64,000 nt of DNA from Henricia sp. BOLD:AAB3569. Its lineage: Eukaryota; Echinodermata; Asteroidea; Spinulosida; Echinasteridae. The notes below the pieces were generated by a model. The model did not search any database, was not told the origin of the DNA, and saw only the letters and a list, made by a program, of their open reading frames with translations. Positions 1 to 64,000 of this stretch are shown piece after piece. The stretch lies in NCBI GenBank assembly GCA_037783545.1, contig JBBELK010000060.1, positions 2,976,001-3,040,000 of the forward strand, written 5' to 3'. Both the position numbers and the translations under genes were made by a program. Positions within the stretch are counted from its first letter, which is position 1, and each line of letters starts with the position of its first letter.

Positions 1-3000
1 ATTACGTCATCCCTTCTCTGTTCACACATTGTCTTGAGAAGACCAAGTATCCTGTCCTCCTGTGAAAATCAAAGGTAATGTATTTGGGGTTGAATTCTAA
101 ACCTGTAAAATATAGACCAATCCGGTAACTAAGGTCTCTCTCCCTGTATATCCGCTAGCGCTGGGAGTTACCAATTATTTTTCTAAATGTTTAAACATCA
201 ATTTAGTAAACATAACAAAAAGTAAAACTTATTACCATGCTCGCAATATAAAGTTCTTTGACCTGGTATCATGTGCGTTCGCGTGGCACCACTGACACTT
301 TATTAAATTGGAGCATACATGATGCAGGCCACGAAAGTTCAGCTAGGCTTTGCTGTAATTGGATACTTTCGAGAAGTCACTAAAAAACAAACCCAAAGTC
401 AGCAACCAATGAGAGAATGGAATCAATAACATTAACAGTTCCAACACAACTACGATCGCCGGCTCCACTGTTTTTACCGCCCTGCTTTGAATTCAGCTAA
501 AGCCGGTGACACGTAAAGCATACAAAACCTATGTAGATAATTTATTCCTATGTAATGATAACAGAAAGAGATTCTGGGCCTTTGTTAGAAGTAAGAAACA
601 ATCATCTACTCCCTTGTCTTTTAAGCATTGTAATACTACACTCACTGATCCTCATGAAATAGCCACTGCATTTAACACGTATTTTTCTTCAGTTTTCTCA
701 AAATCAGGCTGTGTTCCAGATTATCCGCCATTTAGTGATTTCCCCATTGACGGTCTCTCCCATGTACATTTCACAGCAGGTGCTATTCACCGCATTGTTT
801 CTTCCTTGCCAGTGGGGAAGGCTCCTGGGCCCGATGGGATTGGTGTAAGATTCTTGCGTAGTAGTGTGGACCCAATCGCACCAGTTCTTTGCAGAATTTT
901 CACCACTTCCATCAGGTGCGGCCGCCTTCCCCTGGCCTGGAAATCAGCAAATATCACACCCGTTTTTAAATCAGGTGATCGTTGTTCTTTAAATAATTAC
1001 AGACCTGTTGCTTTAACTTCAACCGTGTGCAAAATTATGGAAAGAGTAATTTCTAATTCTGTTTTAGGTCACTTGGAAAATAACTGCCTTATTTCTCCCA
1101 ACCAACATGGATTTATCCCCCGTAGATCTTGTGTCACACAACTACTTAATGTTTATCAGACATGGGCAGCAGAGCTCGATCAGCGAAAGCCTCCGAGCAT
1201 TGATGCCGTGTTTCTAGACATGAGTAAGGCTTTTGACCGTATTGCCCCATGACACTCTCCTCTGTAAACTTGCTTCCAGGTGTAACATAAAAGGTGCTCT
1301 ATGGAGGTGGATCAAAGATTTCTTGGTGGGCCGCCTCCAGAGAGTAACTTTTGTCGGACAAACCTCGGAGTGGTCTACGGTGGAGTCTGGTGTTCCCCAG
1401 GGTAGTGTCTTGGGGCCACTTCTCTTTAATATATTCATAAACGACATTACTGCTAACATTAGTTCACCATGTGCTTTGTTTGCTGATGATGTATTACTGT
1501 ACCGTCCTATTCATACTGACTTTGATGTTTCTTTCCTTCAGAAGGACCTTGATACGCTGAGCGCTTGGAGTGATTCCAACGGTATGACCTTCAATACTAC
1601 TAAAACTAAAATCATGCACATTTCCCGTAAACGTAACCAGTCCCCCCCAGTTTATACTCTTTCAGGCACCCCTCTCATCGCTACATCATCGGTCAAACAC
1701 CTCGGCATCACTCTAAACGCTCAGCTTTCCTGGAATGACCACATCAGAACCGTAGGCTCATCTGCAAACCGCATGCTTGGGCTTATCAAAACTGTGGCAT
1801 TTAATGCCTCAGTTTCTGCCAAACTATCCTTGTACAAGGCCCTTGTACTTCCCATTTTAGAATATGGAGCTCCTGCTTGGTTGCCTCAAACCAAAAAACA
1901 AGAAGATGTCCTTGAAAATATTCAGCGACGAGCGACAAGGTTCATTCTAGGCCAGAAACGTGGAGCCATGTCCTATGTAGATAGATTACACACCCTTAAC
2001 TGGTCTACATTATCCAATCGCCGTAACTTTGCAGTGTTGTCCTTTGTGTCTAAATGTTTATTTAATATTACTAAATGTGAAATGTGTGTTTGTAAAGTAA
2101 CTGTAAATCCTAGACGTACAGAAGTTGTAACGTTTAATCATCTCCAAGCCAGAACCCAAACCCTACATTTATCTTGTATGCATCAATTTCCTCGCCTCTG
2201 GTCTAATCTCCCTGAAAATGTTCGTAATGCCTTAGTCTTGCAGCCTTTCTCAAGTTTTATTGTAACATTGAAAAACACTGTTCTTTACCCAGATCTGTAG
2301 ACTTTTTTTTTCTTTCTCTCTTTTTTTTTTCATTTTTTTCGAAAAACACTGTAAATTTTTAATCTCATGCAATTTTCTCCTCAATTACCGGTATGTGCAA
2401 CCATTCATCTTGTTATTATTTCATTGTATCTAGGATTAAGGTATTTTGTTTGGTTTTGTTTTTGTTTTTGTGTTTTGTTTTGTTTTGTTTTGTGTTTTGT
2501 GTTTTGTTTAGTGTCTAATCAGACACAAGTACATGTAGCTATGTAATTACATGTAGTTATCTTAAACTGCATTATTTTAGTCACCTTTTTTTTCGCTTTA
2601 CATTGTTTTATTTATTTTTGACCAAATTTACAGCTCATATTTACATGTTTCTGCAACCCTTTAGTCGCTTTTTTATCAGCTTATGTTTTTGCAACAGTTG
2701 CCTCCAGTGCCATTGTCAATAGTTCTACATGCCATCCATCTTGTTTTTCTTTTACTATGTTATTTCAAGGTATGTTGCTTTTGTATCAAGTGTCACATCA
2801 GATAAATGTAATTAGTATTCTTAAACTGTGCAATTTATATATCTGTCTACATGTATTTGTTTTACTTTTGTATATTTTTTATATTTACCATAGGATCTAT
2901 ATACATGTATTTACATTTATTTATTTATCTTTTTTCTTAACTTGATGTGGGAGAGACAGGTCCTCGACCACAGTGATTTTTATTGCTTTTGTCGCTCCTA

Positions 3001-3938
3001 TGCCCATCTTGTTTATGATGTACATTGTTGGCATGAATAAATAATAATAATAATAATAATAATAACTTGCAAGATGAAACCGAAAACCATCAGTAAAATC
3101 GCTTCCGCCCGCGAAAGCAACTGTACATCTTCGGCTTGAAACCACAAAGGTTACCGACCGTTGGGCTCATCACAGCGGTATGCTGCCTGATTCTTTCAGA
3201 ACAAAACTGCCTCTTTAGAAATTTTTCATATACATTGAACACGGATTTGGGTGAATTTATATATTGGAATCAATAGCTTATTCAATTCTAAGATATACTT
3301 CCCACTGACACTTTGCATAGTGTTGCATTAAATTTCTGAGATAAGTAAATGATAAAATTACTGCATAAAGTAATGCACAAAATGACGTGGCGAGCAGTCT
3401 GTGCGTAAGCGCGACAACAGAGGGCGCTGCGCGCGTGAATGGTTATCTTGTGCACTAACTGAAGGCAATTTTTGAAGAAGAAAACGTGATTTTCTACAGA
3501 AATGCAACATTTGTGACAAAAGTGCAAGTATATCTTAAAATTAAATTACATTATGTCATGTATGTGTTGATTCCAGGAGGTAATTTCCTTTAATTATTAA
3601 ATCTTTGTTCAATGTATACAAAAAAAATACCAATGTTTGAGTTGGTTCGAGTCGAGTTGGCAAACGGTCGAGTTGACTATAAACCGCATAAAAAGGCCTA
3701 CGACGTCCGTCCTTACCGCTCTCGATGCAGGGTGATTATTTCCGTCAACTTCCGACGACGAGAAAGTGTTGTTATCCTCTTTGGTCGGTTCATTTTGAGC
3801 CCCAACAGGGGCCACTGGAACGTTGACATTCTTGCCACGAGCTCCCCTACCTCTACCCTTGCCCAAATAATTACTTGGTCGGAGATTTGGAACTTCGCTC
3901 GTTCTTAAACCAGCATTGAGACTTCGCGCCGACGCCAT
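1..3938 (-). CDS. 5' end of an unrecognised gene (two coding exons)
   Basis: Two exons are visible. Exon 1 is 3717-3938: the ATG at 3938 sits in a good context (caaaATGGCG), runs 74 codons and ends in phase 0 at a clean donor (GCG|gtaagg). The peptide starts MASARSLNAG, has a basic Gly/Arg patch GKGRGRGARG near residues 27-36, then a Ser/Asn/Glu-rich stretch. Exon 2 begins at 59 after ttttcacag and stays open in phase 0 to the window edge; its peptide starts EDRILGLLKTMCEQRRDDV and looks helical and charged. The matching phase and open frame support the join. I do not recognise the protein; an RG-rich N-terminus fits RNA-binding proteins, but that is only a guess. Intron 1 (60-3716) holds a dead LINE and a MITE. 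The gene continues beyond position 1. Confidence 0.6.
506..3065 (+). mobile_element. 5'-truncated non-LTR retrotransposon (LINE), frameshifted reverse transcriptase
   Basis: Reverse transcriptase is readable in two frames. 506-1252 carries the upstream RT blocks (KAPGPDGIG, NNYRPVALTS, FLDMSKAFDR). 1233-2300 carries the catalytic half (GVPQGSVLGP and the active-site FADD) plus the thumb and C-terminal region. The frames meet near 1240, where one extra base inside the conserved AFDR-PHD block breaks the gene. No endonuclease domain is visible before 506, so the copy is 5' truncated. The tail after the stop is T-rich and ends in a TAA repeat at about 3037-3065. RT blocks and tail suggest the Jockey/CR1/L2 group, but the clade cannot be fixed by eye. 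It lies in an intron of the minus-strand gene and is non-functional. Confidence 0.9.
3221..3631. repeat. MITE family M1, copy 1
   Basis: Ends are inverted: CATATACATTGAACA at the left, TGTTCAATGTATACA at the right, with T/A tracts outside. The interior is shared almost word for word with 28523-28820, and the right end with a fragment at 29393-29437. No coding capacity. The left end has lost the outer GGTATT bases. Confidence 0.8.
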
Positions 3939-3939
3939 T

Positions 3940-4970
3940 TTGCCTTAATGATGCAACCTCGTCTCCAGGTAGCCTCGAGATCGTTCCCAAAGTCTGTAGC
4001 TTCCTAGACTAGTTTCCGGTCCACATATTCCACATGCGAACAATAATTGAAAACGAATTTGAAAATTAAATGTTGTTTTTGGAAAATATAAGACATTTTC
4101 ATTTTGCGTCAAATGCAGTTAAATTTTGCGTTTCAGTTACATTTTGTGCGAGTAGTTACATTTTGTGGCGAAAAATGAATTTTGTAAAATGTGGGAACAA
4201 TAGTGCCACGCACCAAAATAATGACTAAACGAAAACATTATCTTTAAAGTGCATACTACATCATTCTTGTTAAAGTTGGGAATTTGCCAAGGAAAAACCG
4301 CATTCCGTGGGAAATTTTGGCAGAAATCGCACAGTAGGAGGTAGTCTTTACAAAGACGTTAACTGTCTGTGTTTGTCACACTTGCATGCCCAATAGAGGG
4401 CGCATTTCAACTGACTGTATTTGGACTGTCGACGTGTGGATTTGGACTCAGTGAAGGTCCAGTATCGTATGCACCACTGGTATCGATACCAGTGCAACGA
4501 ATACGTACTACCGTTACGAATACACTAAATAATCGATTAAAATGTATGAAAACACGCCCTCATTCGTTTCGCGCACTGTTCATCGCGCACTGTGGGAATT
4601 CTGTCTCGCAACAACAAAAACTAACACGAAGGTCTTGGAGCCAAGACTAAGTAGGAGGCCACTGCTTTAACTTTTGAGAAGCAATTCTCTGCTGAGACTC
4701 CCAACCAGGAACGCGTACAAGGAGTTATATCATTAGTACCTATAAACGTATTCATTGCAAAATGTTTAATCGTCGCAATTCTCCGTAGGCCTACGTCGCT
4801 GGTAGTGCAAACTGTGGAGCACAGCTATCCACTTACTGTCAGAAAGAGGGAAAATAATTAAAATAATTAACAAAACATTTATTTCGGCGAAAATGTACGT
4901 AAATATTCACGATTTTGCAGTCGTTTCATGGCCGCCAAAGATGTTACTTTAATAGGGTCTTCATAAATGT
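3940..4970. other. Intergenic, no gene seen
   Basis: I see no exon or clear repeat here. The only structure is a perfect 20-bp palindrome at 4475-4494 (CACTGGTATCGATACCAGTG) and a run of ATTTTGYG-like words at 4095-4190. Confidence 0.5.
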
Positions 4971-4974
4971 TAGT

Positions 4975-5174
4975 GCACCATCAAGGCTGAGTGATGTAGC
5001 GGACAGAACCTAATGGATAAATCTAAAATTGGTTGGTTCGAATCCCATCCCAGCCTGTCCACGCTGGATGTGCCGCTGGGCCTCCGTTTTCCAGTGCCAT
5101 CTGACACAAATGACCCCAGTCTGTTGTGTGTCGGGAAGCAGGGGGTGTTGTTGTTGTTGTTGTTGTTGTTGTTA
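4975..5174 (+). mobile_element. tRNA-derived SINE with GTT-repeat tail
   Basis: An RNA polymerase III B-box-like ggttcgaatcc lies at about 5034-5044, followed by a unique body and a (GTT)n microsatellite tail at about 5146-5174. This is the layout of a tRNA-headed SINE. The A box is degenerate. Confidence 0.6.
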
Positions 5175-5769
5175 GTTATGGCACATATGACAGGTGATGT
5201 CCTTTGTGCCACTACGTAAAAAGTTTAGCACATTCTGCAAAGTTTTCCCAATTTGGAAAATTATATGTGGGCTGTAGGTGAGGACGTTGACAAAGTGAAG
5301 GACAAATCATTCTTAGAAAATACAAAAACATATTTTTTAAATTTATTTATAAAGACAAAAGGGGGTAGGGGTAAGGAACAGGAGTTTGTAGTCATCCAGG
5401 CACAGCGCCACCAGGGTCCTGCAAGGGCGGCCGTTTCCCAGGCAATTTGAGAGCACAAGGCCCAGCCGGTATTGTCACAGGTCCGCAAGCCCCCAGGTGA
5501 TGAAGGGCAGCACTGTGCCCAGTCAACCACTCACTCACTCCTCCCAACCAAATACTTTAAAGTTACATATGCATCATAAGACACATAAAAACAATAACAC
5601 CACCACTTGAAGGCAGTAGATAAATTCGGAGACTTTACAGGAAAAGTTTAGAAATTATACTAAAAATACTTTATATATAAATACACACAAAAGTTAGGTT
5701 TCCACGTTACAATTTTTGATGAAGTAAAGTATTTTGTTAGCGTTTTTACTTTCTCCAAGTAATAGCAGG

Positions 5770-6121
5770 GGGTGTGTCGGGACAGTGGGTTCAAGATTCC
5801 GACGCACCACACGACACAGATGGTGTGTCGTAGGGTTTCCAACACTTTTGAACCTGTTTAAAAAAAATCGTACGGCGCACCCGAGTGTCGGAATGTGTTG
5901 TCATGGGCGTCCACGACACAAATCGTGATATTGGTCAGCATTTACGAAACGAATTGCAGCACACCCGGGTGTGTCGTTATGACGTCAGTGCCGTACTGTT
6001 GGCGCGCTTTTTGTCGCACACGACACGCTTGCAACACACGACCAAAATGATCCACGACACGCGCCGACACAGACTGTGTCGGCGTGTCGTGGGCGTGTCG
6101 GGCTTGGTGGGTTCAGCCCCT
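5770..6121. repeat. Word-rich element: GTGTCG / CGACAC
   Basis: About a dozen copies of GTGTCG or its complement CGACAC, often as GTGTGTCG or ACGACAC, are scattered in both orientations over 350 bp. No reading frame explains them. Similar ggttca words occur near each end. One of several elements here with the same style but a different word. Confidence 0.6.
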
Positions 6122-6178
6122 AAAGGGATAAATATTTATGGGCTGGGCGATTTTGGGTGATAAAAAGTGATTCCGAAA

Positions 6179-6635
6179 TAAACTCCTCAAAACAAGTTCG
6201 GAAAGTCAAGTTTGACTGATGATTTCTTTCTTGTTGCAAAATAATTTTCCTTGAATTTTATATCATTATTCCTCTTTACGATGATGTGTTATTTGTTATG
6301 ATTAAGCAATTGGGGGATGTGCAGCACAGCTCAATACGGCGGCGGGTGTAAAGTGAAATGTCACAAAATGCATTGCTATTGTCAAAAAGTGCATTGACAC
6401 ATTCCCATCCTCCAAGCAAAAGGGGAATGCACTGCATGACAATAGCAGTGAATTTTGTGACATTTTACTTTCCACCCACCCCTGTATTCCGCTATACTGC
6501 ACATCCCCCAATTGATTAATGACACATCACTGTTAAGAGGAATAACAGGGCTTTCTGATGATACCAAATTCAAGGGAAATGATTTAGTAACAAGAGAGAA
6601 ATCGTCAGTCAAACTTAACTTTTTTTAGGAGTTTA
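6179..6635. repeat. Foldback element, arms of about 200 bp
   Basis: The left arm from AAACTCCT and CAAGTTTGACTGATGA pairs with the right arm ending CGTCAGTCAAACTT and AGGAGTTT. Pairing continues with mismatches toward the centre near 6407. The element lies just 3' of the CAP exon in that gene's sense. Confidence 0.8.
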
Positions 6636-6764
6636 GAAAACTTTCAAAAGATTGCCAAAGTGTAAGCTTAAGATTAACAATTTAGCTACAGCGCTTGCAA
6701 TTTAGGGGTAAAAAGTCTAAGTGATGAAATGCCCTGTTTTAAAATGAATTGAAATAAATCTTAC

Positions 6765-6920
6765 CAGCTTCACCATATTATAGAGGCTTCTGCATGGGGA
6801 CAACCTCCTACGGGCATTGTTGTGGAGCTGAACCAGCTCCTGCCTTTGCTTCCCGTTCAGGTCGGCATTGGTTAGGCCCGCAAAACACAAGGCAAAGAGA
6901 CAAATACTTATTCGATTCAT
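6765..6920 (-). CDS. CAP/CRISP-family first exon (signal peptide plus start of CAP domain)
   Basis: 52 codons from the ATG at 6920 to a donor (AAGCTG|gtaaga), phase 0. Residues 1-19 look like a cleaved signal peptide (MNRISICLFALCFAGLTNA). Then comes the first helix of a CAP (SCP/TAPS, Pfam CAP-type) domain, with the family hallmark LHNNARRRLSP and NMVKL where relatives have LHN-x-R-x-x-V-x-P and NM-x-x-M. CAP proteins are secreted Cys-rich proteins of varied function. No later exon (W-D-x-x-L, HYTQxVW) was found between here and 3940 on this strand, and the next gene starts at 3938. It may be an orphan or duplicated exon, a pseudogene, or a gene with exons I cannot see. Confidence 0.6.
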
Positions 6921-6924
6921 GCTG

Positions 6925-8800
6925 TACGACTAACAAGATATTGAGCGGTGGATCTGTAAGAAGATTTATAGCCCAGGCAGTTTCCAAGTCAGGTTTGGCC
7001 ACGTCAACTCTGCCTTAGGCCCTATATGCCTTCGAGTAATACTCTCTACCATTAATTACAGTATACGTGTACGTCGAATTGCTGCATTAATTTAATACAA
7101 AGCTATACTGTTAGAGCATTCTATGGTTTGTTTCTCTTGAAGGTTTTGAACAATAGGTTCTTGTGTATTTGAAATATAAATTTCACCTACCAATCATTTT
7201 GAAGGGCAATATCCTTATGGAATTTTGGTGACCAAAACATTGTAATGATTGTGCCCAGTTTAAGTTGCTAGACGCGTCTCTTTATGGGCTGGACTATAAT
7301 GGATCGGTCTAGACTCTATTGTAAATTTACACAAACTTCTACTGTTGGTCAACATAATGAATAAGTGTTATCGAGTTGTATTGTTCTGAACACACTGTAA
7401 AACAATTGTGTTACATTACAGAGGTTTTTCAGTTCAAAGAGATTTTTCGCAATTTTCAAGATGACACTCCATCTTCATATTATTATTTTCTTCTAAGGGT
7501 GCCCTTGTGGACGAAACTACAAGCCTTTCTGTATTGTGGTTATATCATGGCTCCGTTCTCCGTGCAGTATATGGTTGTGTTGGCGCGTGGGTTATGAACT
7601 GTGGGAATAGACATCTTCAAAACGGGCTGTCTTCATTTTTCCGAGTGTTGCGCGAGATAAAGAAAGCCCCTTAAAATCTTGCAAAATTTCGACGTAATGA
7701 TAATCTTGAGTTCAAGGATAACAAAAGTGTATCGAGCAGATACAAAATCTTGTGAGAAAAGCGGATACAAAGAACATAGAGGTCAAAGGTTCACGACTAT
7801 ATAGTTAACCATAGTTCGACTATTTCCAACCGAACGCAGTCTAGTCAACGATGGTTCTGGTCGACCATTTGGAACCAGCCCATGCACCGGCACGGTTGCA
7901 CTGGTCACTGGTACCCATCAGGCATTGAGTTGATGCAGCGTTTTGCGCGGAACCAACTGACTAACCAAAGGCGTTCGGACTTGCATGTTAATGCGCATGT
8001 GTGTTGCCAGGATGACATTCGACCAGTGGTTGACTCTAGTCGGGAATCGAACTTGCTCTCAGTTATCAGGCATATCCACGTCGACTCTGCCGTATAACTG
8101 TCTCCCCCCTCCTTTTACAGTATACCCCGAATCGGTAGGTGAAACTGCTAATTTTGACGTGGTGTCAAAATTGTACCGGGAAAATAAACCGGTAGCTGCA
8201 CGAGGTTAAGCTCCTATACGATGTCTCCAGAAGTCGACGAGTCTCGCGGAGTCCCGCACGTTCTCGAGGCCAACTTACACGGTCTATATTGCGTTTGTTA
8301 GTTTGTTCAATGCTCAGTTGCACATGCAACCAAGAGAAAAGTCGGGTTCCAAATTAAAGGTACACACCGGCCTACTGTTTACATGATTTAGAGATGTAGC
8401 AGCATGTACAATACTTGTTTGATGGTCGTTGTGAAAAAATATCATCAAAATATCCCGTAATTTACTAAAGAAGTGCAAAATTAACACAAACGGTCAAGAG
8501 ACGGGTTATACGCTTTACCAGCCGTTGCAACTACGCGCGAGCCTCACGACTTTGTCACAAACGATTCGCTCTTCTCCTACTCAGGATATACTCAAATTTT
8601 CTGCTCACGATTTCACTGGACAGCCCGGACGACCGAATAGGAATTTCCGTTTTCTTTTGCCGGGAGTTGGCATCATGTTTTGTCTTCACAAACGCACACC
8701 GGGGCAACATACTCGGCCGTGTGTGGACTCAGGCTATTTGCCGTGGTACTGGTGCGCGAGGCAAATATCCTACACTTCACGTAGCACGCGCTCGCTCCCG
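6925..8800. other. Intergenic, no gene seen
   Basis: No supported exon. A 130-bp segment at 8394-8527 recurs at 58382-58530 (shared gatggtcgttg and ctttaccagccgt), so it is a dispersed repeat fragment. Confidence 0.5.
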
Positions 8801-8806
8801 TTCTCC

Positions 8807-8990
8807 TAGACTTGGTTCCAAGTCCGAGATCCTGTTTTGTTTTCCGTTTCCGGTTTTTGAAATGTATGGACAGGGAACTAGTCTATTTCGGTTCAGGATC
8901 CTGAACCGAAATAGACTAGTTCCCTGTCCATACATTTCAAAAATCGGAAACGGAAAACAAAACAGGATCTCGGACTTGGAACCAAGTCTA
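8807..8990. mobile_element. 184-bp near-perfect palindrome with 9-bp target duplication
   Basis: The two 92-bp arms are inverted copies with one mismatch; the axis lies in aggatcct between 8898 and 8899. It is flanked on both sides by CCGTTCTCC (8798-8806 and 8991-8999), a 9-bp direct repeat that reads as a target-site duplication. Nine-base duplications are typical of Mutator-like elements. No coding sequence. Confidence 0.85.
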
Positions 8991-9768
8991 CCGTTCTCCG
9001 GACTCTCGAAACAAACTTTATGTTCGAATTTTCAATATCTTATAAATATTGGGGGTAAATCAGAGTTGAATTTGGTGCAGTTCTGCAGTAGAAAACTGCT
9101 AATTTGAAATTTGCCAGTTTTCTCATAGGCCTACATGTATTTTGGTTATTTGACTCGAATATAATGTACCAACAGAATCACCACCCAAGCTATCGTGAAA
9201 AAATGACGCTGGGCCTTTGTACGTCATACCTGCCGGTCGTGTAGGCCTACATAGGACTGTCACGTACACACACGAAAGAGCAGAAATACTTAGTATTTAC
9301 ATTGTATGCTAAATCATGTAAATGTATTTTTGATGAGCGAATATCATATGGTACTACTCGTCCTCCGTGACATGCACCCATTACTCACGAACGCCACAGT
9401 AGGGTGAACGACTTATGTACGGTACTTATAATAGATCTAACAGATAAGAATAATTATACGGAAACATTTTGTTGTATCCGTATTTAATTTGGATGCTGTT
9501 CACCGAAAAATGCATTCAGCAATCAGCACGAACCTGCTGCTTCCTCAAACATGTCAAACAACGGGTGATGTCCGTATATTGTCAATTTAGCCGGGCTTTT
9601 TAAGTACCAAATCTCCGTTTTCGTCTCCGTCTCCATGTGGTTTACATGGAGCCGGCCAGGAGCCTGAGCCCAATTTGGGAAAAGGCCCAAATCTCGACTT
9701 GGGCATTTCAAGTATACTTTGTACCTACATGTACTTCATCCTCTAATGTCAAGTTGTGTCGTAGTCCG

Positions 9769-9789
9769 CAGGGGCGGATCCAGGGGGGT

Positions 9790-9823
<34 letters not shown>

Positions 9824-10028
9824 GGTTGCGCACGCCCAACCCCCCTTTTCCAAAAATAAATAAATAATAAATGGTTAAATATTGCCTAAGATCGCACCAC
9901 AGAGCATCAAGAATCCATCTAGAAGCCGTTAGGGCTTCGCGCTACGCGCTCGCTATTTCATTGTCATCAGCATTTCCTGCTTAAAAATTTCACGCGCTCC
10001 CCTTTTCAAAATCCTGGATCCGCCCCTG
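9769..10028. mobile_element. MITE with CAGGGGCGGATCC ends and 33-G tract
   Basis: Left end CAGGGGCGGATCCAGG, right end CCTGGATCCGCCCCTG, flanked by GTCCG on both sides (9764-9768, 10029-10033). It holds an uninterrupted run of 33 G at 9790-9822. No open frame of interest. Confidence 0.8.
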
Positions 10029-11062
10029 GTCCGTATAAATCTCTGAAAAATGTATCTCTGAAATGGATTGAATGCAAACACAAACCGGAATATGGAAGAA
10101 AATTCCAATGGATTAAGAAAAATGGCGGGGAGTCGATTTGTTTACCGTTCGGTTTCGGATATTCGGTTTCCAAATGTAGCACCAGATATTGTAATAAAAA
10201 CAAAACGGAAGATTTAAAAAAATGGTTATAATAATTAAGTAGCAACCCTGATTATAAATTTTAATACAATAACACTTAATAATTTCCGCGAAGATCATAG
10301 TTACTTTCAGCATGGAGGTACAGGTACCTTCATATGCTTTCAGGAGTGAGTCTAATCAGTCATAGCACATTTTCTTTGTCAGCTGTTCATAATTTTGCTA
10401 AAATGTTATTTGTGACAAACAGACAATTTCGGGGAAAAAATCCTTCACAATTTACGAATTTACATAGCCTTTTTCTGTATTGGAACATTTAGGACAATGT
10501 TCTGAATTCACGGAAATTACTCGGCCTTTGGCCAGGGACCGTTTCCGAGAAATGATTTGCGCGCCAGCTGTGAGGACCAAACCATTCAAATGTGTATATA
10601 GGTGTGTCGCATGTAGAGTTAATAAACAAAAGTTTAAGTGTCGCTTATATGATTGACAAATTACAACCAAAATCTAAATTTTTAAATTAGTTGAAATTTC
10701 GATAATCATTTTATATATTTATTATGTTTTATATTGCTGCTTAATTCTTCTTCTTTGCGTTGATATTTTGTTACTCCCCTATAATATAATGTAGCAGTCT
10801 AAAGTAGGTTCGCGGGCGGTCAACCTCCTAGTCACGTGTACTTGTTTACATCGGAAATCACAAGGCCATCGACCGGAGAACTGTCTCGATTTGTCACGTA
10901 GACACCAGAAATTTCCAGGACAGTTTGAATGGTTTTAGGTGGGTTCATTGCGTCCTAACGTCCGTACTAGCGTTAGATGTTCAAGAGATCTGGAGAAGGA
11001 AGGTTGGCTTCCGAATTGCTCTCTTCTGTATTGCTCCAATTTTGTAAGGTTTGCCTTGCAAA
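10029..11062. other. 5' flank and presumed 5' UTR of the first carrier gene
   Basis: No exon supported before 11063. An ATG at 10977 opens a 95-codon frame that runs past and overlaps the carrier start in another phase. If transcription starts upstream of it, it would be an overlapping upstream ORF. No TATA box is evident. Confidence 0.4.
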
Positions 11063-14000
11063 ATGTGCAGACCGAAGTTTTTGCAGCCGAGCGGAGATGC
11101 CGCGCAGTCGCTGCAGAATTTGCAGCAGTTTCGCCAATTTCCTGGATTTTCCAGCCCGCCACCCCCTCCAAAGTCGCCAGAACATGATGGAGAGCTTCTT
11201 TCGCGATCACCAGTCTTCTCAGAATGGAAGAAGAGTGAAGCCTTTGTGCAGAAGCCTGTCGTGACAGAAGACCGTAGTCGAAGCCCATCGCCGTGCTCCC
11301 GGGCTGCGGTTGTACGGAGAAACGCTTCGCCGAGTCCCACCAGAAATCTGCCAATACAGCCTCCCGTTCAGCATGTTCAATCGCAAACTGAAGTTGCAGA
11401 AGTTACTTCTCTGCAGAGGGGCATAGCCTCGTGTGCTGGAACAGTCTTTATGTCTGTTTTCAGTAAGTCTGTGATTAAAAGCATTAACCTAATCTTTCAT
11501 GTCTTTGTTAGGTATTAATATTAAAATGTTGGTTACCTTTTTTTGTTTGTCAACAAACCAGGATTCTCGGGCTAAGTTGGTTGGGGTGAGATCTAGAGAT
11601 AAAAAAGAAAATTGCCCTTTTTTGCGATAAGAATTTAGATTCTTGCTCAGTTGCTGCTATTTGAATCAGTTTAAATTAGTTATTGGGCATTAATTCAGAT
11701 CCTGCATGCTGAGGAAATAATGGGTGATCATTCACCAAGTTGGCAGACTTCTTCTGGGCGAGGGTGGAGTGACATCAGTCAGTGAAAGGATCCATTGTTT
11801 TTGACCTGGCGTGCGAATTGCCTGCATAGCAACTGATAAAAAAGAATGGCGCACTGAGTCTGCGCTCTATAACCTTGTGGCATATTCCCTTTTTAAGCGA
11901 ATGACGCTGGAAACCGACACACTAAGAGTTTATAGACCCATTTGTGAAAGTTTTTATTTTCAAATTTTCAATTTTATTCCTTGAGCTTAAAATGTTTTTG
12001 TCTTTCAAAAGTAGAATTGCTCTCCCTCCCTCGAAGATGTGGCCATCCTACTTAACAGTTTCCTTTCTCCGTTTCGTATCCAGTGACTCCCTTGGATGTG
12101 GTTAAAGTAAGACTGCAGGCCCAGCAGCAACCATCCACACTCATACGTAAGTGGAATTATACTGCTGTTTGTTATTATTCCGTTTATCGATTTATATTGT
12201 TTTTACCATTTACAGGGTCCCATTTTGGAACTGCAGAAGACCATTACGTCAGACCTTGTGTACAAGAAAAAAATATGAATTTTCAAATTCTGAATGCTTA
12301 ATGTCATATACTAAAACCTGTTTTTTGCTAAAGCAATTATGGAGCCAAAATGCACGCATAATTTTGTGCGTACACTCCAATCAAGTATAACGTCGGTGTG
12401 TTGTGAAATAGATGAGGGCGGGACGACATCAGCCGGTGAAGACATGTTTTGTTTTCCACCTAGTACTAGTAGCACATAGCAACATGTTAAAACGAATGGC
12501 ACACTAAGTCGGGCTTCACGCTCAATGAGCTGTTCACTTTCAAGTAAATGAAGATGGGAGCGTGATCAAGGCTGTATCCGGAGTTCCCGGATGTCCGCGC
12601 TATTTTGCGCTCAAGCAAACTTTGCTTGAAATTACGTAACCTCAAGTGATTTTAATGTGCTTAATGTTTGTATTTACAGGGTCTTTCCGGTCAGTTTTCT
12701 CCAGCCACCCATCATCCACTCTAAACCTCGTTCCTTGCAGAAGTTACACATGCATTCCAGCAACACACTCACATTCCCACATCCCGGTGCCCAGCTCTGC
12801 TTCAGCATGCAGATTCAATGGGACCATGGTACGTGTAGGCAAGATATAGAAACATGTGTAATGTCCCTGTCAACTTTCTGCTGGATCAAAATAATTAGTG
12901 TTACAAATGCGAAATTATTCCAGTGGGAACAGATGTGAACACAACATTAACACCTTCATATAAACAAGTCCCAATTTTTGTGACTCGGACTCGACTCGAG
13001 TCACAATGGAAAATGACTCGGACTTGGACTCGGACTCGACCATGATGACTCGGACTCGAGTCACATATTTCAAAAAAAGGAAAAAAGATTTGTGCGCTTA
13101 TTGCAGTACAACGCGTAAATAATTATGTACACTGCTCCACCAGGCCGGCAAGAAACGCACGAGCACGTCATCATTTCACATTGTGTGAAACCATATCAGA
13201 TTTAGTTTCATTAATTTGGCGAACAAGTGACTCGTGACTCGAGGCTAATGACTCGAGACTCGGACTTGAGACTAATGACTCAAGACTCGGACTCGATATT
13301 GGTGACTCGACTACAACACTGTAAACAATGGACTTGCACAGACAAATTTGTAACTTTGATTGTGGAAAATTTGAGTGTTCAAAATAAGAAAATGTCCAAT
13401 GACGGATGATAAAATTACATGGAACTGTCAATGTAATTTTCCCAATTGCATATATTTTTTATGGTCTTTTTGACCATATATGGCCATAGGGTCATACATA
13501 TATACAGTAAAACCTAAAACCGTTAATAAGAGGTCCTTCTTTTTTGTGTGCAGATTACCTTGTTTATAACAGAAACCTTGTATTATCAGGATTGAAAACA
13601 ATAAAGAATAAGAGATTAAAATGTCCCAATTATAAAAACAAATTTCCAATTATAAGAATGTTGTATTAACAGTGTTTTTAATTATTATCAAGTTTCGACT
13701 GTATTTCCTTTGCACAACAATCCTTGATGTTTCATTTAAAATACTTTTTAAATTTTTTTTTATTGCCAGGATGCCTTTGGGAAGATCGTTGCCAGCGAAG
13801 GGTTCTGCAGACTTTGGAGTGGTCTTACTCCTGCACTGTAAGTAGACAGAAATTGATAAACTTGCCGCTCACCAACAATAATTCTGCCATTTCACAAAAA
13901 ATTGTTTTCCCAAGCTGATTGGAATCGACTACTGCCATGATAGGTCTTCACACAAGTGTGAGACATTTGTCACACAGGAATTACATGTAGAGGCATTTAG

Positions 14001-17000
14001 TTGTCTTCACAAGCCTCACATTTCGCACGCGAAGGGCACTGCTATTTGTGTATTCTGAGGGGTTGTAACTGTTCATGAAGGCTGCTTGACTGGAGTTCAG
14101 GTAGCTTTCCGTACAATAATTCATACTTTCTTACAATTTGTTGTTCTGTATTAAAATTGCACTGCAGGTTGATGCGCATCCCATCCAACGTGATCTATTT
14201 CTCGGTGTATGAGAAACTAAAGACATCCATGGGTTTTCAACCAGGCAAGACGGATAAAAACAGTGTTCTCATAACGCTGTCGGCAAGTGGCACAGCTAGA
14301 GGTAAGTTTGCTCAAAGGCTTGTTGTTTGGCAAGGACTTAAATTTAAATTTATTTCTGTCCAGGGGCCAATTTCATGACGTTGTTTAGCCAAAAAATGTG
14401 CTTAGCGCAGAATTTGTTTGCTTTATAAAATGGGTTACCAGCCAAAACTGTATGTCAAATTGTGTTTTTAGAAACAGGAGCAAAATATGAGTAAATACAC
14501 ATCACATACAATATTGGCTGGCTACCCATTTTTGTAATATAAAGCAAATAAATGATGTGCTCAGCAATTTTCGTGCTAAACAGCGCCATGAAATTGGTCC
14601 CAGGATGGTACTTAATTTATTTAAGGAGTTAGCAGCTAAAGGTGGTTTTAAAAAAATGTGTGTGCACACCCCTTTGTTACCATTCACTTAAAGCCCCAAT
14701 ACATTTTTCCGTGTAAAATGGTACCTTTGTGGGAGATATTGCCAACTTAAGGTGGGTTTTTAAAAAAAGTTGTCTGCAGACAATTTTTTTACCATTCATT
14801 CAACACAAAAACCATGCGTGGATTTTTCAGGTTTTCTGAAGTATTACTGCATCTATGTGGCTGAAATTTCTACATGACAGTTTATCAACATTATTCTTTA
14901 GTTATGTAATGCTGCTGTACCTGTTTTTAAATGTTTTTCAATCATGTAATCTGTCTTCAGCTAGCCTACATGTGAAAACGTTACTCTTTCCATATTGCAG
15001 CTGTTTCTGTGACAGCAGTCAGCCCAATAGAGATGATACGCACCAAGATACAAGCTGAACCGATGTCGTATGCAGACCTGGCCCGCTGCCTCCGACAGGC
15101 AGTCAGGAGTGATGGCCTGTCTTCGCTCTGGAGAGGTCTTGGCCCCATGCTAAGCAGAGACGTCTTGTATGCAGGTAGGGCAATCTGAATGTTTCACATA
15201 AGCCATGTTTGCATTAGGCTTATAATGCATAGTTTCGACATGTCAATCAAGCCAAACTCGTGTGACCATATATAACCAATCACAACAGAGCTACGCAGAC
15301 AGTGTATTAGTATATCGCGCACACACTACGAGCAACTAACACTGGAAATTGGGCACAAACCATTGTTAATAACAATGGTTTGTGCCCAATTTCCATTGTT
15401 AGTTGGTCATAGTGACAACAGACACACGTGTTTGAGAGCATAGTTCTCGGCTGTACTGCTTGTAAAGCCGGCCGTACACCTTGCGTTCCGACTCCGTTGC
15501 GATTGCACAGACAGGCCAAGTTTCGAGCATGCTCGAAATTCTGCGATTGCGTTGCGTCGGACACGTACAAAAAATCGTGACAACATTTGTTTTCCTTGTT
15601 GCAATTTTACAGTGCTCTACTGGACACACTACGAGCTTCTTAAGGCTGAAATGTGCAAGATTTGTCACACTGATAAACCCACAGTCGCAATGACATTTTG
15701 GGCTGGTGCTGCGTCTGGAGTGGTAAGTATTGCTCAGTCATGTAAAGAGCTGATCAAACGATTGATGAAAATCTGTTTTGTGCTAAAAATTGAGAGTATA
15801 CTAGCTAGCTGGTTATATATCTTTGTTTGTTTTTTGTGATTTTCAAATTATCACAAAAAAATAATCCTTTTGTTCGCTTTTGCCATCGTCAATTTCTGGT
15901 CTTTGGTGAGTTTAGAGACAATGCATTTCCACATGTACTCAGCTATACGCCCAGAACTATAGAGTAATGCCATGAAAATGGAATATCGATGGTTAAAAAT
16001 AGGAAATATTCAGATCTGCACAAGAGAACATACATTTGATACCTCAGTCAATGAGGACTTCAACATTGAGATGTTGAGTACGCCGTATACATGAGAAGTA
16101 TTCAAATATTGTTGAGCTGGTGGCTGCTTCCAACCGCTTTTGGCTGCTATAGTCTCTAAAGCCGGCCGTACACCTTGTTTCGTCCGTGATCCGATTATGA
16201 TAGCGCATGTTGTGCGATGCATTCCGATGGTGATGTGGTGATGAGTACTAGTCCGTCGCAACGCAATCGCAGAATTTCAAGCATGCTTGGAATTTGGCGT
16301 GTCTGTGCAATTCCCACGGAGTCGGAACGCAAAGTGTACGGCCGGCTTAAAGGGTTAATGAAGTTTTGCCCAGACTTTGTAACATCCGACTTACTTATGT
16401 ATACAATATGTCTGATGATCATGAGAGTAGAAATAATGAGGTTATCATGACAAAGATTGTCTTTTCTCTTGGTAGCTTGCTGCGATCATATCAACACCCT
16501 GTGATGTTGTCAAAACACAGAAACAGATCACCATTGGAAAAACTGCTGGATCTAAAGGTGAGTTCTAGAAAGATAAAAGTTTTTAGACATGATGTTACAT
16601 ATAGAAAACTAGAGTGCAAACTCAACCTCCTAGCAAGATCCCAAGAGGATGTCTTCAGGAGGAAACCGACCAAGTACCAAGTAGTACATGTATCAACACA
16701 TGCTGTGTTGATATGGGCTTTACTATTTTGGCTTAAATGTGGGTGCAAAAAAAAAGCGCAATTAATGTTGGTGTTGCCCTCTTTAATTTGTACCCATACA
16801 TGTAACTTTGAGCCAAGGTGGCTCACAGTAGAGCGTGATCCAATTCCGTCCCTCACGCGTGATGGACGGAAATCAAGAGACAAATTTAATGCCTTTCCTT
16901 AGTCAACAACAAATGAAAACTAAAGTGAACCTGTTTGTTTACCTTCTACTGATGTTAATACACACACCCAGTTTATCACGTTGAAATTGACTTTACAGTT

Positions 17001-18729
17001 TTATGCGGAGGGTTGTTTTTATGCGTGAGGGACAGATAATCAATAAAATTGACAAAAGAGGCAATTTTTGTACATGCATTTTCAACTATTTCTTGAAAAT
17101 GTGATGGCACAGTGTGCCCAGTCAAATTTATTCTGTTAATTTTTGTAATATGATTGTAAAATATGTACATTTCTTTACAGATCGAGGTATTATTTTGATT
17201 TATTTAAGAAATTTTTAAATCTTCATCCAGTTCTGGATCACGCTTATCAGTACACATTGATATGCATTACGCATGGCACAAACTTAAAATGACTAGAAAT
17301 CAATGCATTGTTAAATTCTTATATTACAGGTTCATCAGGCAGTGGTGCGCTGCAGTGCAGAACAAACAGTCTGACAATTATGAGGATGATCTTTGCACAA
17401 GCAGGAATGAAAGGTCTCTTTGCTGGTAAGATAAACAAATTTCATTGTGGAACCTGGGAAAAATGAAACATTAAATTAAAAAAAAAAAATTCAGTGGGAA
17501 ATTGCTTTCTCTTCTCAACATAAATTTGAAGAAAAAAATTCACATATGCTGATGATGATACAAGCTAGATTTGATTTATGTAAAGCAACAGGAAGCAACT
17601 CACGGCAACTGGGAACAACTGATCAGTTGCTTAAAAAGGTTGATGTACTCGCACTTGCAACTACTGGCAACTGAACAAATTCCAGTTGCCGCGAGCTGCT
17701 CATGTTCTACTCTCTGTCAACTAGTTGTATCCAGTTACGGTCAGTTTCGTCGATGTATGCGTACTTGCAACTTGTTGGTGTCAGTTGAACGAGTGCATCT
17801 GATCATGTGAGGTGCACATCGACAGCAACTGATGATCAGTCGAGTTGCTTCCAGTTGCTGGGCTTAAATGATTTCAGTTGGCCATTCAGTACCATCTGCT
17901 TGATGACCGAGATGTTAAAGAAGAATTATACCCAAGAAAGAAGACATTGTACTAAACAAGTGCAACATTTACATTGTTTTTATACAATGAACTTCAAATA
18001 CAGCCCACTGAAAAGTGGATACAAGCTTTACCAAGAATGGTAATTGCAGTGCTGTCTTGTAGTGTATGCACCACCATTTTGTCAGAAAACTGAGCAAAGA
18101 ATGGTATTTTTGCGTACAACTTTTTAGTGAATTGCCACAAGAATGTATGAAGTTGCAGCACCTCTTTAACAAAATATAATAAAATGGCAACAGTTTTTTT
18201 TTACAATACAATGTCTGTTGAGCCTACTGAAAATAAATAAACTCGGGGATGTTTAAAGGAGCATGTCCAGATCACATTTTTGACCCACCCACTTTTAAGA
18301 TTTTCATACCATATCAATTGTCATATTTTTCTCATTACCATTCTGAGATTTCACATTCTCAATCTGTGTATTTTCAAGGATATCGTCAAAAAACACCGAT
18401 GTTTTGTAAACTAATTTATCTGGTTCCATACAGCAGTGCAGTAATTACACCAACCTTTTTGCTTCCACATCCAAATTGGAAATTGCAAAATTCCTGTTTT
18501 CTTCCCATGGATAGTATTTTGAGGAGGTACTTTATATTATTGATATGGTTAAAACGAAATCCATTTTTCTGAACATGCTCCTCAAATACATGTACGCCCT
18601 TTTTTTGCATCCACAACAGGAACTGTGCCACGCATCTGCAAAGGTGCGCCCTCCAGTGCTATACTCATCACAACCTACGAGTTCTGCATCTCGCTGTTCA
18701 GAAAGCACAACTTGGAAAAGGGTTACTGA
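11063..18729 (+). CDS. SLC25A39/40-like mitochondrial carrier, copy 1 (10 exons, 461 aa)
   Basis: Exons: 11063-11462, 12084-12146, 12680-12828, 13770-13837, 14168-14301, 15001-15174, 15613-15722, 16476-16557, 17330-17425, 18620-18729. All introns are GT-AG and the frame closes exactly (1386 nt). Mitochondrial carrier family: three repeats with signatures TPLDVVKVR (residues 135-143), SPIEMIRTK and TPCDVVKTQ, and the C-terminal STYE-type motif as TTYEF. The SLC25A39/40 type is shown by a first matrix loop encoded in its own exon before the FNGTMDAF block. Vertebrate members import glutathione across the inner mitochondrial membrane. Oddities: an N-terminal extension of roughly 75 residues relative to copy 2 (Pro-5 run, Ser/Pro-rich), and a matrix loop with only three Cys (174, 179, 198) plus HSHSH. 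The start is the first ATG after an in-frame stop. Confidence 0.9.
12981..13313. repeat. Word-rich element: GACTCG / CGAGTC
   Basis: GACTCGGACTCG and relatives occur more than fifteen times, mostly as gactcg with some complementary cgagtc, in two clusters (12981-13064, 13226-13313). In intron 3 of the first carrier. The same word fills a second copy at 18998-19545. Confidence 0.7.
14360..14604. repeat. MITE with CCAGGGGCCAATTTCATG ends
   Basis: Left end CCAGGGGCCAATTTCATG pairs with right end CATGAAATTGGTCCCAGG. In intron 5 of the first carrier. Same end type as 47559-48032. Confidence 0.75.
15224..15300 (+). repeat. Fragment of the AATGCATAGTTCCGA MITE family
   Basis: Matches the left 75 bp of the copies at 38610 and 63536 (aatgcatagt, tgtcaatcaa, aaccaatcacaacagagct). 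Truncated. Confidence 0.75.
15325..15414. repeat. 90-bp palindrome in intron 6
   Basis: Near-perfect inverted repeat centred on ttaataa at about 15369 (caaaccattgtta / taacaatggtttg). Follows the MITE fragment directly. Confidence 0.8.
15466..15583 (+). repeat. Truncated copy of the AGCCGGCCGTACAC MITE
   Basis: Starts taaAGCCGGCCGTACACCTTG like the full copy at 16160 and shares gattgcg, gcatgct and gcgttgcg words, but lacks the right terminal repeat. It lies 30 bp before the exon 7 acceptor. Confidence 0.7.
16160..16347. mobile_element. MITE with AGCCGGCCGTACAC ends and TAA duplication
   Basis: Left AGCCGGCCGTACACCTTG, right AAGTGTACGGCCGGCT, flanked by TAA on each side (16157-16159, 16348-16350). 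A 3-bp TAA/TTA duplication is usual for PIF/Harbinger elements. In intron 7 of the first carrier. Confidence 0.75.
17573..17885. repeat. Word-rich element: GCAACT / AGTTGC
   Basis: About ten copies of GCAACTG or CAGTTGC in both orientations over 310 bp, in intron 9 of the first carrier. Another member of the word-rich class. Confidence 0.65.
18252..18586 (+). repeat. MITE family M2, copy 1 (AAAGGAGCATGTCCAGA ends)
   Basis: Left AAAGGAGCATGTCCAGA pairs with right TCTGAACATGCTCCT. The interior is shared with 19069-19412 (same strand) and 59947-60276 (opposite strand). Its right end lies 34 bp before the last exon of the first carrier. Confidence 0.8.
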
Positions 18730-18997
18730 AAGGCAACAAAATGATGCTCTCAGTTTGTCGTCGAGTACTTGCAGAATTATCTTTGACTGTCTAAATAAGG
18801 TCGGGTTATTGAAGAAAAGTGGCATTTTTTTTTCAAGTCTGGTTCGGAGTGATATGGAATTTGATGATGTTCTTCCTTTAAAAGCAATTTTTATTTGTGC
18901 AATGATAGAGGTGGTAGAGACGGTGTGATGTCATATAATTATATGACATCACATCACATCAGAAGGTAAAACTTGGTCCATTGAAATTGGCATGGGT

Positions 18998-19545
18998 ACA
19001 CACGTAGTTGAGTCACTTGGGTCGAGTCTGAGTCACGAGTCATTTGGGTCGAGTTCAAGTTTTTCAAAATCACATTCCAGATCACCCCATTTTTCCCATG
19101 GGTGTTGAGATTTTGATACCACATAATTTGTCATATTTTTCTCATTACCATACTGAATTTTCGCGTTCTCAATCTGTATATTTTCAAGAATATCGTCAAA
19201 AAAACCACTGATGTTTTATAAGCTAATTTATCTGGTTCCATATAAAGCAGTGCAGTAATTAAACCAACCTTTTTGCTTCCACATCCAAAGTGGATATTGC
19301 AAATTTCCTATTTCCTTCCCATGGATAGTATTTTGGGGAGTTATTTTATATGATTCTTGGGATAAAACGAAATTCAATTTCTGGAAAAATCTGAACCGCT
19401 CCGATCCTTTAAATGTATGCAAGTCACAAGTCCCTATTCCGAGTCTGAGTCATGACTCGAGTCAAGTCCGAGTCACTGAAATTGTGACTCGAGACGAATT
19501 CGAGTCAGAATCGTAGACTTGAGTCCTACAATACTGATATTTCGT
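18998..19545. repeat. Word-rich GACTCG element split by a MITE
   Basis: GAGTC / GACTC words in both flanks (18998-19065, 19425-19545) surround an M2 MITE, so the MITE inserted into an older GACTCG element. Just 3' of the first carrier, possibly in its 3' UTR. Confidence 0.65.
19069..19412 (+). repeat. MITE family M2, copy 2
   Basis: Colinear with 18252-18586 over its whole length (gataccacat, ttgcttccacatccaaa, ccatggatagtatttt); the left end is eroded and the right end keeps CCTTTAAA. Confidence 0.8.
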
Positions 19546-19564
19546 GCTTGCATTGTTAACTTAA

Positions 19565-19570
19565 AATAAA
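19565..19570 (+). promoter_or_regulatory. Candidate poly(A) signal for the first carrier
   Basis: First AATAAA after the stop at 18729; others follow near 19664 and 21231. Which one is used cannot be told from sequence. Confidence 0.25.
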
Positions 19571-21280
19571 TGTCTTGCCTGCGAAAGTGAAAGGCCGCTA
19601 ATAATATACAGTTGCATGGTCACCCAGCCTTGAGCTTGTACACATGTTATGGTAAATATATGAAAATAAAAACAAGTACATGTACGTTGTGCATTGTGTA
19701 GTGTACCCATGTGATCAAAGTTCTGCGAAAATGCAGGCAGTTTTATTGGCTCCATATTTACTGTAACTGCATTTTGAAACTAAAATTGGAATTTTGTGGT
19801 TTTGTGTGTTATGAGCCAAAGCAGACGCTACTGCAAGTTATTAAAGAACATTTTTAACAGGGTATGATTGATTTGAATCCAGTACAAATTTGTCGTTTAC
19901 GTGTAATTTTGGCTGCATGGCTATAAGCCAACATAAAATAACATTTGTATTATTTTAAGTTACTGTGATTTTATTCAATTGTTGTGACATGTGTCTAGTC
20001 TCACAGAACCAATGAACGTATTTTGGTGTTAACTGCAATAGTATATGTATACTTATGTAAAGATTTTAAGCTGCCGGACAGTAAGCACATTTTAAATCTA
20101 TTGTATACATATTTTTATCCTTTCATCTGAGCCAGTAGATATTTTTCATTTGTATAGCTCCATGGTTTGACTTGGTCAGTAGTCAGTACAGGGCTCCAGC
20201 TGGCAACTTACTTTTAAATAACCCCAATGTTTTTAGCCAAATGCAGAGCTGCCAATCCGGTTTTTCAGAAAATTACTAATTTTGTCAGTCCTGACATGGA
20301 TAAAAAACCTCCTGGATTGTCAATTAACAACCTTGGGGATTTTTAAAGATGTGTTTGGAGTCACAGATTGAACCTGTTTTCCCAGATGTCTTCCCCAAAA
20401 TCCGGGAGGGTTGGCAGCTCTGCAAATTATATTTTTTCGGCAGCCACATACGTTACTTTATTTAAACAGGATTATAGCAAGGTTTGTAAAACAAAAATCA
20501 ATTCATTTTCAATGGTGACTCACAGGTGGAACCCTGTCAGTAGAAATTCTTTGTTGTCTTTCATCACTTGGTAACGAGGTATTTTTTCATTCCATACACT
20601 TTTTCAGTTTGTGTGTTCACTTGGTCAACACATGTTTTTCATTGATAGCCTTTTTGTGTTGATCAGTAGATATTTTAAATTTGCACCACCAGGTCCATAG
20701 ATACTTTTCAATGTTTTTCTCGAGATCAGAACAGAACATACTTTTAATATATATTTGTTCAAAACCAAATATTTTAATTCTGTGGAGTACACAATCACAC
20801 AGTGTCGGAAAAAAACCCTTGTGTGCTCAATGTATTTACTGAATTTAGATTTTTTGGTAATTTCCTGGATGTAAAAACTAAGTCCTGCAAATATTGTTGG
20901 CGCACTTCGACTACAAATGGCATATAATTTTGTTGGTGTCTGGTATTAACTATGCTTTCATTTGGCAATGTGTAATTTTTATACAAGTACACGTACATGT
21001 ATGTTAATTTGTTACCATTTCTGTAGGTCGATTGTAGCTCTGTTTATTTCATCGGATCACAAAAACGCTACAATTTCAATTTCAACAAAAACACTTCCAT
21101 GTTTCAGTAGTTTTATGTATGCATCTCTATTAAGGGTGCTTTTTGTGCGAAGCCAGTGTATTATATTTCCAATGCACTTTCTCTTTTTTTGTTTTATACA
21201 AATATTTTGTACTTTTAGTTGGGATTTTACTTAATAAAGTAAATTCATCGAAAATATATCAACGAGAGTTAATTTGTATA
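19571..21280. other. Intergenic, no gene seen
   Basis: AT-rich with no supported exon. Contains one MITE (20243-20423). Confidence 0.5.
20243..20423. repeat. MITE with GCAGAGCTGCCAA ends
   Basis: Left GCAGAGCTGCCAATCCGG, right CCGGGAGGGTTGGCAGCTCTGC, 180 bp, non-coding. Confidence 0.8.
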
Positions 21281-21282
21281 TA

Positions 21283-21664
21283 TATTATTATTATTATTAT
21301 TTTATTATTTCTTTCTGGTATTCATACCAAGGATTCCTCAATAGTGCTCATTGCACTGTCACTCGCAAGCGTGAGGAAACCCATGAAGAATTAGAATTAG
21401 AAATGCATGGCCAGAGACACCGGGGATGATCCCCCTTGCTCTTCACGAAAGAATGCTCTGGGATCTTTAGAGTGCGTTTCCATTACCTAACACACTGGAC
21501 CAACGGCTTTACATCCCTTCCGAAGGATGGAGCAAGTGTGGTTGAGTGCCTTGCCCAAGGGCACAGGTACCGTAGCCGTGGGGAGGTTCGAACCTGCAAC
21601 CCCAAGTTTTCACCTATGATTGCGAGTCAACGACCTAAACCGCTCGGCCACGGTACACCACGAT
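21283..21664 (-). mobile_element. tRNA-Ser/Leu-like SINE with TAA-repeat tail
   Basis: On the minus strand it opens with gtggccgagcggttt (A-box region of class II tRNAs), then ggttcgaacct (B box), a unique body, and a TAA-type tail at about 21288-21312. Part of the body recurs at 27775-27960. Confidence 0.8.
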
Positions 21665-22106
21665 AAGGCCCCATATAACCCCTGTCCCCATATAACCCCT
21701 GTCGTTCCTGTAAAACTGGCCTCTCACGTTTATGATGATTTAGATTTGTCACACAAACAAAATTAGTTCTAACGCGTTCCCTTGCAGATAGAGCCATCAA
21801 TGGCAAAATGACGAAGCGATTTCTCTAGCGAGAACTAGGACATGCAAAGACGGCATTCTACTGGGTGTTATTACATTGCTATGAAAAAACGGAGAAATAA
21901 ACTCCAAATTGCACCTTTAAATTGGAGGAACACAAAGAGAAGCGGTCAGGCAGAAAGATGGGTTGGAGTGGAAAGCTAACTTTGGGAAATAAGGTCTGGG
22001 CATGGAGGATGAACAAAACGCGTGCGGTGATTAGTAGAGATTTAAATTTGAATCAAAAAACGAGTTTTGGTGCGAAGTAGTTACCACCTTGTCACCTTGT
22101 ACGTAC

Positions 22107-22331
22107 CGTGAGTCGATCGGCTACGACCCGGGCGATATCCCTGGCATCCAGTCTCCTGCCTCTTGTGCGGCCAAACATAATGTCCCGTTCTTTAGCTCTT
22201 GGAAGACGATATACACGTCCGAATAAACAAATAAGGGACCTTTCCACTACTGGCCTGTAGTGGTCTGGATGGCTGGATCTTTTGCAAGACCGAGACATAT
22301 TGGTCCTCGCAGTCCACGGAATGCGGAGCAC
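22107..22331 (-). other. Possible unassigned coding exon
   Basis: An open frame of 75 codons on the minus strand ends at a consensus donor (CTCACG|gtacgt). The peptide is basic (FGRVYRLPRAKERDIMFGRT) and not low-complexity. No partner exon or homologue recognised; it may be chance. Confidence 0.2.
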
Positions 22332-22603
22332 CCTTCTCTAGCTCGACAGTTCGTAGCTATCGAGTTTCGTCCATGCACGTTCCGCCTTAATTGCGAAGCG
22401 TCCAGCTCTTAGCGCTATATACAGAGTCACAGCTAGGGGACACAACTGTTTCAACCAACCTCGCCTTAGTTGCGAGTGGTCCACGGTCTTTCCAAATCTT
22501 CGTCAAGCCCATCAGGCCAGGCCTTCTTCCCCATTGCGATTCTTCTCCTCACTTCCTTTATTATCATCCAGCTCTCACCTTATCCGTCACCGGCCATAAC
22601 TCC

Positions 22604-22680
22604 CACAAAACACGAAACTGTTCACCACCTCTACTGGCTCCCCGTTGACCATAACACTTTTGAGATGGCCTGTCGATAAG
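22604..22680 (+). pseudogene. LINE reverse-transcriptase tail fragment
   Basis: Encodes HHLYWLPVDHNTFEMACR, resembling the conserved L-x-W-L-P-V block after the thumb of Jockey/CR1/L2-type reverse transcriptases. Otherwise surrounded by stops and shifts. Confidence 0.5.
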
Positions 22681-24699
22681 ACCATTTGTTGTTTTTTTTC
22701 TTAAAATTCAATATGGGATTTAAATTTTGATGGGATTAATATATATATGGAGAGGATTTTTATAAAAAGATTGGAAGAGCATTTTAGTGCTTATGGGCCC
22801 GGAGGCGCTGCCATGCCTATGGAAAGCATCTTCCAATGACTCGGGCACAGCCTCAGTTTAAGTGTATTCGTGCCTTTTATCCGGGCTTGGATGTCAAATC
22901 TTGACAAAAAGTTAACGTCTCATGAATAAATATAGACAATAAACTATATGCCGTCATATATCTTGGGAGTATTTCTCTGGCCAAGGGAAAACCATTCAGA
23001 TAGCTCACATCGAAAGACGTGACTTATAACCGTTTTCGCGGCCATAATAAGCTGAGAAACACATTTCTGACCTAATTAAATTAATTAGTTTATCAACCAA
23101 TGAACGACTTCCGCTTGCAATGCCGACGGCCTAAAGTGACCATTGATCCCGCTGAAAATAGGCTCCATATGATGTACCCAGATCGCGAAAGATGAGATGA
23201 CCCGCATCATTGAGGAAACAACAAACTCCCGGGTCCTCCATGATGTCGGTATAGCGACCCCTGGAGGGTGGTGTTGGGTTCTGCCTTTTTAATATACACT
23301 TCTTTTCAATCGGACAAAGCCTCCAATGCAAAACCTAAGGGATAGTTATAAACATTGCATTCTAAATCACGTTTCCAGCACCTCTGGCGTCCCGGGTTCG
23401 AATCCGGGGCGTGTCTTGGGTTTGGGTTTGCAGTCGATCCTATTAGGATTCGTGAAATCGGCTTACACGCAAGCCTATAGGGCTTAATTCCGCCATTTTC
23501 AAAAGTAGCGCAATTTTTCGTGAAACCGGCTCCCTTAAAGCTCACTTCATAACTTTCTCAAGGACGCATAACTTTTGTTTCAAAAGCCGTGCCGGCGCCC
23601 CCGCATTGAGTTCAGCAACAATATAGTCCATGGGCCAGAGGCCAAAATTTCACTTATTGGTACCACCTGAGGTGGCAAAATCTAAATGCATTTTTTTGAA
23701 AGGTCTATGTCTAGGGATGATAAATTGATGTGATAGCAATCCCAGGGTGGCAGCTTAGTGGTAGAAAATTCCCACTTTTTAAGCCTAGTCAGAATGAAGC
23801 TTCTTCATAAATCCTTAGCACTTGGGTTAGGATATGGTTGAACAATTCGCAATAACACCATTATGCTTTGTTGTATGATGATGAAACTTGGTCAAATTGT
23901 TGTTTATAATTAGCTATAGCTTTTAAAAATGACGTCGCGTAAAAAATATATGTTTTTCTCTAGAGGGCGCTGTTCATAGACGTATATAATGTGTTCATAT
24001 ATTACACAATTTTGTTTAGATGCCAGTATTTTAAACATTAATCTTTTGTTCGTGTCCCCTGTGAAACAAACCAAACTTAATTAATGGTATAAAAGTGTTG
24101 GTTTAGGTATGTTTTAACTATTTAGACGGTAACATTTTAAAAAAATCGCCAGTGTAGCACCTGTCTGAGTAACAGTATTGTCTATACATCATACATGTAC
24201 ATTGTAGTATTTATATTAGCGTCATGTGTACATGTATGTTGTCACCTATGTCTCAAATGTGCTTCCAAAGACATCACAAATTAAGTACCGGGGTAACCAT
24301 ACTGATGATGAAATTCACATGACAAATTTATTGCCATGGCAAATATCTTTAGAGGGCGCTATACTTGGATGATTATTTTGTACATGTGTATGACACTAAA
24401 TAAGACTTAAGAGCAACTTGTATGATCATACAATATCCTGTGCACAAAATTAGTTACAAATAACCTGCTCTTCAGTGGTGCATCTTGCCAGCTGCATTGT
24501 AAGGCAAATTGTATATGAAAAGTGACAGCTACAATGTAGGGTTACTTAGTATTAAAAACAGATAGAAAGTTGGCAACAGCCAATTCATTTAGCTGCAGGT
24601 TAACTTCATTGTGTTAGGGAACAGTGTGAGTCGATGGCAACCTCAATCTGGCCGAGAATTCCGAGTGCCTATCACGGGAGATACCAGAATCCTCAGGTT

Positions 24700-25780
24700 A
24701 CACCGTTCTCAGATCCGAGATACCTCCGGTATTTCAAAACCGACTTGACCATTCTTGTCCTTTACACACGGAGTAACCAACTCCCTAACCCAACAAAATT
24801 TTAGGAAAATCCATCTCCACCAAATACACTTGAATAACGGAAATCTCCATTTAACTTTGGTGGAACACGTCACTGATCCTATAAACTCGGAAAGAAAAAA
24901 ATACCAATTCGTTATCAAAAATAATCCAAAACATACAATTAATCGGGATAGCCCAGACAACAAAAATCAGGTAATTTACCAAAAACCCACACTCAAGGGT
25001 AACTATTGAAATTACCAAAACAAAAACTATACCTCAAAAATAGCTATCCCACCCAACGGATTCTTAAATTTAACGTGTACGAATGACACAAAGTCCCAAA
25101 AATATAAACTGTGGAAATAAAAAATAAACAAAATAACACAACACATCGGTAAAACTCCAACTATAAAGGACTACAACACATTGCAATTAACTCGATTTTG
25201 ATTGCAAATACCCGAAAAAGGTCCTTTTCCACAAAATAGAAACACAATCCGATGATAAATTTCCACCTACGGGTAAACAACTAAGAGTTTGTTCCGACAA
25301 TTGCTAAAACATTGGGAAAAATCTACGAGCGGTAGATAACATTAAAACACCCATAAATGAGAGTGGCCAATATGTTAAACACGCAAAAATCCTTTCTAAC
25401 ACCAAACGGCGACAAAAAGAAAGCATGCCGGCACACGCCTAAACAAGCCAACGGATCAAAATAATGAAAGGACACTTCAAAAAGACAAAACTCCACTCAG
25501 TGTTAATATCCATAACAATACCAGTAACAAACCAGAACTATGAAAAGAGCAGTCACTGAACACTAAACAATCCTGCTCTAACTAAACAAAATAACAAAAG
25601 CTGGTTCTATCGCTCTCAAGATTTACCCAAATGCGAGGTAATCCGATTCATTTTGAATCAACCCGCAACTGATGAAGGGCAGACGGAAGCCCAGGAACTG
25701 AAAAACGTTCCTTTACTCGCACAACCAAAAACCGGGGAAACTCTCCCATACCACCAATGTATAATTAACCCAGTAAAAAC
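24700..25780. other. G-poor, A/C-rich tract
   Basis: Composition shifts sharply: the plus strand is A- and C-rich and short of G over about 1 kb. It ends near 25680-25720 with ctgatgaagggcag ... ggaagccc ... gaaaaacgtt, of a kind seen near retroelement ends. Probably a decayed element of unknown type. Confidence 0.35.
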
Positions 25781-25785
25781 GGTAC

Positions 25786-26246
25786 AATGCATAGTTCCGA
25801 CTTTGCCCAGTTAACCCCGCCCACTTGGATATTGTTGCTACGGCTCACACGCTATCGTCAAAATGGCGACACACAACGCACAAAGCAATGGGACTTTCAA
25901 CGGAAAGCACAGATTCATTGAAAAAAACGCAAAGGCATATTATGTTTCAGGGTCAACAGTTATCTTAGAACACACTGAGTGAAGGGCCAGTAATAGGGAT
26001 GTCATATCATCATGAAATACATGCTTTCGTACCTTTGAACAACGAAACGACCGGCCTTGAAACCAAAAATTCACCCGGATCATCGCATACAACACTGTAC
26101 AAATTGTATGCTATGGGGCCGGCAAAACATATCGCGTGATCATGTTGTTGTGAGACAGTGCACTTTGACCTATGTGGATGACATCTGCTAGCTCTGTTGT
26201 GATTGGTCGGCGGGTTCGGTAGATTGACAGGTCGGAACTATGCATT
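25786..26246 (-). mobile_element. MITE family M3 (AATGCATAGTTCCGA ends), copy 1
   Basis: Both ends are AATGCATAGTTCCGA, inverted. The interior matches 38610-39053 and 63536-63945 in opposite orientation (gaatctgtgctttcc, gtcccattgctt, ccaatcacaacagagcta). Non-coding. Confidence 0.85.
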
Positions 26247-27075
26247 GGACAAAATACAAATTTGGAATAAAATAATATAACATTTTATTTCAAATAATCA
26301 AAACAAGTCAATCAGAACGCCTGTGTCACTGAATGGGTAAAAGCCTTCACCCCCCCCCCCCTTTACAAATGTATAGTCACAATCAACATACTGGCATAGG
26401 ATTCATTGTTCACCAACTGCCTGTCTGTATTTTATTGCCATAACCACCTGCAGTAACAGCGTAATTAATATTATGACAACCCATATGCCAAAGGATGTAC
26501 ATATAATGGAATTATCATGTAACTTAATGGCAAAACACAAAACTAAGAAAAACAGAGACTAAGCTGCTCATTTGGAGATGCTATCACATGGTTTTGTACT
26601 TAGGTCGATCCTACAAAGCATTTGGCACCCTTTATGTTTTGCCACCTTGGGTGGTACCAATATCTGGTCTGGCCCATGGACTAATACTTTATTGTTCGCC
26701 ATCTTTATTATTCTCAATCGTCTCCTATTTTTTACTTCTGGTAGGTTTGTGATGGACTTAATTACATCTTCGCTAATTAATAATAGTAAAAAATGTGGAT
26801 TCTGAAAAGAATCAACCATTTCAACCATTCAGTTGGCAAGGTCAAGTTAGGGAGACCGTGAAATTGTAATAGCGCCACCAAACGTACAGAAAGTGTAAGC
26901 GCAACCACGGTGTGCACGTACGATCGAGTGCGCAGCACATGAGGTCTACATATTCTCGTTTTTGGAGTTGTTTCTCATGCCTAGTCATGGTTCCCCAAAA
27001 TCTCCCAAGAATGTAGACAATCGAGCTTCGTGCCTCTATTAGCACCAAAAGGCTTTTTTGGGGACGAGCCAGAAA

Positions 27076-30000
27076 ATGTCGCTACAACCAAATGACGACA
27101 GGTCAACTTCAAGAAGTTTTCGACGGCGACCAGCGGCCATGATGCACGGGTTGCGCAGTGCAGATGGTGCAAGCATCTCACGACCTCCACCATTGACGCC
27201 AGTCCAGCAATTGGTATCATCGGGAACTGGTGCATTCCTCACTGCGTTATTTAGTAAGATGGAACATGGTGCTTTGTAAAATACTACGGAAAAACCAATA
27301 CACATTCCTGTTGGGACTCCATGCACTAAGGCAGCATGTAGACAAGGTTACCTCGGCTCAAATTTTGCTTTTCATGTGGTAATCTTTTAGAGCCGAGGTA
27401 GCCCCGGGAGCAGTGCTTCGGGTGGGAAAACCCTCAGCCCTGTGGTCTAATCTACCCCAAATCTGTGGCAAACTCACACAAATGAAATTTGTCCCATGGC
27501 TCTGATATTTGCTCAATAGGTGCACTCACCCCAGTTTATAAATATTCCGAAGAGTACGCATCGATCCGATGTCTAGTTTCGGTGAAATCGTGGGGAAAGT
27601 TTGGGACCCTCCGTGCGATGAAATTCCCACTCTTTGACCAAAAATCAAATATGCGCATGCGCGAGAGCGGAGAGGTCAACATAATAGCGCCATCTCGCGA
27701 CGGCGTCGACACGTACAGCTAGCTGCACAGCGGCTGTTTCATGAGAGAGCACATCGAATCTATGCGCCCGTGAATAAGGCAACTTATACACACCTGCTCA
27801 ATCCTTCGGAAGGGATGTAAGCCGTTGGTCCAGTGTGTCAGGTAACGCACTAAGATCCCAGAGCATTCTTTCGTGAACAGCAAGATGATTCCCCGGTTTC
27901 ACTGGTCATTTCTAATTCGCCTCATGTGTTTCCTTACGCTTGTGAGCGAATTAATAGATAAAAACAAAAACAAAATTTAATCAAAATGAGCATAAATACT
28001 CGGGTACCGCTGAGGTACTCAAGAACCTTTCAAATGTGTGAACTGTGAAGTTTTGTACCGGTTACAAATTCCTTTTTTTTTTTAATCAAAATGTTCCTAA
28101 TAATTCTCATAATTTGTATTTTTGACTTTAAAGGGCCTGTGACATGCTAAACAACTTTGTGCCGAAGCTTTGCTTCATAATGACGGATTACTTGTTCAGC
28201 AAGACATACTATTGTTCGTTTGGATGTAAAATCAATAAAAGGTGGCATTTTTCAACTTTGAAGATTTCACTGCAATAAATCACAGACAGAGGGCGCTGTT
28301 TTGAGTGCATCACATAAGGAAGACAGAAGGGAAAAGTTAAGAAAAAACATAAGACTTCAAGTTGGACTTGTGGCAAATTGCTGCAGTTTCTACCCCCAGT
28401 TTTGTCATGGCTTACAGCAGGCAACATGTAAAACAAACTCAAACAGCCATGGATTACAAAAGTTTCAGGAAAATTGAGAAAAAAGTGGAATCTTTTGTGC
28501 ACAGTGTAATGTGATTTTTCTGGGTATTTTTTTCATATACATTGAACACGGATTTGGGTAAATTTATATATTGGAGTCGATAGCTTATTCAATTCTAAGA
28601 TATACTTCCCACTGACACTTCCGTCGCAAATGTTGCATTTCTGAGATAAATAAATGATAAAATTACTGCATAAAGTAATGCACAAAATGACGCGGCGAGC
28701 GGTCTGTGCGTAAGCGCGACAAAAGTGCAAGTGGGAAGTATATCTTAAAATTACATTATGTGTTGATTCCAGGAGGGAATTTCCTTAAAATCTTTGTTCA
28801 ATGTATACGAAAAAAATACCTTTTTTCTGTGTTTGCCTCTTGTGACATAGTGACCTTGGTCATGAATATGCATATTTTCATTAGCATAAAAACTAAAAAC
28901 CTTTGTTTTAACCCCCAAAGCAAGCTCCAAATAGGATTTTTATGACTTTAACTGAGTAGAGTGGTTTTAAAGCATAGATTTCATTGATAAAAATCCTAAA
29001 TAAGGGGCCCTTTAAAGGAGCGTGACCAGAGTTTCTGGAAAATAGTTTTCGATGTAACTTACCATGCTCCCATACACACCTCGCATGTCCCCAAAACCCG
29101 AAAACATTCGCAATTTCCAGTAAAAAATTGAACAAAACTATCGAGTATGCTTTCAGCGGATAAACGTTGATACTGGAAAATTAGTTTACAAATAATCGGT
29201 GGATTTTCGACGATATCCTCGGAAATATGCGGCCTAGAAGCGCGGGAGTTTCAGTTTCGTAATCAGAAAAATATAACGGATGTTATGATATAAAAATCTC
29301 ATGACCCATAAGGTAAGTCCCGGGGAGTTATAGGTAAAAAAAAGTGATCTGGTCACACTCCTTTAAGTTAACGAGCTTTTATTTGAAACATGGGTATTTT
29401 TTTCGTATACATTGAACAAATATTTTAAGGAAATTAATAGTCGATGTGCTTTCTCATGAAACAGCCGCTGTGCAGCTAGCTGTACGTGTCGACGCATGCG
29501 CATATTTGATTTTTGGTCAAAGAGTGGGAATTTCATCGCACGGAGGGTCTCAAACTTTCCCCACGATTTCACCGAAACTAGACATCGGATCGATGCGTAC
29601 TCTTCGGAATATTTATAAACTGGGGTGAGTGCACCTATTGAGCAAATATCAGAGCCATGGGACAAATTTCATTTGCATGAGTTTGCCACAGATTTGGGGT
29701 AGATTAGACGACAGGGCTGAGGGTTTTCCCACCCGGAGCACTGCTCGCGGGGCTAGCGCCGAGGTTACGTATGAACATGAACACGCTATCTGACACATGT
29801 CTGAAAAAACTTCAAATCAAAATGTGTAATTTTTTTCCTCCTGACACACTAATTCCCCCTGAGACTCACCCCAACCTTGTCAGGCATAACCACTACGCAG
29901 GTCCTTGAGGGAAATAACCAGCGACGATGAATATTTAGCCAACAATTCCAGCGAAACAAACCGGTATGCTCACAGCCTAGCCGTTTGTCTTGTGTTCAAA

Positions 30001-33000
30001 AATATACAATGTGTCTTACTTTTAGAAGGCTAAAAGTGTTGTTTTTGACGTTTATATTGGGACTTTATAATTTTTTAGTAACACTTTTGGCCCCTTAACA
30101 TTTTAACCCCTTCGCCGTGTGGAACATTCTTACACGCCCTCAAGAGTCCAAATACCCTTGTGAAAATTCTTACCGTAAATTCCAAATCAGACATTCAAAA
30201 GCACACCATGGAGGTCCTTGTAATCTCAAGACTTCTGTACCCTTGTCGTTCTTTTTCCATGATGACTCAAACATCAAAAAAGGATAACAGGGAGCAAAAT
30301 TTGGAGTAAAATCGAATATTTTCAGCCAGCGTGGTACCACAGACTTCATGCTCCAGCCGCGTCAAAAGGAAAGTAGTTTCGCCAACGCGGATGAATTTGT
30401 TTACACTATGTTAAGTCTAAACTGGTCCCCTGTCTATGTGCGCTACGCTGCTCTCGCTCATATACGACGCGTGGGGAAGTAAATATGATTTTACTCCAAA
30501 TTTTGCTCCCTGTTATCCTTTTTTGATGTTTGAGTCATCATGGAAAAAGAACGACAAGGGTACAGAAGTCTTGAGATTACAAGGACCTTCATGGTGTGCT
30601 TTTGAATGTCTGATTTGGAATTTACGGTAAGAATTTTCACAAGGGTATTTGGACTCTTGAGGGCGTGTAAGAATGTTCCACACGGCGAATGGGATTAAAA
30701 TGTTAAGGGGCTAAAAGTGTTACTAGAAAATGATAACGTCCCAATATAAACGTCAAAAACAACACTTTTAGCCTTCTAAAAGTACTATGTGTCTAGTCTG
30801 TGTACAAAGGAATACCAATGCGCATTGGTTACCAGACGTGATCTAAAAATAACTTATTTTTAGATCACGTCTGGTAACCAATGCGCATTGCTATTCCTTT
30901 GTACACAGACTAGACACATAGTATATTTTTGAACACAAGACAACAACGTGAGCATACCGGTTTGTTTCGCTGGAATTGTTGGCTAAATATTCATCGTGGC
31001 TGGTTATTTCCCTCAAGGACCTGCGTAGTGGTTATGCCTGACAAGGTTTGGGTGAGTCCCAGGGGGAATTAGTGTGTCACGGTGAGAGAATGACACATTT
31101 GTTTTGTCCTGTTTTGTGATAGCGTGTTCATGTTCTTAAACCTTCTCAGCTCTACTGGTGAAAAGACCACATGCCAATGAAAAATGATAAAGCAAGAGCT
31201 GAGATTATCTTAGCTAGGCAGCATGTAGTATAAAGACTATCATGACTATGATAATCGGACAACTGATCATGGAGCATGACATAAAAAAACGGGTGTGGTT
31301 GAAACCCGGAGGTTGCCGGAGGTCGGAGGTAACCCGGAGGTAGAATTTTTTGTGACCGTGTGTACATGCTACAACCTACCTCCGGCTTGTTATTTTAATA
31401 CCACGTACATGTAGCTCCGGAGCCACCGTCAACGCACCAACTACACGTTAGCAAAAACAAAAACCTTTGGGTACCTCCGAACACCTCCGACCTCCAGGTT
31501 TTATAAATTTCCTAAAAAAACTAATAATGCACCTAGGCTATCATGCACCAGAGCATTGTTTATTTTGGTGCTTTGGCACTCGCACAAAATATTTGGATTT
31601 TAAAAATCCGAATATTTGGATTTTAAGAACTTAAGTTTCTCCCAACCTGCAAACACTATCAACTATAAACTAACATCAACATTACAAGATAGGGCGGTCA
31701 CACTAATCACTGTCTGGAATGTCATGATTCGTCAGGATTCATCAGAAAGCAGCCATGAAGTGTTAAAAAGCGCCAGGAAGCAGTCGGGAACACCAGAAAA
31801 ATTCCTTAAACTTTAATCTATTTTAATTATTTTTTTATTATGTATATTTAGTGTTAAAATTAAATTTGAAAAATTTAACCTAAATTTTGATTTTTAAAAT
31901 TAAAAAAAAATTAAACACATGTACAAATTTATCTTTAGTTGTTAAAAATTATACTTAAAATTTATTGCAAAAAATAAATTTAAATTTTTTGGAATTTTCA
32001 CTTTTAATTTTATTTACAAATTTAATTTAAAGATTAATTAAAGATTGAATAACAAACATGGTTTTAATAAACCAAGCCCTTATTTAAAAAAAAAAACATT
32101 TTAATTGGGTTTAGGGAATTTTCCTGACAGTTTCCGATTGCTTCCTGACGGTTCCCAACTGCTTTCCGACTGTTCGTGATGGTTCCTAACTGCTTTCCGA
32201 CTTTTTCTGACGGTTCCTGATGATTAGTATGACCCTACAGAGGGTGCCCTATGCCCCTAGTGATTTTAGGCTTTGAGACCAGTGAAAGTGGTGACCAGGG
32301 TCCTTTTTCATAAAAGTGGATTTAGGAACAATAAAATCGAATTGTTCCTATCTTTAAAAACATGAGTTAAGAATGTTTATTTAGGAATGTTTCTAAGTGG
32401 GCTTTATGAAATAGGACCCAGGAATCAATTTCCCAAAGACGCGTGACACGTCGCAAGTACCCGAATCCATCGCAACTCACTGAACCCGTGGCGAGTTGTG
32501 ATGGATTTGGGTATGTGAAATAGACCCCTTGTGTAATAATGATAACAGTACGTTGACTGAGCATCCAGTTTGTTATATAATTTAAAGGCAGAGGCTCGTT
32601 AGCAATGCACGCGCACCAAATTCGTGCCACGAAATGCGCAGCTTCATGCCTTTGCTATGGAACTGCGTATTACGTGGCACGAATTTGGCGCATGCGCATT
32701 GCTGACGATCCTCTGCCTTTAAAGGTCATTATTATTTATACAAGAATATCTGGCATCTGTTTATCCATTACAGTGACTCCTTTGGATGTTGTCAAGATCC
32801 GGCTGCAGATTCAAATTAAGCCCATGGCTAGTGGTGAGTTACATATAATAACCTTGAGTTGTGTACATGTATGTTTTAGCATGGGGTGTATAATTTTTTG
32901 CAGGAGGCATATGACATTTTTACCACCTTGTGTGCGCTCTTGGTGAAATCATCTGTCATGTTTGCGAATTGAAGGCATTCTATACAGCTTACCAGCAAAC

Positions 33001-36000
33001 TGTTTGTCAATAGGGGCGTTTAAGATGCTTACCGGTACACCGTGTAACACCAACTTACACCAAGGTGTTCTTTTTGCCGACACATGATACACGTGTCTGT
33101 CCCAGTGGCTGGCAACACTGCCCGAGCTCGCGGCCGGGTCTCTGGTGTAAGGCTCGGTGTAATGATGTCACCTACCGTAGTATAACTTGCGGAAGTTGCA
33201 AGTAGTGAAACATCAACGCCATCTTGTTCACGGGGCACTTCGGACATGCGTTGCCATGTGCGTGTGCGGATCGTAACTAATGCACAGTGACCTAACAATG
33301 CATTTGTATACGATCCGCGCACGCAGACAGCAACGCGTGTTCGAACTGCCCCGTGAACAACATGGCGTCGATAACCGTGAAAGGGTTTATTCAAAGCGAA
33401 ACCTTTGTGTCATTTTGCTCCATAGGCCAGTGCTTTGTGTACTGTAATGGCTTGATGGATCACATATGCACTTGTATAAATGGCGAGAGAGGACAAGCTA
33501 TGGGCACAGTTGATACCTGGTACAAAAGGCCAGGCCACTTCAATGGAGCATTGGTAAGTGTCTAGAGCGGTGTCAAGAGATTTTCAGCAGGGTTTTCCCC
33601 AAAAATACAAATTTTCTTTAAGCCAATTCGCAAGTCAATATTGTTTTCAAAGCAACTTGAGTCTCAAGTCAATTTGTTTGAATTTTATCTGAACAATCGT
33701 TTTATACTACTGGAGTATTATATTGCTTTCTTGGCATCCTTACTGCACCTATATGTGACCTGTTACGACGAAATGAGCGTAAAGTCGCACTCTGCGAATT
33801 TCTATAATGACGGTTCAAAGTCAAAAATTGAAGGGGAGGTAAATTTTAGGGTTTTGTAATATTTGGAAAGAGTAACTCTTATTCTATTTGATTCCAAATT
33901 TTTTTGACGAAAGCTTTCTTTGTAACTCGTAAGAAATTCTGATTTAGGCTTGCGAACCGGACATTCAACACCGGCTAGCTCGGTGGTTGAGTGGTTAAGA
34001 CGTCTGCCTTGTTTGCAGGAGGTCGTGGGTTTGAGTCCCACCCGAGCACGCTATGAAGTTTTTCATAGTGTCTCGGGAAATCAACGAGTATACAGTGTTA
34101 ATAATTACGTCGGGTAAGGGCAAAAACAACCTTACTTAACATTCAAGAAATTTTGTTTGAAGGTTTGTAAGATTTGTTTGAACACTACCACTTCTCCAAG
34201 CTATGTTGCGTTTGGGAGAATAGTTTTACCTTATGTGTTATATACCATTGCATTGGAAAGCTCTTTTTCTGCTAAATTAAAAAATACCAATATCCAATTT
34301 TTATTTTTTTTTGTCGTGACAGGTCACATATGTTAAAATCATGCATAAGGGTAAAGGTGCAAGTAAAAACATTGCAAATATTATGTCATCTTTGGCCCTT
34401 TTTTCTTTTATGCCAAAGTTATTAATGTCAGTTTCAAGTCGGTTCTCCCCCTCCCCCCAAGTCAAGTGTCAAGTCAAAAAGGGCAGATTCAGTCTTTATG
34501 GGCATAAGAGCTGCAGCCGATTAGGCCAAACAAAATTAATGGTGCGTTTACGGTAACGACCTAAAACAAATCCAGGTAGGTAGGTAGGAAAATAATTTTA
34601 TTTTGTCTTTTTTTTTTTACACTACAGTTCATGCATTTGCGTGTTGTTTTGCAATCTTTGAAACTCACTATTAACAATATTAAACATGTTCATGTACAAG
34701 TGTACAAAATGTTATGTTCGTTGGAAATTATTGCAAATAGTGCTCATTTAAAATTATCAACTTGAAAATTGGCAATAAAAGGTTTGAGGTCGGCAATTTG
34801 GCCTTAAAAATTCCAGGTAGGTCGGGTTACCGTAAACACACCATTTATTTTGTTTGGCCTTATACGAAAATTTTCGTAGCTTGCGCAATTTTTGAAAATG
34901 GCATAATCCCCATAGTCTTGAATGTAATTACACAGGAATGTTGTGCAGCTTATGCAATAAAAGGTTGCGCAAGCGGGCTTTCGCAGTGCGTGAAGGATTC
35001 GTGAAATCAGCTGCAGGTCACTCCAGCCTTGATTTTGACCAAATTTCAAAGTGCATTGAGACCAACTAGAGGGGCACCATGACCAACTTTGTTTCAAATG
35101 TGTACTGGTTGTACACATGAAATTTAAGAGGATAGGGCATGCTGGCCAAGTTGGCCTCAGAAAGTGTACATCTTGAAGGGGCATCAAGGCCAACTCAGCA
35201 GAGCACGAGGCCAAATGGCTTTGGTTATTGTCAAGGCCTGTATAGGGTATACTGTATATAGGATCAATTTGAGCAAGACTTTTCGTAACAACCTGTTAAG
35301 TGTTTTTAATGTTATGTTTTCTTTTGTTTACTTCACTGTTTATTTGCCACCAGGATGCGATGTTCAGAATTGCCAAGAATGAAGGCATAACCAAACTGTG
35401 GAGTGGACTTCCTCCAACATTGTAAGCCAAAAACCAGCCCCATCATCAAATTTGTAACATTTATTGACAGGGCTGCCTTCTGCTTAAACTTAAACCCTTC
35501 CTCCATGCTTAAACATTGTCAACATTTGCAACATTTGCCAACAACTGTCACGCAGCTTTTCTGAGACGAGTGCGCAGAAACAGTGGCACTGTCGAACGTT
35601 AGCAATAGACCTTTATCACGGTGCGTCCATCTTTGTCTTGTTCCCCACTGCATAGTACGTGTACGTGTCGGGCATGAGCAGTGCATGTGCGTGTCTACGT
35701 CTGTGCGATAGCGCGTGCAGTCTTCGTTGTTGTTTTGAGAGAATCACTGTCCGCGCTGCGCGTTTTCTTGATCGCACCGCGCGCATGTCATTGTGATGCA
35801 CACAATGAAAATTTTCAACACGGGGCCAAACTATTTTATTTCGGCAAGCCTCGCTTTCGTTACGTTCAATTTAATAGGGGAAAAGGGAAGATGGCCGCAC
35901 CGTGATAAAGGTCTATAAGGTATATCGCCAATCGTGTTTCACCACGATGGTTTGACCCTAGCTAAATCCCATAGTGCTTTGCAGTGCTTCGCCCTCTGTT

Positions 36001-39000
36001 GGTGAAACACGATTGGCAATATACCTTATGTTCACATAAGTGGAGAATTCTAATGGTATGTGCGTAGAACTAAAGGCCTGTCCGCATTGGACTTCTTTAA
36101 GGAAAACTTACCGAGACGATTTTAAGTCCAATGCGGAAAGCCTACATGTAGGACGTTTTCCCCTCAGTAACTTTTCCCCGAGTCCAGCGGTTACTTTTCC
36201 TGGCCAACTGCTGCCCAGGAAAATTGACCAGGAAACCTTTAGACGATAAGTCCAATGCGGACACGTTGAGTCGGTAAAAGTGCTCTGAAAGTGTACATCC
36301 GGGCCGTGAAGGTCAAACTGCGAAGAGACAGTGCACATGCTCTCCCACGGTCTCAGTGTAAAAGTCCAAGTGCGGACAGCAGTAAAATTTAGCCATTCTT
36401 TATTTTACCATCGTCTCGGTAAAACCTCCCAAAACATCACATTTGTAATGTATCCGGAGCCAAGCACTGCAACAATGCATGTACACATACACCGTGTCTC
36501 AGTGAGTTTTTTTTGTGAGTGATTTAAAAAAAATGTTAATATTCTTTTTAGATGACCTGTTATTTGTGTGTTCATTGCTTTCTAGATTAATGGCAGTGCC
36601 AGCCACAGTTCTGTACTACACATGCTATGACCAGCTGAAGGAGTGGATGGGATTCCAGTATGGAAAGTCCAGCATGCTTGTACCTGTGGCTTGTGGTGGC
36701 ACAGCCAGAGGTATGTATCCCTGCTTCCATCCCTGGCGCCACGTACCCCCTTGGCACCCCTCCCACCTACGGTTCTCCACTGGTTGTCATATTGTCTGAG
36801 TGCACTGAGCAGCTCTCTCATGCAGCGATCAGTGTCCAACCCAATGTTTGCCACGTGAGGATGCTGTTTAAAACGGATGCATGTGTGTGCATCTGTGTTG
36901 CACCGCGCCGTGTGTTGCACCGCGCCGGGCCACTTGAAATGCCAATGGGCCAGTGAAGACTTAAAGGACGTGTGAAATAGGGTTTTTATTAAATATAATA
37001 ATAGTAGAGGGTGTGTTTTACACATTTCGGTCAATTTCAGAAAATTTGATTGTTCTGTTTTGGTGTAATTGCAAGTTTTTTAATTTTTATGCTAATGAAA
37101 TTTCCATATTCATGAGCAAATCCGTGATGTCATCTCAGGACAACAGAGGAAATCTCCATTGACTCGTGTACAAACGTTTTTGTCATTTTTGACTTCTTGG
37201 TGTTATGATCTTGGTGTAACAGTTTACTGTGTTTGTTTAGTATGTCATTTCCAACAAGTTTGTTTGGGTCAGAAATAGATCAGTGGGCTACTGCTACTGT
37301 TTGAAATGTAATGTTCTTTCTTTGTTTTTCAACTGTGGGTTCCCTCCATGACAAGCAATACACAGCGCCCTCGTCTGTCAATTTTGAAGTAGAGAAAAGG
37401 TCACTTCTTTCCGAAATGAAAACAAATTTGAGTTTGCCCCTTTGTCTGCAACACTTTGATCTTCTAATTCGTGTATAAAACAAATGGTTGATAATTTTCA
37501 CTTCACTAAACCTTTAAGCTAACTGGCCCAGTTGGCCAGTTGGGGAAAAAGTTAAGAACAAACACTGATATCACATTTTCTGGAGTGGGTCACATACCTT
37601 GAAGCAGGTTATAGTTAACATTTACTGATAATTCTCAAGATGCCAAAACTAAAAATCACCTGAATATCATTGCCCTTTCGGCACCAGTTTTTGCAGTATC
37701 CGTCATCTCGCCTCTGGAGTTGGTGCGGACCAAGATGCAGTCACGACCTCTGACCTATAACCAGATAGTTGATTGCATCAGAACGGCGGTGAAAGATGAA
37801 GGCTTGTTGTCCCTATGGAGAGGTCTGGGACCGACACTGCTAAGGGATGTTCCATTCTCAAGTAAGGGGCAACTATGTGTCTGTTATTTGTTATCATTTG
37901 ATGTGATGTTTTCAGTATTAGTGCTTGGCAGTGATTTGTACAGACAATTGGTAAAGTCTCAAGTTACAAAAGCAGACTCAAGTCCATGCACACACTAATC
38001 TGTTTTCATTTACCGCTTCTGAGTCACTCCGTGTCAAATCACCGAATGGGTTAAATCTGACCATTTCAGATTTTGTAATGCATTGTATCAATCCTCCGTT
38101 GGTATGCAATATTTGAATGTGTATTGCTGGTGAACAAAGAATATTTGACCTCCTGAAACTTTTGAGCGTTCTAATTACAAATTACGAATGAAGGGATGTC
38201 TTCGTTGAATGAAGCTATTTGCTTCATCGAATGAGGCAATTCTAATCATCGTCGAATGAAGAGGCGTGCCTTCACATTAGGAAAACTCTTAGTCGAATCA
38301 TTGTTGAACCATCGTTAAACGAAGCGAATTCTCTAGTGAGAACGGGGTCCTAGTCAAGACACTTAATGTCAATTGCCTCGTCAACCTAAGCGATATTTGG
38401 GGAGCCGTTAGGGGGAATGCCACAATCTAACTGCTGAAAGGGTTGTGCGCCTTGGCCATACTGCCACCTAGTTGAAGCGAAATGGTTCTGGTGATTTCCT
38501 GATGGCAGCAGTAATAATGGGGCCATGATCTATATTAAATGGCGCTATATAAATACAAACCTGCTAACTGCTATTCAGAAAAGGTCACATGATCGAAAAG
38601 GTCAATTTCATTGCATAGTTCCGACCTGTCAATCAAGCCGAACCCGCCGACCAATCACAACAGAGCTAGCAGACGGCGCCCACATAGGTCAAAGTGATGC
38701 AATCATCACACAATCACGCAATTTTCTGCCCATACAGTTTGTATGTTGTATGCGCCAGTGACCGGGTGAATTTTTGTTTCAATGTCAGGCGATTCGCTGT
38801 TCAAAGGTAGGAAAGCGCATTTTTATGAATATATGTCATCCCTGCATTACTAGCCCTTCGCTCAGTGTGTGCTACGGTAACTGTCGACCCTAAAACATAA
38901 ATACCTTTGAGTTTTCTCCAATGAATCTGTGCTTTCCATGCCGAGTCCCATTGCTTTCTACGTTGTGGCGCCATTGTTTTGCGATGGCTTGTGAGCACAT

Positions 39001-42000
39001 AGCAACAATATCTAAGGGGCGGGGTTAACTGGGCAATCTCGGAACTATGCATTTCATAGCAATGTTTGAAAGGTCAGTGTAGCCCAACATACTCAAATTC
39101 AAAGTTAGCCAAAATTCTCAACATTTGTGAGTCTTTATTCCAAGGCAACTGGTCCGATTGATTGTAATATTTATGATTTTGTGCTGTGGGATCGCAACCA
39201 ACAAGTATACCAAGTTTAATCAAAATCTTATTCGGTGATTTGATACGGAATGACCAATCTATCATTTTCTTTCTATCTGCAGTGATCTTGTGGGTCAACT
39301 ATGAGTTTTTAAAGGCGCGATTGTGTCTCAGGAATCACACTTCAGAGCCCACTTTCCTTGGGTCATTTCTTTCTGGTGCTATTGCCGGCACGGTAAGTGT
39401 CTAATGCTTTAAAGCTGTTACATAATGTGCATGTAAGTTACCAAACGACAACCGATAATTAAACAAAACTTGACCGTTAATGTTAATTCACTATCAGTCA
39501 AGACCGATAATGTACATTCATAAATACCTTAGACAGTATACACCAATCCGAGCTGCAAAGTCATGGTCCATGTAAGTCCGCCATAGCTGGGGGCCATCCA
39601 GTGCCATGAACTGTGGGTTTTGTGTTGATGATATGCTGTTACATTATGTTGTCACTTCGAACAATTTTGTGCGTTTATTTGCTTGCGAAGCCTGTGTACG
39701 CGTACGCGTTGTGCGCTGTTCGATTTAACAACAAGACAAAGCGCCCAGTCCATGGCAGTGGATGGCCCCCAGCTATGGCGGACTTGCAGGGAAGGAGTCC
39801 TTAGCAACCGGATTCGTGTATACGCATCCCTATTGGCTGAGAGCACATCACGTGGCCAGTATTAAACGGACGATAAAGGCCCAGTCAGTCTGAAACACTT
39901 TTGAGCGTGGCTCGCAGCCTTGTCAGTGCGTATAGAACACGCACACGTTCACAAACTGCACGCTCCCTGTGATAAGTACCCTGTCGTGTGCGTGCACGTA
40001 CAAAACGCTAGCTTTACGCTTAACGTGCGCAATCAAACAAAAACAACTTGATGCACAGCTAGCAGTTCATACGGGTGTAGGAAAGTGAATGCAAAGCATG
40101 ACAAAACGACGAGCTAATTTTGGTGAGTTTTACCGATTTACACAAAATGTATTTATGAATGGGATTAAAAGTTTTGCCAGTCTTAAACAGTTTAAAACTG
40201 GCTAGGGTCCTGGGCGCTGATAATTATCAGCACCCAGGACCCTAGCTGGGTTGAAAAGTATGTTTATTAAAGACTGGCCAAACAATTGACTGATGGCATT
40301 TTTTGGTTGTAAATTTACTTTATAAAGTCGTGATTAAAAATAAAAAAATTTACAGGGTGACAAAAAAATGTAACAAAGTGACAAAAAAATTTAACAAAGT
40401 GGCTTGAAATCACTACTGTGCGCTGCTTACTGGCTCCAGAAATACCACTGCCAGCAGCTCGCCTGTACACATAAACCTGGGCTGCGTCCCACTTAGAGTC
40501 GAACGTTGCCAACATTCGTCACTGGTTACAGTGCTTTTGTGCACTCCTGGAAAGCCAGGTACCTGTTGTATGTTGGCGATAGTTGCAAACGTTGGCAATA
40601 TCTGTGAGTTTGGAATGTATCCCTGACAGATGCTAGCGACTGCCCAAAACAATAGAGTTCTAAAACAGTCTGTACATCAAAGGGTTAATTACATCACAGA
40701 CCTTGAAAAAAATTCTGTAGCGAAAAAGTTAACTGAGTTTGCCACTCTGTTAGAAGTGGCTGTACGTAGGGAAACAATTTTTATTAAAGTCAACTTTCAA
40801 GTAAAACAAATTAGCAAGTCAACAACCCTGAATGCATGTCTCTAGTAGAATCTGTTAATTCACTGTGTCATGTTCGGATTGAACACACATCATGACATGG
40901 TAAATGCTTATCATGGCGTATATATCCATATATTTCTATGCATCCCAGATTGCTGCAGTTTTGACCACGCCATTTGATGTAGTTAAGACACACAGGCAGA
41001 TAGAACTGGGGGAAGCCATGTTTGGCAGGAGTAAGTGCTTCCATGTTTTTATTAGTTCTGTAGTCATAGCATGTGATGACGGGTGATCCATAGTTGGGGT
41101 GGGAGCGGAGTTGAAGGTCACTTACTGGGTACAACTTTACATGCGCTGTAAAACGTTGACATTTCATGGTACTGACGGAAAATGTTAAAGAGGAAGAATC
41201 CCCCTTGACGAAAATCCAGCATTTAGGCTTTTTTCGATAGTCCAAACATCCCTCTTGCCGACGTGGATTTTTATTATTTTTTAATTGTCGGTTTTAAGTG
41301 GATAAATTGCAAGCAAAAGTGCGCTTCTGAAACGCTCATTAGGTATTCATGATATGCGCGTGACCCCTTGACGCAATCCTGAGAAAGAGAAGTCAACACG
41401 ATTGTTAGCTCCATACGTTTACACGCAAAAAACTTAGAAAACCGTCTCTGTTAGATGGTGTTTTTTGAAGAAATCTGTTGGTCCAAAAAGCCAGATATAT
41501 GCCCAGTAGCTGCGTGGTTGTATGTTTTACCAGACACTATGAAAAAAAGAGAGCAGAAAAATTTTCTTTTCTATTACCAAGAGAGAAAAAAATGAGTCGC
41601 TCATTCTAACTTGTACCGGCCGATGCCCGCAGGGAACCGTTCTATGCTGTACACAGACTGCTGTGAATGCCGCTCGTTCCGTGACAAAACCACCCGTCGC
41701 AATGCACCAGTATTTACTTCAAAAGAGCTTCATTGTGAGCCACAATTTCACCGTTTTTTCACAAAACAGGTTAATAGTAGAGTGTTGTCATATTACATGA
41801 AGTGTTTTTCACTTCGTGTATTTTCCATTCAATACTGCACAGACCTTTTCTCAGGATGACGTCAAAACCCTGTTGATAAACAGACCAAGTGACCTCGAGC
41901 GTTTCAGAATTTTGGGTGAAGAGGGTCGGAACTGCTTTACGTTTTAAGCAAAAGCCTGTTGATTTTTTGTGAAAAACAAGTTGTGATGGTGTTGTAGACA

Positions 42001-43336
42001 CATACATGTACACCTCCATGATAAACAGAAAAACTCAAAAAATGTGGAAGGGGGATTCTAGCTGTTTAATAAATAAATACTTTTTTCATATTTATTTTGC
42101 ATGATTAAATCCATCCCGACAGACAATATACCTTCTATCTGCATTGAGACTAAGAGGTCCATCTTGGAAAACATAACATCTCTTTTGTAAATCTTCTGCC
42201 AACATTTTACCCCTTCCCTCTCCAGATGCCAAGATTGAATCCTCCACATGGCTCATCATGCAGCGACTTTATGTAGAGAGAGGATTTAGAGGCCTGTTTG
42301 CAGGTGCAGTAACAAAAATTACAACTAATTTGGGCGTTTCACAATACAAGCGCCACCGAGAGTTTGACTCGAAAAGGCTACATTTGATTTGTTGTGCGCA
42401 CGCCGTGCATTGGGAAAAAAGGTTAACATGAGCATTGCTAAAACGTGTGATAAAGTATATTATTAGGCCGTCTATTCTCAAGAAAAGAGCACTTATTAAA
42501 CTTTTTTTCGCAGCCATTTTAAATAATCTAGGCTTCCTATTAAATAAACATTGAACTCTAAATCGGGTATTCTTTTTCAGATCAAATCTGACTTGTTTGT
42601 GCAATAAATGAAAGCGCTCTTAATGTGAAACGCCCAAATTTGACTTCAGGTTTAATTACTGTTTAGTCAGTTTTCTCACAAACCAACCTGTGTGAAGTCA
42701 GCTCAGTACTTCATCTCTGTTTCCAGAAAACAATGAAAAACTCCATGTTTTCAAGAAATTGTGTGATGTCATAGGCTGGTTCCCTGGCTATACTGCAAGG
42801 AGAGCAGAACCATAATAACATGGTAGTCAGGGGCCTAGTTTTGTTTACATTGCAAATCCTGTATGCGGCCTTTATTTGTGAGCATGTGTGGTCTAGTGGG
42901 TATGAAGCGGTACTCCCAATCAGAGGTTGTGGGTTCAAGCCCCCACTATGACCAACGTGTCTGTGTCCCTGGGAAAGACACTTAATCCCAGTTGCCTCGT
43001 CAACCCAAGCGATATTTGGGAAGCTGTTAGGGGGAATGCCACAATCTAACTGCTGATAGGGTTGAGCGCCTGGCCAGCAGCCACCTAGTCGAAGCAAAAT
43101 GGTTCTGGTGATTTCCTGATGGCAACAGCGCCAGGAGCCCCCCGCAGGGTGGACATGTGTGCTATATAAGAATCCACCATTATTATTATTATTTAAAATT
43201 TGCTGTCAACCTTTCTGCAGGTATATCGCCACGAATTGCCAAAGTGTCCCCGGCCTGTGCGATGATGATCAGTACGTATGAGGTTGGCAAAGCATTCTTC
43301 CATAGACGTAACGCTACTGCGTCATCAAGAACGTAG
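27076..43336 (+). CDS. SLC25A39/40-like mitochondrial carrier, copy 2 (10 exons, 372 aa)
   Basis: Exons: 27076-27253, 32774-32833, 33426-33553, 35354-35421, 36586-36710, 37688-37861, 39283-39392, 40949-41030, 42226-42303, 43221-43336. All GT-AG; the frame closes exactly (1119 nt). Intron phases match copy 1 one for one, and four internal exons have identical lengths (68, 174, 110, 82). Carrier signatures are TPLDVVKIR (residues 61-69), SPLELVRTK and TPFDVVKTH, with [10 protein letters not shown] near the end. The matrix loop keeps C82-x3-C86 and C94-x-C96, similar to the four-Cys loop tied to iron-sulfur sensing in vertebrate SLC25A39. Length fits the family (about 340-360). For exon 6 I chose the acceptor caccag|T at 37687 because it restores the length of copy 1; tttgcag 9 bp later is an alternative. 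Role inferred: mitochondrial glutathione import. Confidence 0.92.
27775..27960 (+). repeat. SINE body fragment
   Basis: Shares ccttcggaagggatgtaa, gccgttggtccagtgtgt, agagcattctttcgtgaa with the SINE at 21283-21664. tRNA head and tail missing. Confidence 0.75.
28128..29014 (-). mobile_element. GGGCCC-end element split by a MITE
   Basis: Opposite-strand relative of 60464-61044 (ends TTAAAGGGCC and GGGCCCTTTAA; shared acataagacttcaa, gcaggcaacatgtaaaac). Interrupted at 28523-28820 by MITE M1. Confidence 0.75.
28523..28820. mobile_element. MITE family M1, copy 2, nested
   Basis: Ends GGTATTTTTTTCATATACA and GTATACGAAAAAAATACC. The flanking TTTTTCTG (28515-28522, 28822-28829) is a duplication of about 8 bp: the undisturbed relative at 60640-60660 has this sequence once. 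Ends and duplication size are hAT-like. Confidence 0.85.
29011..29366. repeat. MITE with TTTAAAGGAGCGTGACCAGA ends
   Basis: Left TTTAAAGGAGCGTGACCAGA, right TCTGGTCACACTCCTTTAAG. End sequence related to family M2, interior different. Confidence 0.75.
29393..29437 (+). repeat. MITE family M1, terminal fragment
   Basis: Matches the last 45 bp of M1 in inverse orientation (ggtattttttt, gtatacattgaacaaa, attttaaggaaatt). Confidence 0.7.
30017..30784. mobile_element. 768-bp foldback inside composite A
   Basis: Ends TACTTTTAGAAGGC and GCCTTCTAAAAGTA. Arms pair over about 300 bp each (gtgttgtttttgacgttta / taaacgtcaaaaacaacac). Flanks caatgtgtct (30007-30016) and ctatgtgtct (30785-30794) are a duplication with one mismatch. 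Non-coding. Confidence 0.85.
31290..31515. repeat. Word-rich element: CGGAGGT / ACCTCCG
   Basis: Four CGGAGGT words on the left and several ACCTCCG or CTCCGGA words on the right, with a unique spacer. In intron 1 of the second carrier. Confidence 0.55.
31690..32237. repeat. Word-rich element with TAGGG-GTCA ends
   Basis: Left TAGGGCGGTCACACTAATCA, right TGATTAGTATGACCCTA. The right third repeats TTCCTGACGGTTCC-like words (ttcctgac, tttccgac, ggttcc) about ten times; the left has complementary forms. The AT-rich middle is almost pure A/T. Confidence 0.65.
32581..32723. repeat. MITE/palindrome, TTTAAAGGCAGAGG ends, copy 1
   Basis: 143-bp inverted repeat around aaattcgtgccacgaaatgcg / cgtggcacgaattt. 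Ends 50 bp before the exon 2 acceptor of the second carrier. Second copy at 47354-47482. Confidence 0.85.
33211..33372. repeat. Inverted repeat before exon 3
   Basis: Arms of about 65 bp (aacgccatcttgttcacggg / cccgtgaacaacatggcgt) with a 30-bp spacer, ending 54 bp before exon 3 of the second carrier. Confidence 0.75.
33968..34132 (+). mobile_element. SINE with well-preserved tRNA-like head
   Basis: 33974-34047 folds as a tRNA: GCTCGG/CCGAGC acceptor, tctgc-cttgttt-gcagg anticodon arm (TGT triplet), GTGGG-tttgagt-CCCAC T arm. No CCA-type end; it continues into a non-tRNA body, so I call a SINE rather than a tRNA gene. In intron 3 of the second carrier. Confidence 0.65.
34523..34860. repeat. 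MITE with AGGCCAAACAAAAT ends
   Basis: Left AGGCCAAACAAAATTAATGG, right CCATTTATTTTGTTTGGCCT, with inner pair gtttacggtaac / gttaccgtaaac. In intron 3 of the second carrier. Confidence 0.8.
35605..35916. repeat. MITE with ATAGACCTTTATCACGGTGCG ends
   Basis: Left ATAGACCTTTATCACGGTGC pairs with right GCACCGTGATAAAGGTCTAT. Directly abuts the next MITE. Confidence 0.8.
35916..36028. repeat. 113-bp MITE, TAAGGTATATCGCC ends
   Basis: Left TAAGGTATATCGCCAATCGTG, right ACGATTGGCAATATACCTTA; near-full palindrome. In intron 4 of the second carrier. Confidence 0.8.
36071..36425. repeat. Word-rich element: GTCCGCATTGGAC
   Basis: The word gtccgcattggac or its complement occurs at 36079, 36127, 36251 and, degraded, 36364, plus repeated ttaccgagacga / tcgtctcggtaa near both ends. 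In intron 4 of the second carrier. Confidence 0.6.
36960..37519 (+). repeat. Diverged GGGCCC-end family member
   Basis: Aligns loosely with 60464-61044 (ttatgctaatgaaattt, catgagcaaa, gtgatgtcatc, acagaggaaatctc). Ends cttaaagga and cctttaagc. In intron 5 of the second carrier. Confidence 0.55.
38168..38348. repeat. Word-rich element: CGAATGAAG, short copy
   Basis: Repeated cgaatgaag / cttcatcgaatg words, ending gcgaattctctagtgagaac-ggggtc, which matches the right end of 59355-59735. In intron 6 of the second carrier. Confidence 0.6.
38349..38575 (+). repeat. SINE body without tRNA head
   Basis: Shares aagacactta, attgcctcgtcaacc, aagcgatatttgg, gttagggggaatgccacaat with the full SINE at 42883-43194. 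Confidence 0.8.
38610..39053 (+). mobile_element. MITE family M3, copy 2
   Basis: Ends TGCATAGTTCCGA and TCGGAACTATGCA, interior colinear with 63536-63945. In intron 6 of the second carrier. Confidence 0.85.
39561..39793. repeat. Inverted repeat in intron 7
   Basis: Arm gtaagtccgccatagctggg-ggccatcca (about 39570-39605) pairs with tggatggcc-cccagctatggcggactt (about 39750-39787). Confidence 0.75.
40201..40246. repeat. 46-bp hairpin in intron 7
   Basis: gctagggtcctggg and cccaggaccctagc flank gctgataattatcagc; one mismatch overall. A related half-site lies at about 45727-45768. Confidence 0.8.
40250..42320. other. Introns 7-9 of the second carrier, little structure
   Basis: Apart from exons 8 and 9 and the hairpin above I see no repeat or gene in this stretch. 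Confidence 0.4.
42326..42640. repeat. MITE with AATTTGGGCGTTTCACA ends
   Basis: Left AATTTGGGCGTTTCACAAT, right TAATGTGAAACGCCCAAATT. In intron 9 of the second carrier. Confidence 0.8.
42883..43194 (+). mobile_element. Full-length tRNA-derived SINE with ATT tail
   Basis: tRNA-like head with A-box tggtctagtggg and B-box gggttcaagcccc, a 200-bp body, then an ATT repeat ending 27 bp before exon 10 of the second carrier. Confidence 0.85.
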
Positions 43337-43628
43337 CAATGGGAGTTTGGTTTTTGAACCTTCATATTGGGCTTGCTATCAACAAGGTAGAGTGCTGGGC
43401 AGGTGTTTTGTTTATACACTGAAACTATTGGGTTAGGAACCTACATGAGTGGTGTAGGTAAATTATTTGAACAATAATTTGCTGGCAAAAGGCTCGAAAT
43501 TGTAAAAGCAGCTGGTTTTTCCCCCTTTTTTAAAGCAGTTTTAGGGGTTAAGACATTTCGAACAAGCACTTTCATATCACTGCTAAATGTAGTAATTAAT
43601 CATGTTTTGAGTCCTTTATATACCGTAC

Positions 43629-43849
43629 AGGGCTCGAAATACCCACTGGACCGAGGCCAGTAATTTAAGCCTTGGTCTAGTGCTTTCTCTACCGTACTAG
43701 GCCTGTGGTCCAGTGCATTTTTAAACTAACAGTAAATCTACGTTCCTTGTAGCTTTGGTCTTGTAAAAATAGCGTTGGTCAAGTAAATGATTTAAGCTAC
43801 TAACCATGTGGTCTAGCAGATTTTTTAAAATGAAATTCGAGCCCTGCCG
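43629..43849. repeat. MITE with CAGGGCTCGAA ends, word-rich
   Basis: Left CAGGGCTCGAAAT, right ATTCGAGCCCTG. Inside, tggtctagtg-type words (ttggtctagtg, gtggtccagtg, ttggtcaagta, gtggtctagca) recur about six times. Ends are hAT-like. 3' of the second carrier, perhaps in its 3' UTR. Confidence 0.7.
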
Positions 43850-44736
43850 TAGCTATATTCTGTTCTAAAAATGAATCGCAATTTTAAAAAACTAGAGTTT
43901 GGCGTTTATGTTTGTTACAAACGCAAGGTGATCGGGCGACATAAACATTGATTTCATGATGACCTAACACTTTTGAAATTGTTTAATGTTGCAAAAGAAA
44001 CATTCACATATCTATTGCCAGTATTGGAATTCTCAAGACATGACGCTTTGACTAGACAACGCTAAAATTGTATATCTGATGACGTCATTATTGGCACAGT
44101 CAATTTCATCATGACGTCACTATTGTGTTCAGGATCTACTGAAAAAACAAGTTCTTACATGTATAATATGTGGTGAAAGAATCTTTCCAATATCTATTAC
44201 AGTTCTCAAGATTTTGTCATTTGAGATCATATTACGTGTCCAGGTGTGTGGGAACATTTCGTTCAGTAGAACCATGGTCAAATTCCCTACCACTTTGGCT
44301 CTATTTGCATTCAAAATGCTAAAAATGGCACATTTTCAAACAACTTCCAACCGGAATTTAGGGTCACACAGGGGTCATGTCAATGTATGATTTGTTCAGT
44401 TCATTATTAAAGTTCTATCATGCTGTGAAAGAATTATTCCAAGATCTATCACGGTTCTTGAGAAATAATAAACTTTTATTTTGTTTGTAATATGACACCG
44501 TCATATATGCACACCTTCACATGGGTGTTGATGTTCCTATCAAGTTTCAAGTTGATTTTATAGGGAAAGTACACCATAGTTGGTATTTAGTGGTCCATTA
44601 TAGGTTTTAAAGAGTACATGTAATGATTCATCTTGCTCCAATAATTGTATTATTTTTTTATATTTGTAAATATCTTTACTGCTCAGGCAGGGGACTTGAC
44701 TAAAGATACAAATATATATTATTATATGATGATTTG
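43850..44736. other. Probable 3' UTR of the second carrier
   Basis: No exon seen. AT-rich, with tcaagwttctatca-type repeated phrases at about 44150-44470. Confidence 0.35.
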
Positions 44737-44742
44737 AATAAA
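44737..44742 (+). promoter_or_regulatory. Candidate poly(A) signal, second carrier
   Basis: AATAAA about 1.4 kb after the stop at 43336, facing the GATAD1 signal 40 bp further on. Confidence 0.35.
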
Positions 44743-44781
44743 CAACTTTGTCACAATGAAATCAATTAACTTTCTTTTTTC

Positions 44782-44787
44782 TTTATT
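44782..44787 (-). promoter_or_regulatory. Candidate poly(A) signal, GATAD1
   Basis: TTTATT on the plus strand (AATAAA in the GATAD1 sense), about 1.05 kb after its stop. Confidence 0.3.
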
Positions 44788-45840
44788 TGTGAGAAATGTG
44801 CAAACACCAGTCACCAGAACAATGTAATTGTTTCGGAATTTTAATTTATCAAAAACTGAAAAGCCTCGCATGGATTTCATTGTAAAATAAAGAGTGCCAC
44901 TGTCCTCTTTAAAAACCAGACTTGTCATTTTCAGTGGCCCACAATTTCACTTCATGATAAGAAAAACCTCACTGAAAATGTTTTCAGGAATGGCGACTGT
45001 TTCATCTAGCCACAGTCTTTTGGACAGGCAATTTGCGAAATGGACAATAAAACACAACGGGTGGATTTTTGGTTTTAAATGTATACATCCTTGAGCGACT
45101 AAATTGCATTTTTGTTTAGAATGAAAACAAAAGGCCTTGTAATCTGTGTGGCAGGTCACTGCAACCGGCCGGCCGTGGTATGAGTTGCGACTCTTGTACA
45201 TGTTGTACGGACACAGTATGTACGTGTGCCCTCCGTGACCACGCGATTTTACACTTGCCTGGTGTCCGTAACCACTTTATGCATTTGTGTGCCTTTCAAT
45301 TTTTGCCAGTCACAGGTTTGAAAATCCTAGATGAAAGCCTAGCCACATGATACATGTATTTTGTCTGTCCAAAACACCTTTTTGTAGGAAATTACCGTAC
45401 GGCAATTGTTAAAGCATTCACTTAACAACAAAAACCATGCATGGATTTTGACGATTTTTTTGAAAAAATGCTGCAACTGTATGAGGTTGTTTGATTGATT
45501 GCATTAATAACAAACTTTCCAACCGTATATGTAAATTAGTGTAAGACTGGATACAGTTGCTGTTACCTCAGACAGACCGTTTCTGGTCTAACCTGGGTGT
45601 ATCTAAATGCCCATCTTCCTGTCGCAAGGCACAGAAAGTGCTAGACAAACTCACAAATTACTGGACGCAGTCCATAGGTTTAGTGAGTATTTCGAGCCTT
45701 GGTTGTCATAAACTATGTTTAAGACCAGCTAGGGACCTGGACGCTGATAATGGTCCAAGCACCTGGCAAGTGAGACACCATAGTAAAGTTTTCTTCTACC
45801 ACAGGATTCAACTAATCCATAGTTAACATGATAGTTCTGG

Positions 45841-48800
45841 TCAGCTGTTTCCACCAAAGATTTCTTCAGTAGATGGTGGTCTTTGAGGAATAATACTGGA
45901 CCATGTGAATCCCTTCTCTTCTTTCATGGGAGCGACGGGAAGAGGCGCGGTTCTGGATTTGTAGTATTCACTGGGGGCGTGGCAGACGAATTCCAAGTAT
46001 TCAAGTGAGCGAGGAAGCTCCTCCTCAGGACCTGAAGAATAGATAAAGTCAGGGTTATTGACTAGCAAGGTAGCTGTTGAAAAGACAGCAACAGTGTTTC
46101 TGTACCAAAGTTTACACCATCACTCAAATAAAGAGCAGTCAATGTATATTTATTATATACCTCATACATTGATTTTCGATCTAATGATTGGTATTTCAGA
46201 TTAGGTTTTGCTGACAAAAAAAATACACTCACTGTACAAAATGCCGTACCCACATACACTTATAGATGATCTGTTTTTGAGCGATTCTGGGAACAAAACC
46301 ATTATAAATCAAAAGAAGGACATCAAAAACCCTATCTGAAGACTTTTCAGCTCCGTCAAATGCACTACGTTTTAAAAAAACATGAAAAATCCATGCGCTC
46401 TTGACGAGGTGTTTCAACACGACTTATTATAAATTTGTCCGTTCATTCTCAGTCGGTCGCGTACGTGTACTTGTATTCACTCTGTGGCTTGCGTTATACT
46501 GGTTGTGTGCACGACCAGTCCAGTCCGCATGCACAGTGTAGCCTACCTACGGAAAGTGTGAGAAGCCTGAATCGTGCAGCCTATACACAGTGCCCGTTTC
46601 GGACCGCCCAGATGCGAGCCAACTAAGTAAATCGTTTGCAAACGATCTAAACAATTTCATCTTCATGGATTATTTTCTGGTAAAATTCTATCCTCTCGGG
46701 CGGAAACATGTTATTGGATAGTTGCTACCAATTCAATCTTTACTTTGAGGAAGGTTTTCCTAGTCAACTCGTTGATTGACATGTTGGGTCGTTGCAAATG
46801 ATACAGTGGGCCTTTAAACATCGCTGGTAAGGGTTGCTTCATACAAACACACGTGAACACGATAAATGTACTGTTGTTTGACCTATGACATTAAAGGTCA
46901 AACAATAGCACATTTTTACTCCTGTGATTTTATTTCCTACTTCGGATCTACTTCTGTCTGTGATGGACTCGACTGCAGCACTGGTGTTTATACTCACACG
47001 GAGCTTAGAAGTTATCAAAGTATCGAGCCAAATGACCAGGGGTAATAAGTAGGACCACCATGATATCTGTGATGTGTGCTATTAAAAAACAGTCCAAATT
47101 TAACAAAGTCTTTTACACTCTCACCCAAAATGTATGTTGAGGGATCAAAGTGGTTCTTATCTGTTGCCTGTGTGGGTAGTAGCCACGTGATCACCGCACT
47201 CTTATTGCTGTACTGGTCCTGAAGGAATCCTCGTATCTGTGCATAGTAAATACCGCCCTCAACGTCTAGGATTGACACAATGTCTCCAACTTGCATGTAC
47301 ACTCCCTGAAAAGGATGAGAGGATACACGTGTCTTCAATAAAAAGCACATTCATTGAAAGCACAGTGCGCGCACGCCAAATTCGTGCCACGAAATACGCA
47401 GCTCCACGTATTTGCTATGGAGCTGCGTATTTCGTAGCACGAATTTGGCGCGCGCGCATTGCTGACGAGCCTGTGCCTTTAATGTGTGCATATTAACCAG
47501 TAAAAAAAAACAAATCCCATTTTTAAAAAATATAAATGTGATTAGCCAAAGGTTAAGACCAGGGGTCAATTTCATAAAACATGTTAGCACCCGATTTCTG
47601 ATTTATAAGCAGTGCTCTCTCCATTTCATAAAACTGTTTAAGCACTAGCAAACCAAACTGCATGCTAACCTACCGATTTTATGGTAACGCGACGACATCT
47701 TTTTTCTTCGCCATACTTAGCAAAATTCGAGACACATATTCCAACAGATACACAACTTTCAGCTGTTGTTGAAATATTCCAGTCAGCGAAAGGGAAGGGT
47801 CTTCTGTGGTAGTGATAATTATCCCAAAATGGAAATGTTATCGATGATGGTACTTGAAAATGTTGATGTGACTAAATGAAAGCAGACGATGAATGTGTTC
47901 GAACAAAACTTTCAACGCGCGCTTAGAATAACGAGCTTTATGAAATAGGCCCTTGCTTGAGCAAATTTTCGTGCTATTCTTAGTACAACATTTTTGACTA
48001 AGCGTAACAGGTTTTATGAAATTGGCCCCAGGTCAAGCACCACAAACACAAATACTCTTGAGAGTCATTTCTACATTTACTGTATGAATCTTCTTACCAA
48101 ATGATCATACTTTGCAACACTCCGAGCCAAACACCCCCGTGACTATACACTGCTAGAACATGTATGTGTACATTACGTACGCACTGTGGACGTTTCTTTG
48201 TATTCGTGCACTTAAGAGAATTGGTCAGAAAAAGTTGTTTTCTCCAAATTCTTCCCTCATCCACCCCAATTTTTTTCTAATCCATGTTTCTAAACTTTTC
48301 TCCTGAACCCTAACCTTTTTTTTTTAACTCTCCACCCCCACCCTAACCCCTTTTCCCAAGTTTGGTCAACCTGACTGTGGACTTGAGCGAACGAGTGCAA
48401 GTCCACAATCCGTCACTTTTTCCCGCAAATTGTGGACTTGAATGGGTTTCGAGTCCACAGTGCGACCACAATGCCCACACATACAGCTTTACATACAGTT
48501 AAAGGGTAACTGGGTCCAAACATTTAACCGGTAATCTGAAACGTCCACTGCTAAAGCACATGTTAACAGTTCATTGGTTTTAGTGTAGACCCAGTAACCT
48601 TGGCAACACACAGAGGATGACATTTATCATTTAGTACTAGAGATTACAAGAAGCTTTGATAAGAGGCCGTCTTATGTTTTTAGGGGTCCCTTGATCGAAA
48701 AATTCAGGGTTGCTTTCGAGCGTAGATTTTGGGAATCCCAGGTGCTATAATCTTCCGACTCCTACATGCAAAAAGGTGCTGTGGAATCTCTTGCTCCTAC

Positions 48801-51800
48801 ATATAAAACTAAATTTCTTGACTGTAACATAACGCATGTTAAGAAACTTTCTACCAATTGGTCCTGGCATAAAATATTCAGTTAGTTTATCATCAAACTG
48901 ATAATATAAAACACACTTACATGACGAAACACACTGTTACTGGTCACAACAGTTGATACTGATTCTGGGGCCTTCATGGGCTGTCGATGAGAAAAGATAT
49001 TCTTAATGTAAGCTATTCTTAGTTTTTAGCAAGTTATACCCCCGTCACACCGGAGGCGCGGTGCCACTGCGGTGCTTGTACGGCATAAACCGCAGTGGCA
49101 CCGCCATGATCGCCGTGGTTCCGCCGTGGTTCCGCCATTGATCGCCGTAGCACCGCGGAAAACTGTCAAAACCGCGGACCTTCGCGGTGGCACGGCGGAA
49201 ACTTTGAACATGTTCAAAACTTCCGCAGTGCCACCACGGGTTGGGCCAATCCGCAGTGGGATCGCCGCGGCACCGCCATGACCGCCGTGGGACCGTACAA
49301 GGACCGCAGTAGCACCTCCATCACCGCCGTGCCTCCGCAGTACAACCGCCATGCAATCGCCGAAAAAGTAGACTGGCAACCCTACGGCATTCCCGTGGCG
49401 GTTCTACTGCGGTTATGGCGGTGCTACCACGGGAGCACTGCGGGTATGGGGGTGCCACTGCGGAGCCAGGGAGGAATTTTACAAAATTTGGCAATCTTAC
49501 TGCGGTGCCACTAGTACTGCGTTCCTACGGCGGTGCCGGCGAGGTGCTTGTACGGCAATGGCGTTTCCAATGAGGTTGCACTGAGGTGCTTGCACGGTGC
49601 TACTGAGGGCATATTTTGTAAGTATAAAAGCTTCGGTTTTCTGCTTCAATTTCAGTGTTCTAAAAGTCTTCAAACAGTTCAGATCGACAGTAGCACCGCG
49701 AAGAAAAACACATGTGTGACGGGTATGGGAAAACTATGAAAAACTCCTAGCGGTGTCACTACGTTGATGGCGGTTTTGACCAAAAACCGTAGTGGCACTG
49801 CCAATCCGGTCTGACGGGGGTATTAAGTAGGAAAACTAGGGGTCACAGGAATAAAAAGAGTTGGTAAATGTGACTTTCTTGTAAAATATGAGTTTTGCAG
49901 AATATCCTGCAACTCTGAAATAACCTTATTGCGCATATGCTTCCTTGTCCATCGACTGGTTCCCAGACTGTACTTTCCTTTATAAAACAATCTGTGGTAG
50001 CCACAAAGTCTATTGGAAGCTATTCCAACAGTCATGTTGATTATTTATGTACAATTATTAGTAGAAATATTGGTGTGATTTATAAAATCAGAGATTTTGT
50101 TCCATCACATATGGGTCTTTCCACGCTAATGGGCCTATTTGAAAAATAAGTCAATAATTGCTTTCAGATGTCTTCAGTTTAAATTCCCTTGTACTGTTCC
50201 CAGGAGATAACTTTTGCCCAAAAAGGTAAGAAAATTCTGCCTCAACATACATTTCTGAAAAGCTTGTGTACACATTTTCCATATACGTATGTAACGGTGG
50301 ACAGACAAAATTGTGACATTTTTGTCTGTCCACGTACATGTACATGTATACGTAAATGGAAAATTTGTACAAAAGTTATCTCCCGAGAACAGTACAAGGG
50401 AGTTTCTTTAAGTTTGAGATAAACTGAATTATTGACTTATTTTTCAAATAGGCCCATTAGCGTGGAAAGACCCGTATCCTATTTTCCTTATATATAATAC
50501 TTTAGTGGTGTCATACGTCATATATAAATTATAGAATACTTGCTTGGGGTAATTCTGCATCAAGTAACATTAAAAGCAGCAGTGAGAAAAGTTCTACTTT
50601 TTCTTTGAAAACACTTTTTTGTGTCACCTGGCTAATGTTTGTGGTATTTTTTTCCATTAAAAACAGAAGTTACTTTAATTGCAACTTTACAGGTTAGGCC
50701 AATGAATTTAGATTACTAGTTTCTCGTCAGTGCCCGTATGTGATTTTGACCCCGCACAAGCTAAGGTTACCTCAGCTCTAGCTTTATCAATATCATGTTG
50801 TTATTCGGATGTGGTTTTTCGGATGTAGAGCTGAGGTTACTTATCAACATGAACACGATATCACAAAACAAATGTGTCATTTTCTCCCCATGACACACTA
50901 ATTCCCCCTGGGACTCACCCAAACCTTGTCAGGCATAACCACTACGCAGGTCCTTCAGGGAAATAACAAGCCATGATGAAGATTCAGCCTACAATTGCAG
51001 TAAAAAAAGGAGGTCTGGAATGACAGCCAAATTCAAGTCTTGTCTACGATGTGTCTATCTGTGTACAATGGAATGGCAATGTGCGGTCGATTACCAGACT
51101 ACCAGTGCGCAGACTGAATTTGTGATATCGAGTTCATGTTGATAAGTAACCTCAGCTCAACATCCGAAAAACCACATCCGAATAACAACATGATAAAGCT
51201 AAAGCTAGAGCTGAGGTAACCTTAGCTAACCCCGCACCAACAAATTTCATTATGCCAAAATTTTATTATTTTGCCAAAAGGGGGAAAAATCACCTGCAAA
51301 CTACTCCCAAATGAAAAGTTTCCATTTGAGTTGTGCAGTCGCGCTCTGTGTTTTGCAGCTTTTGTGTTTATATTCAAACATATTGCTCTTTCATAACCAG
51401 ACATCTCCTTTGTCATTTCCCATGATTTTGTCATCTCAACTTGTTCCTTCAAACACAAGCTACCCGGTTTAACTCAATGGAATTGACACTGGCACCAAAC
51501 TATTTCTAGATGACTTTAGAGCTTTAATAATCAGTTTCTAAATGGCAGTTCGTGTATGTGTAAACTTAAGATAGTATTTTTCCTTGATTGAATAATGAAT
51601 AATGAAAAACATCCCTCACCAAAATTTGATAAATGGTTGACGAGAAACTAGTTATCTAATTTCATTGGCCTTAGTGATTTGAAAGAAACTAACCCCTCAG
51701 GGAATAGGGTCCTAAAGTTAAACTATGTAAAACATCTGTCAACATGCAACACAGCTGAAAATTTAGCACAGCCTAGCAATTCAATTACATTTCTTTTAAA

Positions 51801-52103
51801 AATGATCCGCCTGTTTTTGCCCTTGGTTGCTTGTGACTTGGCAGCATTTACAATCTGCCTGTAGCGCAATTTCTTCGCATTTCTGGCAGACTTTCTGATT
51901 GCTTCTCGTGATAATCTTCCACCGGCCCCGCCGCCGTTCTGCCCCGAGCCAGTCCCGGCTGTCGACTGCCTGCCATCCTCGCTGCCCTCTCCAGATCCTC
52001 GGTGACACGAGTTGCACTGGATTTTTCCCTCGGAGTCATGCCTCCATATGGGAGAATTTGTTGTTTTACATGTAACACAGAGAGGCTTGGTTCCCAAAGG
52101 CAT
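45841..52103 (-). CDS. GATAD1: GATA zinc finger domain-containing protein 1 (4 exons, 248 aa)
   Basis: Exons in transcript order: 51789-52103, 48921-48980, 47125-47305, 45841-46031; all GT-AG, the frame closes (747 nt). Starts MPLGTKPLC like the vertebrate protein. Single GATA-type finger C9-x2-C12-x17-C30-x2-C33, then a Gly/Ser-rich linker (36-62), a basic segment ending TKGKNRRIIFKRN, the KAPESVST exon, and a C-terminal half with GDIVSILD, YYAQIRGFLQDQY and LEYLEFVCHAPSEYYKSR. These are the strongly conserved GATAD1 blocks; length is close to the human protein (about 269). GATAD1 is a nuclear chromatin factor found with SIN3/HDAC and KDM5-type complexes at H3K4-methylated promoters. Convergent with the second carrier. 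Its intron 1 carries several foldback and MITE copies, and a 3.4-kb composite transposon begins 355 bp upstream of the ATG. Confidence 0.95.
46262..46818 (+). repeat. Dispersed repeat, copy 1 of a pair
   Basis: Colinear with 61388-61918 over 550 bp (gatgatctgtttttgagcga, ataaatcaaaag-type, aagtaaatcgtttgcaaacg, ggattattttctggtaaaat). Right end gtgggcctttaaa. In GATAD1 intron 3. Confidence 0.85.
47354..47482. repeat. MITE/palindrome of the 32581 family, copy 2
   Basis: Inverted arms ccaaattcgtgccacgaaat / atttcgtagcacgaatttgg around gtatttgctatgg. In GATAD1 intron 2, 50 bp upstream of exon 3 in its sense. Confidence 0.85.
47559..48032. repeat. MITE with CCAGGGGTCAATTTCAT ends
   Basis: Left CCAGGGGTCAATTTCATAAA, right TTTATGAAATTGGCCCCAGG. 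In GATAD1 intron 2. Confidence 0.8.
48370..48485. repeat. Short word-rich tract: TGTGGACTTG
   Basis: Four copies of tgtggacttg or its complement in 115 bp, both orientations, in GATAD1 intron 2. Confidence 0.55.
49037..49822. mobile_element. Word-rich MITE: CCGCAGTGGCAC, TTA duplication
   Basis: Ends TACCCCCGTCACACCGG and CCGGTCTGACGGGGGTA, flanked by TTA (49034-49036, 49823-49825). The 786-bp interior is built from dozens of variants of gcggtgccac / gtggcaccgc, accgccatg and gatcgccg in both orientations. GC-rich against an AT-rich background. In GATAD1 intron 1. Confidence 0.85.
50113..50474. repeat. Foldback element, GGGTCTTTCCACG ends
   Basis: Left gggtctttccacgctaatgg and right ccattagcgtggaaagaccc; pairing runs through acttattttt and ggagataac/gttatctcc to a centre near 50290. 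In GATAD1 intron 1. Confidence 0.85.
50697..51670. mobile_element. MITE with GGCCAATGAA ends, split by FB1
   Basis: Left GGCCAATGAATTTAGATTAC and right AACTAGTTATCTAATTTC-attggcc are inverted; flanked by TTA on both sides. Interrupted at 50758-51228 by an FB1 element. Confidence 0.7.
50758..51228. mobile_element. FB1 foldback element, simple copy (471 bp)
   Basis: Ends AAGCTAAGGTTACCTCAGC and GCTGAGGTAACCTTAGCTA with perfect 9-bp duplication ACCCCGCAC (50749-50757, 51229-51237). The interior shares gacacactaattccccctg, gtcaggcataaccactacgc and aggtcctt with composites A and B. It shows what an uninterrupted FB1 looks like. Confidence 0.9.
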
Positions 52104-52744
52104 TCTGTTTAATAGGAAATCGCATGTGTTAAATGGAAAATTATTAGATTTAGTTTAGTTTGGAAAAAATGGGTAATGTCCCTCTTCATCACGTTCACCA
52201 TCGCAGGCATGAAAAAGTACGCCCTCAAGAGGTCATACCATATCGGACACGTGATGACGTAACAAAATCCGACCGATCGACCAAACGCATCGATCATCAT
52301 ATCAGCGGGTAGGCTACTTTCCAGGGCCAGGTTTTGAGAAAATAAAGTGAGTTTTGCTGTTATTTATTGAAAACCCAGTATGTGTGTAGTATGCAGAGGT
52401 AATTTTGATGCATTTTAACTATGTTTCATTTTATGTTTTGATTTTTTAAATTGGCCCTAGCTAAGATAATCTCAGCTCTTTTTTTATCATTTTTCATTGG
52501 GATGTGGTCTTTTAGCAGTAGAGCTGAGAGAAGGGAGTAACTATAGAATACAGGGCCCACGCGACAGCACCTTTTCAAAGTTGAATGGAGACGTCGTAGA
52601 CGATGTGAGACGGCGATATGGGAGACGGGAGATGAGCGCCCTCTGGTGGTCGAAAGCACCAATGTGCCGTGAATTCGTTACCGGAATTGTTATCGGGCTT
52701 TATTCTACTTTTATAAAAAATATCCGAAGTACAAAATGTCCGAG

Positions 52745-54300
52745 AAGGGACACTCTTAAGACGGCTGTGAATGTTTTGAATTAGAGGGGGGTATCCGGTC
52801 GATAATTAAAAGAAAAGCGCCCTCTCTGGACACCGAAGTACTTTGAATAAAAACGTCACTGTTTCCTGTCTTTATTTACCTTTTTTAAAACATCCCTCTC
52901 GTGCCGCCATTTTTCTTGGCAAGAGGGTCTCTGGAGACGCGGAGACGCGGAGACGGGAGACGGCTGTGAATGTTTTGAATTGGAGGGGGGTATCCCGTCG
53001 GTAATTAAAAGAAAAGCGCCCTCTCTGGACACCGAAGTACTTTGAATAAAAACGTCACTGTTTCCTGTCTTTATTTACCTTTTTTAAAACATCCCTCTCG
53101 TGCCGCCATTTTTCTTGGCAAGAGGGTCTCTGGAGAGGCGGAGACGCGGAGACGGGAGACGGCTGTGAATGTTTTGAATTCGAGGGGGGTATCCCGTCGG
53201 TAATTAAAAGAAAAGCGCCCTCTCTGGACACCAAAATACTTTGAATAAAAACGTCACTGTTTCCGGTCTTTATTTACCTTTTTTTAAACATCCCTCTCGT
53301 GCCGCCATTTTTCTTGGCAAGAGGGTCTCTGGAGAGGCGGAGACGCGGAGACGGGAGACGGCTGTGAATGTTTTGAATTCGAGGGGGTATCCGGTCGGTA
53401 ATTAAAAGAAAAGCGCCCTCTCTGGACACCGAAGTACTTTGAATAAAAACGTCACTGTTTCCTGTCTTTATTTACCTTTTTTAAAACATCCCTCTCGTGC
53501 CGCCATTTTTCTTGGCAAGAGGGTCTCTGGAGAGGCGGAGACGCGGAGACGGGAGACGGCTGTGAATGTTTTGAATTCGAGGGAGGTATCCCGTCGGTAA
53601 TTAAAAGAAAAGCGCCCTCTCTGGACACCAAAATACTTTGAATAAAAACGTCACTGTTTCCGGTCTTTATTTACCTTTTTTTTAAACATCCCTCTCGTGC
53701 CGCCATTTTTCTTGGCAAGAGGGTCTCTGGAGAGGCGGAGACGCGGAGACGGGAGACGGCTGTGAATGTTTTGAATTCGAGGGGGGTATCCGGTCGGTAA
53801 TTAAAAGAAAAGCGCCCTCTCTGGACACCGAAGTACTTTGAATAAAAACCGTACTGTTTCCGGTCTTTATTTACCTTTTTTAAAACATCCCTCTCGTGCC
53901 GCCATTTTTCTTGGCAAGAGGGTCTCTGGAGAGGCGGAGACGGGAGACGGCTGTGAATGTTTTGAATTCGAGGGGGGTATCCGGTCGGTAATTAAAAGAA
54001 AAGCGCCCTCTCTGGACACCGAAGTACTTTGAATAAAAACGTCACTGTTTCCGGTCTTTATTTACCTTTTTTAAAACATCCCTCTCGTGCCGCCATTTTT
54101 CTTGGCAAGAGGGTCTCTGGAGAGGCGGAGACGCGGAGACGGGAGACGGCTGTGAATGTTTTGAATTCGAGGGGGGTATCCACTGTGGGGGTATCCCGTC
54201 GGTAATTAAAAGAAAAGTGCCCTCTCTGGACACCGAAGTACTTTGAATAAAAACGTCACTGTTTCCGGTCTTTATTTACCTTTTTTTAAACATCCCTCTT
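52745..54300 (+). repeat. Tandem satellite, unit about 199 bp, 8 copies
   Basis: ggctgtgaatg recurs at 52763, 52962, 53161, 53360, 53558, 53758, 53949 and 54148 (spacings 191-200, mostly 199), with a degenerate ninth at 54585. Each unit carries gagacgcggagacggga, ggtaattaaaagaaaagcgc, ccctctctggacaccgaagt and a small hairpin gccgccatttttcttggc. Units are nearly identical, so the array is young or homogenised. Confidence 0.95.
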
Positions 54301-54311
54301 GTGCCGCCATT

Positions 54312-54350
54312 GGGGGGGGGGGGGTATTTGGGGGGGGGGGGGGGGGGGGG
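54312..54350 (+). repeat. Two G tracts (13 and 21 G)
   Basis: G13 at 54312-54324 and G21 at 54330-54350 separated by tattt, at the end of the satellite. Likely G-quadruplex forming and prone to assembly error. Confidence 0.9.
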
Positions 54351-55073
54351 ATTAGTTCGTCGGTAATTAAAATAAAAGAAGTGCGCGACTCCGTCTCCGG
54401 CGACGGGATCGTTTCCGAGCGCGCCGCTTGAACAGTTCATTCCAAAGAGGGCGCAATATAGGCTTGAACAGTTCATTCTAAAGAGGGCGCAATATATGAA
54501 TGTGTAAGTGCGTGACGTGTGTGACTCGATTATTCTGGGCAAGAGGGTATCTGGTGACGCGGAGACGCGGAGACGGGAGACGTCTGTGAATGTTTTGATT
54601 TCATTCTAGAGAGGGCGCAATATATGAATGTGCGTCAGTGCGTGACGGTGACTCCGTCTCCGGAGACGTTGAGATTGAAGTATAGTGGGCCCTGTATTCT
54701 ATAGTTGTGCCGAGAGAAGTTATCAACATGAACCCGCCATCGCAAAAAAAAAAAAAAGTCAAATGTGTCATTTTCTCACCGTGACACACTAATTCCCCCT
54801 AAAACTCACCCAAACCTTGCCAGTCATAACCACTACGCAGGTCCTTGAGGGAAATAACCAGCCACGATGATTATTTTGCAAACAATTCTAGCGAAACAAA
54901 CCGGTATGCTCACAGCCTAACCGTTGTCATGTTGTGTTTAAAAAGTCTATCTGCCTAGTCTGTGTACAAAGGAATACCAATGCGCATTGGTTACCAGACT
55001 TGACCTTCACGTCTGGACGTGAAGGTCAAGTCTGGTAACCAATGCGCATTGGTATTCCTTTGTACACAGACTA

Positions 55074-55626
55074 TACCCCTAGAATTATGGGGGACAGTAT
55101 CCCCCATAGGTTATGTTGTTTTTTTCCAATATGGCGGCGCCTGAACTTTAAGATCGGACCGATACGGTTTAAGCTAGCGCAATAATCCGCTCCCCAATCG
55201 CCACCAAACTCCGTCTGATAGTTCTTGAGACACTCACCTTGCGTGTGTCTACGGAATTTCGGTACCATTTGTCCACTAAATTCTCCGAAAATAATGTTGG
55301 GAAATGAACGGGAACATGTGCGATGCATCCACATGCATTTTACCGAATGCCTCAATCATGCATGTGGATGCATCGCACATATGTTCCCGTTCATTTCCCA
55401 ACATTATTTTCGGAGAATTTAGTGGACAAATGGTACCGAAATTCCATAGACACACGCAAGGTGAGTGTCTCAAGAACTATCAGACGGAGTTTGGTGGCGA
55501 TTGGGGAGCGGATTACTGCGCTAGCTTAAACCATATCGGTCCGATCTTAAAGTTCAGGCGCCGCCATATTGGAAAAAAACAACATAACCTATGGGGGATA
55601 CTGTATCCCCCATAGTTCTAGGGGTA
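55074..55626. mobile_element. 553-bp palindromic element inside composite B
   Basis: Ends TACCCCTAGAATTATGGGGG and CCCCCATAGTTCTAGGGGTA. Arms of about 260 bp are nearly identical inverted copies around a short spacer at about 55335-55360. Perfect 9-bp duplication CACAGACTA (55065-55073, 55627-55635). Confidence 0.92.
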
Positions 55627-55950
55627 CACAGACTAGACACTTGGTTGTTTTTGAACAAGACAAAAACGGCTAGGCTGTGAGCATACCCGGTTTGTTTCGC
55701 TAGAATTGTTTGCAAAATAATCATCGTGGCTGGTTATTTCCCTCAAGGACCTGCGTAGTGGTTATGACTGGCAAGGTTTGGGTGAGTTTTAGGGGGAATT
55801 AGTGTGTCACGGTGAGAAAATGACACATTTGACTTCTCTCAGCTCTACTGCTAAAAGACCACATCCCAATGAAAAATGATAAAAAAAGAGCTGAGATTAT
55901 CTTAGCTAAATTGGCCCCAGCCCCGCGAGTGCAAGTGTGTGTTTAGGCCG

Positions 55951-56823
55951 GGTAAAAAAAAAAACCATGTTTCTCGTCCGGGTTTTCAAAAAAAGGAGGA
56001 AGCGGGGCTTTTAATTTTTAATTTTCAAGATGGCTGCCATTAGAGATTTCCGGCAATCCCTGGTGTGTTCTCTATAAATGAAATGTTACAAATAAAAGGG
56101 ACAATTGTTAGCCACACAAGAACTGAACATATTTACTTCTTTTAAATCTTTGACAGAAAACAGCTGATTTACCGCGAAAATATTTACACAGTTACACTAA
56201 ATTACAGTACGTACCGACGCAAGCCTCTTTTACCAGTCGCATTTAGTCAACGTACAATGGGATCTTGATGAATATTACGGCTAAAATGATGATGTAAAAA
56301 CTACACTCATGATCACATTTACACAATCCACAACGAAAATATTTTATACACAGTACGTACCGACGCAATCAGTTTGTAGCCGCTTTTACCAGTAAAAACT
56401 AACTTAGTAAAAACTACATTCACGATCACATTTACACAATTGCACAAGGGAACACTCGCGAGTCGCAGCCATTATTTTAGAATCAATCTACTAACTTTAC
56501 AACAACTTACGGACGCTTTTGCCGTGGTAGTTGGTAATGGCAAGATCGAAAAGCATTTAGTCTAGGCCACTGCAGGTACATGTAAATAGACTCATGCGAA
56601 GACATATTTAGCGATGGTACAGTAGCTACACGATGTAGAAAGTCACCGAGAGAGTCTATAGCAGACTTTGAACTCGCAAGTATTTATTTTCCGACGGATT
56701 TGTTGTAATTTTTAATATTTTTTTCAATTTTTTTGGAAACAATAAAAAATAAATAAATCCAGGCGGCCTCAAAAAAGGAAGCGGGCGGGGACGCGAAACA
56801 TGTATTTTTTTTTTTTTTTTGCC
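55951..56823. repeat. Element with GG(T/C)-polyA-CATGTTTC ends
   Basis: Left GGTAAAAAAAAAAACCATGT and right ACATG plus T tract plus GCC are inverted, with inner tttctcgtcc / ggacgcgaaa. 870 bp, non-coding, directly beside composite B. Confidence 0.6.
56165..56460 (+). repeat. Two-copy direct repeat
   Basis: gaaaatatttaca, cagtacgtaccgacgca, cttttaccagt, gatcacatttacacaat occur twice in order, about 165 bp apart. Confidence 0.65.
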
Positions 56824-57289
56824 TAATGGTATAATAAAATAAGTATAACAGGATATCTCAAAAAATACTTGTCCGATTTTCTTCACTTAAAGAGCATTGT
56901 ATTTCTTTCATCGAGACCTTTAATTTGATATATAGTTTGGGTGTTTGGGGCAAGGAATAAGTTTTTGCATGAAAACCCTACTTTAAGTTATTCGGCAAAA
57001 ATCCCCGCTGCCATTCTTAGTCCGTGTGTTTGAATCTACTTGGTCTTATCTCACGTTATGCACCTATCAATTGTTTAACATTAGTCCACACCGGTCAATA
57101 ATTTCATCAAAAGATAATGTACTTCAATGCTTTTTTGTGTCTTACAACGTGCCTTTCTCAATGCATTGTGCTCGGTGACCATGCGTTTTTAATGTACAAA
57201 TGTCCCTTGTCAAACGTTCGTTCAAGGATCTGACGCGCATGCGCAGAAATAACTATGAACTGACTTATTGCTTATTTGGCCGGGTTTTG

Positions 57290-57705
57290 CCACTTAAGAG
57301 AAATGTTTCAGTCTCTCGCCCTCGCTGAAATAGAAAAAGTTGATGTCTGGTGAGACCACAGTTTCAATCCTTTTTTTTCTGTAAAACTGGGCAAGGAAAA
57401 TTTTAAAATGAATTAGCTTTCTGAAGTTCAGTGTTTGCTCCGTCGAATGGTGTAGAATGTGTGCGTGTTGAATCTGATAGCAGCACGATGAAGAAATATG
57501 CAATGCCTTTTGTACCTCGTGTAAAATTAAACGAAGTGTGTGACGGGTGAACAAAGGACTTTGTACACAAGATTGATAAACTGTTACAAATAGTTGTGTG
57601 TGATTGAAGTGAAAATATGCATGATTAAAACCAACCTGAGCAAAAACCAGCTCCGTACTTCGTCTAACCTTTGAGAAAACAGTCAAAAAAGGGTTTGCAG
57701 TCATT
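57290..57705 (-). repeat. Dispersed repeat, copy 1
   Basis: Inverted relative of 62637-62800 (agacgaagtacggag, tttttgctca, ggttggttttaat, tcaatcacaca). Non-coding. Confidence 0.7.
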
Positions 57706-57910
57706 TCGCCCCAAAATCACTTCGCCCTGAACCATTTTACCCCTGAACCATGGCCTGTGCACGAAGTGGTTTTGGGGCGAAGTACCGGTACATGTAGCAT
57801 TTGGTCGATGTAGTGTTTGGACGAAGTGATTTGGGGCGAAATGGCACTTAGGCGAAGTGGTTTGGGGGCGAAATAGCACTTGGGCGAAATGGTTTTGGGG
57901 CGAATTGAAT
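57706..57910. repeat. Word-rich tract: GGGGCGAA / CGAAGTG
   Basis: ttcgcccc / ggggcgaa and cgaagtg words occur about twelve times in 200 bp in both orientations; the ends are inverted (tttcgcccc, ggggcgaat). Confidence 0.65.
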
Positions 57911-59350
57911 TTACGTATCGCGAGACGAAAAATAATTTCTCAAAAACTATAGCACTTCAGACAAAACCATTTTAGGGGAAGTTTTCTGCCGTCATTATGT
58001 TTATATCTGTGAACATTTCTGATTCTTCGAGATACCAATCATGTACATGTATACTGCCTTTAAACTTTTGAACTAATAGTCGGTGAACTTTGTGATGACG
58101 ACGAACTTTTTGATGAATGTGAACTCTGCCAATATCACCGTTTGTTTCCAAGGGTTGAGGTTGCACTGTCCTAGAATTATTATCAGATGAGTAAATAATA
58201 CAGTTTTACAATATGCAGTGATAAGGAGGAAACACATGACTTGCAAATGTTTACAAATGATTAAGAGATTATTTTGAAGTATGTACCTTACATGATTCGC
58301 GATCATGCGGAATAATTACATGTGTTCTTTGTGGTTAATAGTGCATGGATTGGCATGTTACATTGGAACCAGTTTACATACTGTAGCGATCTAGCATCCT
58401 TGACAATAATTTTTCGATGGTCGTTGAGAAAAAAAATATCAAAATGTCACGTAATTAACTAGAAATGTTTAAAATTAACAAAAGAGACAAATGTTGGGCT
58501 GTACGCTTTACCAGCCGTCGCGATGTATTATGTATCATGTTTTTGTAAATAAAGGTGGCGTTCGATATGGGTCGACACGTGTTTAACCTCGTTTCCTTGT
58601 TTTCCCTGACTCATCACACCTTGCATGATCCCTCAGGTCAGCGCTGACTGGAGGAAGCAACTCAAACGCAACCTTTTGGTGTCTTTAGCGCCCTCAATAG
58701 TTAGCTGTTTTTTCTTCGGATATTATTTACCGCCGCGAAGCGCAGACGCGAAAATCTGAGAGATTCTCTCGTCCGTAATAACACCCAGAAACCCTTCTTA
58801 TGAAATATGTTGGCAGATTTGTGACAAATTGGAAAATACGGTATGTACATAGTGTTCTTAGGACATTATTTTCCAACAAGAAGAGAAACCAACCACGAAT
58901 GACAAAAGCAACTTGCACTTCGCGCTGGTTTCTACGGCTGGAAATAAAACTACTGTAACTCCAAGACCACGTGATTTATCCGAACCAAAATCACGTGATC
59001 TTGATTTTTTGAACAAATGCTAAAAAAACTGCCAAATTTTGTGGTTTCATTTCAGGTCCTCTTTAGTCTATGTATGGGTCTATTTCGAGCCCAAAATAGC
59101 CCAACAAAGCCGGTGTGTCCCTTTAATAGACCCTTTGCACTGGAGGCCATTACAGGGGACAGGTGTTCATATTTATATGATCTGACAATAGGTCCACAAA
59201 GTGCTTACTAGTGCATGACGCACAGTGACAGTGTGACTGTTCATGTTATGACCGCCGGTGCAAAGTGTCTATAGATGGGTATTGATGTAAATCTCTAAGA
59301 AAGCTAGGTATTTTTCTTTCTTGTAGAACCTTTGTTTTATGAAACCCGTG
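57911..59350. other. Upstream region of AGMO, no exon supported
   Basis: Contains the repeat fragment at 58382-58530 (partner of 8394-8527). A non-coding first exon of AGMO may lie here or further left, because the first coding exon starts after a splice acceptor. Confidence 0.4.
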
Positions 59351-59354
59351 TCCA

Positions 59355-59735
59355 AGAAATCGCTTCATTCGACGAAGATTCGATGATGTTTTGACAATAG
59401 ATTTTCTGATGTGAATGCACGTCTCTTCATTCGACGAAAATAATAATCGCTTCGTTCAACGAAGCAAAGTACATGTAGCTTCATTCGATGAAGGGATCGT
59501 TTCTTTCGATGAAGAGATCGCTTCATTCGATAAAGTGAATTCGCAATGTGAACGCTTCCTTCATTCGACGAAGCGATTTACCACGTAATAAGATAGAGGC
59601 ATCGCGAGTTCTGATCTTCGTTAGTTCTTTAATGCAAATGGTACTGAGATTTAAACGCATGCTTCATTAACTAACGATGATTAACTGATCTTCGTCGAAT
59701 GAAGCGATTTCTCTGGTGAGAACAGGGTCCGAGTG
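59355..59735. repeat. Word-rich element: TTCATTCGACGAAG
   Basis: cttcattcgacgaag-type words recur about nine times in both orientations. The left end caagaaatcgcttcattcga pairs with the right end tcgaatgaagcgatttctct. Related to 38168-38348. Ends 25 bp before the AGMO exon acceptor. Confidence 0.7.
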
Positions 59736-59773
59736 AATTATAATTTTTTGTTAACTTTCAGAAAGCAACCAAG

Positions 59774-62700
59774 ATGCCAAACTTGTTCCAAGTTGATGTC
59801 CTAACTGGGACAAGACGGCTGTTCTATGCTGTTACACCAAATGAAACATCCTTTGAGACACTTGAAGAGGTTCCTGATTACTTCTATGAGGTACTGTATG
59901 ATGTCACTGTCATTGGTTTGGAACAAGTTACTCTCCTTGAGTTCATTAAAAGAGCTTGTCCACATTTTTCCAGGAAATGTATTTCGTTCTAACCTAACAA
60001 TCATATAAAATACATATTTTCCCAAAATACTGTCCATGAGAAGAAAACAGAAAATTTGCAATCTCCAATTTGGATGTGGAAGCAAAAAGGTTTTTGTAAT
60101 CACTGCACTGCTTATGTAACCAGATAAATTAGTTTACAAAACATCTGTGTTCACGATATCCTTGAAATTTCAGAATGGTAATGAGAAAAATATGACAAAT
60201 GATATGGTATCAAAATCTCAACATCCATGGGAAAAATTGGGGGATAAAAAATGTGTTCTGGACACGCTCCTTTAAAATGACCTTTAACATGTTTGGTATA
60301 GAATGAATCAGCTAGTACAATATTACTTGAAAGTGAACTTGTGAAGAACATTGTAAATTGTTTTTGTACTTTTGTGCCAAAACTTTGGAATGAAAAAGTT
60401 ATCGCCATTTTACATCCATTTCAAAAAAATTAAAATTCAATTTGCCCTCACGGCCCTCACCCATTAAAGGGCCCCTGAAGTGGTGTTTTTATCAATGAAA
60501 TCTGTGCTATGGAACTAGTCCATTAATATACAATCATAAAAACCCTACTTGGAAGTTGTTTGGGGGGTTAAAATCAAGGTTTTTGATTTTTATACTAATG
60601 AAAATTTACATATGCATGAGCAAAGTGGTGATGTCACATTAGGAAAACACAGAAAAATCTCATTCAACTGTGCACAAATGTTTCCACAATTTTCTCCAAC
60701 TTGCTGAAACTTTTGTAACCCATGATGGTTTAGGTATGTTTTGCATGTTGCCTGTTGCAAACCATGAAAAAACTAAGGCTGGAAACTGCAGCATTGTTTC
60801 ACAATTCCAGTTTGAAGTCTTATGTTTTTTCTTTGCTTTTCTGCTGTGTGTTCCTAAAGTGACATGCCCCAAACAGTGCCCTCTTTCTGTGAGTTTATGT
60901 GAAGAAATTTTCAAAGTTCAAAAATGCCACTTGTTATTCATGGGGCATCCAAATGAACAGTAGTATTGTTTTTCTAGACAAGTAATTCTTCATATGCATC
61001 AAAAACTGTGCATAGAGTTATTTAGCATTTCAGGGGCCCATTAAGGTCACTCCAAATTGATCCATGTACAGTTTGACTTATGTAGTCAAACTCATAACAT
61101 TACAACTTACTGACTCTTGTGTTTTGTGTCATAAATGTAAGTTTGTTTAAACACCATTCCATGTACTGTACATGAGTAGCACTAGCTTCAAGAATTTAAT
61201 AGTCCTGCTTATTGAGGACCAATTTTATGGAGCTGTTAAGCGGGCCTCCCACTGTGTGATTTTTGTCACGAATTTCGTACGATTGTGTGTACAGTCTATA
61301 GGCAGTCTCCGATAATCGTACCAATTCGTAGGAAATTTGTGGCAAAAATCACATAGTGGGATGCCCGCTTTAAGCACAGATGATTGCTTAAAGGCCCTGT
61401 AGATGATCTGTTTTTGAGCGATTCTGCGAATAAAACCATTATAAATCAAAAGAAAGACATCAACAAACTCATCCGAAGAAATTTCAGCTTTGTCAAATGT
61501 ACCACGTTTAAAAAAACACGAAAATCCATATGCATTTTCCTGGTCTTGGCGGGGTGTTTCAAATATTCATTCTCAGTTGATCGGGTACTATGTGGCTTGC
61601 GTCATGCACTCTGTGGCGCACATACTGCGTGTGCGCGTGATCCATAAAAATGCATCGCGTGGAACACGCACACGGAGTACACAGCGCCCATGCATTTTGG
61701 ACCGCGTAGATGTGAACCAAAAATAAGTAAATCGTTTGCAAACGATCTAAATAATTTCATCTTTACGGATTATTTTCTGGTAAAATTATATCATTTTGAG
61801 CGAAAACCTTTCATTGGATAGTTGCTATTAGTACAATCTTTACTTTCAGAACTTTTCCCCTGTAAACTCGTCAATTACTTTTTGGGGTCATTGCAAATGA
61901 TCCACTGGGCCTTTAAAACACAAAATGTATTTGCTTTGCAAGAATAGGTTTCCAGCCAAAATTGTGATGTTTATTATGATTAACATGATTAATATTTTGC
62001 TATTGTTGCCAACACAAGTTGACAACAATTTGTTCTGGTTAATAAAAAAAAATTGTGTGAAGCAATTTTTTGTGTTAAGCAGCTCTATGAAATTTGCCTC
62101 AGCTGTGCTTTTCTCTTTTTATTTTTCTGACATTCTATTGAAATTTAAAAATCTAAGATTAAATTTTCTACTCTCTGTAATGATACAATTGCATGCCTGA
62201 ATAACTTTGAACTCACAACTATTTTATGTTTTTGTTTTTTCCCCAACTAGGCTATTCCATACTTTGGCCTGCTGATTATTATGGAGTTCCTTATTACTAT
62301 CAAGAGCAAGAAAGTTCGTGAGAGGTATTTTATCCCGGATAGCGCCAGCTCAGTCATTGCGGGAATGCTGCTGCTTCTTACTGCGTATGTATAAAAAAAA
62401 TTTTTGAACTATAAAGACCTTACAAAAAGTAACTCGGCCATTGTACCAGTTAATATGGTTATACATGTAACTTAAAACCTGTGGATCACATTCACAATGT
62501 TTTAACATAGAAAGACAGATGGTTTATTTAAGCTTATTTTAATATCCCATTTTAATAATTGTCAAGCACCTCTTCCTCATCCCTGTTTACTGCAAAAATG
62601 AAAATGTTTTTGCTAAACATCTAAAATGCCATTTGGGGCGAAGTGACTGTAAACCATTTTTTTACTGTTTTCTCAAAAGTTAGACGAAGTACGGAGTTGA

Positions 62701-63090
62701 TTTTTGCTCAAGTTGGTTTTAATTATACATACCTTCAATCACACAGGGGGATGAAACTATTTGTAACGGTTTACCAATCATGTATACTACCTTTAAGAAA
62801 TAGCTTTTTTAGCTCTTCAAAAGTGTATTTTTTTTTTCTTCAGATTTTATAGTCCAAGAACTGAGGTTGTCAGGTACTTCAAATAGATTCATGCACTTTT
62901 GTTTTGCTTTATACTGACCCATTTCTTTTGACTTCCAGTTTTTTATCCCATGGTGTCAATATCGGCTTCTATGCGTGGGTGTATCAGAACCACCGACTGG
63001 CCACTCTACCATGGGACAGTGCATGGACGTGGATCATCTGTTTCTTGCTGGTGGATCTGGCATACTATTGGATGCACAGGATGTCACATG
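59774..63090 (+). CDS. AGMO: Alkylglycerol monooxygenase, first three coding exons (gene runs off window)
   Basis: Exons 59774-59890 (ATG; preceded by acceptor ctttcag at 59761, so a 5' UTR intron exists), 62251-62384, 62939-63090; phases 0, 2, 1. 134 residues visible. Hallmarks: LFYAVTPNETSFETLEEVPDY at residues 16-36, a first membrane segment (AIPYFGLLIIMEFLITI, 40-56), a second (VIAGMLLLLTAFL, 74-86), then WVYQNHRLATLPWDSAWTW and VDLAYYWMHRMSH, whose H130-x3-H134 is the first histidine box of the fatty-acid hydroxylase fold. The enzyme uses tetrahydrobiopterin and iron to cleave the ether bond of alkylglycerols in the ER membrane. Later histidine boxes lie beyond position 64000. Confidence 0.93.
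59947..60276 (-). repeat. MITE family M2, copy 3
   Basis: Opposite strand to 18252-18586; shares ccaatttggatgtggaagca, taatgagaaaaatatgaca and right end gacacgctcctttaaa. In AGMO intron. Confidence 0.85.
60464..61044 (+). mobile_element. GGGCCC-end element, intact copy
   Basis: Left TTAAAGGGCCCCTGAA, right TTTCAGGGGCCCATTAA. The intact version of the split copy at 28128-29014. In AGMO intron. Confidence 0.85.
61240..61369. mobile_element. 130-bp MITE with AGCGGGC ends and TTA duplication
   Basis: Left AGCGGGCCTCCCACTGTGTG, right CACATAGTGGGATGCCCGCT, TTA on each side (61237-61239, 61370-61372). End style resembles 16160-16347. Confidence 0.85.
61388..61918 (+). repeat. Dispersed repeat, copy 2 of a pair
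   Basis: Colinear with 46262-46818; ends TTAAAGGCCCTG and CTGGGCCTTTAAA. In AGMO intron. Confidence 0.85.
62637..62800 (+). repeat. Dispersed repeat, copy 2 of the 57290 family
   Basis: Shares actgttttctcaaa, gttagacgaagtacggag and ggttggttttaat with 57290-57705 in opposite orientation. In AGMO intron. Confidence 0.7.
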
Positions 63091-63535
63091 GTATGCTCTG
63101 AGCATTATGATTGGTTTACCAAGACTGTAGAGAAATTCTGATTGGAGACTTGAAATTGACATCTATAATTGATATCTGATGTGCTGCACTCTACTACATG
63201 TATTCACATTGCAGCATATTCAGTTCAGACTTTTACATGTTAATCCAGAATTTGATGTGAGTGGGCTATTTTTTATTTTTTTTGCCAGGGCTGTACATGC
63301 ACAATTTAGACAATAAGCCCCAGAAGGGCAAAGATTAGGGTGACAGCATACGTTTCTAACCTTGTAAAAATTTCCCATATATTACTAAATGCAACCCGGA
63401 CAGACAAAAATGTCACAAGCTGTCTGACTTCGTTACATATTTTGCATGGGATGTAAGTAAATACAGTGGGGTTTTAGACAAGCATGTTGTCACATTACAT
63501 GTATTCTAAGTTATCTCCTTAGAACAATGCATAGT

Positions 63536-63945
63536 TCCGACCTGTCAATCAATCGAACCCGCCGACCAATCACAACAGAGCTAGCTATCACTGACATAGG
63601 TCAAAGTGCACTGTCTCACAACATCATGATCACGCGATATGTTCTGCCGGCCCCATACAATTTTTTGTTTCAAGGCCGGTCGTTTCGTTGTTCAAAGGTA
63701 CGAAAGCACGTATGTCATGATATGACATCCCTGTATTACTGGCTCTTTACTCGGTGTGTTCCAAGATAACTGTCGACCCTGAAACATGAATGCCTTTGAG
63801 TTTTCTTCAATGAATCTGTGCTTTCCGTTGAAAGTCCCATTGCTTTGTGCGTAGTGTGTCGCCATTTTTGACGATCTAGCGTGTGAGCCATAGCAACAAT
63901 ATCCACGGGGGCGGGGCTAACTAGGCAAACTCGGAACTATGCATT
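63536..63945 (+). mobile_element. MITE family M3, copy 3
   Basis: Perfect inverted ends AATGCATAGTTCCGA / TCGGAACTATGCATT, 410 bp. In the AGMO intron after exon 3. Confidence 0.9.
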
Positions 63946-64000
63946 GTTTGAAGAAAGCATGACAAATTTATTAAGAATCAGCTAGCTAATGGGTGACCAG

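Follow-up and report, generated by a model that had tools for sequence, protein, structure and literature searches.

What are the intervals of this DNA in which one short word recurs again and again, and why are the words so many? The window, that is, the whole stretch of 64,000 nucleotides analysed here, had been annotated at first pass as holding a class of mobile elements, each built from its own word. We counted the words on both strands of 13 intervals, whose ends were set after reading the sequence, and compared each count with 200 order-1 resamplings. In words of at least seven letters one to three mismatches were permitted, because exact copies of the longer words are few (GTCCGCATTGGAC and TTCCTGAC have two exact occurrences each in the window). 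The enrichment held for 12 of the 13 intervals, which exceeded all 200 shuffles, but not for the one at 38168 (4 words against a shuffle maximum of 5). Set against about 200 positions drawn at random from the rest of the window, 11 of the 13 also exceeded the maximum; those at 18998 and 38168 did not, at least partly because a random position may fall on the family's second copy.

A blind scan, in which no word was supplied and the commonest 6-mer per 400 bp had to reach at least six copies, marked 37 of 637 scan windows, as opposed to 5 of 1,911 shuffled ones. The marked scan windows merge to nine regions: seven of the 13 intervals, one 199-bp tandem array and one region beside this array. 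The first-pass annotation went too far in describing whole elements made of their own word, as in the 11 stretches measured the words take up about 9-30% of the length. Placement varies by family, the words being found throughout, only near the ends, or mainly in the middle, and the middle third is free of words in both GACTCG copies and in the TTCCTGAC element. Local tandem periods (21, 31, 22, 20, 11, 32 and 27) were seen inside several blocks.

Many of the intervals have recognizable ends (coordinates are unstranded unless a strand is named). A GTGTCG family copy lies at 5764..6120 (12 exact words, shuffle maximum 3); its left end is absent and its right end, in minus-strand reading, is GGGGCTGAACCCACCAAGCCCGACACG. 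The two GACTCG copies are both damaged, with right ends alone legible. Copy a (12975..13321; 17 exact words, shuffle maximum 3), which matches copy b, ends on the right in CAGTGTTGTAG (minus strand), and reading the sequence gave no matching end on its left. Copy b (18998..19536; 8 exact words, shuffle maximum 3) ends on the right in CAGTATTGTAG (minus strand) and is interrupted at about 19081-19396 by a different repeat, further copies of which lie at 18295-18567 and 59958-60245. TAA stands on both sides of two elements delimited by eye: the GCAACT element (17584..17864; 10 exact words, shuffle maximum 3), a single copy in the window, with inverted ends AGC..AACAGGAAGCAACTC, and the GTCCGCATTGGAC element (36074..36382; 3 near-matches, shuffle maximum 1), with ends AGGCCTGTCCGCATTGGAC and CTGCTGTCCGCACTTGGAC. 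The TTCCTGAC element (31690..32237), a single copy in the window with ends TAGGGCGGTCACACTAATCA and TAGGGTCATACTAATCA read from the sequence, has its words confined to near both ends (9 near-matches, shuffle maximum 2). The TGGTCTAGTG element (43628..43846; 6 near-matches, shuffle maximum 2) has ends CAGGGCTCGAA and CCGTA (5 bp) on both sides, and a diverged relative at 45633-45701. No ends or duplication were recognised in the window sequence for the TGTGGACTTG block (48370..48465; 4 near-matches, shuffle maximum 2), which consists of two hairpins.

Copies of four of the 11 word families were collected by searching the genome (740.7 Mb). The first look gave 265 candidates for GCGGTGCCAC, 114 for GTGTCG, 2,557 for GGGGCGAA and 2,559 for CGAATGAAG, of which 40 per family were scored. 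CGGAGGT became a fifth family with a genome copy, as a second copy was met by chance in the flank of another locus (L025). All five families prove to be short transposons whose ends can be defined: PIF/Harbinger-like ends, mostly at TAA/TTA targets, mark three of them and 9-bp duplications a fourth, and the fifth is of TTAA type. The initial view, that of mobile elements which have inverted ends, duplicate their target and carry one word per family, was borne out in the copies of the tested families, and none of the five testable families turned out to be plain tandem arrays with no common ends or target duplications.

The complete GCGGTGCCAC element of the window (49037..49822, plus strand; 22 near-matches, shuffle maximum 6) has ends TACCCCCGTCACACCGG and CCGGTCTGACGGGGGTA and the target duplication TTA. 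Both ends were found in 27 of 30 loci, at lengths of 776-811 bp. The 3-bp flanks are identical in 19 of these 27 copies (TAA 11, TTA 6, TGA 1, TTC 1) and mismatched in eight; among distinct insertions, 17 of 25 have identical flanks, where permutation gives a mean of 9.07 (p = 0.0001). Thus, 17 of the 19 identical flanks are TAA or TTA, in line with the TWA target rule of PIF/Harbinger (PMC4482050), and the inverted terminal repeats extend over 38 bp at 84%.

The consensus of this family has 787 bp and 23 words, and the 27 copies carry 18-24. Orthologous words diverge by 2.6% between copies, words within one copy by 26.7%. Words and spacers diverge by 1.5% versus 1.4% at non-CpG sites, and by 1.1% versus 1.9% at CpG sites. 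Since 18-24 words were kept and the words diverged about as fast as the spacers, the array was already present in the founder and is fixed across the 27 copies. Templated copying as a continuing process, an early suggestion for the origin of the words, is thus not supported in GCGGTGCCAC. On the same divergence evidence, ongoing homogenisation of the words is not supported in this one tested family.

The two other PIF-like families are GTGTCG and CGAATGAAG. TAA or TTA directly abuts 19 of 25 distinct GTGTCG ends, and just three of eight two-ended copies have identical 3-bp flanks; some copies contain insertions. In the window, CGAATGAAG is represented by copy a, a right arm alone (38168..38349, plus strand; matching 59355-59508 and 59692-59737), and by copy b (59343..59729, plus strand), which has a degraded left end, the right end GACCCTGTTCTCACCAGAGAAATCGC (minus strand) and no matching flanks. 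Identical 3-bp flanks were found in three of three CGAATGAAG copies with both ends intact (L002, L003 and L007); the flanks are TAT, TAA and CTA, one of the three being TWA. Both families also have inverted terminal ends resembling those of PIF/Harbinger, and in all three families the run of words sets in inside the inverted ends or immediately next to them on the inner side.

The CGGAGGT element (31291..31512) is flanked by the 9-bp target duplication TAAAAAAAC and its second copy (L025 850-1077) by its own, ATTCTAGGA. Duplications of 9 bp in two of two copies agree with Mutator-like / Phantom elements, and a duplication of 8-9 bp is also compatible with Merlin (PMC4482050). The GGGGCGAA block (57700-57908) forms the central part of a TTAA-type element of ~505 bp (57555..58059, plus strand) with ends of about AGRTAGTATACATGATTGGTA, aligned with the fetched copies L069-L072; the right ends of the copies were placed by eye from this alignment. 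TTAA is found on both sides in three of the four fetched copies (L069, L071, L072), on the left alone in L070 and on the right alone in the window copy. We take this element to be of the piggyBac or Kolobok type. In two further families the ends, CAGGGCTCGAA and CAGTGTTGTAG, resemble those of hAT elements and come on top of the at least three duplication types already described (3 bp, mostly TAA/TTA; 9 bp; TTAA). With several duplication and end types, and with differing word placement, the word-rich families are therefore not a single class, and the proposal of one mechanism for all is not supported; word-richness is a habit common to several transposon kinds. No title or abstract describing such a word-rich class was found in the open-licence literature.

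Word number, whose variation between copies had been suggested as a check, does vary in GTGTCG (9-19 exact words) and between the two CGGAGGT copies, which differ by gain and loss of words, but is fairly constant in GCGGTGCCAC. The words could be functionless: part of the inverted end may have been multiplied in a founder, whether through slippage, through unequal exchange or through hairpin-templated copying, and the products then amplified with the element. The gain and loss in CGGAGGT and the unequal counts in GTGTCG fit such an origin, as do the tandem structure within several blocks and the pronounced folding of the two tested elements (z -3.8 and -9.6). Where a minority word letter was substituted in GCGGTGCCAC, the change led to the majority letter in 7 of 16 cases, a weak hint at most. 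Nevertheless, we regard this account as possible but rather unlikely, given that GCGGTGCCAC has no overall sign of continuing homogenisation and that a neutral origin alone leaves the occurrence in several superfamilies unexplained. The folding could also matter in itself, if strong single-strand hairpins or cruciforms promoted transposition, excision or the stalling of forks. None of 100 shuffles folds as well as the GTGTCG element, and none of 20 as well as the GCGGTGCCAC element. However, words in both orientations make any sequence fold so, 15 of the 17 words at 12981 (GACTCG) have the same orientation, and folding was computed for two of the 13 intervals only; we consider a foldback role very improbable.

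On balance, we favour the reading that the word-rich intervals are MITEs, short DNA transposons that are non-autonomous, of several superfamilies, with the word as a putative recognition site of the family's own DNA-binding protein. It is suggested by the ends and duplications of GCGGTGCCAC, CGAATGAAG, GTGTCG and CGGAGGT, by the words at the inverted ends, and by the fixed GCGGTGCCAC array. Each MITE would combine a short superfamily-type end with arms or a block carrying many family-specific words, usually in both orientations. In PIF/Harbinger-like families the word would be bound by the Myb/SANT partner of the transposase, and in hAT-like families by the transposase's own DNA-binding domain. 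Many weak sites may let the protein gather on the element and aid the pairing of its two ends; the MITEs would have lost the genes and kept the arms, hence their word-rich look. For some families the ends, the target duplications and the recurrence in the genome are demonstrated, and for one the fixed array; the binding protein and the reason for the abundance of words are inferred. There are precedents in two reports: in zebrafish, a 9-bp subterminal motif is the target of the Myb-like protein of Harbinger3_DR (PMC9710019), and the Galileo THAP domain binds repeats within the long ends (PMC3688188).

Several findings speak against recognition sites. No transposase or Myb partner with these ends was encountered in the loci read. 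The GGGGCGAA words lie mainly mid-element, away from the ends, and the GCGGTGCCAC words are no better conserved than the spacers at non-CpG sites, although immobile copies need not show conservation. Flanks are in part unmatched (three of eight identical in GTGTCG, eight of 27 unmatched in GCGGTGCCAC), and a yeast study of mPing/mPong reported no common sequence-specific internal promoting element (PMC9921582). Bound words could instead serve as operators, where the transposase or its partner represses the parent's promoter and the MITE copies titrate the protein. A TATA-like GTAGTATAAAAGC in the right part of the GCGGTGCCAC consensus, downstream of most words, would suit this; yet this comes from one family only, and we consider operators improbable.

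A bolder extension of the recognition-site reading is a two-part address. Several PIF-like families would have a common terminal core (about CCCGTCACACYGGAG) for related catalytic transposases and a private word array for each Myb-type partner, so that MITE families could coexist without cross-mobilising, and the other superfamilies would have converged on the same design. We think this unlikely. In its support, eight ends were assigned by eye to the PIF-like group, and similarity at p <= 0.05 was found in 8 of their 28 pairs, versus 2 of 40 pairs with other-type ends. The GTGTCG end falls outside the similar core.

PIF/Harbinger MITEs (Tourist-type; Harbinger3_DR) are like GCGGTGCCAC in inverted ends, shortness and a TAA/TTA duplication in most copies. 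The elements here differ from them in having about 23 words along 787 bp (GCGGTGCCAC) and in that each family has a word of its own, and no coding parent was seen. A resemblance to Galileo (P superfamily, Drosophila) and Foldback lies in their long, internally repetitive ends, with repeated sites for the transposase's THAP domain; repeats are present here too, but three sites are described there, the ends are about 1.2 kb and the superfamily is another (PMC3688188). Tm1 / Phantom (Mutator-Foldback) of root-knot nematodes have variable-length composite inverted ends, 9-bp duplications and MITE-like members (PMC3169594). The CGGAGGT element fits them by its 9-bp duplication, but has 222 bp and outermost 10 bp that are not mutually inverted. 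For TGGTCTAGTG and GACTCG, hAT MITEs with subterminal repeats are the nearest comparison. Target duplications of hAT are 5-8 bp (PMC4482050); in TGGTCTAGTG CCGTA (5 bp) is present in one copy only, and for GACTCG, where 8 bp would be expected, the damaged window copies retain right ends alone. Maize Spm, with many internal TnpA sites thought to unite the ends (PMC9921582), is comparable in design.

Should the words be binding sites, the sequence by itself would reveal which DNA motifs many transposon proteins of a single genome recognise, and would offer a ready way of testing how the MITE families evade or use one another's machinery. If they are neutral debris, the families would be ordinary MITEs with little of note. 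For repeat annotation, word-rich elements can pass for diverged tandem arrays.

A scan of viral contigs for two end/word patterns of 18-19 bases gave no matches. Helical phasing of the words as a general property was dropped after a per-family placement null. For adjacent words and direct repeats the pooled spacings are best fitted by a period of about 10.3-10.4 bp, and inverted pairs failed the period scan; by family, two of 11 sets stand out, TTCCTGAC (0 of 1,000), with spacings near multiples of 10.5 bp, and GCGGTGCCAC (p = 0.025). The GGGGCGAA words have a period of 15-16 bp. Finally, a CGGTAG word element in L013 has two DDE_Tnp_1_7 (piggyBac-type) pieces immediately to its right and, by eye, an N-terminal-looking start to its left. 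We rejected it as a product of this piggyBac-type gene and read it as inserted into the gene.

Word-richness in this DNA is a real feature that recurs in several families and is built from known kinds of elements. In 12 of the 13 intervals proposed by the first-pass annotation, the word (counted with mismatches scaled to word length, within interval ends that we set ourselves) was more frequent than in every one of 200 resampled versions of that interval. The exception was the interval at 38168, with four words against a resampling maximum of five. Eleven intervals also exceeded the maximum of random places elsewhere in the window; those at 18998 and 38168 did not, which is at least in part due to the second copy of each family lying among those places. 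A word-blind scan in 400-bp steps of view marked 37 of 637 windows, versus 5 of 1,911 shuffled ones. The 37 merged into nine regions, seven of them among the 13 intervals. One of the remaining regions is a tandem array (52759–54311; 7.8 copies of a 199-bp unit, 95% matches), and one adjoins that array.

The proposal that whole elements are made of their own word did not hold. The words cover only about 9–30% of the 11 stretches measured, therefore the elements are word-rich, not made of word. Such enrichment is frequent in the DNA examined: in 37 of 107 non-redundant flanks (154 kb, from loci of the family searches) a single 6-mer occurred six or more times within 400 bp, in a non-random sample that includes some same-family members and some plain tandem repeats. 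Several flanks contained further words (CGGTAG, GACCGC and GTGTTA).

Templated copying was testable in one family, GCGGTGCCAC (49037–49822). In a search of the 740.7-Mb genome, the best 40 of 265 first-look candidates were scored and had 91–95% identity, window copy apart, with 38 of the 40 spanning nearly the whole query. Both ends were present in 27 of 30 loci (three were dropped), at lengths of 776–811 bp. The 3-bp flanks were identical in 19 of these 27 (TAA 11, TTA six, TGA and TTC one each), and TAA versus TTA accounts for five of the eight unequal pairs. With duplicates collapsed, flanks matched in 17 of 25 insertions (permutation mean 9.07, p = 0.0001); when the offset was shifted, only 0, 0 and 1 of the 25 matched. 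The 787-bp consensus has 23 words and individual copies 18–24. For words and spacers, respectively, divergence from the consensus was 1.5% and 1.4% at non-CpG sites, and 1.1% and 1.9% at CpG sites. Orthologous words differ by 2.6% between copies, versus 26.7% for words inside one copy, a value limited by the mismatch rule defining a word. Therefore, with words also diverging like spacers, the array came from the founder, and recopying, suggested earlier as a shared mechanism, leaves no sign as a continuing process. The right part of the consensus also carries GTAGTATAAAAGC, which is TATA-like, and, internally, part of an end (GTGTGACGGGTA). In one fetched locus (L013, 1374–2855), an GCGGTGCCAC element within a CGGTAG word element, adjoining two DDE_Tnp_1_7 (piggyBac-type) pieces, apparently represents nested transposons.

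For CGAATGAAG (38168 and 59343–59729), the best 40 of 2,559 first-look candidates were scored. The family end is about GACCCCGTTCTCACTAGAGAAATCGCTTC, and among eight loci, the three with both ends intact all had identical 3-bp flanks (TAT, TAA, CTA); in the window copy at 59343–59729 the left end is degraded and the flanks do not match, and the other loci show one end. Many matches are interrupted between query positions 240 and 306, therefore the middle varies between copies. A copy in locus L004 (about 1760–2020) is, by eye, apparently split by another word-rich element with AACTCG/GTTGAG words. For GTGTCG (5764–6120), the best 40 of 114 first-look candidates were scored, matching at 70–88%, window copy apart. 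The family end is GGGGCTGAACCCACCAAGCCCGACACG; of 25 distinct examples, 19 directly adjoin TAA or TTA (20 allowing one more base), and identical 3-bp flanks were found in three of eight two-ended copies. Exact words number 9–19 per copy in 15 copies of 387–1,233 bp, four being duplicates of others and some having insertions.

Eight PIF-like ends, three from outside the 13 intervals, were compared with each other: in their terminal 25-mers, 8 of 28 pairs were alike at p ≤ 0.05, versus 2 of 40 pairs with other end types. This likeness is suggestive only, because the ends were grouped by eye. The GTGTCG end had no match at p ≤ 0.05 among the eight. A narrow pattern derived from those same ends occurs four times in the window, versus 0.47 in shuffles. 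A possible short element at 59128–59275 has the PIF-like end GACCCTTTGCACTGGAGG, with no word array noticed.

A single class with a single mechanism, as first envisaged, is not supported, since the families belong to several known element kinds, with 3-bp, 9-bp or TTAA flanks. Mutator-like elements duplicate 9 bp of their target. CGGAGGT is known from two copies, in the window (31291–31512) and in a fetched flank (L025), the latter met there and not by genome search. Both start with GGGTGT, finish with AAATTTCC and lie between 9-bp duplications (TAAAAAAAC for one copy, ATTCTAGGA for the other); one word has been lost and one gained between them. In Tm1, a relative of CGGAGGT in duplication length (9 bp) that resembles the Phantom subclass, the ends are composite (PMC3169594). 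In GGGGCGAA (57555–58059; best 40 of 2,557 first-look candidates scored, each covering at least 228 of 241 query bases), alignment of copies places the words in the middle of a larger element (505 bp for the window copy). Its ends are about AGRTAGTATACATGATTGGTA, and three of four fetched copies have TTAA at both sides. A word that is not subterminal counts against a uniform end-recognition account. A relative at 62.3–62.7 kb departs from the alignment just past the first word.

The other families are described from their window copies alone. The two GACTCG copies (12975–13321 and 18998–19536), both damaged, terminate in CAGTGTTGTAG and CAGTATTGTAG, which we take to be hAT-like. One repeat has three window copies (18295–18567, 19105–19380 and 59958–60245), one of which lies within a GACTCG element. 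GCAACT (17584–17864) and GTCCGCATTGGAC (36074–36382), one copy each, have inverted ends and TAA on both sides; TGGTCTAGTG (43628–43846), with inverted ends CAGGGCTCGAA, is flanked by CCGTA on both sides. TTCCTGAC and TGTGGACTTG are left unplaced.

MITEs retain the arms of their parent element. In PIF/Harbinger, DNA binding is supplied by a Myb-like partner; the zebrafish partner that has been studied binds a subterminal motif of 9 bp (PMC9710019). Reiterated internal sites occur in Galileo, where the authors suggest that a protein whose recognition sequence is short gains specificity from multiple sites (PMC3688188), and, as mentioned in another paper, in Spm, for TnpA (PMC9921582). Given these arms and precedents, the private word of each family would most simply be a putative reiterated binding site; no parent element came to light in the DNA examined. 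Reiteration is high, and the superfamilies have apparently converged. Two elements tested for folding folded strongly because the words are present in both orientations, and the folding alone does not support a hairpin function.

The window also holds large nested inverted repeats at 54756–55835 (149-nt arms matching at 100%, 232-nt arms at 97%) and nested inverted repeats at 29831–31090 (143 and 229 nt, 94–95%), a near-perfect palindrome at 8807–8990 (92-nt arms at 99%, no spacer) and a 40-base run, almost entirely G, at 9783–9822. Pfam matches, which suggest animal DNA, comprised separate mitochondrial-carrier stretches, one above the cut-off and one just below, and a reverse transcriptase match plus a GATA-type zinc finger just below cut-off.
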